From Nitzschia sp. pyKryTriq1 (taxonomy: Eukaryota; Bacillariophyta; Bacillariophyceae; Bacillariales; Bacillariaceae), in the NCBI GenBank assembly GCA_956465555.1, contig OY101116.1:1674001-1738000 (forward strand): DNA of 64,000 nt, given 5' to 3'. Positions 1 to 64,000 of this stretch are shown piece by piece. Within the stretch, counting starts at the first letter, position 1. Each line of letters opens with the position of its first letter. The translations under genes were made by a program, and so were the position numbers. The notes beneath the pieces are model-generated. The model searched no databases. It was not told where the DNA came from and worked only from the letters and a program-made list of their open reading frames with translations.

Positions 1-471
1 CTATCGTTCGTCCGCAGGATCTTGCTCGTAAATTCCATTAAGCATGTCCACATATGCATGATATGCCCGCAATTCCTCGTTCTTTGGGGTTGAATCAAGA
101 GGTTTAACGAGGCCGTCTAGTGTGAAAAGTGCTGTATTGGCAAGTGGGTTGCTATTCGGGGAATCGATTACGGCTGCAGACGTTAGTAGAGTAGTGCTTG
201 TAGAGGCTAACGCGGCAATTATGGTAGATCGTGACATGAGTCGTTTGAGTCGGTTTGAGCTACGTGAGGGTTTCTTCTTTGGCTCCCCTTTTCCGCCGAA
301 CGGTTCTACGATATTCTCTTTCTTCACGGCGACTACCTCTACTTGATCCTCTATTTCAGGAGGAGCGTAGTTCCTCTTGTACCATTTGTCTTGTGTAGAG
401 TTCTTTTTGCGTTTTTCTTTAATAGGTAGTAAAATGGTAGTGTCGATTGGCGGTTGTGCTATTTTGTGCGA
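1..471 (-). CDS. Unidentified ORF fragment, Lys-rich then Ala/Thr-rich
   Basis: The minus frame is open from the stop at 472-474 down to a TAG at 1-3. It has no ATG near its 5' end (a GTG lies at 325-327), so it would have to be the last exon of a longer gene or a decayed fragment. The product is basic at first (KEKRKKNSTQDKWYKRNYAPPE), then has a second Lys/Arg cluster, then a short hydrophobic Ala/Ser/Thr stretch and an acidic end (NGIYEQDPADER). I recognise no family. The lysine-rich composition and the tandem duplication just upstream would fit a retroelement gag/pol remnant, but no protease, integrase or reverse transcriptase motif is visible, so that is only a guess. Confidence 0.3.
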   Translation of the reverse strand, partial: SHKIAQPPIDTTILLPIKEKRKKNSTQDKWYKRNYAPPEIEDQVEVVAVKKENIVEPFGGKGEPKKKPSRSSNRLKRLMSRSTIIAALASTSTTLLTSAAVIDSPNSNPLANTALFTLDGLVKPLDSTPKNEELRAYHAYVDMLNGIYEQDPADER

Positions 472-631
472 CTATTACGGGGGGAAGCTCTACGAAATTT
501 CCCAGTAGTAAATCCACAGGATTCTACTGTTTTTCATCTTGCCACCTCGTTGGTACTGCCTCAGGATATGCATCTCTTCATTCCTACTGGGAACTAAAAG
601 GATGTAGGTCCTAGTACTTGATCTAGTATCT

Positions 632-1148
632 GATCTAGCCACATCAGTAAGTGGGACGCTAGAACATGTAATTTCGCTCGGGCGCTCGTGGCTGGGAGTG
701 CTCGAACGTGCGCGTGGTTCAGCGCGTGATTTCCTCGATCAGGACAGAAGGACATACTGATGACGTCATACGCCAGTCGTCATCAAACCTTGTCGAACAT
801 ATACGGACGTACACAACATCGTACGTCATTACTATTATACAACATGTAACGGTTGAACAGTACGTACTTCTACTATTCTGTTCTAATAGATCTAGCCACA
901 TCAGTAAAATAGTGAGCTAGATCGTGTAATTTCGCTCGGGCGCTCGTGGCTGGGATTGCTCGAACGCGCGCGTGGTCCTTGCGCGTGATTTTCATGATCA
1001 GGACAGAAGGACATACTGATAACGTCATACTCCAGTCGTCATCAAACCTTGTCGAACATATACGGACGTACACAACATCGTACGTCATTACTATTATACA
1101 ACATGTAACTCTCGAACAGTAAGTACCTCTACTATTCTGTTCTAATAA
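632..1148. repeat. Tandem direct duplication, two units of about 258 bp
   Basis: Unit 1 (632-888) and unit 2 (889-1148) both begin GATCTAGCCACATCAGTAA and both end with TACTATTCTGTTCTAATA. Most of the unit is near identical, for example CGAACATATACGGACGTACA in both, with scattered substitutions and small indels. They abut directly with no internal region, so they are a tandem duplication rather than a pair of LTRs flanking an element. No coding potential is supported; the short ORFs inside are in both units simply because the DNA is duplicated. Confidence 0.9.
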
Positions 1149-1244
1149 TCTTTGGCGCGCCTCGAGTTCGCTCTCGTTCCTTCATTCCGACCTCTCACCC
1201 GTCTACGTCTGTCAGGCGGGCGATAGGAACGGTCCGTCCTTTGA

Positions 1245-1595
<351 letters not shown>

Positions 1596-1742
1596 TAATG
1601 TCTGTACAGTACAGTACCAGGTACCGATACTCACTACGCAGCATCAGGATGATGGTTCATTGCGACGAGCGACGAGCAGCTCTCATTCCTTCCTTCCTTC
1701 CTTTCTCAAGAAGTGAAACGATGCACGAGAATAACAACAATA

Positions 1743-2831
1743 ATGAACAATGAAGCCTTTCAAAAGATGGTTCGCGACGGCAGTGGCAAGTCGACCAAAC
1801 AGATCGCTCGTGCCGCGGTAGAAGCGGAGTTCCGAAAACGTCGCAAAGGCGGCAAGAAACGCAAACTTGGCGACGACTACTCGTCGGAGAGTGACAACGA
1901 CGACGACGGTAAGGACCGGCGACCCCCCCCAAAAGACAGCAAATTGCTCTTTCGACCGACGCAAGTGAAAGTGGCAGCGAGTATTGAGGGTCAGGAAGAA
2001 GCTTCTGAAAAGTATCGTGATCGGGCGAAGGAACGACGAGAGGGTGGGGCAGCCCCGAGGTTTACCAAGGAAGAGGACAAGTCTTCTTCTTCCTCGGCAC
2101 TGGCAGCAGCGGTTGATCCTGATGTCAACTTGCCAGTGGCAACCAAGGGCCTTGACTTGACACTGGTACGAAAGGAACGAGAACAACTGCAACGAAAGGC
2201 TGGCGAGGAGGGGGGCATCTCGGAAGGCGACAGTGATGCGGACGAAGTATCCTTGGCATCACAAACCTTGCCCACCGTTGATCAAGCTAGGCGGTCTCTA
2301 GAAAAGTTGGTCTCAGATCCGTATTCCTATTCGTCAATTCCAACCGAGCTCGCCGAGTATATGATTCAATTTGCTAGGACGGCGTTGTTGTGGAAAGATC
2401 AACCCAACAAGAAAATTGTATGTGGCGTCGAGGGTAAGACTCTCCAACGCACAAGTCTCGTCATGAGCGTGGAAAGCCACCCCTCGGACCGTCGAAGAGC
2501 ATGGGAAATCCCACGAGATCGCATCCACCCAAATGCCCAAGAGTATCCCATTGTTCCGCTGCTCAGCCATGAAATGCTTGACTCGTTGGAGCGATTCTTT
2601 CCACCGAAAAGCAAGAAGAACAGCCAGGTTGCTCTATCGTCGACGACGGAGATAAAAGACGCAGCAGAATCCTCCGTTGCTCTGGCAAAAGAAGAAACAA
2701 TACACTCGAAGCCGTCTCAGCTAAAGGATACGGAAACAAAACCTGACACTACCATGAACGATGAAGATGACGACGACGATATTTTCGGTGGTCTAGATGA
2801 CTATGTTCCTCCCAAAGTCGATACAAAGTAA
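1743..2831 (+). CDS. RED/IK-like spliceosomal protein
   Basis: A single exon encodes 362 residues, starting at the ATG of MNNEAFQKMV; an upstream in-frame ATG at 1713 adds ten basic residues and looks less likely because family members start with a similar NxxxFxKL segment. The order of signals fits protein RED (IK, Smu2): a Lys/Arg-rich N-terminus, the conserved KYRDRAKERREG block, a KGLDLTLVRKEREQL block matching the RED_N region, a mid-region with charged low complexity, and an acidic tail ending DIFGGLDDYVP, like the DIFxDIGDYVP end of known REDs. RED acts in the spliceosomal B complex with MFAP1 and Prp38. The protein is shorter than animal RED and lacks a long RE/RD dipeptide repeat. 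Confidence 0.85.
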   Translation: MNNEAFQKMVRDGSGKSTKQIARAAVEAEFRKRRKGGKKRKLGDDYSSESDNDDDGKDRRPPPKDSKLLFRPTQVKVAASIEGQEEASEKYRDRAKERREGGAAPRFTKEEDKSSSSSALAAAVDPDVNLPVATKGLDLTLVRKEREQLQRKAGEEGGISEGDSDADEVSLASQTLPTVDQARRSLEKLVSDPYSYSSIPTELAEYMIQFARTALLWKDQPNKKIVCGVEGKTLQRTSLVMSVESHPSDRRRAWEIPRDRIHPNAQEYPIVPLLSHEMLDSLERFFPPKSKKNSQVALSSTTEIKDAAESSVALAKEETIHSKPSQLKDTETKPDTTMNDEDDDDDIFGGLDDYVPPKVDTK

Positions 2832-3162
2832 CAATGTACTGGGCAGAGATGGTTGGTGAGTTTTTTTCAAATTTTATTCTAGTTTTTAAAATTCAAACTA
2901 TTATGGATCATGTATTGATATCTTTTGGATGGCCTTCTTGGGCCTTGTTGATATGAATCTTGAAGAAACAAATTGAGATATTCGCGCATACAAGAACAAG
3001 TACAGTTCGTATGCAAGTCCTTGATTGGTGTATTCGTTGTCTGTCTTTCGACAGGATGTGTATTATGAATGAAGCATTTAACGATAGTACAATTTGGTGA
3101 GGTAGGTAAGGTGATGTAGCTGAAGTGCTGCGAGGCTGTTGCTCGGCGATGATGGAGGGGTT
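2832..3162. other. Convergent 3' intergenic gap
   Basis: These 331 bp separate the 3' ends of the RED-like gene (+) and the large secreted protein (-). I see no gene, RNA or GTAC palindrome cluster in it. Confidence 0.6.
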
Positions 3163-6100
3163 CTAGTCGACACTCAGAGTAAAGTCTGCGTTGGACTGAC
3201 ATGGTTCCGCACTGACAGTTCCCTCTCCGTTGACCAAAAAGGAAAAGTCAAAGTTGTCGATACCAGAGGTGAGATCCACTCTGAATGTTTCCAAAAAGTT
3301 AGTGGAACCTCCATTGGGTCGTAGACTGACTCGTTGTCCACTGGGAAGCAAGGCTTGAAAGCCAGAGAAGGGGCTGGTGCTAAAGGCGCCCGTCAGATCT
3401 GCTCGGAGGCGGCCTTCGTTCGTCGCAATGTACTCGAGTTCGATATTGGCATAGACTTGCTGGAGACCCATCTGTGAGTTTTCGAATCCTACCAGTTGGA
3501 GATGACCAAACGTATTCAGCAAACTCAAGCCGGCCTCGGAGTCGCATTTGGTGCTCATTTGGCTCGATTGAAGCAAGATGCCCGCTACCCCGTTGTCTAC
3601 TGTCGAGATTGATATCTGAGCCTCGCGCTCCCCACCTGTGTCCACCGTGAATATGGCACCTTCGTCAACAATCCCTTCAAATAAGGTATTGCGACGTGAT
3701 ATCTTTACATACACTGTAGAGGGGCGTGGCGAAATGTCCACATTCGAATCCTCGCAGCGGAAGCGGTTTTGAGTATTGTTGCCATTGCAAAGTGAACTGG
3801 GTATGTAGATGAACTGGACGAGGCTTGCCTCGTCACCAATACATCTAGAGCTGGTTGGTGATGTGAGTCCAAGGCAACTAGCCCCATCAGCCTGTCGACA
3901 GGAAACTTCTGCTTGTAGATTGCATGGGGTTGTCTCGGGGTCGGGCGTCGGAAAGGGACTGACCGTGGGTAGCAGCGTTGGAGCGATCGTGGGAAAGATG
4001 GGCGGAAGAGGGTTGCCGGCCGTAAATTCATAGAAATCGGTTCCAAAGCATCCTTGATCCTCACTTGTCCGTCCTACAACAGTTGTTAACGCCGTGAGTC
4101 TTCTTGGGCTGGTCAGATCGATGGAAAAGCTTTATTCGACAATAAATGGAGTTCCTGGGACAAGTGTCTGGCCTGCGACTATCTCACTCAGGTCAAAGAT
4201 TCCTTGATCGGCTTGGCCTTGATTCGTAACGACAGTTAGGGCAGTAAGTTCAGCAACACCTTCAACCATGACGGGAATCTTCACAGATACTGTCAGAGAA
4301 ACGTTTTGAAAGCATGACACCCTGCCCTGCTCCTCGTTGGTGAACTCGACAAGCTGCACAGAACCGAATCGATCCTTGAGGAAAAGATTCTGTGAGCACG
4401 AACTGTGGTAAATGACAGTTTGGATCATGTTGCTGGGTTTAAGGATCTCAGCAACGTCAGTGGAATTGCCAGGATCGTACACCGTGATGTTCATGTTTGC
4501 TGTGAACTTTTCCTCTGCAAGTATGGTGAACTCGTCATTGACATCCACAAAGCCAGAAAAGTATTCCTCGCCACCTCCGAGTTGAAAGGCAATTATGTAG
4601 GAGGTGGCGCCATCTTGTCTGGGCGGACCAATGCCAAAATCTTGGCACTGGTAAAGTGTATTTGGTTGAACATTAAAACCTCCGCTGCAGTCGCCTCCGT
4701 TGTAGCGAAAGACCATTTCGAATGGTCGCTGCTCACAAATCGGCAGGTAGATAGGAATGGTTTCACAGCTGGCTGCACTCAGCGCTTCTGGTGGTACGCA
4801 GCCAATTTCAACTTCCAAGTCACAACTATCGCTAGGTGCTGGACTGGGTGGGAACGACGGAGACGAACTTGGAATAGGGCTTGGGGCAGCGGAGGGAGCC
4901 AAGGAAGGAGATGCGCTTGGTTCGAGAGAAGGCTCATTTGATGGTCCCGACGACGGCTCAGTCGAAGGTTCACTTGAAGGTTCTGACGACGGCTCTGATG
5001 AAGGCTCGATTGACGGCCTCGACGATGGCCCCGAGGAAGGCCCGCTGGAAGGTTCTACCGAAGGCTCGCTTGAAGGCTCGCTTGAAGGCTCTGATGACGG
5101 CTCTGAGGAAGGCTCACTGGATGGCTCCGACGACGGTTCGGACGACGGCTCGCTGGATGGCTCCGACGACGGTACCAAGGAAGGCTCACTGGATGGTTCC
5201 GACGAAGGCTCGCTTGACGGTCCCAGACTTGGTGTAGTGCTCGGCTCTTTGGATGGAGCAGCGCTTGGCTCTGCACTGGGTGTGACTGAGGGAGCTGCAC
5301 TTGGCACTGGAGTGGGAAAGGGCGTTCCAGTCGAAACGTCGAACTGATATGATGCTGTGTCTTCGCACAATTTTGTTTTATCAGGAGACTCAGCCACGAC
5401 ACTACTCGACACACTGTACTGCGTAGATCGACAAAGTTCGATTTCAACTCCTTCCGTCACTGAAAAAGTACCACCAGGTACAATTTCAAGTTCTTCCTCT
5501 CGACCCGCAGCGAGGTCGATGGATTCATTATTGTTGGTGGATTCCAAAGATGATATCGTCAGATTGACCTCACCGGTGTTTTCGACGACGAAAGAGTATT
5601 CAATGTCGACAAAACAATTATGCCTTACTCCATCCTCGGCGCATGTATATCCAACAAAGTCCAAAGGACCAACGGAATCGAGCAATGTCAGGCCTGGACC
5701 ATCACAACTGGTATCAATAATGGCCAATAATGTTTCTTCCTCCGTCACAGGATCCGTAATTATCGCGGAATGGCTGTCGGTGAGGCAGGTGAAACTAGAG
5801 ATAACGACGTCATCTCCGACTTTTACATCTCCAGAAAATACAACAGTGTTTTCACCAGTCACAATTGAGAGTGCTGCATCATTGGTGGCGCCATTTCCAG
5901 TGTACCGAAAGATTATTTCATTCACGCACTCAGAGCATATGCATTGAACTTCTTGTTCGCCGGCCAATTCACTGCATTCTCTGTCGTCATCCAACACAGA
6001 GCAGTTCATCTCAAGGAAGACATCACACCCCACATCAAGCTCAAACTTGTAGATTTCTTCAGCTTGGCAGGTGTCTCCATTGGGAGGGTCCGCTTTAGCT

Positions 6101-8005
6101 CGGGCAACTGTCGTGAAATTACCGGGAACACATAGATCAAGAGTTTCCTGGTACACAACCCCGGTGGATTCATAAGGGGCAAGTTCAGTGTCGCCAACCT
6201 CACCAGTGAGATCGATGCTAGTTTCTCCTCGATAGATTTCAACCAATGTCACGTCCATGTCATTGGAACCAATATTGAAGACTTCGATTTTCCAGGTGAT
6301 TTCATATTGACAAACGAGTTCAATGCCAGATTGATCGGTGCACGATTCGATAGTCAAGCCACCAAATCTGTCCTTCAGAGTCAATTCAACGTCACCGGAG
6401 GCATCGAAAGTAATTTCCTGCACAGGGGTCCCGTTCGAAGAAGACAACAAGCATTTTAGCTGGTTAGGAAGCCCTCCTGATCGAGTCACTGCAAAAAGGT
6501 CACCAACGTTGAGAAAGATAGGCCCTCCAACTATAGAATCATCGGGACCAGCACAGATTACATTGGCGGCTTCACCTGGGATGAGACCACCATTGAATTC
6601 AGCACAAGTTGACAACTCTCCTTGCTCATCCGAGCCGTCTGTACACGAAGCACTGGTATAGCGGAATGTCAAAGACTCCATTGTTTCCCTAGCGGAACAT
6701 TCTCCGTCCACTTCTGTCAACCCCAGCTGGTCACATTCAGTCCCGTCTTCAGAAACGCATGTAATATCGATGTCTACGCGGCAGCTATTATCAATTGCGA
6801 ACTCGAAGATTGCGCTGTCCCCGCAAGAAACACCATCAGGAGGACTAGCCTCCGCAAATACTTCGGTGGTGTAAAGGCCATCAAGGCAGATGTCCAGATC
6901 TTCAACCTCAATCGTCGAGGTGATGTCACCGGGTTGAAGAGGATTTGAGCCAAGCACGGAATCCAGAAGATCGACTGTTTCGTTGTTTCGGGTTCGCCCT
7001 ACTTGAGTGATATTCATCTCACTACTTCCAACATTCTCAAGAATATATGTATACACAATTGTGACAATGCACACTTTTGGTTCGGCCCCATCTTCAACTT
7101 GGCAACCTTGAACTTTTAGCATACCAAACTTGTCCTTCAAAAAGAAGTCAACATTCCCGCTTGTGTCAAAGGTCAGTGTTTGTAGTGTATTACCAGAATC
7201 GACCTCAGAGAGATCACAAACTGTTGTATCAGGAAACCCCACACCAGTTGCGCCTTGCACTTTAATAATCTGACCAATAGCAGAAAATTCCTCGAAGAAC
7301 GTGTCGCCTTGTGCATTAGAACAGCGGACGTGAACTTGCGTCCCTAGAGATGGAAGGCTTTCAGTTCCTTCGCACCGAAACTTGTCATCTTGGGCATGAG
7401 CACTGTCCTCGCAATTACTGTTCGTAATTTGGAAAGTTACATCGTTCATTCTTTCTCCAACAGAACAACGCGAGTCTGGTGCCTCTAGGTCAGTGCATGG
7501 AGTTCCGAAGATTGTCAGGCAATTGAGATTTACCTAATATGGAAAAGATTCGGATTAGTTCGGCTTTTCAACACTTGGCATTCCATTTTTGATGATCAAT
7601 AGGACTTACATCAACAGAGCATATCGAGCTGGGCTCCGCCGATGGTACGCTGGATGGAGCCAACGAGGGAACCGCAGAAGGCAGTTTTGTTGGGAAAATC
7701 GACGGCGAGGCGGATGGCGACACCGTCGGTAATGATGACGGGCTTGCAAAAGGTGAAACCGACGGTGCCGTGGAAGGAGCAGTAGACGAGGATTGTGTCG
7801 GCTCAGCTGATGGTGATGCCGAAGGAGAAAAGGTCATACTGTATGAGACCTGCTGCATGTATCGGATCCAGAACTGATCACTCTCTTGGATGAAACCAGC
7901 AAGATGTTTGTCATCTTGTTCAACACCACCTGCGTGTCCTGAGCTCACCAGCAAGGTGAGAACAGCAAAGAGGTAATTTGTGACACCCCTTTCAATTAGC
8001 TTCAT
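3163..8005 (-). CDS. Large secreted KDRFG-repeat protein with PS-rich stalk, interrupted by an in-frame TAA
   Basis: Exon 1 is 7610-8005 and exon 2 is 3163-7533; the intron (7534-7609) has GTAAGT and TTAG borders in phase 0. Exon 1 gives a signal peptide ([25 protein letters not shown]) and a PSxxPS stalk. Exon 2 carries Cys-rich domains, each with a motif such as KDKFGMLKV (near 7135), KDRFGGLTI (6370), LDSVGPLDF (5670), [12 protein letters not shown] (4370) and [12 protein letters not shown] (3505). A long PSSEPS repeat sits at about 4900-5330. A TAA at 4132-4134 stops the frame after 1265 residues, yet the same frame stays open and clearly homologous to the paralogue at 32179 down to the TAG at 3163-3165. 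There is no C-terminal membrane anchor. I cannot name a family with certainty; a wall-associated or extracellular matrix role is inferred from the signal peptide and stalk. Confidence 0.8.
4132..4134 (-). other. In-frame TAA inside the secreted repeat protein
   Basis: The codon lies between VE and SFSIDL. The paralogue at 32179-35559 reads VEQQFELDL at the same place with CAA as the codon, so one C-to-T transition explains the stop. Downstream the frame is open for 322 codons and stays similar to the paralogue ([10 protein letters not shown] in one, [10 protein letters not shown] in the other). I saw no GT-AG pair that would remove the codon as an intron of plausible length. Confidence 0.9.
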
Positions 8006-9070
8006 TGTCGTTTACAACAACCCTTTGCTCGTTTGTTGTTTTGCCCTATTGTCGCCTTTTGACAAGAACAATCTTTTTTGAGATTGTGAGACTGGTCGAC
8101 CAGGAAGTTTCCGCGAGAGCATATTGATATTGTTACTTAAGAAAATCATGTCCTATCATTGTCCGATTTATCGCTTTTTCATCTATGTAACAATATCTGA
8201 TTTATGTACATCTACGGTTATGTAAATCATTAAAAGCGCTAGGAGTCAACCGTTTTTGTTGGTATTAATACCATTTCGCGAAACACGTCTCGCTCGCCAG
8301 CCTCTCTACGAGTACGACGACGACTCAGACTCCTCCCCCTCCCGCCACCACAAAACTATAAGAGACTACACATCGGTAGATGAAAGCTGCAACATACGGT
8401 ACCCTTTCGCACCCGCCCGCCTCTCTGCTTTATTCTCTCTCTACTTCGTACGAACTAGCTCGACTACCCTTAGAGAGAGTACTCGTAGACAGATTAAAGA
8501 CACAAAACCATCCAGCGTACTGTAGAATAGCTTTAGAGTTTGCAGATCAGGAAGTAGCACAATCTTACTAGAAACCGGTACAATTAGGGCGAGGCGAAGA
8601 CACGACGACGCTCTCTTTACTACGTGTAGCGTTCTGGTAGACCATAGCCTCAAATCCGCTCTATAAAGTAGGAGAGGGCATTGTCACTGATGCCAGCAAG
8701 ACGAAGTCCGACTAGCTGGCTCAAGTAGGAGCTCCATTTCTCCCTGGTAGAACCGAAGTATCAAAAGACGTCATGTATTGCTATCTTGCACCTCTGCCGA
8801 CTCTACTGTTGGGTTCTGGGCATGGCTCATAGTGCCACTACTTGTCTCTACTAGAAAGCCATGGTTGGCGTATTCCCGTAGTATCAGGGCGAATCTCTCA
8901 AAAGGCATTGTTGATATACTACTGCAGGTAACCGCTGCCAAAACGTGCGTCGGACAAATCCCCCTTCGCTTCGCGTAAATGCAAAATCAATGCCGCATCA
9001 TAGCGTTTGTAGTGGGACATTCGCGAGCGGTTTTCAGTTGTGGTGGAAAGCATATAGAATGCACAGCAAA
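8006..9070. other. Intergenic region 5' of the secreted repeat protein
   Basis: No gene is supported here. There are a few short ORFs on both strands and isolated GGTACC and ACCGGTAC sequences near 8390 and 8573. A minus-strand stretch near 8775-8912 reads MPFERFALILREYANHGF and continues for 45 codons from an ATG, but it has no family I recognise and no support from splice signals. Confidence 0.5.
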
Positions 9071-10558
9071 TCAACCAATCGCCTTTTCGAGGAAGAAAGT
9101 AGTCAAGGACCGAGCACGCAGGGTGACTTGGAGTTCACCCGCGCGACGAGGAATACCAATAACCATGTCATCATAACCGCGATTGGAAAGAAGTAGAACA
9201 ACATTGTCGTCGGGAGTAGTGAAGACCACATGATCAATGGATTCCATGTCGGTACCGCTTGTGTTGTTATCCCAGTAAGATGCGACGCGGATAGACCCCG
9301 GGAGTAAAAATCGAGACGCATGGGCCACGATGTAGTACGCAGTATTCCTCTGGACGCTGGAGCCATCAATCGTGACGGCTCCCAGACATTTGCTGCAGCC
9401 CCCTTCGGTATATGGCGTCAATTGAGAATTGGAAGACAGATTCCATTCCAAGACCGTTTGAGCAAAGTTCCTGAGACCGCCGATCAAGACGTTGCAGGCG
9501 TGCCAGAGCAAATCGCCTTCGAAGTCACCCTCACTCGAGACCCATTGCTCAGTGAAATGAATATTCTTATCAGGATGGGCCTCATGAACCTGCGACAATG
9601 CAGAGATATCTCCACCATACATGTGGAAGGCGGATCCTTCGACGAAAGGTTTGACAGTCTTGTCCCCGAGAATGTCCAAGGGATAGTCAATACGGTCGGC
9701 GTTGTGGTCGTAGAGTACGATCTTGGTGGCGGATTTGAAAGTAGTTTCATCCCAGGTAGCGATTCGAGCATCCACCATGGTAGGCACTAGAAAGTCTCGA
9801 ATGAATGTGCCTTGTTCGGAAGCTGTCATCACCATGCTGGGATTATTGTGGTCGTTGAGGGGTTCATTCTGGATTGTAACTGTATGGATCGGCAGGCCTT
9901 CCGCAGCCATTTCTTGCAGATACTTGACTAGATACTTTGCATACGTCTGATAGTATTTTGGTAGCAACGAACCCCCGACTGTACTTTGATTGTCCTTCAT
10001 CCATGATGGAGCGCTCCAGGGCGATGCCCACAGCTGAAGATTTGGTTGGATTTTCAAAATTTCCTTCAAGACGGGGATACAGTACTGCTGATCACGATAC
10101 ATTGAGAAATACTGTAGCCCGAGATCTTCTGTAACATTATCTGGAAGATCATCGTAGGAGAAAGGACCAACATCTAGGTCCGATGACCCAATCGAAAGGC
10201 GCAAAGTGTTGATGTTCAGGTCGCCAAAAAGTTCTTCCAACAAGGCTGTTCGATTCTCGGCGCTCATTCCCATCAAATGATAGGCGCTTCCACCAGTGAG
10301 AGTGAAGCCGAAACCTTGAATAGATTGAAAAGTCTGAGAGAAGTTGAAGCGGAGTATCGGCTGATCCAAGATTTTCGATATTCGAACAGCATCATCGGCA
10401 TCGGCATCGATATTCACATCCTTGAAAAATTCCTTCCGTGAGGGGCAAGTGGTGACTCCAGACACCGAAGGTCCTTCCTTACACCGCCGTCTTAAGAGTG
10501 ACGAGGCATCGCTCAAGAACACCATGAAAAGCGCTAACAGAAGTGAAAATGCTAACAT
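9071..10558 (-). CDS. GH30 family glucosylceramidase-like glycosidase
   Basis: One exon encodes 495 residues. The N-terminus (MLAFSLLLALFMVFLSDASS) is a signal peptide, so the enzyme is secreted or vacuolar. The body matches glycoside hydrolase family 30: QGFGFTLTGGSAYHL at 81-95, RLSIGSSD near 120, LWASPWSAPSWMK near 176, the acid/base Glu232 in TIQNEPL and the nucleophile Glu337 in HFTEQW, followed by the C-terminal beta-sandwich with a short DNVVLLLSNRG strand. In this family the usual reaction is retaining hydrolysis of beta-glucosides such as glucosylceramide. The substrate here is not shown by the sequence. GTAC palindromes lie just upstream, from 10590 on. Confidence 0.9.
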   Translation of the reverse strand: MLAFSLLLALFMVFLSDASSLLRRRCKEGPSVSGVTTCPSRKEFFKDVNIDADADDAVRISKILDQPILRFNFSQTFQSIQGFGFTLTGGSAYHLMGMSAENRTALLEELFGDLNINTLRLSIGSSDLDVGPFSYDDLPDNVTEDLGLQYFSMYRDQQYCIPVLKEILKIQPNLQLWASPWSAPSWMKDNQSTVGGSLLPKYYQTYAKYLVKYLQEMAAEGLPIHTVTIQNEPLNDHNNPSMVMTASEQGTFIRDFLVPTMVDARIATWDETTFKSATKIVLYDHNADRIDYPLDILGDKTVKPFVEGSAFHMYGGDISALSQVHEAHPDKNIHFTEQWVSSEGDFEGDLLWHACNVLIGGLRNFAQTVLEWNLSSNSQLTPYTEGGCSKCLGAVTIDGSSVQRNTAYYIVAHASRFLLPGSIRVASYWDNNTSGTDMESIDHVVFTTPDDNVVLLLSNRGYDDMVIGIPRRAGELQVTLRARSLTTFFLEKAIG

Positions 10559-11260
10559 GCCGGAACTGGAGCTTGAAATGGTATGATAGCTACCGGTACT
10601 CGTATCGTAGTTGCTGAAGGTACTTTCGGATGATCGATGTTGCGAGCGAACTGGGATAAAACTTTTCTTACCCCGGGTAGGCTCTGATAGCGTGATGGTG
10701 GTGCGTCTTGCGTCCGATAATAATGGTGGTGGTGCATAGGTGGTGGTGCTTCTTGCGTCATATTTTTTTTAAAAATGATGGTGGTGGCGGGTGAGGAGTC
10801 GTCGTCGTCGGTGGTGGGTGGTGGTGCTGTTCGGTGGTCGGTGGGGGCCGCGCTACAGTAGTACCCCAGGTACCGGTACCTGGTACAGTACTATTGTACA
10901 CTACAGTACGTACTGCACTACGTACCGGTAGATAATAATTATTAGCCTAAAATAAAGAAAAAGTCGAAAGATATCGACATTATTGTACTCGTACTTACTT
11001 CTGAATCAAGAGTAGAAGCTGGGACTAAAATACAAGTTTCAGATAGAGAGTGGTGGCGCTATTATGAGGCAATTACAAATAGGTAGTAGGCACTGTTTTA
11101 CTACTGTAGGTTTTAGTCCTGTTGTAGAGATACAGTAGTGAGAAGAGTCGTCGTCGTCGTCGTCTATTATTCAGACGCAGGCAGATAGAGAGGCAAACAT
11201 TGCCTTCGTCGAAGATTACCGAGTAGGAGGAAGAGTGAGTCGTCTACTATTGGTGTTCAA
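10559..11260. promoter_or_regulatory. 5' region of the GH30 gene with GTAC palindrome cluster
   Basis: This 702 bp gap lies between the GH30 start and the 3' end of the CBP80 gene. It holds TACCGGTAC at 10591 and a dense block at 10858-10930 (GGTACCGGTACCTGGTAC, later TACGTACTG and TACCGGTA). A purine-skewed GGTGGTG-rich stretch runs at 10690-10850. No gene is supported. Regulatory function is inferred from position only. Confidence 0.45.
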
Positions 11261-14200
11261 CTATATATTTTCCAAACTCTGCTTCAAGAGGACCACCGCC
11301 GCCGAGGACAGATCCGAAGCACAAACAGCAGCGAGGGACGTGCCCGAGATCTCACTCTTGGATACAATGTCTTCGACTTCGCTAGCAAGCAATGGTTTGC
11401 GGATCCCCGAGGGTTGAGTTAGAGAAGAAGTAAAGAGGATCTTGCCTGCAATAACCAAATTCTTCATGCCCTCGACGAGATCGACTTGAACCGGCTTCAG
11501 CTTCTTCTCATCCAGCTGTGTCGTGACTAGTATGCTGCAAACTCTCTGCAGAGCATAATTCAACACCTGTCCCAGTTTGGATATCAAATTTGTGACGAAC
11601 TCGTCCTCGGATGCACCACCGCCATCATCGATGGTCATCGTGCCCCCCGCAGTAGAATCGCTGGCCGTCGACATCAGACACTCTCGAACGGCAATGGATG
11701 AAAACTTAGACCAGCCAGGAACTATGGGAGCCACCAAGGAATCACCCACATCACGCAAGACCCATTTCAAAACGGACATACCATCCACCACACGATTCTG
11801 TAACAAAGAAACAACCACACTTTCCAGAAGACTAGAATTGAAAGAGGCCATACTTTCAACGCGTCGCAGCAAGAAAGCCCCTCCCTGCACTAGGGCAGCT
11901 TCCCCACCACTGGCTTCGGCATCCTTTGCGAGGACGCCCACCAACGTAGCTTTGTATCGCTCAATGGCCCCAATAATTAATGCGTAGACATCCTTAGACA
12001 AGTTTGAGTCATCCTCCATGTCGTCCTCGCCCCCTTCGACGCCCGTTACAGCCTTTTCCAAGACCGCTCTTGTGCCTTCTTCCAATTGCCTCAATGGATC
12101 CAGAAGCACTCTTACGAAAGCATCGGTTCGTGCCCAGCCAGAATTGCTCGCACTCACAGCAGCTCCCACTTCTTCGCCCTGTAAGTACTCGAATAGAATA
12201 GTCGGGTCCTCTTGATTATCCCAAATGCGACGATTGATCTCACTCTCAAGTGATACCACGGGACTCTCCTCAAATGGCACGCAGTTGCGCCCCAATAGTT
12301 CCTTGGTCAACGACGGCGCCACGCCTCCAAAGGACTGCTTGACAATGATCGTAGGATCGCCAACATTTTCTGCCATGAGATGGAGGGCCCGTCGAACAAA
12401 GGTGCCCCGACTTGATTCCTTGTCCGAGGTGGCATAAGGCTCCCATAACTGCCAGTAGGCACTGGGCCATTGATAATCCGTGTTTGTCAAATGGAAGGCA
12501 AACCAGCAACTAAAGTTTTCTCTGGCAGCTGGCACTAGAGCGGGTAAATAGTCTTGAAAGAGATTGGTAATGGCGATAGCCAATGCCTGAGAGACCCGGG
12601 AAGGTTCCAGCCGTGTCAGTTCCAAGAGTACTCGCGACAAATAGATATGCCGCAAACTCGAGTGTTCCGTCGATTGAGCCAAGAGGGCAAAGATTGTTTC
12701 CAGAATCGCATACTCCATGCCCTTGGAAGGATCGTCCTCGCCGGTGGCTGGAAAGACATGACAAACCCGAAGAAGCTCCTCCGCAGCCGACTTGGCACTT
12801 CCGTATTGCAAGCCTGCAGGATTGACATGACTTTCATGGCTCAACAAACAATCGCGCAAGGTTTCGGCTACAAAGTAACGGTCCAAAAGACTCATAGCAC
12901 GAAATGCCTCAAATTGCTCGTTCTTTGTCCCTCCACCTTCCATTTCTGCTTCTTCTTCATCATCCTCTTCTTCTGGATCTGGGGGAGACCCAAAGATAGG
13001 AAGTCGACCAAAGATGGCTCCCTCCAAATTGAAATACTGTAGTTTGAGGGGACTGTCCGATCCAGGGCCACTTAACAGCAAATTCAAGAGCTGGCATTCT
13101 TGAGGAAAGGCCAAGTAAAGGGGGCTTTCTGTGTAGGTAATGGGCCGACTTTCAGTTTCTTCACCCGAATCAGGATTCGGCACGGCTTTGAGAATCAGTC
13201 CTTTCCACGGAGCGTCGACCGGAATGGCAAAGCGTGAGGCCTGCCCATCCTTTCTCCAATATTTTGTGGCACGAAGTAAATCCTGAAGACTGTCACAAAT
13301 CTGTCCCGACCCCTCGGCTTCGTCGTCCTCTTCTTCTTCCTCCTCGTCATCATCTTGTTCGTCTCCTTCTTCCACTTGAGGTTCCTTGAGCAGAAGAGAA
13401 GTCACCCCCGTCCCCGGCGTAAACGAGGACTTGTAATAGGTCCCCAGAAGCCGTTCCAGAGGCTTACAAAGCTTTTCCTCGATGACATCGCGGGGCATCG
13501 ATGGCAACTCCACCAGATATGGTACCGAACTGAGCACGGTCAATGCCAACCAGCAACTAGCGGTCGGATTGTTGAACTGCTCAGCCGCAGCAGTAGCCGC
13601 GTCCACCAAGACGGATGCAAATCCAAAGACTGTCATACGATTTGGATCCACTGTCACTTCTCCCTCGTAGGGAGTGACCAAGCCCATGTTCGCCAAGACA
13701 CAGATATATCGCAACAAGAGTTTGAGACGACATGTCGACCTGGCCGCGGTCGGATTAAAAGTAAGGAGAGTGGTGTCTAGTTCCTTGGCGATTTGAGCCA
13801 TGGCATATTGCAGACACCGAGTGGCAAAGCCTTCAAAAGCGGGATTCCCCTTGACTTGTTCGTGGACAGCCAAGGTCAGTGCGGCATAGCAGGGCGTTTG
13901 GAGCGGAAGATCAGCGACACAACTGACAACCAAGTGCACCAGCTTGCCGACCTTGTCTTCCATCTTCGGCGCCTCTGGAGAGTACTTCAAAAGCCGCTCT
14001 AATTTGTCGGGGGCACATAGGATGGGCAACAAATCATTAATGTTGGAAGCAGTGGTGTACTCCACCTTACGGAGATCAGTCGTTTCCGTCTCGGGGGGTT
14101 CTCGAAGGTTTTGAAACTCTCCGACTCGACTCACAAACGATGCGATCTGTCGAAACAACAACGTGTCGGGATCCACCTGCTGTTGGTGACCGAACCGATT

Positions 14201-14428
14201 GCTGCGCCCCCCGCCGCGACCACGCCCCCCGCCTCCTCCTCCTCGCGATCGATACGGTTGGTTCCGATTTTGTCCGCGTTCACCACCACCGCCGCCCCGA
14301 TATCCTCCGCCTCCGCCGCGGCCTCGACCCCCACCACCGCGGTGCTGTCGGTTACGCTCTCCACCTCCGCGGTATCCACGGCCGCCGCCGCCACCACCAC
14401 CTCCGTAGTAGTTTCGACTCGAGTCCAT
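11261..14428 (-). CDS. NCBP1: Nuclear cap-binding protein subunit 1 (CBP80)
   Basis: A single long exon gives 1055 residues. The first 75 or so are an RGG/GGYRGG low-complexity segment not typical of animal or plant CBP80. A MIF4G-like helical domain follows (from about residue 85, with a region reading LLKYSPEAPKMEDKVGKLVHL), then an acidic insert (DEEEEEEDDEAEG), then the second helical domain with ENFSCWFAFHLTNTDYQW, which fits the conserved WFAxHLSNFQxxW signature, and the YWQLWEPYA segment. CBP80 binds CBP20 and, through it, the mRNA 5' cap in the nucleus, acting in splicing, export and the pioneer round of translation. The size exceeds the usual ~790 residues because of the RGG leader and acidic inserts. 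Confidence 0.8.
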   Translation of the reverse strand: MDSSRNYYGGGGGGGGRGYRGGGERNRQHRGGGGRGRGGGGGYRGGGGGERGQNRNQPYRSRGGGGGGRGRGGGRSNRFGHQQQVDPDTLLFRQIASFVSRVGEFQNLREPPETETTDLRKVEYTTASNINDLLPILCAPDKLERLLKYSPEAPKMEDKVGKLVHLVVSCVADLPLQTPCYAALTLAVHEQVKGNPAFEGFATRCLQYAMAQIAKELDTTLLTFNPTAARSTCRLKLLLRYICVLANMGLVTPYEGEVTVDPNRMTVFGFASVLVDAATAAAEQFNNPTASCWLALTVLSSVPYLVELPSMPRDVIEEKLCKPLERLLGTYYKSSFTPGTGVTSLLLKEPQVEEGDEQDDDEEEEEEDDEAEGSGQICDSLQDLLRATKYWRKDGQASRFAIPVDAPWKGLILKAVPNPDSGEETESRPITYTESPLYLAFPQECQLLNLLLSGPGSDSPLKLQYFNLEGAIFGRLPIFGSPPDPEEEDDEEEAEMEGGGTKNEQFEAFRAMSLLDRYFVAETLRDCLLSHESHVNPAGLQYGSAKSAAEELLRVCHVFPATGEDDPSKGMEYAILETIFALLAQSTEHSSLRHIYLSRVLLELTRLEPSRVSQALAIAITNLFQDYLPALVPAARENFSCWFAFHLTNTDYQWPSAYWQLWEPYATSDKESSRGTFVRRALHLMAENVGDPTIIVKQSFGGVAPSLTKELLGRNCVPFEESPVVSLESEINRRIWDNQEDPTILFEYLQGEEVGAAVSASNSGWARTDAFVRVLLDPLRQLEEGTRAVLEKAVTGVEGGEDDMEDDSNLSKDVYALIIGAIERYKATLVGVLAKDAEASGGEAALVQGGAFLLRRVESMASFNSSLLESVVVSLLQNRVVDGMSVLKWVLRDVGDSLVAPIVPGWSKFSSIAVRECLMSTASDSTAGGTMTIDDGGGASEDEFVTNLISKLGQVLNYALQRVCSILVTTQLDEKKLKPVQVDLVEGMKNLVIAGKILFTSSLTQPSGIRKPLLASEVEDIVSKSEISGTSLAAVCASDLSSAAVVLLKQSLENI

Positions 14429-14855
14429 GGTGTACTTGCGTTTGTTAGACTACAACTAGATGGTGAGGAAGATAGTAGTAGAGCAAACAACTATGATACT
14501 GGTACTTTACCAGTAGTGAGTGCTGTTGAGCACAGCACGTCTAGTGTTGGAAGAATCATCATCATCATCAAAGATCGGGTGCTTCGTTTTGTGCGAACAA
14601 CGGTCGGTCGAACCCACGCGCGTGCGAGAACCGAGAACCCCACAAATGAAGCTCATAACCTCTTTATCTCCCCCAAAATCTCTGATGATTCTAGCTAGAG
14701 ATCTGCCCCCTAAAGTTTCTCAGTCGAATGAGTCATCAGCGATCTTTGTTTGGTTTGGATTTTGGATTTTCCCCTTCTTATTTTTTCGAAGTAATACCAT
14801 ATTACTGTAATTTACCGATACGTCCGCGGCGCGATGATGAAGAGATGCAGGATAA
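14429..14855. promoter_or_regulatory. Divergent promoter region, CBP80 and GGT-like genes
   Basis: The two starts face away from each other across about 430 bp. A GATACTGGTACTTTACCAGTAG inverted motif lies near 14490. A (CAT)n run near 14558 is simple sequence. No gene is supported here. Confidence 0.45.
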
Positions 14856-16682
14856 ATGCCATTGAAAGATACTCTGTTTATTCTCAGAATCATCAGACAA
14901 GCAAAGGACGTAATATCATTCACGTCAGCAATCATGCCGGATTGGTTTAGTAGTAGTAGTAGTAGTAGTAGGAATGCGAAAGATGACGATTCCGACCAAA
15001 ATTCTCTTTTGTTTGCGTCGCGCCGATCTCCACTCGTCTGTCGCAAGGGATGTGTTGCATCGTCCCAGCCTCTCGCAAGTTCCATTGGTCTTGATATGCT
15101 AAGAAAGGGGGCCAATGCCGCGGAAGCTGCCGTTGCCGTGGCGGCGACACTCTGTGTGACGGAACCCTGCTCGACTGGTTTGGGAGGGGACATGTTTTGT
15201 TTGTACTATGATGCTGCCTCTCGCAAGGTCTCTTGTATCAACGGCAGTGGAATGAGTCCCGAAGGAATGTCTTTAGATATCTTGAAACGAGATTGCTCGG
15301 ATGATGGTGGGGGAGGAGAAGGAGTCGATCCCAACCGATTCATGTTTTCGCCGCATGCAGTCACAGTGCCAGGAGCGGCACGGGGATACGAAGATTTGCT
15401 CAAACAACACGGATCGAGGCGTTTCTCTTTCGCCGAACTATTGGAACCGGCGGCGCAATTGGCAGAAGAAGGTTTTGCGGTGGGCCCTGTGACGTCTTTT
15501 CATTGGAGAAATGGTATGAAACAAATCGCCCAGTGGATTCCAGAAGGAGAACCACTTCCTCTTTCTGTCAACGGCAAGGAAGGTCCTCGACCAGGAGATA
15601 TAATGAAGAATCCAGAATTAGCGCACGTTTTGAGAGAACTAGGGGAGAAGGGCGCGACAAAGGGCTTTTACGAAGGAACAGCTGGAAAAGCGATCGCGGA
15701 AGCGATTCGAACACATGGTGGAGTCATGACGGAGCAAGATCTGGCGGGACACACCTCTACCTTTCCGGAACCGATAGCGGCCACGTATCGTGACGTGAAA
15801 TTGTGGCAAGTACCTCCCAATGGACAGGGTATTGCTGGTCTCATTGCTTTGAGTGGGCTACAACATCTAGAAGAGACCGGAAAGTGTGCCAAGATGAATC
15901 CAGCAAATATTGGGACTGCGGATAGTTATCACGTTATGATCGAAATGATGAGACTTGGGTTTTCTGCCCGACACTACGTGGCCGATGAACAACATGTTCC
16001 TGTCTCTTTGGATTGGTTATTAGACACACAACGCATTGAAAGTCGTGCTGAGGATTTGTTTGACCCTCAGAAAGCAGTCATAACAGGAAACCCTCTACCA
16101 TCAAGTTGTACCGTGAGTTTCCAAGTCGTGGACCTCCATGGCAATGCGATAAGTTTTGTGAATTCCAATTTCATGGGCTTTGGAACTGGTATTGTGCCCA
16201 AAGGGTGCGGATTTACCTTGCAGAATCGAGGATTCGGTTTTTCGACAGATCCAGATCATCCGAATGTCGTTGCAGGGAGAAAACGACCCTACCATACGAT
16301 CATCCCTGGGCTAATCACCTATGCCGATACAGACGAATTGCACTCCACCATCTCCAACATGGGCGGTAACATGCAGCCACAAGGCCATTTGCAGCTGACG
16401 GTCGGTTTAGTGGCGGGAGGACTCGACCCGCAAGCGGCAATTGATCTTCCTCGATTCTGTATCGCGGATGGGACTCAACAGGGAAACGTGCAGTTGGAGG
16501 CTGGCGTGGCAACGTCCGAATCAGACGAACTGAAGCGGCGGGGACACAATCTAAAGCCGAATATCAGCGGGCACGATCGAGCTATTTTTGGACGCGCCCA
16601 GATCATTCAACGAAACCGATCGACTGGGGTTCTATGGGCCGGATCAGATGGTAGAGCCGATGGTTGTGCCATGGGTTACTAA
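14856..16682 (+). CDS. Gamma-glutamyltransferase-like Ntn hydrolase (YwrD type)
   Basis: One exon encodes 608 residues from the ATG at 14856; a second in-frame ATG at 14934 (MPDWFSSSSS) would remove 26 residues and is equally possible. The protein covers the whole GGT fold: KGCVASSQPLASSIGLDMLRK at the start, the TEPCSTGLGGD turn, and SSCTVSFQVVD with the predicted catalytic Thr (near residue 419) at the autoprocessing site, followed by the NSNFMGFGTGIV and LQNRGFGFS blocks. The NSNFMGFG and RPYHTIIPGL motifs resemble bacterial YwrD-type GGT-like proteins more than animal GGT. No clear signal peptide or membrane anchor is seen, so a cytosolic location is likely. The exact substrate is not shown. 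Confidence 0.88.
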   Translation: MPLKDTLFILRIIRQAKDVISFTSAIMPDWFSSSSSSSRNAKDDDSDQNSLLFASRRSPLVCRKGCVASSQPLASSIGLDMLRKGANAAEAAVAVAATLCVTEPCSTGLGGDMFCLYYDAASRKVSCINGSGMSPEGMSLDILKRDCSDDGGGGEGVDPNRFMFSPHAVTVPGAARGYEDLLKQHGSRRFSFAELLEPAAQLAEEGFAVGPVTSFHWRNGMKQIAQWIPEGEPLPLSVNGKEGPRPGDIMKNPELAHVLRELGEKGATKGFYEGTAGKAIAEAIRTHGGVMTEQDLAGHTSTFPEPIAATYRDVKLWQVPPNGQGIAGLIALSGLQHLEETGKCAKMNPANIGTADSYHVMIEMMRLGFSARHYVADEQHVPVSLDWLLDTQRIESRAEDLFDPQKAVITGNPLPSSCTVSFQVVDLHGNAISFVNSNFMGFGTGIVPKGCGFTLQNRGFGFSTDPDHPNVVAGRKRPYHTIIPGLITYADTDELHSTISNMGGNMQPQGHLQLTVGLVAGGLDPQAAIDLPRFCIADGTQQGNVQLEAGVATSESDELKRRGHNLKPNISGHDRAIFGRAQIIQRNRSTGVLWAGSDGRADGCAMGY

Positions 16683-16715
16683 ACAAACTAGTTTCCGTTA
16701 GTCGATTCATGTTCT

Positions 16716-19463
16716 CTAGAGCGAGCCTCCATATTGCAGTTGGCTGCCTTCGGTAGTCAGGGACTCAAGCTTGGCTATCCCGGGAATTGTCGTGGGGTCC
16801 AGGCCTAGTTCATCAACATGTCGCGAGTATTGCTGATAATCAAGGAACAGCTGTAACTTCACCTTGTCAGCATCACTGATGCCACCGGAAGCCGCCCGTC
16901 GAGTCGCACGACGATTCTGTAGCGCCACCTCTGTCTTCTTCACAGTGTCGATCAGTTCTTCCATTGCGGCACAATAACGGTCCGTGATGGAGGTAACAAT
17001 CAAGTTCTTCCATTCGCTTCCGATGTGGTCTGGGGTCCGATTCGAGAATTCAAGGTCGAATTCTTTCAGGGGTCTCAGAATAGTACCTACAAAGGGCGAA
17101 GCTTGAGTCGGCGGCGGTCGATTGGTCATTCTGTATGTAGCCGCGACACCCTTGACGGCAGCCAAGGGGCCGGAGCATTTTTCAATGAAAATCTTCACAA
17201 TAATTTCATTCCAGGCCCTTTCAATGATAGGCAGGATTTGCCCCGAGGTCTCCTTGAAAACGTCCGACACCAGGCTTCGTAGCTCAATGCGGTCGTCCTC
17301 CGATGATTCTCCCGAATCGAGCGCTTGACAAACTGTGGTTACGTAATCGTGAGCCATGGTTGTCTCCAGAATGGCAAGCTCCCAAGCCACGGCAGCGACA
17401 TCTTGTGGACTATCGCCCCAGCAATACGGCAGCCGTGTTGGATAGGGAAGTGCAGAGCCGTTCGTCATGTTTCCATTTTCAGCAGTCTCCGGTTCTTTTT
17501 CTTTGCCAAATTTGATTTTCCCGTCCATACCGTCTTGAATGAAAGCAACACTACGTCCAATCAGCTGCACTGCACCTCTCAGAAATCTGTTCGTCAAAGG
17601 TCGCAGGATCACGTCAGGTCGCCACAAGCCCAGAAGAATATCGTAGAGCTCCAAAAAGAATGAAAGTTCAAACCCGACTTTGTTCTTCAGCATGTCTGCA
17701 ACCTCTGGCTCGCCAGTGTAAACTTCTGTAATCCACCCACCCAATCGAGTATGTTCCACGGCAGCATTGAGTCGGTTGCAGCAATCTCCGAATCGAAGTT
17801 GGTAATAAATAGGAAGGTTCCATCGTTTGGAAAATTCTGCAGTTTTGGGGTGGGCATATATCCTTTCTTGAGCGTACTTTATTGTGGCGGCGCTTGTCTT
17901 GGGTTGAAAATACAAGCTTTCCGGCGAGCCGTTAACGGAGCCATTGCTATTCGTTTCAGGAGTCGAAGATGAGCCGAGTAGTCGCGCTGCAAGACTCCCC
18001 ATGAACACATCCAAAGACATGTAATTTTGTTGAAGAATACTTGCGATACCAGGCGAAAAAATTGCCATCTTTATACCAGCATCGGCCATCAGTGCCGTCA
18101 CGATCGGAACCCAAACCCCAGCCGTTACAATGTCGACGTCCATTTTGGAGCCAATATTAAACATGGCTTCCGCTAACTGAAGCACCGGACCGAAAGCCTT
18201 AGCGATAGTGTCAGTGATATCCTCCAACAACGATTTCAATCCAGCACACTCGCCTCGCGATCCACCCTCATCCAATCGACCCATGGATACTTTGGATCGA
18301 ATCAATGGCCTGCATGAAAAAAGTACCATATGTTAGAGATGATGTTAGGTGCCAGTTTATGCTGCAACGGCTGAGTACCTGGTACCCAGCTCCACACTCG
18401 CAATCACGTACATGATGGCAATTCTAGCAAAGATGTTTTCCACCTCCTTGCCTCTTCCCAGTAGCGCCAAACCCCTCATACAATGACCCAACATGAGTAG
18501 CAATTCATCTTCAGGTGGTATTTGATCATCATTGTCATAATCGACTGTCCCTTCTCGCAGCTGTTGCAAGTTTCGCAGCGTCTGTTCCATACAATGTGTC
18601 AATGCAGTAATCGTATCCGATTCCAGACGACGAATCCGAGGAGCTAATTTCATCAGAAAATGAGCTCGCTCAGTATCTTCCTCCAAGGCCGTCCGTAGGG
18701 ACGGCAGTGATTTGTCGTTTCTATCCTTATCTGTCATGACTACCTTGCTGGCGGTAAGTGTTGTCACCTTATCGGTGCTCGACTGTAAATCTTGGACTAG
18801 ACATAGAGTGATATGTGCGCATCGTTCTAAAGAAGACACGTGGTCAACTTTGGCTGATATATACGAAGTATACGAGTGAAGAGAGCCATGATGTATTTCC
18901 TGGATGAGCATCTGCAACGAACGTAAAAATACATACACACACGAGTGACTGACTACCGTCTTGTCGATCGAGCGATGAATCATCAACTTACCTAGATCTG
19001 TAGCCACCGAGGTTCCTTCTGTTGTGGGCGACGTGGTCGTGGTGGGGGTGTTGAGCAGCCCCAGACTGGATCTTCGATAGTTGGCATCCCGTTTGACGAC
19101 CTGCTCTGCAGCCATCAAATCCTGGTAGAGATTGGCACACTCCCTGGCGTGTTCCACCCGACGCTGTTCCGATCGAATCTCGTTCCCACATTCCACCAAC
19201 TTTTCCAGACGTTGTACATATTGCTTCTCCGTCGCTTCCGCGGATGAAAGAACAGGATGTAGTTGTGTCAAAAGCGAATGCAGATCGGGGGGTAGCGATG
19301 ACAGACTGGTTCCAATATGCAGCAGATTTTGACCCGATTGCGAGGACGCCAACTTTGCCGTCAGGATTTGACTGTGCTTGTTGGATTTCTCCTTCAAGTC
19401 TTTCAGTTTCGCCTGCAGCGCCGAGGTCGACATGGCAGCGGGGACGTCATCGAAATCGGACAT
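16716..19463 (-). CDS. Conserved oligomeric Golgi complex subunit 2-like protein
   Basis: Exon 1 is 18379-19463 and exon 2 is 16716-18309; the 69 bp intron (18310-18378) joins GTR to PLIRSKV in frame. The start is the ATG of MSDFDDVPAAM. The N-terminal half is coiled-coil (LQAKLKDLKEKSNKHSQIL, then LEKLVECGNEIRSEQRRVEH). The C-terminal half has FSKRWNLPIYYQLRFGDCCN, resembling the COG2 C-terminal domain signature. COG is the tethering complex for retrograde transport within the Golgi. The family call rests mainly on the C-terminal half. A GTAAGT...TTGCAG pair at 18912-18991 looks like a further intron but its removal breaks the frame, so I kept the region as coding. The 3' end is only 33 bp from the GGT-like stop. 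Confidence 0.7.
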
Positions 19464-20268
19464 GTTGATTCTTGATTTCCAGTGTGCGTACTCGTAGTGC
19501 ACTATGCCTCGGATATATCTTGGCGATGCCGTTGGAAGACCTGGGCGGCTGGGATCCGGACGCGTCGCTCAGGTTATCTTCTCTTTCAGTCCAGGCGATT
19601 GCAAGGTCTTCCCTCCAGATTCTATTTACGAGAACAATCAATTACAGCACAGATGATATATGTTTTTGTACTGTCAATGGACAACAGCACAGGCAGATCT
19701 ATTTGTTGTGGGAGAGGGAGATCGGATGGGACAGGTGAGGGTGAGGAGTGCGAGGAGGAGCAGAAGGAGTGCTTTTGCTTTCTCACGCGAGACACGATGT
19801 GTGTCGTCGCGGCGGCGATGAAGCAGGTACGTACCTGGTACCGGTACAGTTCGTGTACCGGTACGGTACCGTACCGGTGCACTGGAACAAAAATGACCGG
19901 GGTGTGTGTGCGCATAAGACATTGGCAACGAGAAAGGACCCCACCGACCCGCACCCCCCCGGCCCCCGGCCGCGGACGGACTCAAATGACTCATTGACTA
20001 CTCCCTCACTTTTTGGTCCTGCGACCTGACCTTCCGTGTTCCGTGTTCTGTGTGTTGTGTGTTGTTTGTTTGAGTTTCGAGTGTCGAGTGTTGACGATGA
20101 TGATGACAGAACTTCCAACGACAACGACCAACGACGGTCATTTCCAACCTCCAGCAGTTTCCCAAACCCCAAGCTAGTCTACAGTATTGCATTTCCAAAC
20201 GCCGGGGTCGTCAAACGCGACGACCTGATCACAGATCACACGCAACTTTAACATTTTTTGAGCAGTAA
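19464..20268. promoter_or_regulatory. Divergent promoter region with GTAC palindromes
   Basis: Between the COG2-like start and the start of the membrane protein at 20269. A dense palindrome block lies at 19826-19880: GTACCTGGTACCGGTACAG, then GTACCGGTACGGTACCGTAC. Around 20036-20080 a TGTGTTGTGTGTTG simple-sequence stretch occurs. No gene is supported. Confidence 0.5.
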
Positions 20269-21299
20269 ATGTTAGCATGGCTGTTGCAAGCTGGCCCCAA
20301 GGACGCGAAACACCGAAGCAAGTCGCATCCTCTGGTGACATTTTGCCTACACTACGCCGCAGTAGCACTGATCACTGTTTCCACCCATGATTGGATGATT
20401 GCAAGAACTCAACCACAACAGCAACAACAACAATCGGAAGGATTCTCGGCTACGGGTTGCACCCCACCAGTCCATCGACAGTGGGTTGGTTTCTTTTTGG
20501 GAGTCTATTTTGTGCTATTTTTCTGCTGCCGTCTGGCTTTGCATTGGAATCATCATGATCAACAACAGCAAGGGGACTTTTATATTGAATTTTACAAGCA
20601 AACCTTCCTTTGTTCTGTCACCATTTTTCATACCGCATTGGGGCTCTACACGAACCGCCCAATCTTGGCAGAATCTTTTTGCGTCGCCGTCGGTATAGAT
20701 CAAATTCTGTGGTATGTCGATTTGACGGGGAAAATTCTCATGTGAGTGCTGTGATTGTACCATGATTGGAAGTTGGAACCATACTTCTCCGTGTTCGTTT
20801 CTCTCTTGGAATGCTTTCATTGATGGTCTCGCTCCCTTATCTGTATCCCTGCATTGAATGAATCATTTCTAGAAACAAATTTCCCATTGGCGTTACCAAG
20901 TATCTTTTCTGGCCGGGCACAAGTTGGGCTAGCCGACTGACATCGACCCATCACTTATGGACGATCCCAGTGGTACAATGGGCCAGTGGCGGTGGTATTC
21001 GTTTTCTGGCTCTTCCCTTGTCGGCCGTCGTCGTGTTGGTCAACGTTCTCTTGTCGCGACTTTTGACACCCCATTCCATTGCTGCCACGGACGATGAGAA
21101 GTATCCCTCTCACTACCTCAACTTGAATCTAGCCTACGAGTTGTGGACCGATATCAAAATGCCATTCTTGCTGGTGCTCGAAGGTAGAGTACCTTATCTT
21201 ATTCGTCTCTTGGTAGCCTGGTGGTCGTTCAATGCGGTCATCTTTGGATTGCTGCGAGTGCTCTCCACCCGAATACTTGGTCCGCCGATAATGTGCTAG
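20269..21299 (+). CDS. Unknown polytopic membrane protein
   Basis: Exon 1 is 20269-20741 and exon 2 is 20873-21299; the intron (20742-20872) begins GTGAGT and ends CTAG. The product has 299 residues. Hydrophobic segments are visible at LVTFCLHYAAVALITVS, WVGFFLGVYFVLFFCC, the LCSVTIFHTALGLYT region, IRFLALPLSAVVVLVNVLLS and, near the end, LIRLLVAWWSFNAVIFGLL. An HDQQQQGDFY loop and a PQQQQQQS run are low complexity. I recognise no family and see no catalytic motif. Divergent from COG2-like and convergent with Rab1 (72 bp gap), but these neighbours do not reveal a function. Confidence 0.75.
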
Positions 21300-21371
21300 A
21301 GTAGTAACATCAAACCGAATCAAAGCGCAAAATACATTCATTTATTCATTCATTAAAACAAGTCTATAAGT

Positions 21372-22672
<1,301 letters not shown>

Positions 22673-23450
22673 ATGATCACCTCTCGCCTGTTCAAGATTG
22701 GATCCGTTCTGACGATACTGATGGGTCTCTCATCGGCTTTTGTCGGCCCTCGCCCGGGATCTACTCGTACCGGTACCGTCGTGCAACATCCGTCCATACA
22801 AAAACGACAAAAATTTACATCTACGAATCCAACGAAAACGTCTCTCAATGGCGTCATGGAAATTGTTGGCGTCAGTCCAGAGCCAATTCACAGCGCCTTT
22901 GCGTTCGCCACATTTGGGCCACAGCCATTCTGGGTGTTAATGATTCTTCTCCCTAAAAACGATATTACGAAAAAGGTTATGGGATCTTTGGGTAAGAAAT
23001 TGTGACCTGATTGTTACAAAAATCACTACGAGTTGACAACGTAGTTTTCTCACGATTTGTTTGACATGCTCTGCAGATGTCGTTATTTTCTTTGCGTTAC
23101 TCCACTTTTTTATTGTGTCGGCATCGATTGTGCAACCGGATTCCACGGCACCACTGTTGGAATTTAATGACGTTTTTGATCCAAGTAAAGATTCCCAAGC
23201 AGCATTTATGAATATGGTTACCAACTATCCGAATTTTGTGGCAGAGGAATGGCCTCATGTTCTGACATGGGATTTGTTCGTCGGCCGATGGGTGTGGCTA
23301 GACGGTCTTCGACGTGGGATTTTTACCTCCCACTCGGTTCTTTTCTGCAACCTAATTGGACCGCCGGGACTACTGATGCATTGGACTACTTGTCTTTTGA
23401 CAGGAAAAGGTTTTGGTGCCAACGAAGCGACAGAGGAAGTGTCCGAATAG
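22673..23450 (+). CDS. ABA4-like (DUF4281) membrane protein with plastid presequence
   Basis: Exon 1 is 22673-22991 and exon 2 is 23077-23450, joining SL to DVVIFF after a phase 1 splice. The start is the ATG of MITSRLF, giving 230 residues. The N-terminus has a signal peptide (MITSRLFKIGSVLTILMG) followed by SSAFVGPRPG, an ASAF-like diatom cleavage motif, so plastid import is likely. The mature part has four hydrophobic segments with HVLTWDLFVGRWVWLDGL and LLMHWTTCLLTGKG, matching the pattern of plant ABA4. In plants ABA4 is needed to form neoxanthin from violaxanthin; in diatoms a link to the violaxanthin-to-fucoxanthin route is plausible, but this is inference. Confidence 0.82.
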
Positions 23451-23743
23451 ACATTTGTCAGGCAATCCGAAGTTCAGAAGCTTGAGGAATTCCAACCAAG
23501 AGAAGATAAAATTGCAGCTTGTAGTACTATGACCTCTAGTTGAAAGGTCTGATGATGGATACGATACGTGGCTCTCTCTCAAAGTTGTTTGCTTATCGTC
23601 GACGAATCCTACTGTGGAACTCAGCTGTATTGCAGACAGCAGTCACCTCATATCCTGCGTCAGAGAATGTTGAGTATTCGTAGTAAACAGTGCGGTTCTC
23701 TTGGGTGCAAATATTTCTTTTCTAAATACTAAATCATTTGAAT

Positions 23744-24382
23744 TTACTCAGTGCTTTCCTTATTCGATTCTTCTGTCGACATTTTTTCATCAGATTCTTC
23801 AACCTTTTCCACTACTTCGGGGGCTGCCTCGGGATGACCCGGTGGAGCCCATTCAAAGGGTTCTGGCGGAGCACACTCTCCCTCGGGTTCTAGTGAAGGT
23901 GCCTTGACGGCGCCCAGATCTTCAGCCTCCCCGGGCGTGCTATCAGTCAAAATGACTACCCCAAATGGCTTTTCTTCTGGTCGAATGGGACGATACCGTT
24001 GGGACAAGTCGAACTCACAAACAGCCGATTGTGCCGTAGTAATACGAGCAGGATTTCCCACGCGGAACGATGTCGGCTCTGGCTCGCGCTTCTTCTTGAC
24101 CTTTTTCTCTTCTTCTTTGTCGACCTCCATTGTTTCATCCTTTTCTTCGCCGTCCTTCTTTTCCTCCTTGGTTTCTTCCTTTTCGACATCCATGGCCGTA
24201 CCACCTTCCTTAGCACGTTTTCTGGCTAGTCTCGCCTTCTCCTTGGCCGTTGTAGAAAGGGTCACAGTCTCGACTCGCTTCTTCTTTTCTTCCTTCTTCT
24301 CTTCGAGCCTCTTGGGGTACGCAAAAACACTTGGTTTCGAATTGCAAACCACCTCGAAATTCTTGGGGAATTTGAAATCCTG

Positions 24383-24417
<35 letters not shown>

Positions 24418-27057
24418 CGCGTTAGTATTAGTGTCCAAAGATACGCCAACGATAAAATAAAAAATCATTCCATCCCTTGAACACATACCTTATTGAGACC
24501 GATAGTGTATGTGGGAGTGACTGCAAGACTGAACATGTGCATCATTGGGTACCAGTGCCAGTGTTGCAACCAAAGAACTAATCCAACAGCACTAGTCATC
24601 TTGGTAAAGCCATTCCTGGATCCAAGCATCAGAGAGCAGTTTCTGCCACCGGCATCAATGATACCGGTGGAAAGAATGGCTCCCATCTTGGTCAGCGTGC
24701 TTTGGTGCTTTTCACTGATAATGGACGCCAATCGTTCACGGAAGGTTCGGATCTTTCGCCCATTGGATGTATCGCTTTGCTGCATGTAGAGCATAGCGGT
24801 TCCCATCAAGGCACCTTGTCGAACATAGTCAGTCATGTCATCGAGCATGGGTTCCAGCATCGCAATACTTTCCGCATCACCAGTTCCAGCCATAGCAATA
24901 CCCACGGCCATACAACTGGCGTATCGAACATGTGGGTTGAAACTCTCCAAGAGCAACTTCACAAGTTGTGGCACCCGTTCGGGAGTCTTGAAGAGGACAA
25001 AGGCAAGTCCAATGACAGAAGCCATTCGAACATCATCGCTCACGTCACTGACAGCGGTGTGAAGAAGGATCCGGATCGCTTTATTGGATCCAGTTCCGCA
25101 ATACGCGAGTGCCAGGGCATATTGGGCACCATAACGCAGGACGGGGTCTCGATCCGAGCGCATTTCTTCAATAAAGGCATCGGCATTCTCCTCCTGACCG
25201 TACTGCATGAGGGCCAAACCCATGGAAATTCCACGAATAATTTTCTCGTGCTGGGTTTCGTGAGCATAGTTCTTGAGTTCCGAGACGAGTTCCATGATCT
25301 CTTCCTTGTCTTGGGAAGGGAGCGAGTTGTGAGTACTTCCTGCACCAGTGCCGACCAAGACCATACCGATTGCGATACCAGCGGCCTCTCCAGCGACAGC
25401 GGAATCTGTGTCGAGCAATTCCTTGAGTTCATTGACAATCGCCAATTCACCCGACCCCATGGATGTCAATCCCACCCCAAGAGCGGCTCCATGACTGATA
25501 ACTTCATTTGCATGGGACGCCCTCAAATGCGTTCGAAGAAAATCGGCTGTTTCTTTGCGCTTTTCGGAATTGGATCCCGAGTGCGAGCCATGGATCAATC
25601 CGAGGGCATACAGCGATCCACCTTCGGCATATCCACCAGTTGGAGAGACAGGAACCCCAACACCTTCTCCGTCATCCCCTGCTGGATTCTCAGGGAGGTA
25701 TGGCTGCAAAAGATGCATCGCTTCCGTAATATGTCCAGCATGAATTACACCCAAAGACGCCGTGGCGGAAAACTTAGCCCTGTCAAGAAGTACAAGAACA
25801 TTACAGTGAGCCAAACAAAATCCAAATTGTAGACTATCTCGATCCAATACCAGAGAATGCTTACCAGTTGGATGCTTTCTTCATCCAGTCCAAGTAGTCC
25901 CTCAAAAAGGCATCATTGGTAGTACCAGCATATAAATAGGAGTGCGTCATGACTGCGGCATTGTGCAACACAGAGCTGCGTCCTCCGCTGCCTCGTTCTT
26001 CCAGGGACTTTTTGACCGTTTCCATAATGAGACGATCTGCATTGGACTCCTTGTGCAAAAAGCTAAGCGCCAATTCGGAACTAAAGCCACCCACCATGAC
26101 CCTTTCGACTTGGGCCCAGCGAGCCTTGGCGGTATCGTCACCTTCTGGCAACTTTGTCTGCAATTCTTGAGCGACATGAGAGACAAATGCCTGATCTCCG
26201 CTATCCGCTAGGTCAAAGCACAATTGGAATCCCAAGAGAGCATCTTCCTCGCTCCCCTTCAGTAGCTGCGCCAAGACCTCAGCCACAGAGTCGGCCTTTC
26301 CCAGCAGTTGATAGACGACAATCAAATCAACGGCGGCAGTCTTGGTCTTTTGATCGTTTAAAATCTTTTCCAGACATTCAGCAATCACCTTGAGAGCCTC
26401 TTGGCGAAAGGATTTGGAGGTAACAACCTTGATGCTGCTCTGAAGCGCATATTTCAACAAGGCAGCATCGGGTCCAGAAGACAAGAGAATGTCTCGGACT
26501 TTGCCCGTTTCCTGCGCTTCCAAAGCAACACCCAGGGCATGTTCGTACTTGCCACTGGCGCAGCTTGCCTCTAGCAATCGGTAGACCATACCCTGTAGCT
26601 GTTCCATGGAAATACCTAGCTCTTCCGTGGCTTCTTTACCGCTCGCCGTACTTTCATCAAACTGCTTGTGTCGTTCCTGCACATAGGCATCCAGAGCTGC
26701 CGTGATGAGGCGTTCTACATACGGAGACTTAGTTTGCAAGTCAAAGTGAGCCTCTCCCGCCTCGAGTGCCAGACGCAAGGCTTGAGAGGGTTCCTCCAAG
26801 TGGAAAAAGACCCGGGACGCTACGGCTGCCGCCGTTTGTCGCATTTCCAAGGGCAAATCCAAGTCCTCCGCAATCGTCTCCAAGTCGGGAAGAGATTCGG
26901 CCACTTCGTGCCAGAGAATGTCTACACAGCCCAGCAATTTTGCCAAGGCATGCTTTCTCAAAGTGACATCTGGCTCTTGCAACAAAGCAATGTATCCCGA
27001 AGCCGTGGCAACCGGCCCCGTGGGTCCTGAGGGCGCTGCCATCATTGCTGTTGCCAT
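23744..27057 (-). CDS. RPN2: 26S proteasome non-ATPase regulatory subunit 1 (RPN2)
   Basis: Three exons: 25865-27057, 24489-25779 and 23744-24379. The first junction joins NW to AKFSATASLGVIHAGH and the second joins LNK to DFKFPKNFEVV, both in frame, giving 1039 residues. It has a helical N-terminal half, central proteasome/cyclosome (PC) repeats (GAALGVGLTSMGSG, YASCMAVGIAMAGTG, GLAFVLF) and the C-terminal KPSVFAYPKRLEEKK segment typical of RPN2. RPN2 is a scaffold of the 19S base that holds RPN1 and RPN13. The acidic KKEE-rich insertion near the C-terminus is long. Its second intron contains an (AG)n run at about 24386-24414. Confidence 0.93.
24386..24414. repeat. (AG)n microsatellite in RPN2 intron 2
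   Basis: About 14 AG units lie in the intron 24380-24488. Read on the gene strand they form the CTCTCT polypyrimidine tract directly before the 3' splice site. Confidence 0.95.
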
Positions 27058-27829
27058 GTCGAACTACCGTACTGTTCTTGTGTGTGGGAAGAAATAGTGA
27101 ACTCGAACGGAACTAGACTACAGTACTTCTACTATTTCTTTTTCGTTTTGTCAGACCGGTCGTTCGTTGACAAGCCGATCCAGCTTTCCAATCCGAAGCA
27201 ATGCCTGATCGATAGATGGATGTCGTTGTTGATATGGTGATGCGGTCTCTGCGATCCACGCGGGCGTCGTTGTAGTTGTTGTTGTCATGGCGGAAAAAGA
27301 GCAGTGCCGATCCCGAAGGATGTCGGCTATTTGACTCATCCGACCGATGTCGCCAGTCTTCGTCATGCTTCGATTTCTCTCGGTACTGAGTTAGGCGTGG
27401 GGTCCGAATATATATGCCCTTTGACGTCAGCAAGGCACCGTCATCATCTATCTACCGTATGTACTGGTACACCGGTACCGGTACTGTACCAGTTACCGTA
27501 CCAGGGTACAGTAACCAGTAAAGTAATGGTTCCGTCTGGCCGGCCACCGATCGATCCTTTCTCCTTTCTCGCCCTGCGCTCGCGAGCTCTCGCTCTTTCC
27601 CTTCGATCGTCGTTCTTCCGCGCTTCGCTTATCACCCCACGCATGCAGGAGGCGAAGATCTTGTTGTTCCAGCAGTTGGGCTCTCTTCGATGAGTATCGA
27701 CAAGTACGGTAGTCTAATGGTAAAGTATGAAATATCCGTCGTTGCTTCCTGGAGAAGAGTACGTTTCATCTCTTTTGTTTTCATCCAACACATACTACTG
27801 TACAAGCTCCAAGAATCATCATCATCAGA
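27058..27829. promoter_or_regulatory. Divergent promoter region, RPN2 and dihydrolipoamide dehydrogenase
   Basis: A palindrome block at 27459-27512 reads GTACTGGTACACCGGTACCG and continues to GTACTGTACC and CAGGGTACAG. AT-rich ATATATATGCCC occurs near 27410. Short ORFs on both strands have no recognisable product. No gene is supported. Confidence 0.45.
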
Positions 27830-29603
<1,774 letters not shown>

Positions 29604-29731
29604 GTTGTTTTCAGTGACGTTTCTTGTAACAAATTTAACGCGATATCTGTCTATTGTAAAGTCATAACTTGGCACATTCTAAAATTTTAGCACAAATAAT
29701 AATTTTCACATTGTCAATCGGTTTAGATGCG

Positions 29732-31094
29732 TCAGTCGTCGACTTTTTCTCTCCATGTCGTGGATATTTCTTCCAGCATGGTAGATATTGTGTGTAATCC
29801 TTTCAAGTATCCCGGATCACCGCCGCTCTGCCGCCTCACACGGCCAAAGTCAATCATTTTCACTGCGACCATGTCAAGAGTGCCGTCTGTTTCTGTGTCT
29901 CCTTCATAGGCAATCAGCAAAGAACTGGCACAAAAACAAAACTCATCATTGTCTCGGAACCAGTGCTGCATGGATCTTAGCTTCAATAACACATTGGTGA
30001 TAGTTTTCAGTCGCGCAGGCAACAAGGAGCGGTCAAGAACCTCCAATCCGAAGAAAACAACAAAAGCATCCTTTAAGCCTTCATACGAGCCCAGCGACCG
30101 CCCCAGACCCTTCGGGTAAAACACGTATCCATTGTCCCCGGCTTCTTTATGCGACGGGATATACACCCGTTTTCCCACTATTCGAAATCCGAAAAGCTCT
30201 TGCTGGGGATATTTCTGATGCTCCCGCTTCTTCTTGGGTTCTGGAGCGTCGGGTTCGAAGGTTCGAAATCCCATTTTAAGATCGATCACGCAGGGCTTTT
30301 TGAAGTTCACGGTAATATCTTGCAATACTACATAGCAATCAAGTTGGATACCATATGGACTTGGAAGCTCCGCAGCTTCATCCGAAGAACTCTCTGATTG
30401 TTCGTGCCGAACCATTCCAAAATAGGAAGGCACATTTGCATACAGCCTGCGGAGTAATTTGGCTTCTTTCTCAACAGTCGTCCAAGCATTTAGAATCCGC
30501 TGCTCGCACGCTAACATGTAAGGGTCCTTGAGCAAGAATGCCAAAGAAAAAGCTATGACATCAAACCATGGTGTGGAAATGGGGTCTCTCTTCAAAGAAA
30601 CAAAATCAGCATAGCCTTTGATGCCTGATGTGTGAGCGGCAGCATTGATGGCTTCATAAAACGCCAATTCTCGGATTCCACGATGATCCAACTGTAAAGG
30701 CTTCAACACGTAATCAGGGTCAAGAGTCAAAAGAGGTCGCTTGTGCTTCGATATCCCACCGACTTGTCCAACCATTAAATCTGCGCCAGAAACATGGTAA
30801 GACAACCACTTGCTGGCCCTGTGCCTGGCTCGATCGAGGATTTCCTCACGAGTGTCTGGCCGTTCGTAATCAATCTGACGAAAAAATCAAAGAGAAGGCA
30901 AGAACTTGTTGGCTTCGATGCAGAACAGTCGTTATTGTTGAAAGATCCAGTCATCTTACCATCGCACCTTCCGCTACCATTTTTTCGGCCTGCTCTGCAG
31001 CAGCTTCGGCACGTTTTCTTGCCCGCCATCGAAATAGGCCAAAAATCAGGACAGACGACGTGCCTAAAAGTAGTGAAACTTTGCGACCCGACAT
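29732..31094 (-). CDS. Inositol polyphosphate kinase (IPK family) with N-terminal membrane segment
   Basis: Exon 1 (30960-31094) and exon 2 (29732-30874) are joined at AM|IDYERPD, giving 425 residues. The kinase part has the family signature PCVIDLKMG (about residues 239-247), an SSLLIAYEG motif and KMIDFGRV near the end, all in the right order for IPMK/IPK2/IP6K enzymes. These phosphorylate soluble inositol phosphates. The first exon is unusual: MSGRKVSLLLGTSSVLIFGLFRWRARK is a short hydrophobic segment followed by Arg/Lys, which would act as a signal anchor and place the kinase on a membrane. The specific substrate cannot be told from the sequence. The 3' end lies 128 bp from the dihydrolipoamide dehydrogenase stop. 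Confidence 0.85.
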
Positions 31095-32178
31095 TATAGA
31101 GCAGACTTTAGACTTCCATCACCACCATTAAAGTGGAAAGATCAACGATTTGCTTCTCGCTCGACTAGTTAAGCTCAAATTTACTGGAGATGGATATGAA
31201 AACTCGTCGTATACTGTCCTCTCTACTAGCTACGAGTACTCGACCGTCACGGTAGTAGCTAAATTAGACCACTTTTTCGCTGCTTTACGATATACTCTAG
31301 CTACTACTACTAGTAGAGTAGAGAGCTAATAGTACAAGAAGTAGAGAGAAGGAAGAGAAAAGGCCGCGAAGCTGAGAAGGCAACGAAGTACACATACCGT
31401 ACTGGCCCTGTAGTCTGTAGTACCGGTACCAGAGGTACTGTACGAGTGTACACCACAAGAGTACTCGTAAAAAAGAAACAAGAGAAACCGCGCCAAGCAA
31501 GAGGCGGGAGAGGAGGTGAGTGAGGCAGTACCGTACAAGTATTTACCTGGTAGTACCGGTACGGTACAAGTACCAGGTACCTGCCGTAATTCTCGTGTTA
31601 ATGTACCCCACGCGCTACAGCGCATGAATCATCATGCATATGTACCAGGTACCTGGTACCTGGTACGTTCGCACTGTACCTGGTACAAGTACACTGTACG
31701 AACAGCATCATACGAGTACCAGTATACTGTAGGGATCGAGATGTCCGTCCCGCCGTGCGTGCGGAGCGGCGCTTCTGCCTCGCTCGATCGCCTGCCTGCT
31801 GTCGCTGGTCCGATTGTAGTCGAGGTGGGCCGGCGCATCCACTGAAGATATAGTAAAGTTCTCTACAGACAGTTGGCAGGTCACCAGCGATCGCCCTCAA
31901 GGTCATTATATATATGCCTCCCACGACTATACTTAGGAAATATGACTTCATGTTGAGACATGATACCGACATTTGTTATCTAGCAATCTTTTGATTACAT
32001 AGCCAATATACAACCTTCATATACGTATAAAAAAAACGATGGGCGATCATCCAGATTTTCTCGTGAACGTCTAATCACACAATATTCTTGCTCGATCGGC
32101 GAGCATTCATATTTCTTTTACTCCAATCGAGGCTTGTTGCCATCCCAACCGAGGAGTCGTCAAAGAAGCTCCCTAACC
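31095..32178. promoter_or_regulatory. Divergent promoter region with long GTAC palindrome block
   Basis: Between the inositol kinase and the second secreted protein. Palindromes occur at 31420 (TACCGGTACC), 31551-31582 (TACCGGTACGGTACAAG then TACCAGGTACC) and 31641-31700 (GTACCAGGTACCTGGTACC then CTGTACCTGGTACAAGTAC). TATATATATGCC is at about 31908. No gene is supported. Confidence 0.5.
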
Positions 32179-35100
32179 ATGGGATTCTTCCATCGGAGAT
32201 TAGTCCATGCCTTCTTGGCATCGGCAATCGTTCTTGGTTCTGCCGAAGCTGTATGGAACAAAGCAGAAAACAAAGCTCTCAAGATTGAGGATTCCGGCTT
32301 TTGGGATCGAATATTGGAAGATGTAGCCTCGAGCATCGGTTCTGCTGAGCCGTCCGCGGCACCAGTTATGACAACCCCTCCACCAGTGATCACAACATCT
32401 GCGCCTACCGCGGTACCCACCAGAGCTCCCGTCGAAGTGCCGTCGACACCTCCCCCTGTGCCTACTACTAGTGCCCCCGTCGAGGTGCCCACGACACCGC
32501 CTCCTATCCCTACCACTCCTGTGCCTACCACTAGTGTCCCTACCACTAGTGTCCCTACCACTAGTGCCCCTACCACTCCTGCCCCTACCACTAGTGCCCC
32601 CATCGCGGTTCCCACGACACCGCCTCCAGTCGAGGTGCCAACAGATAGTCCAACCCTGAGTCCAGTTGTTTCTACTTCCGATCCCACTCTCTCGGGTTGT
32701 TTCCTTGAAGCGAGCATTTCTTGTCTTGATGGCAATGGAATTCCCTGTTTTGATCTTGTTCCTCCATCTGGTCAATGCTCTAATGGAACTGGCATTGAAA
32801 TTCTCACTTTTACCATTTTGCCAAGTACCTGCGAAGAGAGCACAAACCCCCAGGAGGACAGCTTTGTTTGTGAAGGAGTGGACACCCTCCCAGAGGAAGG
32901 AACTGCTGTTGTCATATCTTGCCAAGACGAATTGGGAAGTGAGTTCTTCGGTGAAAGTACCTCTATTGGGTCTTCTGTGGTCATTCCAAACCCTCCTGAT
33001 GCAGTCACCTGTGTTATCAGCGAAAGTGATTCAGGTGATCAACTACAGACTGTCACGATCGATACCAGTGGAGAGGTTGACTTGTTCCTGAAGGATAAGT
33101 ACGGAATGTTGGAGATTACTTCTTGTCAGGGCGAGGAACTACCTTTGCAAACATGCAATGTTCCCGTATTGTACACATATATGTTGGAGAACACTGGACC
33201 GGAGGCTTTGGACGTGACTGCCCTTCAGCGTAATCGCAACGGTGTCACCGTCGACCTTTTCGAGCGAGTCGAAGGAGCCAATCCGCTTTTGCCGGGTGAC
33301 AGCGTCTCCATCGCAGAGGCAGAGATAATCGACATCTGCATGGATGGTCTATACGAGACTTTATTGGTGGCCGAGGCGAATCCATTGGTAGAGCCCCCCT
33401 GTGACGCTGTTGCAACCTACGTGTTCGAAATTGTGATACCCACCAAAAGTCCAACCACAACACCCATTACTTCTGAGCCAACAGCTGTACCACCAAGTCT
33501 GCCTCCCGTGGAATCAACCATTGCCCCAGCATCATCAGCACCGAGTCAAGCCCCAGTGGATGGAACCCCTGCTCCATCATTTGTGTCGAGTCTACCACCT
33601 CCACCGAGTCAGCCCCCAGTGGATGCAACCCCTGCTCCATCATTTGTATCGAGTCTACCACCTCCACCGAGTCAGCCCCCAGTGGATGCAACCCCTGCTC
33701 CATCATTTGTATCGAGTCTACCACCTCCACCGAGTCAACCCCCAGTGGATGCAACCCCTGCTCCATCATTCGTATCGAGTCTACCACCTCCACCGAGTCA
33801 ACCCCCAGTGGATGCAACCCCTGCTCCATCAGCTATATCGAGTCCACCCCCCGTGGATGCGACCGCTGCCCCTACCGACGATTGCGGCTTGCTCATTGAA
33901 ATTGGATGCATTGCCCCGTTTCAAAGAGCTGACTGTAACGACATTCCGCCTCTGATCACCGAGTGCCTGGAATCTCCTTCTGAGCTAGTTATGCAATTCA
34001 ATGGAGGCGACTGTGGTGGCAGCTTCAATATTCAACCGGACAGCGTCTTTCAGTGCGAAGATGCCCAGGACGGACCTCCCACCGAAACAGGTACGGCATC
34101 GTACATTGTTGCAACTGGGGTGGAAACTCAAGAGGAATATTTTGCAGGGTTTGTTGAAGTCGGCGAGGACTTTACCCTGCTTGCAGGATCGGAGATCGCT
34201 GCAAACACCAACGTTGTCATCTACGATCCGAGTGGCTCGAATGATCCCGACGAGATTGTCGCTTCCGGGAAGGTGATGCAAACGGTTACATTCCAAACTT
34301 CTTGCATCGACTTTCTGTTCTTGAAAGACAGGTTTGGTGCCGTGCAGCTCACCGAGTTTGTCAATGGACAGCAAGGGCGCGTGACATGTTTCCAGACTGT
34401 GACGCTCACCTTCACTATGGAATTGCCCGAAGGTTTCGGGGAAGGAACTGCGGCGGACCTTACAGGTCTCACGGTGGTTTCAAACATTGAAAGCAGTGAT
34501 GGTGAAACTCTAGATCTGAGTCCATTGGTTATCGGAAGTACAGTGACACAAACCACCTCAGTAACGGTTGAACAACAGTTTGAACTTGATTTGACACAAC
34601 GGAAGAGATACACCAACTCTGCCACTATTGTCGGGGAGACCGACACAGGAAAGATCTGCAGCGGAAACGACCGATACCAATTTACGGCCGGTAACCCTCT
34701 GCCACCAACCTTTCCCACGGTGACCCCTACTGTTACTCCGACCATCTCACCGTTCCCAACTCCCGATCCTGAAGAATCTGCGTGCGAAGTCGACGCGTCA
34801 ATATCTTGCGCCTATGCAGATGGACTTCGTTGTGATCTGAAATCCCCTGTGGGAAGCACATGCTTAGGGAGCAGCGCCACTTTTCTTCAATTCTCTTACG
34901 TTCCAAGTTCCTCGTGCGCTACGGGGAATAACACATCTACGAACTTTCAGTGCGAAGATCTGAATACTGCTGCTGTTGGTGACCGTCCAACGACTGTCTA
35001 CATCCGTATGCTTGGGGGAGTGGATGAAGATGAGGAATGGTATTCGGGTGTTGTAACAGAAGGGCAAATCGTCGATATGAAAACCGGAAGAGGTGATGCT

Positions 35101-35559
35101 CTAAGAATCGAAATCTCCACTGCCGAAGAAGGAGGAGCCGGGGAACTACTACAAGAGAGTCTCTTGAATTTCGAGTGCATTGAAGCTTCGGCGCTGACCC
35201 TCATGGACTACTTTGGCAGCATGCAGCTTGTCGGTTTCCATAACGCTGAAATGGGGCTCCAACAAGTCTTTGCAAACGTGGAAATCACTTACACTGCCAC
35301 AAACGCAGGAAGACTCGATATGGAACTTTTCGGTGCATTCGGGAGCAGCCCATTTTCAGGCTTCCAAGATTTCTTGAACGGACAAGTCCGAACTCTTTCT
35401 ACTGGCGAGGGCTCAGCTTTCAAAGAGCAGTTCACTTTGAACCTGGATGCCACCGCAGGAAGTGAATTCCAGTTTACCTTTCTTGCACAGGGACAGGGTT
35501 CTACGAGTGAGGTGGCCTGTGATGGCACCGATGCGTTCACTCTGACTGTCCAGGGATAG
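32179..35559 (+). CDS. Secreted KDRFG-repeat protein, intact paralogue of the gene at 3163-8005
   Basis: A single exon gives 1126 residues from MGFFHRRLVHAFLASAIVLGSAEA, a signal peptide after a good ACCATGG context; an in-frame ATG at 32134 adds 15 residues and is less likely. A PTTSVPTTS-type Thr/Pro stalk (32340-32650) precedes the first domain (motif KDKYGMLEI). A second Pro-rich linker of five near-identical 21-residue units (PPSQPPVDATPAPSFVSSLP, about 33540-33840) follows, then the KDRFGAVQLTEF domain, a short linker (TFPTVTPTVTPT) and the MDYFGSMQLVGF domain. So it has three domains against five in the other gene. There is no C-terminal anchor. Role unknown; secretion and extracellular matrix or wall association are inferred. 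Confidence 0.85.
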   Translation: MGFFHRRLVHAFLASAIVLGSAEAVWNKAENKALKIEDSGFWDRILEDVASSIGSAEPSAAPVMTTPPPVITTSAPTAVPTRAPVEVPSTPPPVPTTSAPVEVPTTPPPIPTTPVPTTSVPTTSVPTTSAPTTPAPTTSAPIAVPTTPPPVEVPTDSPTLSPVVSTSDPTLSGCFLEASISCLDGNGIPCFDLVPPSGQCSNGTGIEILTFTILPSTCEESTNPQEDSFVCEGVDTLPEEGTAVVISCQDELGSEFFGESTSIGSSVVIPNPPDAVTCVISESDSGDQLQTVTIDTSGEVDLFLKDKYGMLEITSCQGEELPLQTCNVPVLYTYMLENTGPEALDVTALQRNRNGVTVDLFERVEGANPLLPGDSVSIAEAEIIDICMDGLYETLLVAEANPLVEPPCDAVATYVFEIVIPTKSPTTTPITSEPTAVPPSLPPVESTIAPASSAPSQAPVDGTPAPSFVSSLPPPPSQPPVDATPAPSFVSSLPPPPSQPPVDATPAPSFVSSLPPPPSQPPVDATPAPSFVSSLPPPPSQPPVDATPAPSAISSPPPVDATAAPTDDCGLLIEIGCIAPFQRADCNDIPPLITECLESPSELVMQFNGGDCGGSFNIQPDSVFQCEDAQDGPPTETGTASYIVATGVETQEEYFAGFVEVGEDFTLLAGSEIAANTNVVIYDPSGSNDPDEIVASGKVMQTVTFQTSCIDFLFLKDRFGAVQLTEFVNGQQGRVTCFQTVTLTFTMELPEGFGEGTAADLTGLTVVSNIESSDGETLDLSPLVIGSTVTQTTSVTVEQQFELDLTQRKRYTNSATIVGETDTGKICSGNDRYQFTAGNPLPPTFPTVTPTVTPTISPFPTPDPEESACEVDASISCAYADGLRCDLKSPVGSTCLGSSATFLQFSYVPSSSCATGNNTSTNFQCEDLNTAAVGDRPTTVYIRMLGGVDEDEEWYSGVVTEGQIVDMKTGRGDALRIEISTAEEGGAGELLQESLLNFECIEASALTLMDYFGSMQLVGFHNAEMGLQQVFANVEITYTATNAGRLDMELFGAFGSSPFSGFQDFLNGQVRTLSTGEGSAFKEQFTLNLDATAGSEFQFTFLAQGQGSTSEVACDGTDAFTLTVQG
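33541..33840 (+). repeat. Coding minisatellite, 63 bp units
   Basis: Roughly five units of 63 bp encode PPSQPPVDATPAPSFVSSLP. The units are almost identical at the nucleotide level, indicating recent expansion or ongoing homogenisation, and number is likely to vary between alleles. Confidence 0.9.
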
Positions 35560-36898
35560 TGCTCCAAGCAATGGAACGAACGGCCAAGAGCGATGGAATA
35601 AGGAGTAAGCACCATCGCATCAGAATAGAGCATTAGAGAGCAGTTCATGCTGATCACACAAGTCGGCATCACAACGCCAACACATCATCATCATCATCAT
35701 CATCGTGTCACGGGTGTATCGTGCGAAGTTTGATGTTGTTCATTATTTCATACTCACTCCAGTACTCGTGAATGTACTGAATGCACCAAAAAGATCCTTT
35801 GTAGAGATGTCATACTTTATATTATATATTCAATGATAGTTTCAGTTGTATTCATTGTTGACCCATTTTTTACTACACTTTATGCAGTCAGTGACTCTGA
35901 TAGAGTTCGCACCTCTGGTGCTCTACCAGTACCCGCCATGTACTACTACGAATACTTCTTGTACTCCCTTTCGCAGAGAGAAGGGTCGTATGAGGCCTCT
36001 CTCTCTGCGAGATAGGATAGAAAGATCATATGTACTACTGTAGCTGTAGCTACTACTAGTAGAGTGGATGAGTACTAATGCAGTAAAAGTATACATACAC
36101 ATTGTGTAGCTGAAAATTTACCTGGTACTAACTGTACGTGTATCCATACTGTACACGTAATTGTACGGGCTTCGCATCAAGGAACCGCCATTGGAGTTTG
36201 GTAAATCTTGCGATTCGTTCGACTAAAACTTGACCTCGCGATCGCATCCGGCTTTGATGATTGATGGTCATTATTAGACTTGTACCTGGCACCGGTAATC
36301 ATACTGTACGGGTACAGCACCGGTAGGTGCAGTACTGGTACTGTACACGTACTCATTGCTCATTACAGGCAGCGGTGTCCATTTTGTCATGACGACGTAC
36401 TCGTAAACGACGAAATGAATGGCCGACAAGAGAGATTGACGACACCCATCACATAATATTATGCAACAATAAGCGAACGACGACGGATCCATCTAGAGAC
36501 GCACGGCCGGGGCCATTGCGAATGAACCGCACAAGGACAACAGGAGGGTTCTGGGGTGTTTGCCGAACGCTTTTTTTAAAAAAGCCTGTTTGAAGACAGA
36601 CAAGCAACCAGTGGCTACGAGTACTGCTACGAGTGCTGGTACTGGTACACGTCGGCCACAGCTGGGATAGAATCACCATCATCATCATCGCCATCTGTTC
36701 TGTTCTGTTCTGTTCTGTTGGAATCATCAACAAGAGTGCAATCTGCAAATTCATTTTCCGCGGATCGCAGTCACACATTCCATGACCGAACAAACGGTTT
36801 CTCGTTGGGAGCCGTGAAACGAATACCAATACCATACTTCAAAACAAAACAAAACAAAACAAAACAAAACAACAGGCAAAGCAAAACAACAGGCAAAC
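35560..36898. promoter_or_regulatory. Intergenic region 5' of the FAM86-like methyltransferase gene
   Basis: No gene is supported over about 1.3 kb. It has a (CAT)n run near 35686, GTAC-rich sequence at 36285-36350 with CACCGGTAAT and CACCGGTAGG, a TGTTC pentamer run at about 36695-36720, and an (AAAAC)n tract at 36838-36869 just before the start codon. Confidence 0.45.
36838..36869 (+). repeat. (AAAAC)n pentamer tract in the 5' leader
   Basis: About six AAAAC units, followed by AACAGGCAAAGC and AACAGGCAAAC, lead directly into the ATG at 36899. It would give an unstructured A-rich 5' leader in the mRNA if transcription starts upstream of it. Confidence 0.85.
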
Positions 36899-37948
36899 AT
36901 GAGCACGGAACAGCTGATCCTAGCAATGGCGTCCATCACCGACGTTATCTCCTTGCTGCCCACGCGTCGGTGTGAAGTATCCGAACGACCAGGCTCTGTG
37001 GAAGAGCAGGATCGATTTGCAGAGCTCATCAGCTCTTGTTGGACTGACCTTGGTCCTTCGAATCGCTACTTCAAAGCATTGGTGCGATCGTACGTTGCCG
37101 AGCTTGAAAAGGCAGGCGCCACCATGGAATCCGACAAATTGATGGACCTCGTTATTCGCATCAGTTTAGACAAGGAAAAGGCACCAACTCCCGAAGAATC
37201 TTGCTACTTATCTTTTCAATTACAACCATTCGATGATGACGACACAGATGATCGACCGCTTTTAAAAATTCAAGTTTACCCCTACCACAACGACGTTGCT
37301 CTTCGACTGTGGGAGGCTGGTGCGACGCTGGCGGAATACTTTCTTCAATACCCGACACTCGTCCAAGGAAAGCGTGTCATTGAACTTGGAGCTGGAGTGG
37401 GGTTGACTGGCCTAGCCATTGCAGGATGCTGTGGTGTTCAAGATGTATTCCTCACTGACTTTACTGAAGTGTGCCGAGTGAATATGGCCCACAACATTGC
37501 GATCAATGAAAAATGGCTAAACAAGAAATCTCGAGTTATCTCGCATGGATACCTTGAATGGTCGTCTTTTGCCGCAGGAGCACAAAGCGATTCTAACAAT
37601 CTGCTAGCTACAGCCGAAATCGACAAGCAGTCTTTGGATGCATTCAACGATGCCGATGTTTTGCTGGCTGCCGATGTATGTTACGATGTTGGGGTGCTGA
37701 AAGACCTTGTCACCATCGTGCTTCGTTTTCTTCAAAGGTCCCCAAAGACGAAACAAGCAATTTTCGGTATGACACGGCGCAACATGCATACGTTTAACAC
37801 TTTTTTGGGGCTACTTGCGGAAGAGGGGATTGCTTATGACTGGATATGGGAGTGGGACAGTCGTCCCAATCTACCGATACTGTTTCCATGTAATTTTATT
37901 CAAGAGCGCTCGGACGTTCGAATTGCCTCGTTGACAATGGACCAATAG
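36899..37948 (+). CDS. FAM86/EEF2KMT-like protein methyltransferase
   Basis: One exon encodes 349 residues. The C-terminal half is a class I SAM-dependent methyltransferase: motif I VIELGAGVGLTG at about 160, an acidic LTDF at strand 2, and LLAADVCYD after strand 4, the equivalent of the DxxY motif of seven-beta-strand lysine methyltransferases (METTL21/FAM86 type). The N-terminal helical portion fits the FAM86 domain. Human EEF2KMT methylates elongation factor 2, and the same substrate is plausible here but not shown. Two 26 bp direct repeats follow the stop codon. Confidence 0.75.
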   Translation: MSTEQLILAMASITDVISLLPTRRCEVSERPGSVEEQDRFAELISSCWTDLGPSNRYFKALVRSYVAELEKAGATMESDKLMDLVIRISLDKEKAPTPEESCYLSFQLQPFDDDDTDDRPLLKIQVYPYHNDVALRLWEAGATLAEYFLQYPTLVQGKRVIELGAGVGLTGLAIAGCCGVQDVFLTDFTEVCRVNMAHNIAINEKWLNKKSRVISHGYLEWSSFAAGAQSDSNNLLATAEIDKQSLDAFNDADVLLAADVCYDVGVLKDLVTIVLRFLQRSPKTKQAIFGMTRRNMHTFNTFLGLLAEEGIAYDWIWEWDSRPNLPILFPCNFIQERSDVRIASLTMDQ

Positions 37949-39201
37949 ACTCGGGTGGGACCAGTATACTCGGGTGGGAAGAAAGGACGTTCCTAGCGGG
38001 TGGGACGAAAGGACGTTCCTAGCAGAGAACCGCATATTTTGGTTGATGAGTAGATCCAACTGAAATTCGTCAACGGAAGGTCGAGGGCCTGCTTCAAGTT
38101 ATGATGGGCTCGTTGGCGTCAATGTGCTTCTTGACTATTAGTGTAGCATGTTTATGTCCTTCGGTTACCCCTTGTTTTATCTATGGATAATGATCATTGA
38201 TCATTGTTGTGGTCCTAGCTTTCACTGATCATGATGTCAATCTCTGGATTGTCCGGCGTGGCTATTGTCGTTCCGGCGCAAGTGAGATTCATTGCTCTCG
38301 AGCGTCAAGGTAGCAGCTAGTGCTGCTTGACAATGTAGTCTACTAGTAGAACAACCAGCGATGGAATTAGCGAGTTTGTTCACACGCTGGCAATACTACT
38401 ACTCCTGTAGACTTTCTAAAATGCTTTCTTTTGCATCTTCTAAATCGTCCATTCAACTTGGCAGGTTGGAGAAGCTCGACGACTCTCTAGTAGTCTACTA
38501 CAATACTCGACTACTACTAGCTAGAAAGTAGAGAGAGAGAGAGAGAGAGTACAGTACAGTATAGTATAGTACAGTACAGTACAGTACTACTCCCCATTAG
38601 ATTTAATGCTAGTCTAATCAGTACTTCTTGCATCAACCATGGTTCAATATTTCAATCTACAGCGTGAGAGGCAAACGGTGGGAAGGGGATCAATTCTTCC
38701 AGTCCTTTTGCATCAAAGTTGAAAGGTTGACTTGTGAGAGATACTTTCTTTCCTTGGGTAAGACTTGGCTGTGCCGGTCTGTTGCTGTGTCTCTTTCTTG
38801 ACTTTCACGGCTGAATCCGCTACCGTACGCTCTACTAGTAGAGTAGACGAGAAGTAGCAGTCGGTAGTACGACTGACTCCTCAGTCCTCTTCAAACGTGA
38901 CTGCCCGCTGGATCACGCGTATTATCGCGCATTTTGGGGCTGTCGGCTGTCGGTCCTAAAAAACAACTGCATCCTTCGTCGTACGCTTCTCTTACTACCG
39001 TGTAGACGACTCTACACCAGGTAGTCGTCGCGCACGGTAGAAGTGGTGTACTCGTAGAGAGGAACGACGAGGATAGTCCTGTACGAGGTACGAGAAGTCA
39101 TCTGTTATTCCAAACGGTCCGACGTCTCTTTGCTTCTGATCTGTGATGCGACGACGCCTCCAGCGGATACATAGATCTTGAAATCAAAGGCTATCAGAGC
39201 C
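37949..39201. other. Intergenic region with short tandem repeats
   Basis: No gene is supported. Two perfect-unit direct repeats CGGGTGGGA[A/C]GAAAGGACGTTCCTAG lie at 37971-37996 and 37997-38022. A (GA)n run is at about 38530-38548 and an AGTACAGTACAGTATAGTAT block at about 38549-38590. GTAC palindromes are sparse. The remainder looks like unique non-coding sequence. Confidence 0.6.
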
Positions 39202-40861
39202 ATGGTTTCTCGTTTACCTTCTTTGGAAAACGGTACCAATCTCGGTGGTGACCGAGGATGCATGGCAGGCCCCTTCTGTGGTGATGGAGACGAAGTGATG
39301 GGAGTGTCATACGGATCCAACCCATACGGTGACGACAATGAGAATGTCGATGTTCTAGCGCAGGAACTTAACATGATTTCTATCAAAGAGCGAGAGGCGG
39401 TGTACGACGAGATTCACGGAGTTGCTGGCTCGTCTGCCGAAAACCCAGATAACTTGGAAGAAATAACCGTAAATCTAGAAAAGGAAATCCAAAAGATAAA
39501 GAACAAGAGCGCCTATGATCGGGCTCTCTTTCTCTCTCCACGCTACGTCAATGACCCAGCCTTTCGGCTGATGTTCCTGAGGTCAACGCGATTCGATCCG
39601 GTAAAAGCAGCTGCAAAGATGGTGGCCTTTTTCGAGTGCAAGCTAGAATTATTTGGGATGGAGAAACTTGTGAAGAGAATAACCTTGCAAGACTTGGATG
39701 AAGATGATCTTGCCGAGTTGACAAGTGGCTCGTTTCAATTCTTGCCGTTTCGAGATCAGAGCAACAGGGCGCTATGCATGGTGACACCTAGTCGCGCTCT
39801 CTACAAGACATGGCAAAGTACGATGCGAGCAGTCTATTATGCCATAATGACCCAACTCGAAAATGAAGACTCCCAACTTCACGGATTCGTCAACATTTGG
39901 TATTGTTTGGATACTGGAAGCAGCAAGAACCAGCGCGATTTCTTCGCTATCGGGTCCAAGTTGCGACTGGTCGATGAAGAGACGTAAGTCTCCTTTGCCT
40001 TGCTTGTGCCTGATCAGACAGACTAGTAGTTCGCCAAAAGAATTCTCACCTTTTCCTTTTGATTTCAGATTACCCTACCGCAATGTTGCTGTTCACTACT
40101 GTTACAACAGCCCAGTTATCAGGCCAGCCATCCGTCTGCTGGCACTGGTTGCTTCGAAACAAACCCGACTTCGCTTTCGGACTCATTACGGGTCTGCAGT
40201 TGAATGTAGATACGCGCTCTCGGCCTTTGGAATTCCGACAAACCTCCTCCCCATTGATAGTCATGGTATATTTACAAACCAGTATATGGACAACTTCCTG
40301 CGAGAACGAATGCGAATTGAGGAGGGATATAGGAGGGAATGCGAAGGTAGGATTGACTATCCGTCTATGTGCGACATCGTTCTGGGACGAGGCAAACCGT
40401 ACCAAGAGTTTCCTGGAAACCTCTTGTTCAATCAAATTATCGATAAAAGAAGAGATGTGTATCATTCGGTAGACCGATTTCAGAAGACATGTATATCTAT
40501 TGAGGTCGCAAAACAACTTGAAGAAGCTGGCATGAGATTCTTGACACGCGACAAAGAAACTGGAGGGTGGGTGAAAGCGGCCGACAATGTAGTTCGAGAG
40601 AAAATCTGCGGTGGTTTCCGCATAAAGAAGCGCCATGACGTCTCGCCAGGCCTCGCTCCAATCATCCCTGATCACGATATTCTTTCCATGATGGGCAACG
40701 ATTCCACTGGCACCGACACCTCTGCTAGTATGCCACCAGCAGATCAACCGAGCAACGACGAGGAACCTTATTCAAATGCGCGCCGTGTCTTTGAAGATCT
40801 CTTTGATTTCGAAGGGCACCGGAACAAACGACAAAAACAGGAGACTTTGCATTTGGAATAA
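39202..40861 (+). CDS. CRAL-TRIO-like plus DUF6824-like two-domain protein
   Basis: Exon 1 is 39202-39983 and exon 2 is 40069-40861; the intron begins GTAAGT and ends TTTCAG. The start is the ATG in a GCCATGG context (MVSRLPSLENG), giving 524 residues. An acidic N-terminus precedes RALFLSPRYVNDPAFRLMFLRSTRFDPVKAAAKM, the CRAL-TRIO N-terminal helix type, and the lipid-binding region with GFVNIWYCLD. From about residue 363 the second part reads DIVLGRGKPYQEFPGN, KRRDVYHSV and WVKAADNVVREKICGGFR, the DUF6824 pattern common in diatoms. CRAL-TRIO domains bind lipophilic ligands such as phosphoinositides. The meaning of the second domain is unknown. The last residues (RNKRQKQ) form a basic stretch. 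Confidence 0.78.
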
Positions 40862-42156
40862 TCGAGTTGGCTTTTGGTCACCCCCAACGAAGAAGGCTAT
40901 TCGAAGAAGAACATCGAAACCCCTACCGGTAGTCTTACATAATGATCGTGTCCGTGGTCGCTGCTATTTTGAAGACCCCACTGTCTTATGTATCTCCTCT
41001 AGGTAGTAGTACTCACTCTACAGTAGAAGCTAGAGCCGTGTGGAATAGTCCTAAGCGAGGAGATAATGGGTAAAATGAGCCGTCAGACTCCTACATATCT
41101 ACACTACATCCTCAATGGTTCCGAAATATAGTCGAACTACTGTAGTGCGATATTCTCAGGTGTAATAGCACTACTAGAGTAGGCTACGAGAAAAATAGGT
41201 GGATGATCCTTCGAAGCAGAAGTAGTAGCAGGCATACATAATCATCCTTCTTTTCTCCCGTTCTCGAGCTAGATGCCACTACTAGGATGACAATCTGAAT
41301 GAAGACTCTACTACTAGTAGAGAGACCAAATGACTACTAGTATAAGACGAAACGTCTCTAGTAGTAATAGTACAGTAGAAAGATGCTCTAGCTACTAGAG
41401 TTGAGTCTCGATACCAGTACTGGAATCTCGCTCGTTGACGATCGATAGATAGATAGTAAAAAAATCGATAGATTAGGTCTAGATTAGGTCTAGATTAGAT
41501 TAGATTAGATTAGATTAGATTAGATTAGATGGGATTGATAAGATCGATGTGTAGTATGGTATAGTAACTGGTGAAGTACAACATGGGGACTACTGGTACT
41601 CGTACGCGAGGAGCCGGAGGAGGAGTCAGTCGTCTACGCAGAGCGTCTTGGTACTTTTTTCCCGTTGTACTGCACTGTACGAGTACACCAGAGAGCGCGG
41701 GGCAGGGAGGGGCCGTATGTCTACGGGGGGCGGGGCGGCACACCCCCACCTGGTACCAGTTCATACATACAGTACATACACATACATACCGGTATCGACA
41801 GGGGGGGGGGGGGGGGTACAGACCCATTGTTTGTACTGGTAGCGCGAGGCGAGGTTATTTCCACATGCGTAGAATTCAACGCAAAATTTTGTACCACTTG
41901 GACGAAGTTGTCGCCCTCTCCATTTACTAACTTCATAACCTATTGTTCTGGCCGGCGATCGGTCCACCTGCCTACGATTTCGCGGTTGCCATGCCATGGC
42001 CGCGCATGCAGCGGTGGATAAACCGATGCCGGTTTGTACCGATACCGGTAGCGTTGCTTTGTTGTTCCTGACCTTGTTGCTGCTGGTGCCGCCGCCGCCG
42101 CCGCCGTAACATCATCCGTATTGCTAGTTTATTTGGCTACTAGAGATTATATCAAA
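40862..42156. promoter_or_regulatory. Intergenic region 5' of eS17 with simple repeats
   Basis: No gene is supported in 1.3 kb. It contains TAGAT pentamers at about 41490-41530, a run of 16 G at 41801-41816 and (CGC)n at about 42092-42107. GTACCGATACCGGTAGCG lies near 42036, just upstream of the gene. Several CTACTAG-type short motifs recur between 41000 and 41400. Confidence 0.45.
41801..41816 (+). repeat. Homopolymer of 16 G
   Basis: A run of 16 guanines, preceded by CGACA and followed by TACAGACC. It is a potential intramolecular G-quadruplex or simply a length-variable homopolymer, and is also a likely sequencing trouble spot. Confidence 0.9.
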
Positions 42157-42741
42157 ATGGTGCGGACAATGATGATGTTTGTAGTTGTTTGTGAATGACT
42201 GGGAGGCTGTAGAATGCATTGGAATTGGACTGTGGCGTCTGCTTTTTCCGAGAACCGCTCGGCGATGGTGGATGAGTGTTGCCGTTGTTGATGCAGTACT
42301 CGTGCGGGGGCTATGAACGAATTTGGAGACTTTCATCACTCACATATTTCTTGTTTCTCTTCGTTACAGGGTGTCCGTACCAAGACCGTAAAGAAGAGTG
42401 CCCGCACTATTGTGGAGAAGTACTACACTCGCCTCACTGTCGACTTCCACACCAACAAGCGTATCGTCGACGATGTCGCTATTTTGCCATCAAAGCGCAT
42501 GCGCAACAAGATCGCCGGTTACACAACTCACTTGATGCGCCGAATTGCAAAGGGACCCGTCCGAGGTATCTCTTTGAAGCTTCAAGAAGAAGAGCGTGAA
42601 CGCCGATTGGACTTTGTGCCTGAGGTTTCCGCTTTGGAGCAAGAAACCATCCAAATTGACCCCGATACGCGAGACTTGTTGGAATCTCTAGGCTTTGGCA
42701 GTCTCAATGGAGTTTCTGTCAACCAAGCACACCGTGATTAA
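42157..42741 (+). CDS. RPS17: 40S ribosomal protein eS17
   Basis: The main exon (42370-42741) begins after TTACAG and reads [23 protein letters not shown]..., which is the N-terminus of eS17 lacking only its Met. The most economical first exon is the single codon ATG at 42157-42159 (AAAATGG context) followed by a 210 bp intron, giving MGVRTK. The intron donor would be GTGCGG, a weak site, so another ATG nearby could be used. With that start the protein has 124 residues including the conserved [20 protein letters not shown] and MRRI motifs. eS17 is part of the small subunit. Confidence 0.88.
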
Positions 42742-42974
42742 ACGTAGGGAGTATTGAAAAAATCATATCGTTTACTTTTCGCGTCTATTCTGTTTCAAGT
42801 GTTTGTGGCCCGCTGTGCTTTCTTGCGGAAGAATGTATGCGAGAACACTACTAGCTAGGAGACCGATATTTGTGTCTATCTATGAATGGAATGACTCCCG
42901 TTAGAATCGGATTAGGCGCGGACCCCCATCCAGAAGTACAATCTAATCCCAAAATCTAGTATGTTCTAGAGTAG
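42742..42974. other. Convergent 3' gap between eS17 and PIG-B-like genes
   Basis: 233 bp, no gene or palindrome cluster seen. Confidence 0.6.
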
Positions 42975-44907
42975 TTAGTATCTTGGATTGATTTGGCTGT
43001 TTTCGAAGAGAACGAATTCGTCAAGACTCAGCACTAGGGAACCATCCAGAAAACTGAGCCTAGAAAACGAATCATTGGCAAATGCGTCGGAGCCGAGTGT
43101 GTACTTATTCGCAACTCGTACTCCGTTGATTCCATTCACAAACCTTCCTACTTCCTTCATCCCCATTGTCGCAATTCTAGATTGCATTGTAGGCATGTCG
43201 CCTGAATGCGCCACTAGAAAATCTGGATAGAAAATTCTCAAGTCGGATACACACGTTCCTTCTTCAAAGTCAGAGCAATGAAAGTACGTATCTTCCATAA
43301 ACTTGCCTGGATCTCGAGCAAATAGGTCGCTTTCACATTCTAATTTCGGGTCCGCCCGGCAGGATGGGCTGCAGTCTAGTGCCCATGGCTCGAATTTGAT
43401 GGGCGGGCTATGCAAATGACTCAGGAGTGGAGTTGAATGACACCCCATCAAATAGTGTATCGAATAGGTCTGAGGCTCGTGCTTGACAAGCTCAACAATG
43501 CGGCGATTGACTTCAATGGGCGCACGTTGATGAAGTAGGCCCAAATATACGACAGCCGCCAGATTGGTCATGGCACCAAGTGCTAGAAGTTTCTTTCTCG
43601 ACGCAGATGCTCCCACAAAGACTTGCACTCGCTCTCCACACAACAGACAAAATAGAGGCAAGATCGGCAAGAGGAATCGAAATTCTTTGTGCTCTGAAAA
43701 GGAATGTGACAAAATATAGCAGCAGCAAATCAGCCATAGATTTCGACGAGCCCTTGACCATGCTCTCCAACGGACTAGATCCCAGATCAAGAAGGGGGAT
43801 AGCATGCCCGATATCGCTGGTATCCCTGCGGTCAAGTACCAATGGAAAGGATGCGTTCCATACAGGCGTCCATTTCCTGTGTTCGTTGTAATATGGTGAG
43901 CGGAAGCAGCATAATCTACGATTGCCGATCGTTAAGGGGCCTACCTTGTAATACATTGAAGTCAATGTTGCCGAGTACTGGGAACACGGTGAATCCATAC
44001 ATGTGACGATCCAGAGCCAAAGTTGCAGCGATTCCCACAATTCCATACACCGCACAAATAAAGATAAGGTATACAAGCGCTGATAGTGCCGACTTTGAAA
44101 GTTTTTGTAGTGAAAGAAGTATACCCATAGGGACAAACCCGGCGAGTGATGTGAAACGAATGGAACAGCTCAGGCCGCCGATGAAAAAGGCAAGGCATGC
44201 TCGAAGGATGTTGTGAGATGACTTTGAATCCGGGTTGCCCAAGAGTTCCTTCAAGAAGTCGTTGCCACAAGACGAATCAAAGTCAGAAATGTACAGGTGT
44301 ACAACCAGAAGAATAGAAGTGTACCCGCACGTACCGGAGCGACAAGGCATAAAGAAATCATCAATAGGAGCGTTTCTAGAGAGTTGCTGTAGTTGCGAAG
44401 CAAAGCGTAGGCACAGAACCACGACGATAGGACACAATATGTACACCAGCTGCTTGCGGACGTTGAATAATCTTGGTTCTTTGAATTGGACATCACCCAC
44501 CGTGACAGATACCACACTGACCAGTCTGTAGGAGCTGCTACAAGGACGGCATTAAGGAAAACCGGTCCTCTCGCAACGGCCCAGGGGGAATCCAAACCAA
44601 AGAACTTGATCGCATGGTAGAATAGAAGCGTAGGCAGTATAGACGCGTAGGAACGTAGAGGCCCTTTCATTCCGACATCCACAAAATCTGAAATCGAATT
44701 GATGACGGTAGAAGGTGGCTCCCGTTTCCACTCCCAGGTCAAGCCAGGACAGGGCTTTCCGGTCGCCATGAAGACCTGACAGTATGCCGGCTCAAGCTGT
44801 TGCCAGTACTCATCAGGGTCGAACTGCGATTGGATAAAGAAAACATTGATGATTCGAAATGCACAAAAGAGAAAGAAAATGCTCACGCCCTTCATCATCG
44901 TTATCAT
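42975..44907 (-). CDS. GPI mannosyltransferase III-like (PIG-B type, GT22)
   Basis: Three exons: 44335-44907, 43945-44248 and 42975-43876, with an 86 bp and a 68 bp intron (GTACGT and GTAGGC donors). Joining them restores one frame of 592 residues across the usual landmarks: FNPDEYWQ-like QFDPDEYWQQLEPAY with the GT-C acidic motif, LTWEWKREPPS, NYSNSLETLLL, GLSCSIRFTSLAGFVPMG, DRHMYGFTVFP, FNVLQGNGRLYGTHPFHWYL and SEHKEFRFLLPILP. About ten membrane segments are visible. Order and motifs match GT22 enzymes, with HKEFRF closest to PIG-B, the ER enzyme that adds the third mannose to GPI. ALG9/ALG12 relatives are the main alternative. Confidence 0.78.
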
Positions 44908-45405
44908 CAACGAAGCAATTCGAGAGTTTTTTCTAGGCGGGACGATCTATACCATGTACTACTTCCGATTGGACATCTCTGAGGGATGTGAGAGGTTCCT
45001 GGGGTCTGGGGGTCTGGATCTACGGTATGGATAGATGATGTCAGATCGTTTATGTTGCCATCGCCGTCATGAACTGTCATCGCAGTCATCTCATTCATCC
45101 CATTCATCTGTTTTCTGTTTGCCCGTCGTTGCCCGTGGTCCGTGGTCCGTGGGCTGGTGCGCTGCGTGCGATAATGTGCACTTTTGGCTCGCGGTGACCG
45201 AGAAGATAACTGAATCGGATTAATCCAAGAAATCAATAAATAATCATAGAAGGGCGAGCTTTTGGATAAGATACAAATGCACGATCATCTACTTCTCCTC
45301 TACTCTAGTAGAGAGCGAAACAACTGCAATGGAATTACATACAGGTAGTGAAGAAGAAGAAGATTCCAGGGTTCGACTTGCTCGAAAAGCTCAAATTTAC
45401 GTCGG
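44908..45405. other. Intergenic region upstream of PIG-B-like gene
   Basis: About 500 bp between the PIG-B-like start and the 3' end of the small methyltransferase, both on the minus strand. Plus-strand ORFs here are short. No GTAC palindrome cluster is evident. Confidence 0.5.
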
Positions 45406-46175
45406 CTACGACGATGAAGGGGAATTCTTGACTGCCACTCCCACGAAGACATCTCCCTCGTTCGATCCTCCCATATGCACCTTGGTCAAAAACGACGATT
45501 TGGCTTCCAGTCCTCCCATGGCATACATTTTCTTGGCCTTTTCTTCATCAAACCCGTCCGGGCTTTCTTCCGATTTGGGCCAATCGGAATGACAAAAGAG
45601 ACCCGTCTCTGGTTTCATCAGTTCTCCAATGGCCTTCATAGTTCCAGGAAGATCACCACTAGGTATAAAACTCATAACAGATGAAGCCACTACCAAATCA
45701 ACCGAGCCTTTTAATGCCTCCAAATCTTTTCGAATCGTCTCCTCGGCAGAATCGGCACTGGCCAGTGCCACACAATGAGCGCGAACATTGGTATCCCAGC
45801 CAAATGATTGTATCTTTTCTTCCAGCACTCGAACCATGGAAGGCGCGGCATCAATACAGATGAATTGTGACGAAGGAGACTTCCTTCGCAAGGAATCTGT
45901 CAACAGGCCAGTTCCGCACCCAAAATCGACGACGACTCGTTTGGCCGTCGGATCCAACCCAGTCTGCTCCCACAATATTTTAGCAAAGGCATTTCGGTAT
46001 CTTGAAGCTAAATCATCCCATTCTCCTGCCATACTGTACAGTGCATGGAAGGAAGAAAATAATATCGAGGAGTAAGCTCAGCAATCTAAATATAATTAAA
46101 ACCGATAAATGTGAGAACTTACGCATTCCATTCGCTATTGATATCTTCTTGGGTCTTTCTTGCGCAAGAGGACAT
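45406..46175 (-). CDS. Class I SAM-dependent methyltransferase, family unassigned
   Basis: Exon 1 is 46123-46175 (MSSCARKTQEDINSEWNA) and exon 2 is 45406-46033, joined at NA|MAGEWD, giving 226 residues. Motif I is VVDFGCGTGLL at about 52-62, motif II has ICIDAAPSMV, and VDLVVASSVMSFIP represents the strand 4 region. The profile fits UbiE/Coq5-like small-molecule methyltransferases, but the substrate is not shown. No targeting peptide is evident. Its short first exon and the GTAAGT donor are typical of the window. Confidence 0.8.
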
Positions 46176-46774
46176 GATGTTTTTATCTTCTACGAGTAAT
46201 CGAAAGCAGCAATACGTGTACAGATCAAATCATCAATTATGAGCGCTAGCGAGAAGTCTACGCGAGTGCTCTCTAGCTGGTAGTAGAGCGTTGAGAGGAC
46301 TGTGGATGATGATGGGGGGTTGTTATTTGTCATGTGAAGCAAGAAATTAGGATGAGAATAAGCAGCAAGAAAAGCAAAAAGCAAGCGCCATCATCTCAAC
46401 GTCGCACGAACCGAACACAAAAAGATCGCATATCTGTCGAAAATTGTCGGGCGAGCTTTGGCTGCGTACTGTAGCCCTGTACCATCAGGTACCGGTACCC
46501 TACAGGTACAGTACCGGTACTACTTACTGTATTGCAGAGCCCTGTACCGGTGTACCTACCAGGTACAATTACAGTACCTGGTACCTGGTTGGTTCCAGTA
46601 CCGTGTACTTGTACCGGGTACAGGTAGCAGGGATATTCAATCACGAAAGATGATTCATCAATGACGCGATACGGTATGCATATCATACCTGGTACAAGGT
46701 ACGGTAGCATAGTAGACTACCGTAGTAAGAAAAAACCAAAAAGTTATTTTCGTACGTACTCGTAGTCTACTAGT
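46176..46774. promoter_or_regulatory. Divergent promoter region with GTAC palindromes
   Basis: The methyltransferase start lies to the left and the TLC protein start to the right, beyond the 760 bp mobile element. A palindrome block at 46478-46720 has CAGGTACCGGTACCCTACAG, GTACAGTACCGGTACTAC, CAGGTACAATTACAGTACC, ACCTGGTACC and ATACCTGGTACAAGG. No gene is supported. Confidence 0.5.
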
Positions 46775-47534
46775 GGGTGACTCCCGAAATTGTCGTACCC
46801 AGATCCGAGTCTGGGTACGTGCGCACCAGATCTGGGTCCAGTCCGTCAGTCTGTCAGTAGTAGGGAATCTTCCTCTCCATCAGAGGCGAACTTGAGTTCT
46901 CATCCCCCAAAAAACTGTCGAGCCAGTCGAGCCTGACAATCACTTTCCTCGTCACTCGATACCTCTAACTACAGTGTGCACACTCTAGAGTTTCAAAAAC
47001 TGATTCAAATCAAACAGAAGGATAACACTATTAATCTTAGAATGTCAGATAGACTGTGTCAAAAAATATTGGCGCTCTTAGCTCTTTATCCCTTCGTTTT
47101 TGATGTGATAGTAGCAGTGAATCATTTTTCAAATTATTTTATCATGTTACTACCTTGAATTCCATTTATATCCATCAAAATGAATCCATTAAATCTGGGA
47201 AGCGGCGTTATTATTATTCTTAGTGTGGTTGAGATAATGACAATGGTGGTTTATTGTTGGATGTATTCATCTGGTCCGATTATTTCTGATGAATGTATTG
47301 TTTGATGATGATGGGATTTTGTTTTGTGTGTTGTGTGTTGTGTCGTTTGTGTGCGATCTGAACTCCCCCTCGAAAATGCATTCGTACCAAAATATTCCCA
47401 AAATGTAAGATTCCCTTGATCTGGGTCGGCGACCCAGAAACTGGTAGTGGTTCGGGAACCACTACCGGTTTTTGCTGACGTGGCGTACCCAGACCGTACC
47501 AGTCTGGGTACTCTGACAATTTCGGGAGTCACCC
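46775..47534. mobile_element. Non-autonomous DNA-transposon-like element with 20 bp terminal inverted repeats
   Basis: The left end GGGTGACTCCCGAAATTGTC (46775-46794) is the exact reverse complement of the right end (47515-47534). AGT at 46772-46774 and at 47535-47537 fits a 3 bp target duplication. Subterminal inverted repeats GTACCCAGA...TCTGGGTAC (46795-46818) and GTACCCAGA...GTCTGGGTAC (47485-47511) follow inside both ends, and the right flank has further hairpins, CTGGGTCGGCGACCCAG (47421-47437) and a 28 bp arm-loop at 47441-47468 (CTGGTAGTGG...CCACTACCGG). The interior is AT-richer and has no long ORF, so it would need a transposase in trans. The superfamily is not assigned. Confidence 0.72.
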
Positions 47535-47784
47535 AGTATGCGACGTGACGGCGAAGCGATTGTATTCTTCATGGTGATGAATGATGATGAGATAATTTTT
47601 TTTCCCATTCAATCTCTGAACTGTGACAATGACAGCATCAATCGAGCATTGAGAATACGTCTACCAAAACGACAAACAGCTCATATTCATTCACCACAGA
47701 CAGCAAGCCATCGAGGAAATATTGCAAGTACTTGTACTAACAAAGGACAAGCTTACTATCGACCTCAGCCAACACCAACAGCCA

Positions 47785-48648
47785 ATGACGATCGGGTGGA
47801 CGCAACTCAAAGAGGAAATCTCCCAACTGCACAAACTGCCCAAATTTCTTCCAGATGAATTCATCAGTGGCACTGTGGTGCCAGCCATTGGTGTTGTGAC
47901 AGTTGTGTTGACAATCGTATATATGATCTCCTTCAAACTTTTGGACTCGTATATTCCAAAAGATACCCCTGCTGTCAACAAATCGAGGATGTGCTACCAA
48001 ATCACGAACGTGGGTTTCAATGTAACCATCGGCGCCCTCGGCTTGTACCTCGAATACTGGGTGCTTCCTACTCTCCCAAGTTTCCACGGCACGAGTCTAG
48101 ACAGAATCCTTTTCAATAATGAAGAACTGTACTTGGTTTCGGCCATGCAGCTAGGCTACCAGTTCTGGGCTATCCCTGTCGGAGTACTATATGTGGGCGA
48201 AAATACGCAGATGTTGATGCATCACTTGGCAGTCGTGATTTCCACCTCTCTTTCGGGGTTTGTGACGGTTGGGTTCCGTTATTATACACCCTTCTTCTAC
48301 GGTGTGATGGAGTTGAGCTCCTTGCCGTTGTCGCTCATGAATGCCTTCAAGGATAACCCGGAATGGATCAAGAAATACCCAGGCGCCTATGAACTCATAC
48401 GAATTGTCTTCGCCGTTTGTTTTCTGTTTATTCGAGTTTACATGTGTGCTTCCAGGTGGCCTCCCTTTTTGAGGGACAATTTCATGTTCATGTACACTGC
48501 GGATTGGGGATGGTGGAAAATATATTTGATTGTACAGTGGAGCCTTGCGGCCTTTTTGGCATGGCTACAACTCTTCTGGGCCTGGCTGATCCTCAAGGGT
48601 TTCCTCAAGATGCTCGGTGGAGGCAAGAAAGAAAAGAAAAGGGACTAA
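47785..48648 (+). CDS. TLC-domain membrane protein
   Basis: One exon, 287 residues from the ATG of MTIGWTQLKEEI. It shows the TLC (TRAM/LAG1/CLN8) pattern of multiple membrane segments: VVPAIGVVTVVLTIVYMISF, VTIGALGLYLEYWVLP, AMQLGYQFWAIPVGVLYVG, the MLMHHLAVVIST segment with the two conserved His found in TLC proteins, and further helices with FLFIRVYMCASRWPPFLRDN. The tail KKEKKRD ends with a KKxx dilysine signal (KKRD), which fits ER retrieval. The family includes ceramide synthases, but the motif is weak for that function and I would not assign it. The gene is convergent with DGDG synthase, 35 bp apart. Confidence 0.78.
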   Translation: MTIGWTQLKEEISQLHKLPKFLPDEFISGTVVPAIGVVTVVLTIVYMISFKLLDSYIPKDTPAVNKSRMCYQITNVGFNVTIGALGLYLEYWVLPTLPSFHGTSLDRILFNNEELYLVSAMQLGYQFWAIPVGVLYVGENTQMLMHHLAVVISTSLSGFVTVGFRYYTPFFYGVMELSSLPLSLMNAFKDNPEWIKKYPGAYELIRIVFAVCFLFIRVYMCASRWPPFLRDNFMFMYTADWGWWKIYLIVQWSLAAFLAWLQLFWAWLILKGFLKMLGGGKKEKKRD

Positions 48649-48683
48649 ATATGATCATTCAGACACTTTCTATTGTTGATTAC

Positions 48684-51600
48684 TTATATTAGCAGTGTAA
48701 ATTTCGAGGTGGAGGATCGGATAGGAGGGCAAAAATGATTTCTACCCGTTGACGGCACGGAGGCAAACCGACCTCCCGGTCTGAAGCTGGCAGGAAGACA
48801 CATGTTCATCTTGGTCTTGTCCTTTTCTGCCTGTTGCGTTGACGAGCCACTTGGATCCGGACTCGAGATCGGAATGTTTTTCCTAGGCAAATTTCGTTTG
48901 AGAGTCCGTTGAACCCACTGGGACGCCGTTCGAGCGTTGTCATCTCTGTCATCGCCATCAAAAGGGCCAAATGCTACACTTCTTGAGGCATCCTTTCCTC
49001 GCTTTCGTGCCGCATTTCGTTTGATATATAATGTTTGGAAAGCGACGTCATTACCTCCAACAATCACCCGAAGCAAGTCGCCACCTGGTCCACCCGCAAC
49101 CCCTTCGTAAAGTTCCAACAATCGTTTGTCCAGCTCAGCGGGTGATAGCTGCAGCTGAAGTTTTGGTGAGTCCAAGATTTTCTCGAAATCTAGGTCCAAT
49201 CGCTTTCCTAGCTCGTTTGCAAGGCGCTCCTTCAACCTAGTCGGGAGGACTGCCGGAATGGTAATCGCCATGTTAGATGCGATTTGTCAGACGATCAAAA
49301 ATGCAATTTCTCGGAATACATACCATTGCTTTGCATAATTTCTTGTGACAACCGAGATCTAAACTCTCGGTACCTGTTTCGGGAACGTTTTAGTCCATTG
49401 GCAAACTTCTCTCTGTCCTCCTCAAAAAACGGTGGAAGATAAATCTGAATGTATCAAGCAAGAAGAGTGGATTGAGTCAGTCACCCGGCATCGTAGATAG
49501 TTTGCTACCAAAACTCAACGTACCTCGATCCCAGCCTCGTCGGCTTTAAGCGCTTCTGCCATAAGTTCGGCCTCTTTGGCAGGAATACTGCCTGCTGCCT
49601 CTAGTCTTTTGGTAGCTGCTTCCCAACTGAGGGTGAACGATTCCTCATCGGAAAGAGGCTCTGGGGAATGGGTCAACGCATAGTAGAGATTTCCTAAACG
49701 AAGAGGTAAGCGAGATGACAGCAGTGTTAGTGTGTCGAACGAGATGATGCCAAAGATTCTGTAGATTGATGCACCTACCGACAAATTCTTCTTTGTTCGT
49801 GTAGGTAAGGCAATTAGAAAACTGTGCAAAGAAATCATTCGATGGATGGGACGGGAGAACCACGAATTTTCCCATTGCCAGCGCTTCAGCAGTTGTCGTG
49901 GTCAAAACCTCTGAAGTAGAAGGATTTATGAAGATTTTGTGATCGAAAGCCAATTCGCCATGATCAATAGGCCCAAGGAAGTCCATGTCCACATCTAAAG
50001 ACTGGGCTCTAGCTTCAGCAGCGTCCTTGTCTGGACCTCCACCGTACATGTCAATGTGGACCTTGATACCAGCACTCTCTTCGGCATATTTAAGGAGCTC
50101 CATAAGGGAAAGAAGTCCTTTCGACCAAAGCATCTTGCCGATGAAGTAAATTGCAGGGTCTGCTTCAGCACCAAACACGGGATCACTTCTTGCCCCATCG
50201 GGAGCTTCTAGCCGTTTGCGGACCTCCTTTCCGGTATCCAAGAATGAAGCACGCACACCATGCACATTTTCCACCAGCTCCTTTTCTGGAGCAAATCTCC
50301 CAAGTGTCCCCGATAGTTTGATGAGGCGGTGGCAATGTGCACGACACATCCACGAACACAACAAGCGCATTCCAGGAGCCTGGCGAGCAAACGAAGGATA
50401 AGGATGTGTGAGGATAATACTGAGAACTAAGTCGCAGCTTTGTTATCATAAACAACGAAACTTACCCGGATAAAGGCCGCCGGCTGGTCGGTAGCATAGG
50501 CAAGATGTGTGAGGATAACATTGAGAATTAACTCGCAGCTTTGTAATCATAGAACAACGCAACTTACCTGGTCGGTAGCGTAGGCAAAATAGTTGGTGTG
50601 CACGATGCCCACAACGTGCTTGAATTTATCAACCCAGTGTTCGCCAGGGGCACGGTACCTGCGTCGACAGGAGGAGAAAGAAGAAGAAGAAGAAGAAGTA
50701 AGATTTGTGAATGGTACACACCCCTCAATACCAAAGCATCACCCCTAACTTACCAGTTGAGATGCTCAGGCTCCTCGAGGATCATGATATCAACCTCTTC
50801 GGCAGGTATTAGGGCTGTAATATCGCCCATACTATAGAGGGAATTCTCGGCCTTGTTCTGCCAAGACGTGTACCATTCAATTTTCAGCTTCTCGCTAGCC
50901 TCAGGTAGTTTGGCCTTTTCGACTAGCCATGTCCGAATGAACGCTTCCTGTTCTTCGGGAGTGTCAAAACCTCGATTTTCGCCGTAGACGCTATCGCGAT
51001 CTTGTTTTCGTTCCAACCAGGGCAACATTATTGTCACAGAACCTCCAGCTTCCGCCCGCCCATCGGTCATGTACGCCGCTCGGAGCAGTGGATTGACGGC
51101 GGTCCCTGTCATCCAAGGCAAGGCTGCCGTTGTCACGATCCAAATGCGTTTGGACTTGTCGGCGATATCTGTGTGAGGAAGTACAGGTTCCCCATCTTTC
51201 ACTGGCGCCGGTATAGGCAGGCTAATCTTTGACCTTTTTTTCTTAGTCGTCGGCGTCGCAACGTCCGAGCTTCTTTCAGCAGTAGAGTCAGTTTCTGCTG
51301 TTTCCTTTGTCACTTTCGCATCTATTGGTGGTTCTTCTATTTTTCGGCCTTCCTTCTTCGGTTTCGGTTGCGTATAGGTCGCCATAGGATAGTCAGCGTT
51401 CTCCGCCTCGACCTTGTCGATATACTCCTGTACATCATCTGCCCAGTCTTGGAGCATTCGCTCCCACGATGCAAAACCTTCAAATCTCGACGGCTTGGGT
51501 TGCTGCTTTAGTAGTTCTGCACCAGAAGGCTTTGTGATGGTCGGCTCCTCCTCGTCTTCGACTTCTTGAGCTGCATTATCGAGATCGATATTCAATTCCA

Positions 51601-52108
51601 CTTTGCTGGGCTGATCTAGTAGCAATTTCCACTCAGTAAAAGGCCCTTGCTGCTTATTCTTTGCTGCATTGCCTTTTGCTGACGTTGTTGTGGTAGCATC
51701 TAATGCCAGCTCTTTGATTTCTTTCAGAGCCAATTCCCATTGTTCTCGAGAGGCTCTGGCTCGTTCTGGATCTTGTAAGCTTTTCTGGGATCGATTGATC
51801 GACTCTGCCAAACTAATCACCTGCGTGGGCGTTCTGTCCTTGCTGTTGTTGTTGCTACTGCTGCTGCCTTCGTTGGAGGATTTCCGTCGTTTGTTCGGAG
51901 GATCTGTTGCACCTCCAGAAACACCGGATATTACCAAGAACAGAAATAATAACAATAATGTCATGGCGCAAAAGAAAGTCACGTGGCGACGAACATTCTT
52001 TGTTCTGTTTCGTGTGGCAGTACCGGTACTTGTACCCTGACTACTTCTACTCCAACTACTACAGACCATGACTGTTGTTGTTGTTGTTGTTGTTGTTGTT
52101 TGCTCCAT
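48684..52108 (-). CDS. DGD1: Digalactosyldiacylglycerol synthase (GT4 family)
   Basis: Seven exons: 50754-52108, 50568-50658, 50466-50483, 50379 down to 49779, 49524-49693, 49324-49444 and 48684-49249. All junctions keep one frame, 973 residues. The start is MEQTTTTTTTTTVMVCSSW; a TTGCAG just upstream may mark a further 5' exon. A signal-anchor (CAMTLLLLFLFLVISGVSG) is followed by a low-complexity segment, then the DGD1/2 glycosyltransferase: WIVTTAALPWMTGTAVNPLLRAAY, ILEEPEHLNW, VVGIVHTNYFAYA, CRAHCHRLIKLSG, VHGVRASFL and the GT4 signature STSEVLTTTTAEALAMGKF. It makes DGDG, a major galactolipid of plastid membranes. Exon 3 is an 18 nt micro-exon (PAAFIR) within a tandem duplication. Confidence 0.9.
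50403..50588. repeat. Tandem duplication of an exon-intron border in DGDG synthase
   Basis: Copy A (50403-50502) and copy B (50504-50588) both contain GATGTGTGAGGATAA...GCAGCTTTGT...AACTTACC and the exon tail GGTCGGTAGC[A/G]TAGGCAA. Copy A has an extra 18 bp (50466-50483) that is read as micro-exon 3. As a result introns 2 (50484-50567) and 3 (50380-50465) are paralogous over most of their length. Confidence 0.85.
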
Positions 52109-52671
52109 CACAGCAAGGGATGGAAAAGATGGAAACTTCTTCTGCAAGAAAGCAAAGAAAAATCAATGTCTTCGCTAGCTTGATATTCTTTGATCCATCT
52201 TCAAGGCCTACCGCCTATCTTCACACACCAATGAGGATAATCGATTATTATTTGATGGATTGTTGTTCGTTGTTCTCATCAGAAACCAGAAACCCACACA
52301 AACAACGAACGTCATGGTGCCCGTGGCCCGTGGGTTGAATGGCGCGGCGGCGCCGCGGCGATGCGATGACGATGACACTCCGCAAAAACTTTCAAAAGAT
52401 CAGGACGACGTCACGCCAGCAAGACGTCAGCTGTCAGCTCAGCTCATCGTGCCGCGAGCACGCGCGCATTAGTTTGCACTCGAACTAATCCATGAGAACG
52501 ATGACTGCTTTTTCACGGAAAAAGACCGCGAGAAATGGTGCCAATACATTTTGGTCGGCAAAATAAGCGGACACCATACACCATACCAGTGGTAAATACC
52601 GGTACACAAACACGAGTGCTCGTACTCGTACCGTTACCGTTACCGTGCCATACCGGTACTGTACGAGTACA
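52109..52671. promoter_or_regulatory. Divergent promoter region, DGDG synthase and guanylate kinase
   Basis: TACCGGTAC occurs at 52598 and ATACCGGTACTGTACGAGTAC at about 52649, right before the guanylate kinase ATG. Further upstream CTCGTACTCGTACCGTTACC is seen near 52620. No gene is supported. Confidence 0.45.
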
Positions 52672-53529
52672 ATGGTTTGGGGCATTGCTGTTGGAGCTAT
52701 CGCGATTGTCTGGAGTCTACTCCTACATCATAAGAACACACCGTCAACAACAACAACAACAATAACGAAAATAGCAATCATGCCGGAACAACCAACGCCA
52801 GTAGTTTTCTGTGGTCCAAGTGGGGTCGGGAAGGGCACCTTGATTGAAATGCTGATGAAGCGATTCCCGAACGACCAATTTGGCTTTAGCGTGTCCCATA
52901 CTACGCGAAAGCCACGGGAAGGAGAAGTCGATGGAAAGCACTACCACTTTACGACTGTGGAAGATATCAAGAAAGAAATCGATGCTGGAAAGTTCGTGGA
53001 GTACGCCGAGGTACGTCCGTTTGCTCGTTCGTATTATATGACATTGGAACTCTTCTCGAGGAGTCTCTTTTTTTTTCACAGGCACCACCGCTGACCCTTT
53101 GTTTCTACAAAACGCAAAAAGGTACATGGAAATTACTACGGCACAAGTATTGAATCGGTGGAATCAGTCCAAAAGCAAGGGAAAATCTGTATTCTTGACA
53201 TTGACATTCAAGGAGTAATGAAGGTCAAAGAGTCGACCTTGAAGCCTAGGTTTTTGTTCATCAGCCCGCCATCCATGGAGGAGTTGGAGAAGCGATTGCG
53301 AGGACGTGGTACCGAGACAGAGGAGGCGATCAAAAAGAGACTTGGGAACGCAAAGGCGGAAATGGATTACGGTCAAGAGGCTGGCAATTTCGACCGAATC
53401 TTTTTCAATGCGGACCTGAATAGTTGCTTTGAGGACATTGCTTCGGCTTTCAAGGAATGGTACCAGCACCTCGATGAGGTGGCCCCGGATGACCCGCAAA
53501 AAAATTGTACGTCCTGCACAATATCGTGA
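52672..53529 (+). CDS. GUK1: Guanylate kinase
   Basis: Exon 1 (52672-53010) and exon 2 (53122-53529) meet at AE|VHGNYYG, in frame; the donor is GTACGT and the acceptor AAAAAG, unusual but the only frame-consistent choice. The product has 248 residues. The P-loop GPSGVGKGT (48-56), [17 protein letters not shown], the [12 protein letters not shown] motif and [10 protein letters not shown] are all standard GMP-binding elements; the enzyme phosphorylates GMP/dGMP. The first 36 residues ([18 protein letters not shown]) form a hydrophobic leader absent from soluble guanylate kinases; translation could also start at the internal ATG at 52780 ([10 protein letters not shown]), giving a cytosolic form. 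Confidence 0.92.
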
Positions 53530-53865
53530 TTTGATTTTTACCGGTAGGTTACTACTCCCACTTTCTGCCTGGCAGAAAGTTGTCTTGTTCCGCGTCCGGA
53601 GTGATGATGATTGTTCAGGTTTTGTTCCATTTTTCAGTTTGCCAACGCCAACTGTCTTATTTCCTTCTTGTTTACTGTGTTGTCGGCCAATCCAGGAAAC
53701 CTTCCGCTCAACTAGACAAACAACAACTTGGTTTCATGTGTATGGCATTTCAAACCAGAAACGGGACACGGGGGAGAATATTCTGGCGAAGAATATTAGT
53801 TGGTGGGTTCTACTCCTAGGCCTTAGTACTACTACTGATAGGGAAGCTCTCGAATTCTATCACTA
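53530..53865. other. Convergent 3' gap, guanylate kinase and NAT9
   Basis: 336 bp with one TACCGGTAG near 53539 and no gene. Confidence 0.5.
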
Positions 53866-54684
53866 CTAATAGGAATCATCTTCTATTGGACATCTAACCT
53901 CGCGGTAGTTACCATGAGCTCCCAATAATATTTGCAGTTCACCCCACGGAATTTCAAGTTCAAGCTCGACCTGCTTGAAGCACTCAGCGTAGTCACATTG
54001 TACAAAGCCGAGACGCTTGAACAGGTTGATCGAGGCCACATTATCGTCATTGATTTTGCAGAAAAATCTTTGAATGTCAAGTTTTTTCGCCCCGTAGAGT
54101 ATCATAGAACACGTTGCTGCCCTTCCGAGACCTTTCTTCTGGTAGTCTTTGTCCGCAATCATAATGTCAACTTCGGCCTGTATTCGAGGTGTTTCGTTGG
54201 AATCCACCTTGTCGTTTCTATTTTCTTCTTCGCCGCCGTCATCGTCGTCGTCGATTTCGCTCAAGAAAAGGTTCACGTCGCCCACCATACCAGCAAGATT
54301 CGCTCGCACGGAAAAGTCATCCATCTCCGACGAGGAGTTGTCGTCGTCGCCGCCAATGGGACAGGCTTCCGTCGAATGCACAATAAAGGTGCACTTTTTG
54401 GGGTCGTCCCTCCAAGCTTGTTGCATTTCCATTTCTTCCTCGAACGAAAGAGGCTCCGATCCAGTTGCTTCTAGCAACGCTGGATCTTTCATCCAATCAT
54501 GATAGCGAGGAACATGTTCTGGACCTGATAAAATCAAAAACAGTGGGTAACTCCACAAAAAATGAGACTCCTCGCCACGAATGCTCGTGTACATAACTCT
54601 ATCTAACCATCAGTCAGCAGACTTACGATATGGAACGAGAATCACTTTCTCTCCAATCAAAGCCGTCTCATAGTTGAGCTTCAT
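53866..54684 (-). CDS. NAT9: N-acetyltransferase NAT9-like (GNAT)
   Basis: Exon 1 (54627-54684) encodes MKLNYETALIGEKVILVPYR; exon 2 (53866-54524) continues with PEHVPRYHDWMKDPALLEATGSEPLSFEEEMEMQQAWRDDPKKCTFIV. The intron (54525-54626) has GTAAGT and TCAG. The 238-residue product reads MVGDVNLFL and then the acetyl-CoA-binding YQKKGLGRAATCSMILYG. These match NAT9 throughout; the acidic EDDDDDGG insert is specific to this protein. NAT9 is a GNAT-fold enzyme reported to affect microtubule stability, and its substrate is not settled. Confidence 0.9.
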
Positions 54685-55105
54685 CTTACTACGGCTACCT
54701 TTACCGAATACCTCCCATCGATGAAAGGATGCAGATAGAGGCAAAGGAATGAATAGTATGGAGGATGGAGGAAGAAAAAGATACGTTTGCTGTTTGCTGG
54801 CTTCTGGCTTCTCGAAATACTGTACGTGTGAATCCTCGACCAATTTGATTAGCTTTGTGTGCCGCCAACAAAAGATCCACGTGCTGGATATGACCTGCTG
54901 TAAGAGGTGAGCGACTATACCTGGTACCGGTGGGCCGACGAGATCTCCCTCCAACCTCCAACATCCAACACTCATAACACTCCATTTTTTAACACCGACC
55001 GTCTCTTATTGACCCAAGTTACCTTGGAAGTTGGAAGAGATATAGCAACTGCTCTCAAGATCCTCGTGCATGAATGAATTATCCCAAATAATCTCTAGAG
55101 CCTCA
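54685..55105. promoter_or_regulatory. Divergent promoter region, NAT9 and lumenal methyltransferase
   Basis: CTATACCTGGTACCGGTGGG at about 54916-54935 is the palindrome signal here. No gene is supported, and a minus-strand ORF over 55006-55362 is an antisense shadow of the methyltransferase. Confidence 0.45.
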
Positions 55106-55930
55106 ATGAAGAAAGGATCCATTTTTCCTCTGATATTATCGGCGGGAATCTTCCAGTCAGCATTTGGCTTGTCGTCGTCGTCACCTCCAAGGATCGCAGT
55201 CTCGCGTCGATCGATCCTTCGAACAGCCGTTGTGGCTCCAATCCTTTCGTGCCCTTTGTCCACACGTGTTGTTCGAGCAGAAGAAAGCACCAGGCCCTTC
55301 GAGTCCAATGCCTTTCCAAAAGCCGAGCTGACAAATTCAATTACCGCATCCCGCGATACCAATGTTTCTCCAATGGAAGTTTACGACACACTACGGTCAA
55401 AGCTGCGAAAAAATGCCAATGTAGAGGGGGCAAGAGCTCTAGATGTTGGCGCTGGAGCGGGTGTTTCAACTCAGGTGTTGTACCAACAATTGGGTTACAA
55501 GACAATTGATGCCGTGGACTGGTCGGGTGTCGCTTGGGAAACAAATGTAGTGGAAGCTGGATTTTGCCCACCCACGGTCCGTTTCTACGAACTAGACGAT
55601 GAACGATTTGTGAATGAGTGGCAGAAACTGGGACTGCCTCGGTACGATATCATTGCCTTCAATTTCGCCGTGAACAAAGACAAGGCTCAGTACTTCTGTT
55701 CAAATCTTTTGAAACCCGATGGTTTGTTGCTTGCACCGATCAACATTCAAAAAGATTACTGGCTGAAACAAAGCTATCAGCTACTGGATGCAGAGGGCCG
55801 AGTTGCGTGGAGTGCCAACGATGTAGGAGCTTGGCAAGTACTGTTTCAACCAGATGTGACTCAAGACACTTGTCAAGGGATTTGGTGCGCTCCATTCAAT
55901 GGGTTCCAAAAACTTCGAGTATACAACTAA
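55106..55930 (+). CDS. Methyltransferase-like protein with plastid and possible Tat lumen signals
   Basis: One exon; the ATG at 55106 (MKKGSIFPLILSAGIFQSAFG) is preferred to 55070 because it gives a clean signal peptide. The product has 274 residues. After the signal peptide, the SAFGLSS motif resembles the diatom ASAF plastid-import motif. A twin-arginine RRSILRTAVVAPILSCPLSTRVVRA segment follows and looks like a Tat thylakoid-lumen signal. The body has motif I ALDVGAGAGVSTQVL (near 112-126), IDAVDWSG, then YDIIAFNFAV and a LLKPDGLLLAPI strand, typical of class I methyltransferases. The substrate is unknown. Its 3' end is 62 bp from the small membrane protein gene. Confidence 0.75.
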   Translation: MKKGSIFPLILSAGIFQSAFGLSSSSPPRIAVSRRSILRTAVVAPILSCPLSTRVVRAEESTRPFESNAFPKAELTNSITASRDTNVSPMEVYDTLRSKLRKNANVEGARALDVGAGAGVSTQVLYQQLGYKTIDAVDWSGVAWETNVVEAGFCPPTVRFYELDDERFVNEWQKLGLPRYDIIAFNFAVNKDKAQYFCSNLLKPDGLLLAPINIQKDYWLKQSYQLLDAEGRVAWSANDVGAWQVLFQPDVTQDTCQGIWCAPFNGFQKLRVYN

Positions 55931-55992
55931 TTCGGCCCTTCATTACTCTCTACAGAATGAATGAACTGTTAGTTTGCTCTGTGCGTGTATTA

Positions 55993-56325
55993 CTAGCTAG
56001 ACTTCCCCGTTGAAGTCTTGGATTCCCTCTCTGCATTCCAACTTTTTTGTTCATCCTTCGAAAAGACTTGGCCATTATCACGATTTTCGTACCACGACCA
56101 AGCAACAACTCCACCAATAGCGGTAGCCCAAGCGGCGGCTCGTCCGCCCTAAAAAAATTGGAAATGGGGAAAACGTGAGTAGTTGCACGCTGCACGACTG
56201 ACTGATACAGTCTACCGGTAGATGTGACTTTTTGCGAACAGTCAGTCAGTATCATCACGATCGCGACGCACCTTTCCGAGGCCAGCCGAGAAGGCCTTGT
56301 TGGCGTATTCTTTCACCTTATCCAT
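55993..56325 (-). CDS. Small single-pass membrane protein, 69 residues
   Basis: Exon 1 (56272-56325) encodes MDKVKEYANKAFSAGLGK and exon 2 (55993-56148) continues GGRAAAWATAIGGVVAWSWYENRDNG and ends KTSTGKSS. The intron (56149-56271) begins GTGCGT and ends TTTTTTTAG, in phase 0. The small ORF is easy to miss because its exons are short. One hydrophobic segment (AWATAIGGVVAWSW) follows an amphipathic N-terminal helix. The layout recalls small subunits of respiratory or photosynthetic complexes, but I do not recognise a family, so this is only a guess. Confidence 0.7.
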
Positions 56326-56843
56326 GATGCGAAGGAAGAGATTCGATTTGACTGCCACCAAGTTGTCTATCGACAAGGAGATAAAATAAGAGGAAACGAT
56401 GAGATGGAGAGTGTGTACTACATACTGCGTACTGTAGGGTCTCGCAGAATCCGCATTTGGCTTTGGGCTTTTTCGCGTTTGTGGTTTGTGCGTGTTGTGC
56501 GCTGCAACGTGTCGTGATAACGTGGTACTGCCAGTACGTTATATCACAATATCGTGAGAAAGGATTGGGTCGAACTAGTCGTCTGAATTCCAATTCGACC
56601 CATATGACCGACTGGACCAGTCCGAGCCGTCCCGCCGTCGCCACCTACAGGTAATACTGTACGAGTACTCGTACAACCGCCTGTCAACACAACCCGCAGA
56701 CAACACCATCCATTTTTTTCATTTCCCATTTCAATCATCTTCAATCTTTCTTTGCGAGAATGGTACAAAACATTATCGATTTGACCTTCTCTATATTCTA
56801 CTAAAAAGAGTTCTCTCGACTGAATGTCACGACTTCAAGGGTC
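56326..56843. promoter_or_regulatory. Divergent promoter region, small membrane protein and PPR protein
   Basis: The palindromic motif TACTGTACGAGTACTCGTAC lies at about 56655. Two near-perfect CGATATTGTGATATAA-like inverted bits occur near 56540. No gene is supported. Confidence 0.4.
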
Positions 56844-59800
56844 ATGTTTTCACGGAAGTGTTTGACGACGAGCAGAATCCCTATCCGAACATTGAGTTCG
56901 ACGACAAAAAATCACAAAATAATTCTTCGAAGAAAACACAACCGTCTTTCCGGATCATTTCTTCCAAGTTCGAGGCTGTTAGCTCGCTGCGTAGGATCAT
57001 GTAACACCTTCCAGGAAGTCCAGATTCGTTTCTGGTCCTCCCATCAAGAAGACTTGTCGTCGCACGTCGATGATGAATCTTCAAAGATCCACGACGACCT
57101 TCTGCTAGGAGAGAACGAACTTGTCCACGATAACAAACCAAGTACGGAAACTGCACTGGAATCTGAAGCGTCAATTTCAAACAGCAAAAACAACCACCAA
57201 GAAATAATGGGTATCTCACGGCGGCAGTTCTTGATCGAAGCACTAGCGAATGAAGTTACAAGAAACGTCGAGGAGATTATCCGTCAAGTCGACCGTCACC
57301 GTCGTGCACCCATCATCCACGAGGCATCCACCAGCGATGATTCGCCACGAGGTGCTGTTGAAGGACCATCGTCATCCCAAAAGCGAAATAACTTTGCGGA
57401 CAAACCTCTATTGGAGCGTTGGAGGGCAGCATTACATCGTGAGAAGGAGAGACACCGTCGAAGACATCATGCAAAGGTCGATGGTGATGATGATGATGCA
57501 AGTAGGACAACTTTGCACAAAATGACCATCGATGAGCTCTGGATTCGGGCATTGGAGGGCTCTGGGATGGACGTTCTATTAGGCGATCTTACCGGATCCG
57601 AAGGAAATGATCACGACTCTTTGCAACTAGATCCCATGGCAAGCACCATTCATGAGACTTTCAGCGAAGGGATCACCCGTACCGGTAGGGGTCAAGTAGT
57701 ATCACCTATATTTGGTCTCACCATGGATGAAAGCGGCAGGATTCTGGAGAGTGAAATTCCTGTACTAGATATCAACCATGAAAGCTATCTCCAGTCACCG
57801 AAACGCTCCAGCCAGGACAGTACATTCATGTCAATGTCCAAGACGGCACACGACGTTTCAGATTCAGATAGGGAATCGGAGTTATTGACGGACAGTGTTC
57901 TACGAGTCAAGGCCCTCTTTGTCGCTACAAGGAAGCAAGATTGGGCATTGATCAGGCGAGGCTATGGAGAGGATATTGATATTTCCAGCGAAGAGGCTAA
58001 GCGTGAAAATGACAAGCAGACTCCTCGCGTACACTGCAGCGATGAAGCGGATTATGCGAAAAATCTTCTTGACTATGCAAGGGAGAAGAGAGTTATGCTA
58101 ACTTCTGATGAAAACAACCTCCTCCTAGCCTGCTTGCTCACCTCAAACGACATTTCCAGAGACGAGATTTTGGAGAAATCATTACAGTATTTCAACGAAA
58201 TGAGTCGGTTTCCGATGATTGGGATGGATGCCAGCGGGCCGAATTCCGCAACCTATCGTCTGTTATTTCTGGGGCTTCCAAGAAGATTGGACGCCATTGG
58301 GGAAGCTGCAAGAATATGCAGGTCACTGTCTGAGTCGTCGTCCGTCGAACTGAATTCGGAGACGCTCGTGGAAGCCATGCGAGTCTGCCAAAGCTACGCT
58401 GACGTAGACACTGCATCACGACTCATGACAAAGGCGATGGATCCAAAGAGTACTGGTACAGCAGGGCCGACCGTTGGATCATGCACAGTATTTATCGAAA
58501 TGCTAAAGGACAAAAATATGATGAAAGAAGCTATCGATTTCTTCGACAGAATCCATGAGGTAAGAGCCAATGCAATTTTCTTTGTTCAAAGTGAACTCTC
58601 CTCACAATCAATATCGATCTTGAATATTAGGCCAAAGTTTTGCGGCCCGATTTCGAAGAAGAACTTTTATTTCAGCTTTGCCGTTGGCCAAATAGATCAA
58701 GACAGGGAGATGCCATAGACTGCACATCCGTACTTCTTCGTGTCATGGATGCACTTTTCGAAGCACTCGAAAAGAATCGAAGGCCACAAATACAACTTTG
58801 GATTACCCTGATTAAGCGGCTATCAGACACTTCAAAGCTCGACCCATCCCTTGAAGTTAGCATTAATCGTACATTTCGTTGTATTCTTGATGCTTACCCC
58901 GACGTTTGGCCAGGAAATGATCTTTTGAGGATTGGACTCCGCACATCTGCGGTGACGAATGATGCAGGGCTAATCTCCGAGCTCATCGCTAGGGAGGTGC
59001 AGAGAAAGCGAGGACTTCACGAAAAATCGAGTTCTAGGATCGAAGCAGATGCTGGTGATTCCAGGTATCTTTCATCAATTCCACAGATGGTATTTCAAAA
59101 AGCTCTGGAAATGGCGCTCCAGAATGCCGACGCAGCGTCTGCGTCTTCCATTCTGATTTGTTTGGAGGACGTTCAAACCGATTATCCGTTGAGTGCTAAA
59201 TCAGAGTTGTATGGTCTGGTCGTTCTTTGCTACGCCCGAGCATCCCGCAGTAGAGAAGCAAAAGAGCTTTTGTTGTCTATGGTTGAAAAGGGAATGAATA
59301 CATCGGATGAATTGTTCGGCGCTGTCCTTCACAGTTTGGTTGTTGACGGAAAGGCCGATGAGGCTCGAATGCTCTTTCAATCGATGCAAGAAGACGAAAC
59401 AAGTTTGCCAAGTCCAGACGTGTCTAGCTATAACGCAATCCTCGTCTCACACATCCAAGCGCGAGAGTGGGATCAGGCGATCTCTTTCTTCGATGTTACG
59501 AAGGACAGGGGCGTTGCCATGAATTCCCACACAATCAAAGGGCTGCTGCTTGCGCATGTAAGCAGAGACGGAAGGGAAGCTGCCGTTGCTTTCGTGGAGA
59601 ATCTGTTGGTCATTCAAGCCCCCATAGACGAAGCGACCTTTCAGTTAGCTGCTCGCATCATACTGCCGGCGTTGGGAGGAAAGGATACGGATGACATCCG
59701 CAGCAACGCCAGGAGAATCGGAGAAGAGGAACCTTCCTTGCGGGATGCTTCTGTGAAACTAATTCGCTCCGCTAGAGTTGCAGAAGTTGAGGTCAAGAAG

Positions 59801-59932
59801 CTGAAAGCCAAGCAACCTGATAGGAACGGCCTTGTCAAGTCTGATTCACGTGAATATTGGCAAGAGGCTCTCTCGGATCTACTAGATCTCAGCCGTAAAG
59901 TTGCCAATACTGCGGGTAAGACCGACCTGTGA
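56844..59932 (+). CDS. Pentatricopeptide repeat (PPR) protein, mitochondrial
   Basis: Exon 1 (56844-58559) and exon 2 (58631-59932) join at HE|AKVLRPDFEEE; the 71 bp intron has GTAAGA and TTAG. The product has 1005 residues. The N-terminus (MFSRKCLTTSRIPIRTLSST) is basic and Ser/Thr-rich and fits a mitochondrial presequence. The first 350 residues are low in recognisable structure. From about 440 there are helical pairs of PPR form, including MMKEAIDFFDRIHE, ELFGAVLHSLVVDGKADEARMLFQSM and SYNAILVSHIQAREWDQAISFFDVTKDRG. PPR proteins bind organelle RNA for processing, stability, editing or translation; the target is unknown. One TACCGGTAG lies inside the CDS near 57678. Confidence 0.8.
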
Positions 59933-60162
59933 TGGAACATACTCCTAGCTCGTACTATAATAGTTGATTTCTGGTAGACTGATGCTCTGGGTCGATCCAG
60001 TCTAATAGAGATTGTTCTCTCTGAATCAACCGATGTAATGCATAGGCACGGGTAATCTAGTAGATCTATTATCTTTTCTCGATTTATTCATTTTTGTGTA
60101 CTGTTGTGCTACTTAGCATTCGGTACTTATTCGTAAACGATCACTCTCGACTAGAGTAGTCT
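59933..60162. other. Convergent 3' gap, PPR and TIM-barrel hydrolase-like genes
   Basis: 230 bp, no gene or palindrome cluster. Confidence 0.5.
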
Positions 60163-61581
60163 CTAGTCGGTCGAGCAATCAATCACCTGTTTCAAACACT
60201 CGATTGCACGCTTTCCGAGATCGCTATGAGCGTCGAATTTACCGTCCTCCACATGGTCGGCCGGGGAATCGATCACCTTTTGGAAATACTCGATGGCCCA
60301 TTTTCGAAGATCCTTTTGCGTGACAAATTTGCCGTCCTCCTCATGTAGCTCGTCGACATGGGTCTTGGACGCCGCGGCGTAATCTTGAAAGAGTTGGCGG
60401 ATGGGAGAAAAGGTGGAAAGATCTGCGCAATCACGTGATACCAAGGGTACCGTTTCCGAGTCGTTGTCGTATACCTCCCAATACAAGACAAAAGGACACC
60501 CCCATTCCAAAGAGGCCCTAACCACGTGAGCGACAGAGGGGCAAAAGAGGGCAGGATCACAAGTCCTCGTGGCACCAAATTCTCCAATGAAAACACGCTT
60601 CAGAATTCTGCCGTCGCCACAAATGGCACTAAAGTCGGTACCCTTCTTGTCTTGCAATTTACTTTCAGCATAGTCCAAGATTTTCCAAAAACGTTCATCG
60701 ACCTGCTTTTGTTTGAAAAACTTCCCTTTGTGCTCCATGTACTTGTTGGTACTCTTGTAGCTACTGTAACTGAGAAAGTCTGGATTCACCTGGGGAACTA
60801 CTGAGTTGAGCATGGTCGGCCGGCAATCCTTGTGATCATGATCGTGGCCTTTTTCCTTTTTTTTGCCTTTACCGTCGGGCTTGGAATCAAAGTTTTCGCA
60901 TTCCAAATTGAATTCAATATAGTAGAACATATCGACGCCAGATGCGTCCACATCTCTTTTGGCGTTATCAATGGCCCGTTGGCGGGTCTGAGCCCACTGG
61001 GTGTAACGCTCGATGATTTCGTCAGTAGGAGCCTTGCAAAAATCAAACTTACCGTTGCAACGGCAATCACTGGCCCACATCAACTCCCAATCACCTTCCC
61101 AGTTTCCAATCAAAAAGACTTTATCGGTCTTTTTGTACTCGGTAAGCAAATGCACTGCCAGGTCGTAAGTTTCCTTGTATTCTGCCGCAAGTTTTTTCTC
61201 CGTCAAGGGCGAGGCAAACGGTTTAGGATTGGCGAAGCTGTAGGTCCAGATGTGATAATAAATCAAATCCGGATCTGCCAACGTCGCTGCCACTTCTGGG
61301 ACTTCAGCGAGTTCTTTTAGCGAAGATACCCCATTACAATTGGGCAGTTGGTAGCTTTGGCAGGTACTGTCTCCCAGTTTGAACTTGAATTGCTGGCAGC
61401 CCATCCCTTTGACGGCAGTTCGAAGCTCAGTGAGCATGTCCCAGCCAGGCTCATCATAGCCATGGCCTTCAAAGGGAGGAATACGATACGATTTCCATTT
61501 CGGTGCAAAGATCGCTTGGGTTCCCAAAAAGTAATTCCGATGGGCGTCGGATTTCTTGTTCGTGAGGCGGTGAGGGGGCAT
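60163..61581 (-). CDS. TIM-barrel glycosidase-like protein with C-terminal repeat
   Basis: One exon, 472 residues from the ATG of MPPHRLTNKKSD; a preceding TTG-initiated extension has no ATG and was rejected. No signal peptide is evident. Two acidic candidates sit as in retaining glycosidases: Glu162 in LIGNWEGDWEL after a strand, and Glu334 in VFIGEFGATRT. Their spacing suits a clan A TIM barrel. A KGKKKEKGHDHDHK stretch is unusual in between. At the C-terminus a ~30-residue unit is repeated: DGKFVTQKDLRKWAIEYFQ and DGKFDAHSDLGKRAIECLK. No family name is justified; a plain hydrolase function is inference. Confidence 0.55.
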   Translation of the reverse strand: MPPHRLTNKKSDAHRNYFLGTQAIFAPKWKSYRIPPFEGHGYDEPGWDMLTELRTAVKGMGCQQFKFKLGDSTCQSYQLPNCNGVSSLKELAEVPEVAATLADPDLIYYHIWTYSFANPKPFASPLTEKKLAAEYKETYDLAVHLLTEYKKTDKVFLIGNWEGDWELMWASDCRCNGKFDFCKAPTDEIIERYTQWAQTRQRAIDNAKRDVDASGVDMFYYIEFNLECENFDSKPDGKGKKKEKGHDHDHKDCRPTMLNSVVPQVNPDFLSYSSYKSTNKYMEHKGKFFKQKQVDERFWKILDYAESKLQDKKGTDFSAICGDGRILKRVFIGEFGATRTCDPALFCPSVAHVVRASLEWGCPFVLYWEVYDNDSETVPLVSRDCADLSTFSPIRQLFQDYAAASKTHVDELHEEDGKFVTQKDLRKWAIEYFQKVIDSPADHVEDGKFDAHSDLGKRAIECLKQVIDCSTD

Positions 61582-62533
61582 GGTGGCGACTGTTTTTGCT
61601 CTTCTTTGATAATGACAATGCTGGTCCTTTATTTGAACAAATAAACAAATCTCTTTGTTTGTCAAGAGAATGAGTACGGTAGACTACTGTACTCGTACCA
61701 GCACAGTAGTGGATCTCAACGATGATGATGATCATGATGATTCTTCCGTTGATGTTGATTTCGCGGGATCTGGTATCTGGTAACGGATCTGGGTTGCGTG
61801 TTGCGTTCTCCTTGTTCCGAAATTTGAAATTGGCGATCAGTTACTGTAGTACCGGTATGTACGTACTCGTAGTACCCGTGGGGTAATGCTGTACTGTAGG
61901 CGCGGCGCGTCATTCATTTGCTCAAATGGGGGACGACTTCAGACTGGACAACTTTTGGTAGGTTCCCCTAATTATGTTTTCCACAATCCATCGCCGATCC
62001 ACGCATGCACGTTGCGTGTAGTCGAAACCTGACGTCATTCATGACGACAGCTCAAAATAATACATGTGCAGGAGAGAAGGCCAGACTGACACGTGAGATC
62101 TACATAAGGAAAATCTTCGACCTTTAAACTTTGCTGATGTCATCAGCTCTCTCTATGTACCAGGCACTGTAGACCTACCGTACTGTACCGGTACAGTACC
62201 GGTACAGTACTCGTGCAGTACTCGTACCTGGTACCAGGTACAGTACATACTCGTACGAGTACTACAGTATCTCGGCGGGCGGCATGCAGGAAAGGAAGAA
62301 GAACAACCCTAAACAACCACATCATCACGCGGCCATCACTTTTTCTCGCATCATCATCGTCGTCGTCGTCAGATCTCGCTCGCCGTAGTAGGAGAAAGAA
62401 TTCTTCGACATCCATCATCCATCATCTCCCCGTTCTTCTGAACGCAGAAAGTACGTGTAGCGTAAAGTTACTCTTTCCGACAGACATTACTCAAAGAAAC
62501 AATTCATTCTACTTTCACAACAATCCGACAACA
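61582..62533. promoter_or_regulatory. Divergent promoter region with long GTAC palindrome block
   Basis: TAGTACCGGTATGTACG occurs near 61848. A dense block at 62178-62262 contains TACTGTACCGGTACAGTACC, GTACCTGGTACCAGGTACAG and ACTCGTACGAGTAC. (CAT)n and (GTC)n runs occur near 61720 and 62355. No gene is supported. Confidence 0.5.
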
Positions 62534-63922
62534 ATGAAGTCATCATCGCGTACTAGTAATCGTCGTGTCCTGAAACTGGCCATTGCCACTGGAAGCCTTG
62601 CCATCATCATCGGACCCTCAGATGCCTACGTTGCTGTGCCACCAGAATCAAGATCCCTGATTCCAGATAAGAAATTATGTGATACCACCAATGTTGGGTC
62701 ACTTGTCGTGCCAACAGTTGGTACTGGTACAATCTCCTGGTCAAGCAAAAGCTGTATGTATAGTATATTTCACATTTGGCGTTCTGGAGCTCCACCCTAA
62801 ACTACCGACCCAGATTCTCACACTTTTTTCTGACGACTGACTCAAACCTACGCAGTGTTTTCACTTGAGAACGACGACCTACAGGATTTAGTGAATGAGG
62901 CGTATGATGCAAATGCGGCGTTTTTCGACACAGCGGAACGATATGGATCTCATGTGAAGACAGCCATCGGATTCGGCTACGGTGAAACAGAACGGTTGAC
63001 ACAGAAGCTATTGAGAACAGCACGTGAAGTCAAGGGTGATCGGCCAGTGGCGCCTGTTGTGGCCAGTAAATTCACGCCCCTTCCGTGGCGGACGACGGTG
63101 GAGAGTGTTATTGAAGCATGTGAACAATCAAGGGAGAATTTGGGAGTGGATCAGATCGATCTTTATCAGATTCACATGCCCGACATCGTCAAGCCATTTC
63201 GCTTCCTTGGGAACGATGAATCGTACGACGAAATTTACTGGGATGGCCTGGCCGAATGTTATCACCGTGGATTAGTGACGAATGTTGGCGTCTGCAACTA
63301 CGGCCCGACACTTGTTGCGAAGTGCCAAGAGGCACTTGCTAAACGAGGAGTGCCTTTGGCCTCGAATCAGATTGCATACTCGCTGCTCGGACGTCACAAC
63401 GGGGCGCAAGAGACATTGGACAAGTGCAACGAGCTGGGTGTCAAGGTTCTTGCCTACTATCCATTTGCCATGGGTTTGCTTACCGGCAAATACTCTCCCG
63501 AGACTATGTCCTCTATAGAACATTCATCTGGGGATTCATCGCTCCGAAGTTTTCAGAAGTCAGATATGGAGAAGAAAGATCTGGAACGATATGCAAAGGG
63601 AGACGGCGTTGCGGTCCCAGAAGGAGGAATCTCTCCTCTCCTAGTTACCATGGCAACTATCGCTGAACGACACGGAAAGACCGTCGCTCAGGTAGCACTT
63701 AACTATGTGATTTCAAAAGGAGCCATTCCCATCCCGGGATGCCGAACGACGTCGCAACTCCAGGACAATCTTGGAGCAATGGGATGGCGACTTTCAGAGA
63801 CGGAAGTTGCCATGCTTGAGCTGGAGGCTGAAAAGCTCGGGTTTGGCTTCGATGGGGCAGGTTTCAAGCGAACGAGCGAGAAGTTTGTGGGCTACGGCAC
63901 TGAAAAATGGAGCCTTGACTAA
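62534..63922 (+). CDS. Aldo/keto reductase
   Basis: Exon 1 (62534-62753) and exon 2 (62856-63922) join at KS|LFSLEN in frame; the donor is GTATGT and the acceptor GCAG. The product has 428 residues. An N-terminal signal-like segment (MKSSSRTSNRRVLKLAIATGSLAIIIGPSDAYVAVP) may be a plastid presequence, since DAYVAVP has an aromatic residue at the predicted cleavage site. The AKR catalytic tetrad is visible: Asp98 and Tyr103 in FFDTAERYG, Lys145 in VVASKF, His180 in LYQIHMPD. The C-terminal IPIPGCRTTSQLQDNLGAM is the NADPH-binding loop. Substrate not known; the family reduces aldehydes, ketones or sugars. Confidence 0.9.
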
Positions 63923-64000
63923 TCTACTTGCTTGGGTCCATCGCTGGAGCTGGAAAGAACAACGCAGGCTGTACACTAAAAAACACGGCCATTCAGGTAA

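Follow-up and report, generated by a model that had tools for sequence, protein, structure and literature searches.

The question raised by this locus is what the short palindromes that recur between its genes represent. The initial annotation of the window (the whole 64-kb stretch of diatom DNA that was analysed) had described them as GTAC-core palindromes and left four options: a promoter element, a binding site for a dimeric regulator, a recombination or replication feature, or a hairpin in RNA. The sites are probably a promoter-proximal binding element, TAC-(1-3 bp)-GTA, for a dimeric regulator, clustered upstream of diatom genes, the regulatory role being read from the sequence pattern. 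Position, two-sided symmetry, spacer rules, homotypic clustering and the presence of the same word in oomycete promoters all support a promoter element and dimeric site; the RNA hairpin was not supported, and nothing pointing to a recombination or replication feature was seen.

Abundance and form of the repeat

The motif words were present where they had been reported, GGTACCTGGTACC just once, and all 11 spans listed contained at least one TAC-GTA palindrome with a spacer of N, NN or CWG. These spans (1,683 bp) together hold 19 of the 28 copies of TACCGGTA in the window, but of the nine copies lying outside only two (22766 and 57678) had been named. When the window was dinucleotide-shuffled 100 times, TACCGGTA averaged 0.34 copies and reached at most 2, and TAC-NN-GTA (117 vs 6.6) and GGTACC (31 vs 8.5) were also in excess. 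Across the 40.65 Mb genome TACCGGTA occurs 15,515 times, ~1 per 2.6 kb, compared with 839 for the reversed word used as a control. Genome-wide counts also exceeded their controls for TACCWGGTA (5,371 vs 371) and TACTNGTA (19,619 vs 4,798).

Further counts come from a 332 kb sample made up of the window, which was the source of the original finding, 24 chosen 10-kb stretches and 8 FCP loci; loci L001-L008 were excluded because the motif itself had selected them. The genome is that of a diatom, encoding silicic acid transporters and chlorophyll-binding proteins. TACCGGTA ranked first in the sample among 96 8-bp palindromes of the same composition, with 103 copies vs 25 for the second-placed, and among all 8-mers it was second by z-score, TACTACTA being first.

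The unit is the inverted repeat TAC-(spacer)-GTA and not a GTAC core. GTAC was dropped, and TAC-N1..3-GTA put in its place, because the bare word in 5' gaps exceeded the shuffle mean by a factor of just 2.2-2.6 and single GTACs were found in all gap types. A scan of non-ORF DNA for inverted repeats, covering each of the 64 trimers with 11 spacings, placed TAC-N2-GTA on top (351 vs 57 expected). Strong enrichment in non-ORF DNA was seen for direct repeats of the same trimers as well (TAG-TAG 210 vs 29.5; TAC-N3-TAC 292 vs 59.6), part of this excess being produced by the arrays themselves.

Spacers differed widely in the 70 kb upstream zone, where CG was enriched 105-fold (71 vs 0.68 expected), CAG/CTG 86-fold (28 vs 0.32), GA/TC 26-fold (55 vs 2.15) and A/T 13-fold (106 vs 8.0), with no enrichment of AT (1 vs 1.2) or GC (0 vs 0.95). 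When 12 single changes in one half of TACCGGTA were counted in the same zone (TACCGGTA itself 71), TACTGGTA was the most frequent at 29 and the other 11 ranged from 1 to 12; some symmetric changes remained enriched (TACTAGTA 24-fold, TAGCGCTA 12-fold). Half-site pairs were not independent, with 55 G/T and 71 C/C pairs, yet no G/G and one A/A, which is not predicted by a single symmetric homodimer and suggests several binders or a heterodimer. Clear extra signal was limited to the first outer base, which was G in 55-63% of sites with 2-bp spacers and 49% of those with 1-bp spacers. The sites are also clustered: the nearest neighbour of a TACCGGTA site lay at a median of 15 bp and within 50 bp in 68/92 cases, compared with 128 bp and 85/291 for the nearest site to randomly placed points within divergent and tandem gaps.

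Such arrays could be thought to arise by sequence drift, as GTAC-rich microsatellites or slippage-prone simple repeats with no binding protein. The window does contain (GTACTG)26 at 1393-1548 and, according to tandem repeat finder, a loose 11-bp period (76% matches) at 62176-62246, triplet-repeat words such as TACTACTA are very common here, and 13 of the 103 TACCGGTA sites have three exact copies of a short tandem unit within 20 bp. However, head-to-tail identical units were found around those 13 only and the other 90 had no such repeat nearby, overlapping pairs comprised 62 different sequences in 93 occurrences over 43 gaps, and slippage leaves the symmetry, the avoidance of AT and GC as spacers and the upstream bias unexplained; we regard drift as improbable. 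If a mobile element or a repeat family had carried the palindrome and left it behind as footprints, the high copy number would fit, and PMC3520976, in its passages on the motif, links TACATGTA-like words to rare footprints of transposon excision in C. elegans. The flanks of 102 sites nevertheless gave a best identity about that of random intergenic positions, with none at 80% or above, and the flank profile was nearly flat beyond one base; with no shared flanking sequence found, this origin is extremely unlikely.

Distribution around genes

Gene blocks were defined by our own coding-potential segmentation, not by annotation, with same-strand coding pieces at most 200 bp apart merged and gaps below 80 bp dropped; block ends are coding ends and not TSS. 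The density of TACCGGTA in the sample was 1.19/kb (bootstrap 95% 0.87-1.59) at 150-800 bp upstream of gene 5' ends, 0.35/kb (bootstrap 0.11-0.62) over the 300 bp next to 3' ends, 0.48/kb far from genes and 0.020/kb inside gene blocks, which bears out the position bias toward the 5' side of genes. This bias may partly reflect 'non-transcribed DNA' and not strictly 'upstream', since TACCGGTA also occurs near 3' ends and far from genes and since a gap-level permutation with length strata, comparing divergent and tandem with convergent gaps in the sample before its last 40 kb, gave p=0.064 for TACCGGTA alone. For seven 2-bp spacers taken as a set, the same permutation on the same DNA gave p=0.013.

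Within the window TACCGGTA was found in 7/10 divergent, 3/9 tandem and 1/9 convergent gaps. The initial annotation held that the palindromes mark almost every shared 5' region. Among five-prime gaps of at least 400 bp, 80/87 carried a palindrome of the wider set and 64/87 carried at least three. For TACCGGTA alone the statement goes too far (45/87), and convergent gaps of at least 400 bp carried the wider set in 17/19 cases, with at least three in 11/19. The statement that convergent 3' gaps have none was contradicted by TACCGGTA in 5/37 convergent gaps of the sample; the five gaps cited for it, of 33-233 bp each, are uninformative because they are too short (501 bp in all).

The individual sites, given in window coordinates with no strand assigned, show a range of arrangements. 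The tandem gap 10587-11269 contains a cluster of three TACCGGTA and other TAC-N1..3-GTA sites at 10590..10930 and, beyond the span first reported, a GTACTCGTAC site at 10985..10994. Two TACCGGTA with spacer-1 and spacer-3 sites form the cluster at 19826..19880 in the divergent gap 19469-20279, and five dispersed TACCGGTA lie at 22169..22775 in the divergent gap 21862-23061, including the one at 22768. A dense TAC-N1..2-GTA array occupies 27453..27512 (divergent gap 27063-28093), a long array with spacers of 1, 2 and 3 (CAG/CTG) occupies 31420..31719 (divergent gap 30874-32177) and an array of five TAC-N1..2-GTA without TACCGGTA occupies 36285..36350 (tandem gap 35542-36888). The tandem gap 40859-42367 has two TACCGGTA at 41787..42050, which the initial annotation did not list, and a third at 40924. 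The divergent gap 46032-47743 holds a long array with two TACCGGTA and 17 GTAC (46478..46720), and the divergent gap 51929-52812 holds three TACCGGTA together with TACTCGTA, TACTGTA and TACGAGTA (52021..52670). A lone spacer-3 site, TACCTGGTA, at 54916..54935 in the divergent gap 54554-55304 is weak. The divergent gap 61589-62842 has a TACCGGTA site at 61848..61860 and the densest array, with spacers of 1, 2 and 3, at 62176..62269. There are two counter-examples, a TACCGGTA at 53539..53546 in a convergent gap of the window (53494-53907) and another at 57680..57687 in the coding block 57004-59925. The latter agrees with the earlier claim of single copies in coding sequence; the other copy so described, at 22766, falls inside a divergent gap by this segmentation.

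The same densities bear on a structural explanation, in which the palindromes act as cruciforms or as RNA hairpins in 5' leaders. Six array stretches did fold better than the shuffle mean (z -1.0 to -4.1), but palindrome arrays generally fold well whatever their sequence, so that negative values are expected, three of the six were weaker than -2, and a palindrome of 8 bp, with 2 bp at its centre, would on its own be unable to form a stable hairpin. Moreover, sites were sparser close to the first coding block (0.53/kb over the nearest 150 bp) than at 150-800 bp, and a structural role is very unlikely.

Less easily dismissed, though still unlikely, is an insulator or an element of chromatin architecture, to which an abundant general factor, and not a gene-specific regulator, would bind at the boundaries of compact genes. 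The very high genome-wide number, the presence of TACCGGTA in about half of the 5' gaps of at least 400 bp and the sites in some convergent gaps favour it, as does the finding that sites did not correlate with a codon-bias proxy for expression in 125 genes (reference, the codons of gene blocks at the 8 FCP loci). Conversely, the several distinct spacer classes suggest more than one binder, and the oomycete relatives correlate with stage-specific expression in the passages of PMC3520976 that describe them. Overall, the pattern fits dimeric regulator sites in promoter DNA better than a microsatellite, a transposon or an RNA hairpin.

Candidate binding proteins

The most specific forms of the dimeric site would be TACCGGTA and TACC-W-GGTA, occurring as homotypic clusters, and the element looks to be in general use, with no tie to the codon-bias proxy. 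A dimeric protein with sequence-specific DNA binding may recognise both the TAC and GTA halves, or alternatively there may be several paralogues with slightly different preferences for half-site and spacing. Several dimers could bind jointly to a cluster and so open or activate the promoter, and between a divergent pair clustered binding may serve both promoters. If functional, this would be a very abundant diatom cis-element and a concrete probe for finding its binding protein; it would also allow a direct test of what the large HSF-like family binds and of promoter sharing between diatoms and oomycetes.

Exon by exon, domain matches for three families numbered 153 for HSF, 44 for Myb and 29 for bZIP. 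Classical heat shock elements consist of trimers in inverted repeat, likewise 2 bp apart. Because of this equal gap, and because HSF far outnumbers the other two families in matches, an expanded heat-shock-factor-like family is the first, tentative, candidate for the binder. Counting against it, canonical TTCNNGAA showed no upstream enrichment (0.24/kb, compared with 0.41/kb inside gene blocks), a canonical-looking F.RQL..Y.F helix was present in 9/20 sampled HSF domains (high-scoring ones among the 153 matches) and PMC11267843 describes the oomycete HSFs that it assayed as TTC binders. One of these 20 domains, L038, contains an in-frame stop that is probably an intron. The bZIP proteins come second, as a more doubtful candidate, since classical bZIP sites likewise occur in two spacings one base apart. 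A broader and decidedly speculative proposal is that stramenopiles share an old TAC/GTA inverted-repeat promoter code. Its spacer (CG, TC, W, CWG or, in oomycetes, AT) would pick the member of an expanded TF family, the diatom reader being the large HSF-like family with its half-site changed from TTC to TAC. If true, this would explain the role of most diatom HSF-like proteins and the same word in oomycete and diatom promoters.

Comparison with known motifs

The Grainyhead/CP2 site AACCGGTT has an ACCGGT core, as here. This candidate was rejected, with AACCGGTT below its reversed control genome-wide (186 vs 1,303); the genome gave no match to the CP2 domain PF04516, and nor did control genomes. 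An SBP-box reading, SBP domains being GTAC-core binders, was dropped with no match to PF03110 in the genome, a weak result as control genomes were silent too. The heat shock element TTC-NN-GAA has inverted trimers and a 2-bp gap like the repeat described here, but its half-site is TTC and not TAC, and 1-bp gaps have also been reported for an oomycete HSF in the part of PMC11267843 on binding. Zone counts of other known words showed that neither TTCNNGAA units nor CCAAT were raised upstream, that the density of TGACGT was 0.61/kb in the upstream zone and 0.10 next to 3' ends, but 0.53 at a distance from genes and 0.40 inside gene blocks, that AP-1 was slightly raised upstream (0.21 vs 0.13, 0.10 and 0.08 in the other zones) and that TATAAA peaked near 3' ends (0.54, compared with 0.31 upstream); counts of E2F and TTACGTAA were too few for judgement.

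Among the matches listed from open-licence PMC, the only precedents for TACCGGTA were oomycete ones; the string TACCGG occurs once each in two diatom papers among them, and a term search of the main text of PMC10967249, PMC4915529 and PMC12538271 found no TACC, GGTA or GTAC. The closest precedent is M94 of Phytophthora infestans, which in the M94 passages of PMC3597505 comes from promoter motif discovery and is TACCGGTA letter for letter, in an oomycete and not a diatom. TACCGGTA is, like motifs of the M94 and motif-9 type, over-represented in upstream regions, and the clusters with 1-3 base spacers present in the diatom are not mentioned in those passages. Its sister motif M93 (TACATGTA, in the same part of PMC3597505), also known as motif-1, is unlike TACCGGTA not enriched here (692 vs 696 for the control, genome-wide).

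Seidl et al. 2012 (PMC3520976, passages on the motifs) described motif-1 as TACATGTA and motif-9 as an inverted repeat upstream of 1,284 genes, the latter given as GTACCGGTA where PMC10031896 cites it. As here, these are inverted repeats upstream of many genes and were taken by the authors as possible homodimer sites, but they correlate with infection-stage expression in Phytophthora and the organism here is a diatom. Streme-5 of Plasmopara halstedii, ATACCGGTAT, has the same core and lies upstream of 206 genes according to the motif passages of PMC10031896; its outer base is A, whereas that of the diatom sites is mostly G. What was already known, therefore, is the same 8-mer as a promoter motif in Phytophthora and Plasmopara, and what is new here is its diatom occurrence, abundance, spacer grammar and clustering.

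Over-representation and spacer grammar

Palindromic words were far above chance, TACCGGTA more so than GTAC, as both the shuffle counts and a genome-wide comparison with the reversed word make clear. The 64-kb window holds 28 copies of TACCGGTA, 31 of GGTACC, 13 of GTACCGGTAC, six of GTACTCGTAC and only one of GGTACCTGGTACC. In 100 dinucleotide-preserving shuffles of the window TACCGGTA had a mean of 0.34 and a maximum of 2. TAC-NN-GTA was observed 117 times against a shuffle mean of 6.6 and GTAC 389 times against 153.6, so the GTAC core proposed in the initial annotation is in excess, but less so than the 8-mer. Genome-wide (40,651,789 bases, 20 contigs) TACCGGTA occurred 15,515 times and its reversed word 839 times; among all 8-mers of the first 292 kb its z-score ranked second, behind the triplet-repeat word TACTACTA. 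The sites probably do not originate in short tandem repeats: a microsatellite of GTAC unit, (GTACTG)26, does lie at window 1393-1548, followed by a 7-bp repeat, but only 13 of 103 TACCGGTA sites had a short exact tandem repeat nearby. Derivation from a repeat family with common flanks is also improbable, as the flanks of 102 sites were no more similar than random intergenic DNA.

A scan of non-ORF DNA for inverted and direct repeats of all 64 trimers at spacings 0-10 gave TAC-N2-GTA as the most over-represented inverted repeat (351 vs 57.2 expected), followed by CTA-N1-TAG, TAC-N1-GTA and GTA-N4-TAC, the last being in part TAC-GTA sites read together with the G and C on either side; among direct repeats, TAG-TAG and TAC-N3-TAC were likewise strong. 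Within 70 kb of upstream DNA, spacers of 0, 1, 2 and 3 bp between TAC and GTA were found 42, 151, 234 and 57 times (vs 16.6, 14.7, 14.8 and 14.7), and 28 of the 57 3-bp spacers were CAG/CTG, i.e. TACC-W-GGTA (W, A or T). TACCWGGTA numbered 5,371 vs 371 genome-wide and TACTNGTA 19,619 vs 4,798, a count that takes in TACTAGTA, whose distribution differs. The 2-bp spacers AT and GC were at or below expectation upstream. Compared with 71 TACCGGTA sites in the upstream zone, TACTGGTA had 29 and the other 11 single changes to one half had 1-12 each; symmetric changes gave none for AACCGGTT and TCCCGGGA and one for TACATGTA, while TACTAGTA (19 sites, 24-fold) and TAGCGCTA (8 sites, 12-fold) were still enriched. 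Beyond the 8-mer only the adjacent base was clearly informative, G in 55-63% of sites with 2-bp and 49% with 1-bp spacers.

Position and clustering

Gene blocks were taken not from annotation but from our own coding-potential segmentation, trained on long ORFs, of the window, 24 ten-kb stretches and eight chlorophyll-binding protein (FCP) loci (331,783 bases; 159 blocks and 134 gaps no shorter than 80 bp, of which 39 were divergent, 58 tandem and 37 convergent). The density of TACCGGTA was 1.19/kb at a distance of 150-800 bp from gene 5' ends (61 in 51.2 kb; bootstrap 0.87-1.59), 0.53/kb closer than 150 bp (10 in 18.9 kb), 0.48/kb far from both gene ends (10 in 20.9 kb), 0.35/kb up to 300 bp from 3' ends (11 in 31.5 kb; bootstrap 0.11-0.62) and 0.020/kb inside gene blocks (4 in 195.5 kb). 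The control word CATNNATG had no upstream excess in the zone counts of the sample. Divergent gaps carried 40 sites (19/39 gaps) and tandem gaps 47 (27/58). The earlier statement that convergent gaps have none does not hold, with five sites in 5/37 such gaps, and the five empty ones on which it was based total 501 bp and prove nothing. Since convergent gaps are short, classes were compared within length strata (gaps of 200-1500 bp, in the sample before its last 40 kb was added): the 5' bias seen in the densities then reached only p=0.064 for TACCGGTA itself (28/69 divergent or tandem vs 4/26 convergent gaps), and p=0.013 when seven 2-bp spacers were pooled (46/69 vs 11/26). As an upstream element of this diatom genome the palindrome is real, strong and general. 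Motif load had no relation to codon bias (Spearman 0.02, 125 genes).

Sites also cluster. The nearest other TAC-N1..3-GTA lay a median of 15 bp from a TACCGGTA (68/92 within 50 bp), vs 128 bp from positions drawn at random within divergent and tandem gaps (85/291). Distances between GTAC pairs peaked at gaps of 1-3 and then 7-9 bp, the pattern of runs like that at window 62176-62269. A silicic acid transporter match starting at position 275839 of contig C1 is an example outside the window, chosen by eye from the five on that contig: four TACCGGTA and one TACCAGGTA, between 275041 and 275389, lie ~450-800 bp upstream of its start. RNA folding of six chosen arrays gave z-scores of -4.1, -2.5, -1.7, -2.2, -1.0 and -1.6; negative values are expected of any palindrome array, and a role as RNA hairpins is improbable.

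Other words occupy the intergenic DNA. CTACTAG/CTAGTAG, TACTACTA/TAGTAGTA and TACTAGTA favoured convergent gaps and sites remote from 5' ends across all sample gaps (window examples 37859-39175 and 40859-42367), and may mark 3' regions. CTACTAG/CTAGTAG reached 3.49/kb far from genes vs 0.78/kb at 150-800 bp upstream; convergent vs divergent permutation gave p=0.0008 for this pair, p=0.089 for TACTACTA/TAGTAGTA and p=0.14 for TACTAGTA. CTCTCTAC/GTAGAGAG and AGTAGAGA were, like TACCGGTA, enriched in the sample's upstream zones and could be an initiator-like element.

Candidate binders and genome content

The element is most likely a dimer-binding promoter site, in which a protein dimer would read both halves, TAC and GTA. 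Because 1- and 2-bp gaps are both used and a separate W-spaced TACC form exists, the dimer may be flexible or several paralogues may take part. Half-site pair counts (C/C 71, G/T 55, A/T 34, C/T 29, T/T 19, A/G 12, A/C 8, C/G 5, A/A 1, G/G 0) do not fit independent halves, which makes binding by several proteins or by a heterodimer likely. Clusters would let several dimers cooperate upstream of one gene or divergent pair.

Chlorophyll a/b-binding proteins, silicic acid transporters and heat shock factor (HSF) domains together mark a diatom; the genome has 72, 8 (seven above 870 bits) and 153 matches, respectively. Five of the eight transporter matches fall within 240 kb (C1:79892-317295). Same-score pairs of HSF and FCP matches at C1 ~4.23-4.33 Mb and contig C3 ~3.09-3.20 Mb point to either a segmental duplication or a stretch assembled twice. 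Two single open frames hold several HSF DNA-binding domain matches, four in one of 934 aa (contig C8:1704104-1705888) and three in one of 704 aa (contig C6:2200352-2202073). Large window ORFs carry repeated DUF7467 domains at 4132-7449 (minus strand, with PT repeats) and 32134-35559 (plus strand).

Relatives in oomycetes

No diatom report of the element was found among the matches listed from the open-licence PMC literature, and ACCGG is absent from the main text of a paper with oomycete HSF assays (PMC11267843). According to excerpts of three further papers, M94 (TACCGGTA) and M93 (TACATGTA) are palindromic promoter motifs of Phytophthora infestans, where six motifs were reporter-tested and the excerpt does not name M94 among these (PMC3597505); motif-1 (TACATGTA) and motif-9 are inverted repeats that correlate with expression in the course of infection (PMC3520976); and ATACCGGTAT, equated with motif-9, GTACCGGTA, lies upstream of 206 Plasmopara genes (PMC10031896). 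The kind of element is thus already described in oomycetes, whereas the spacer grammar and the clustering are the diatom's own.
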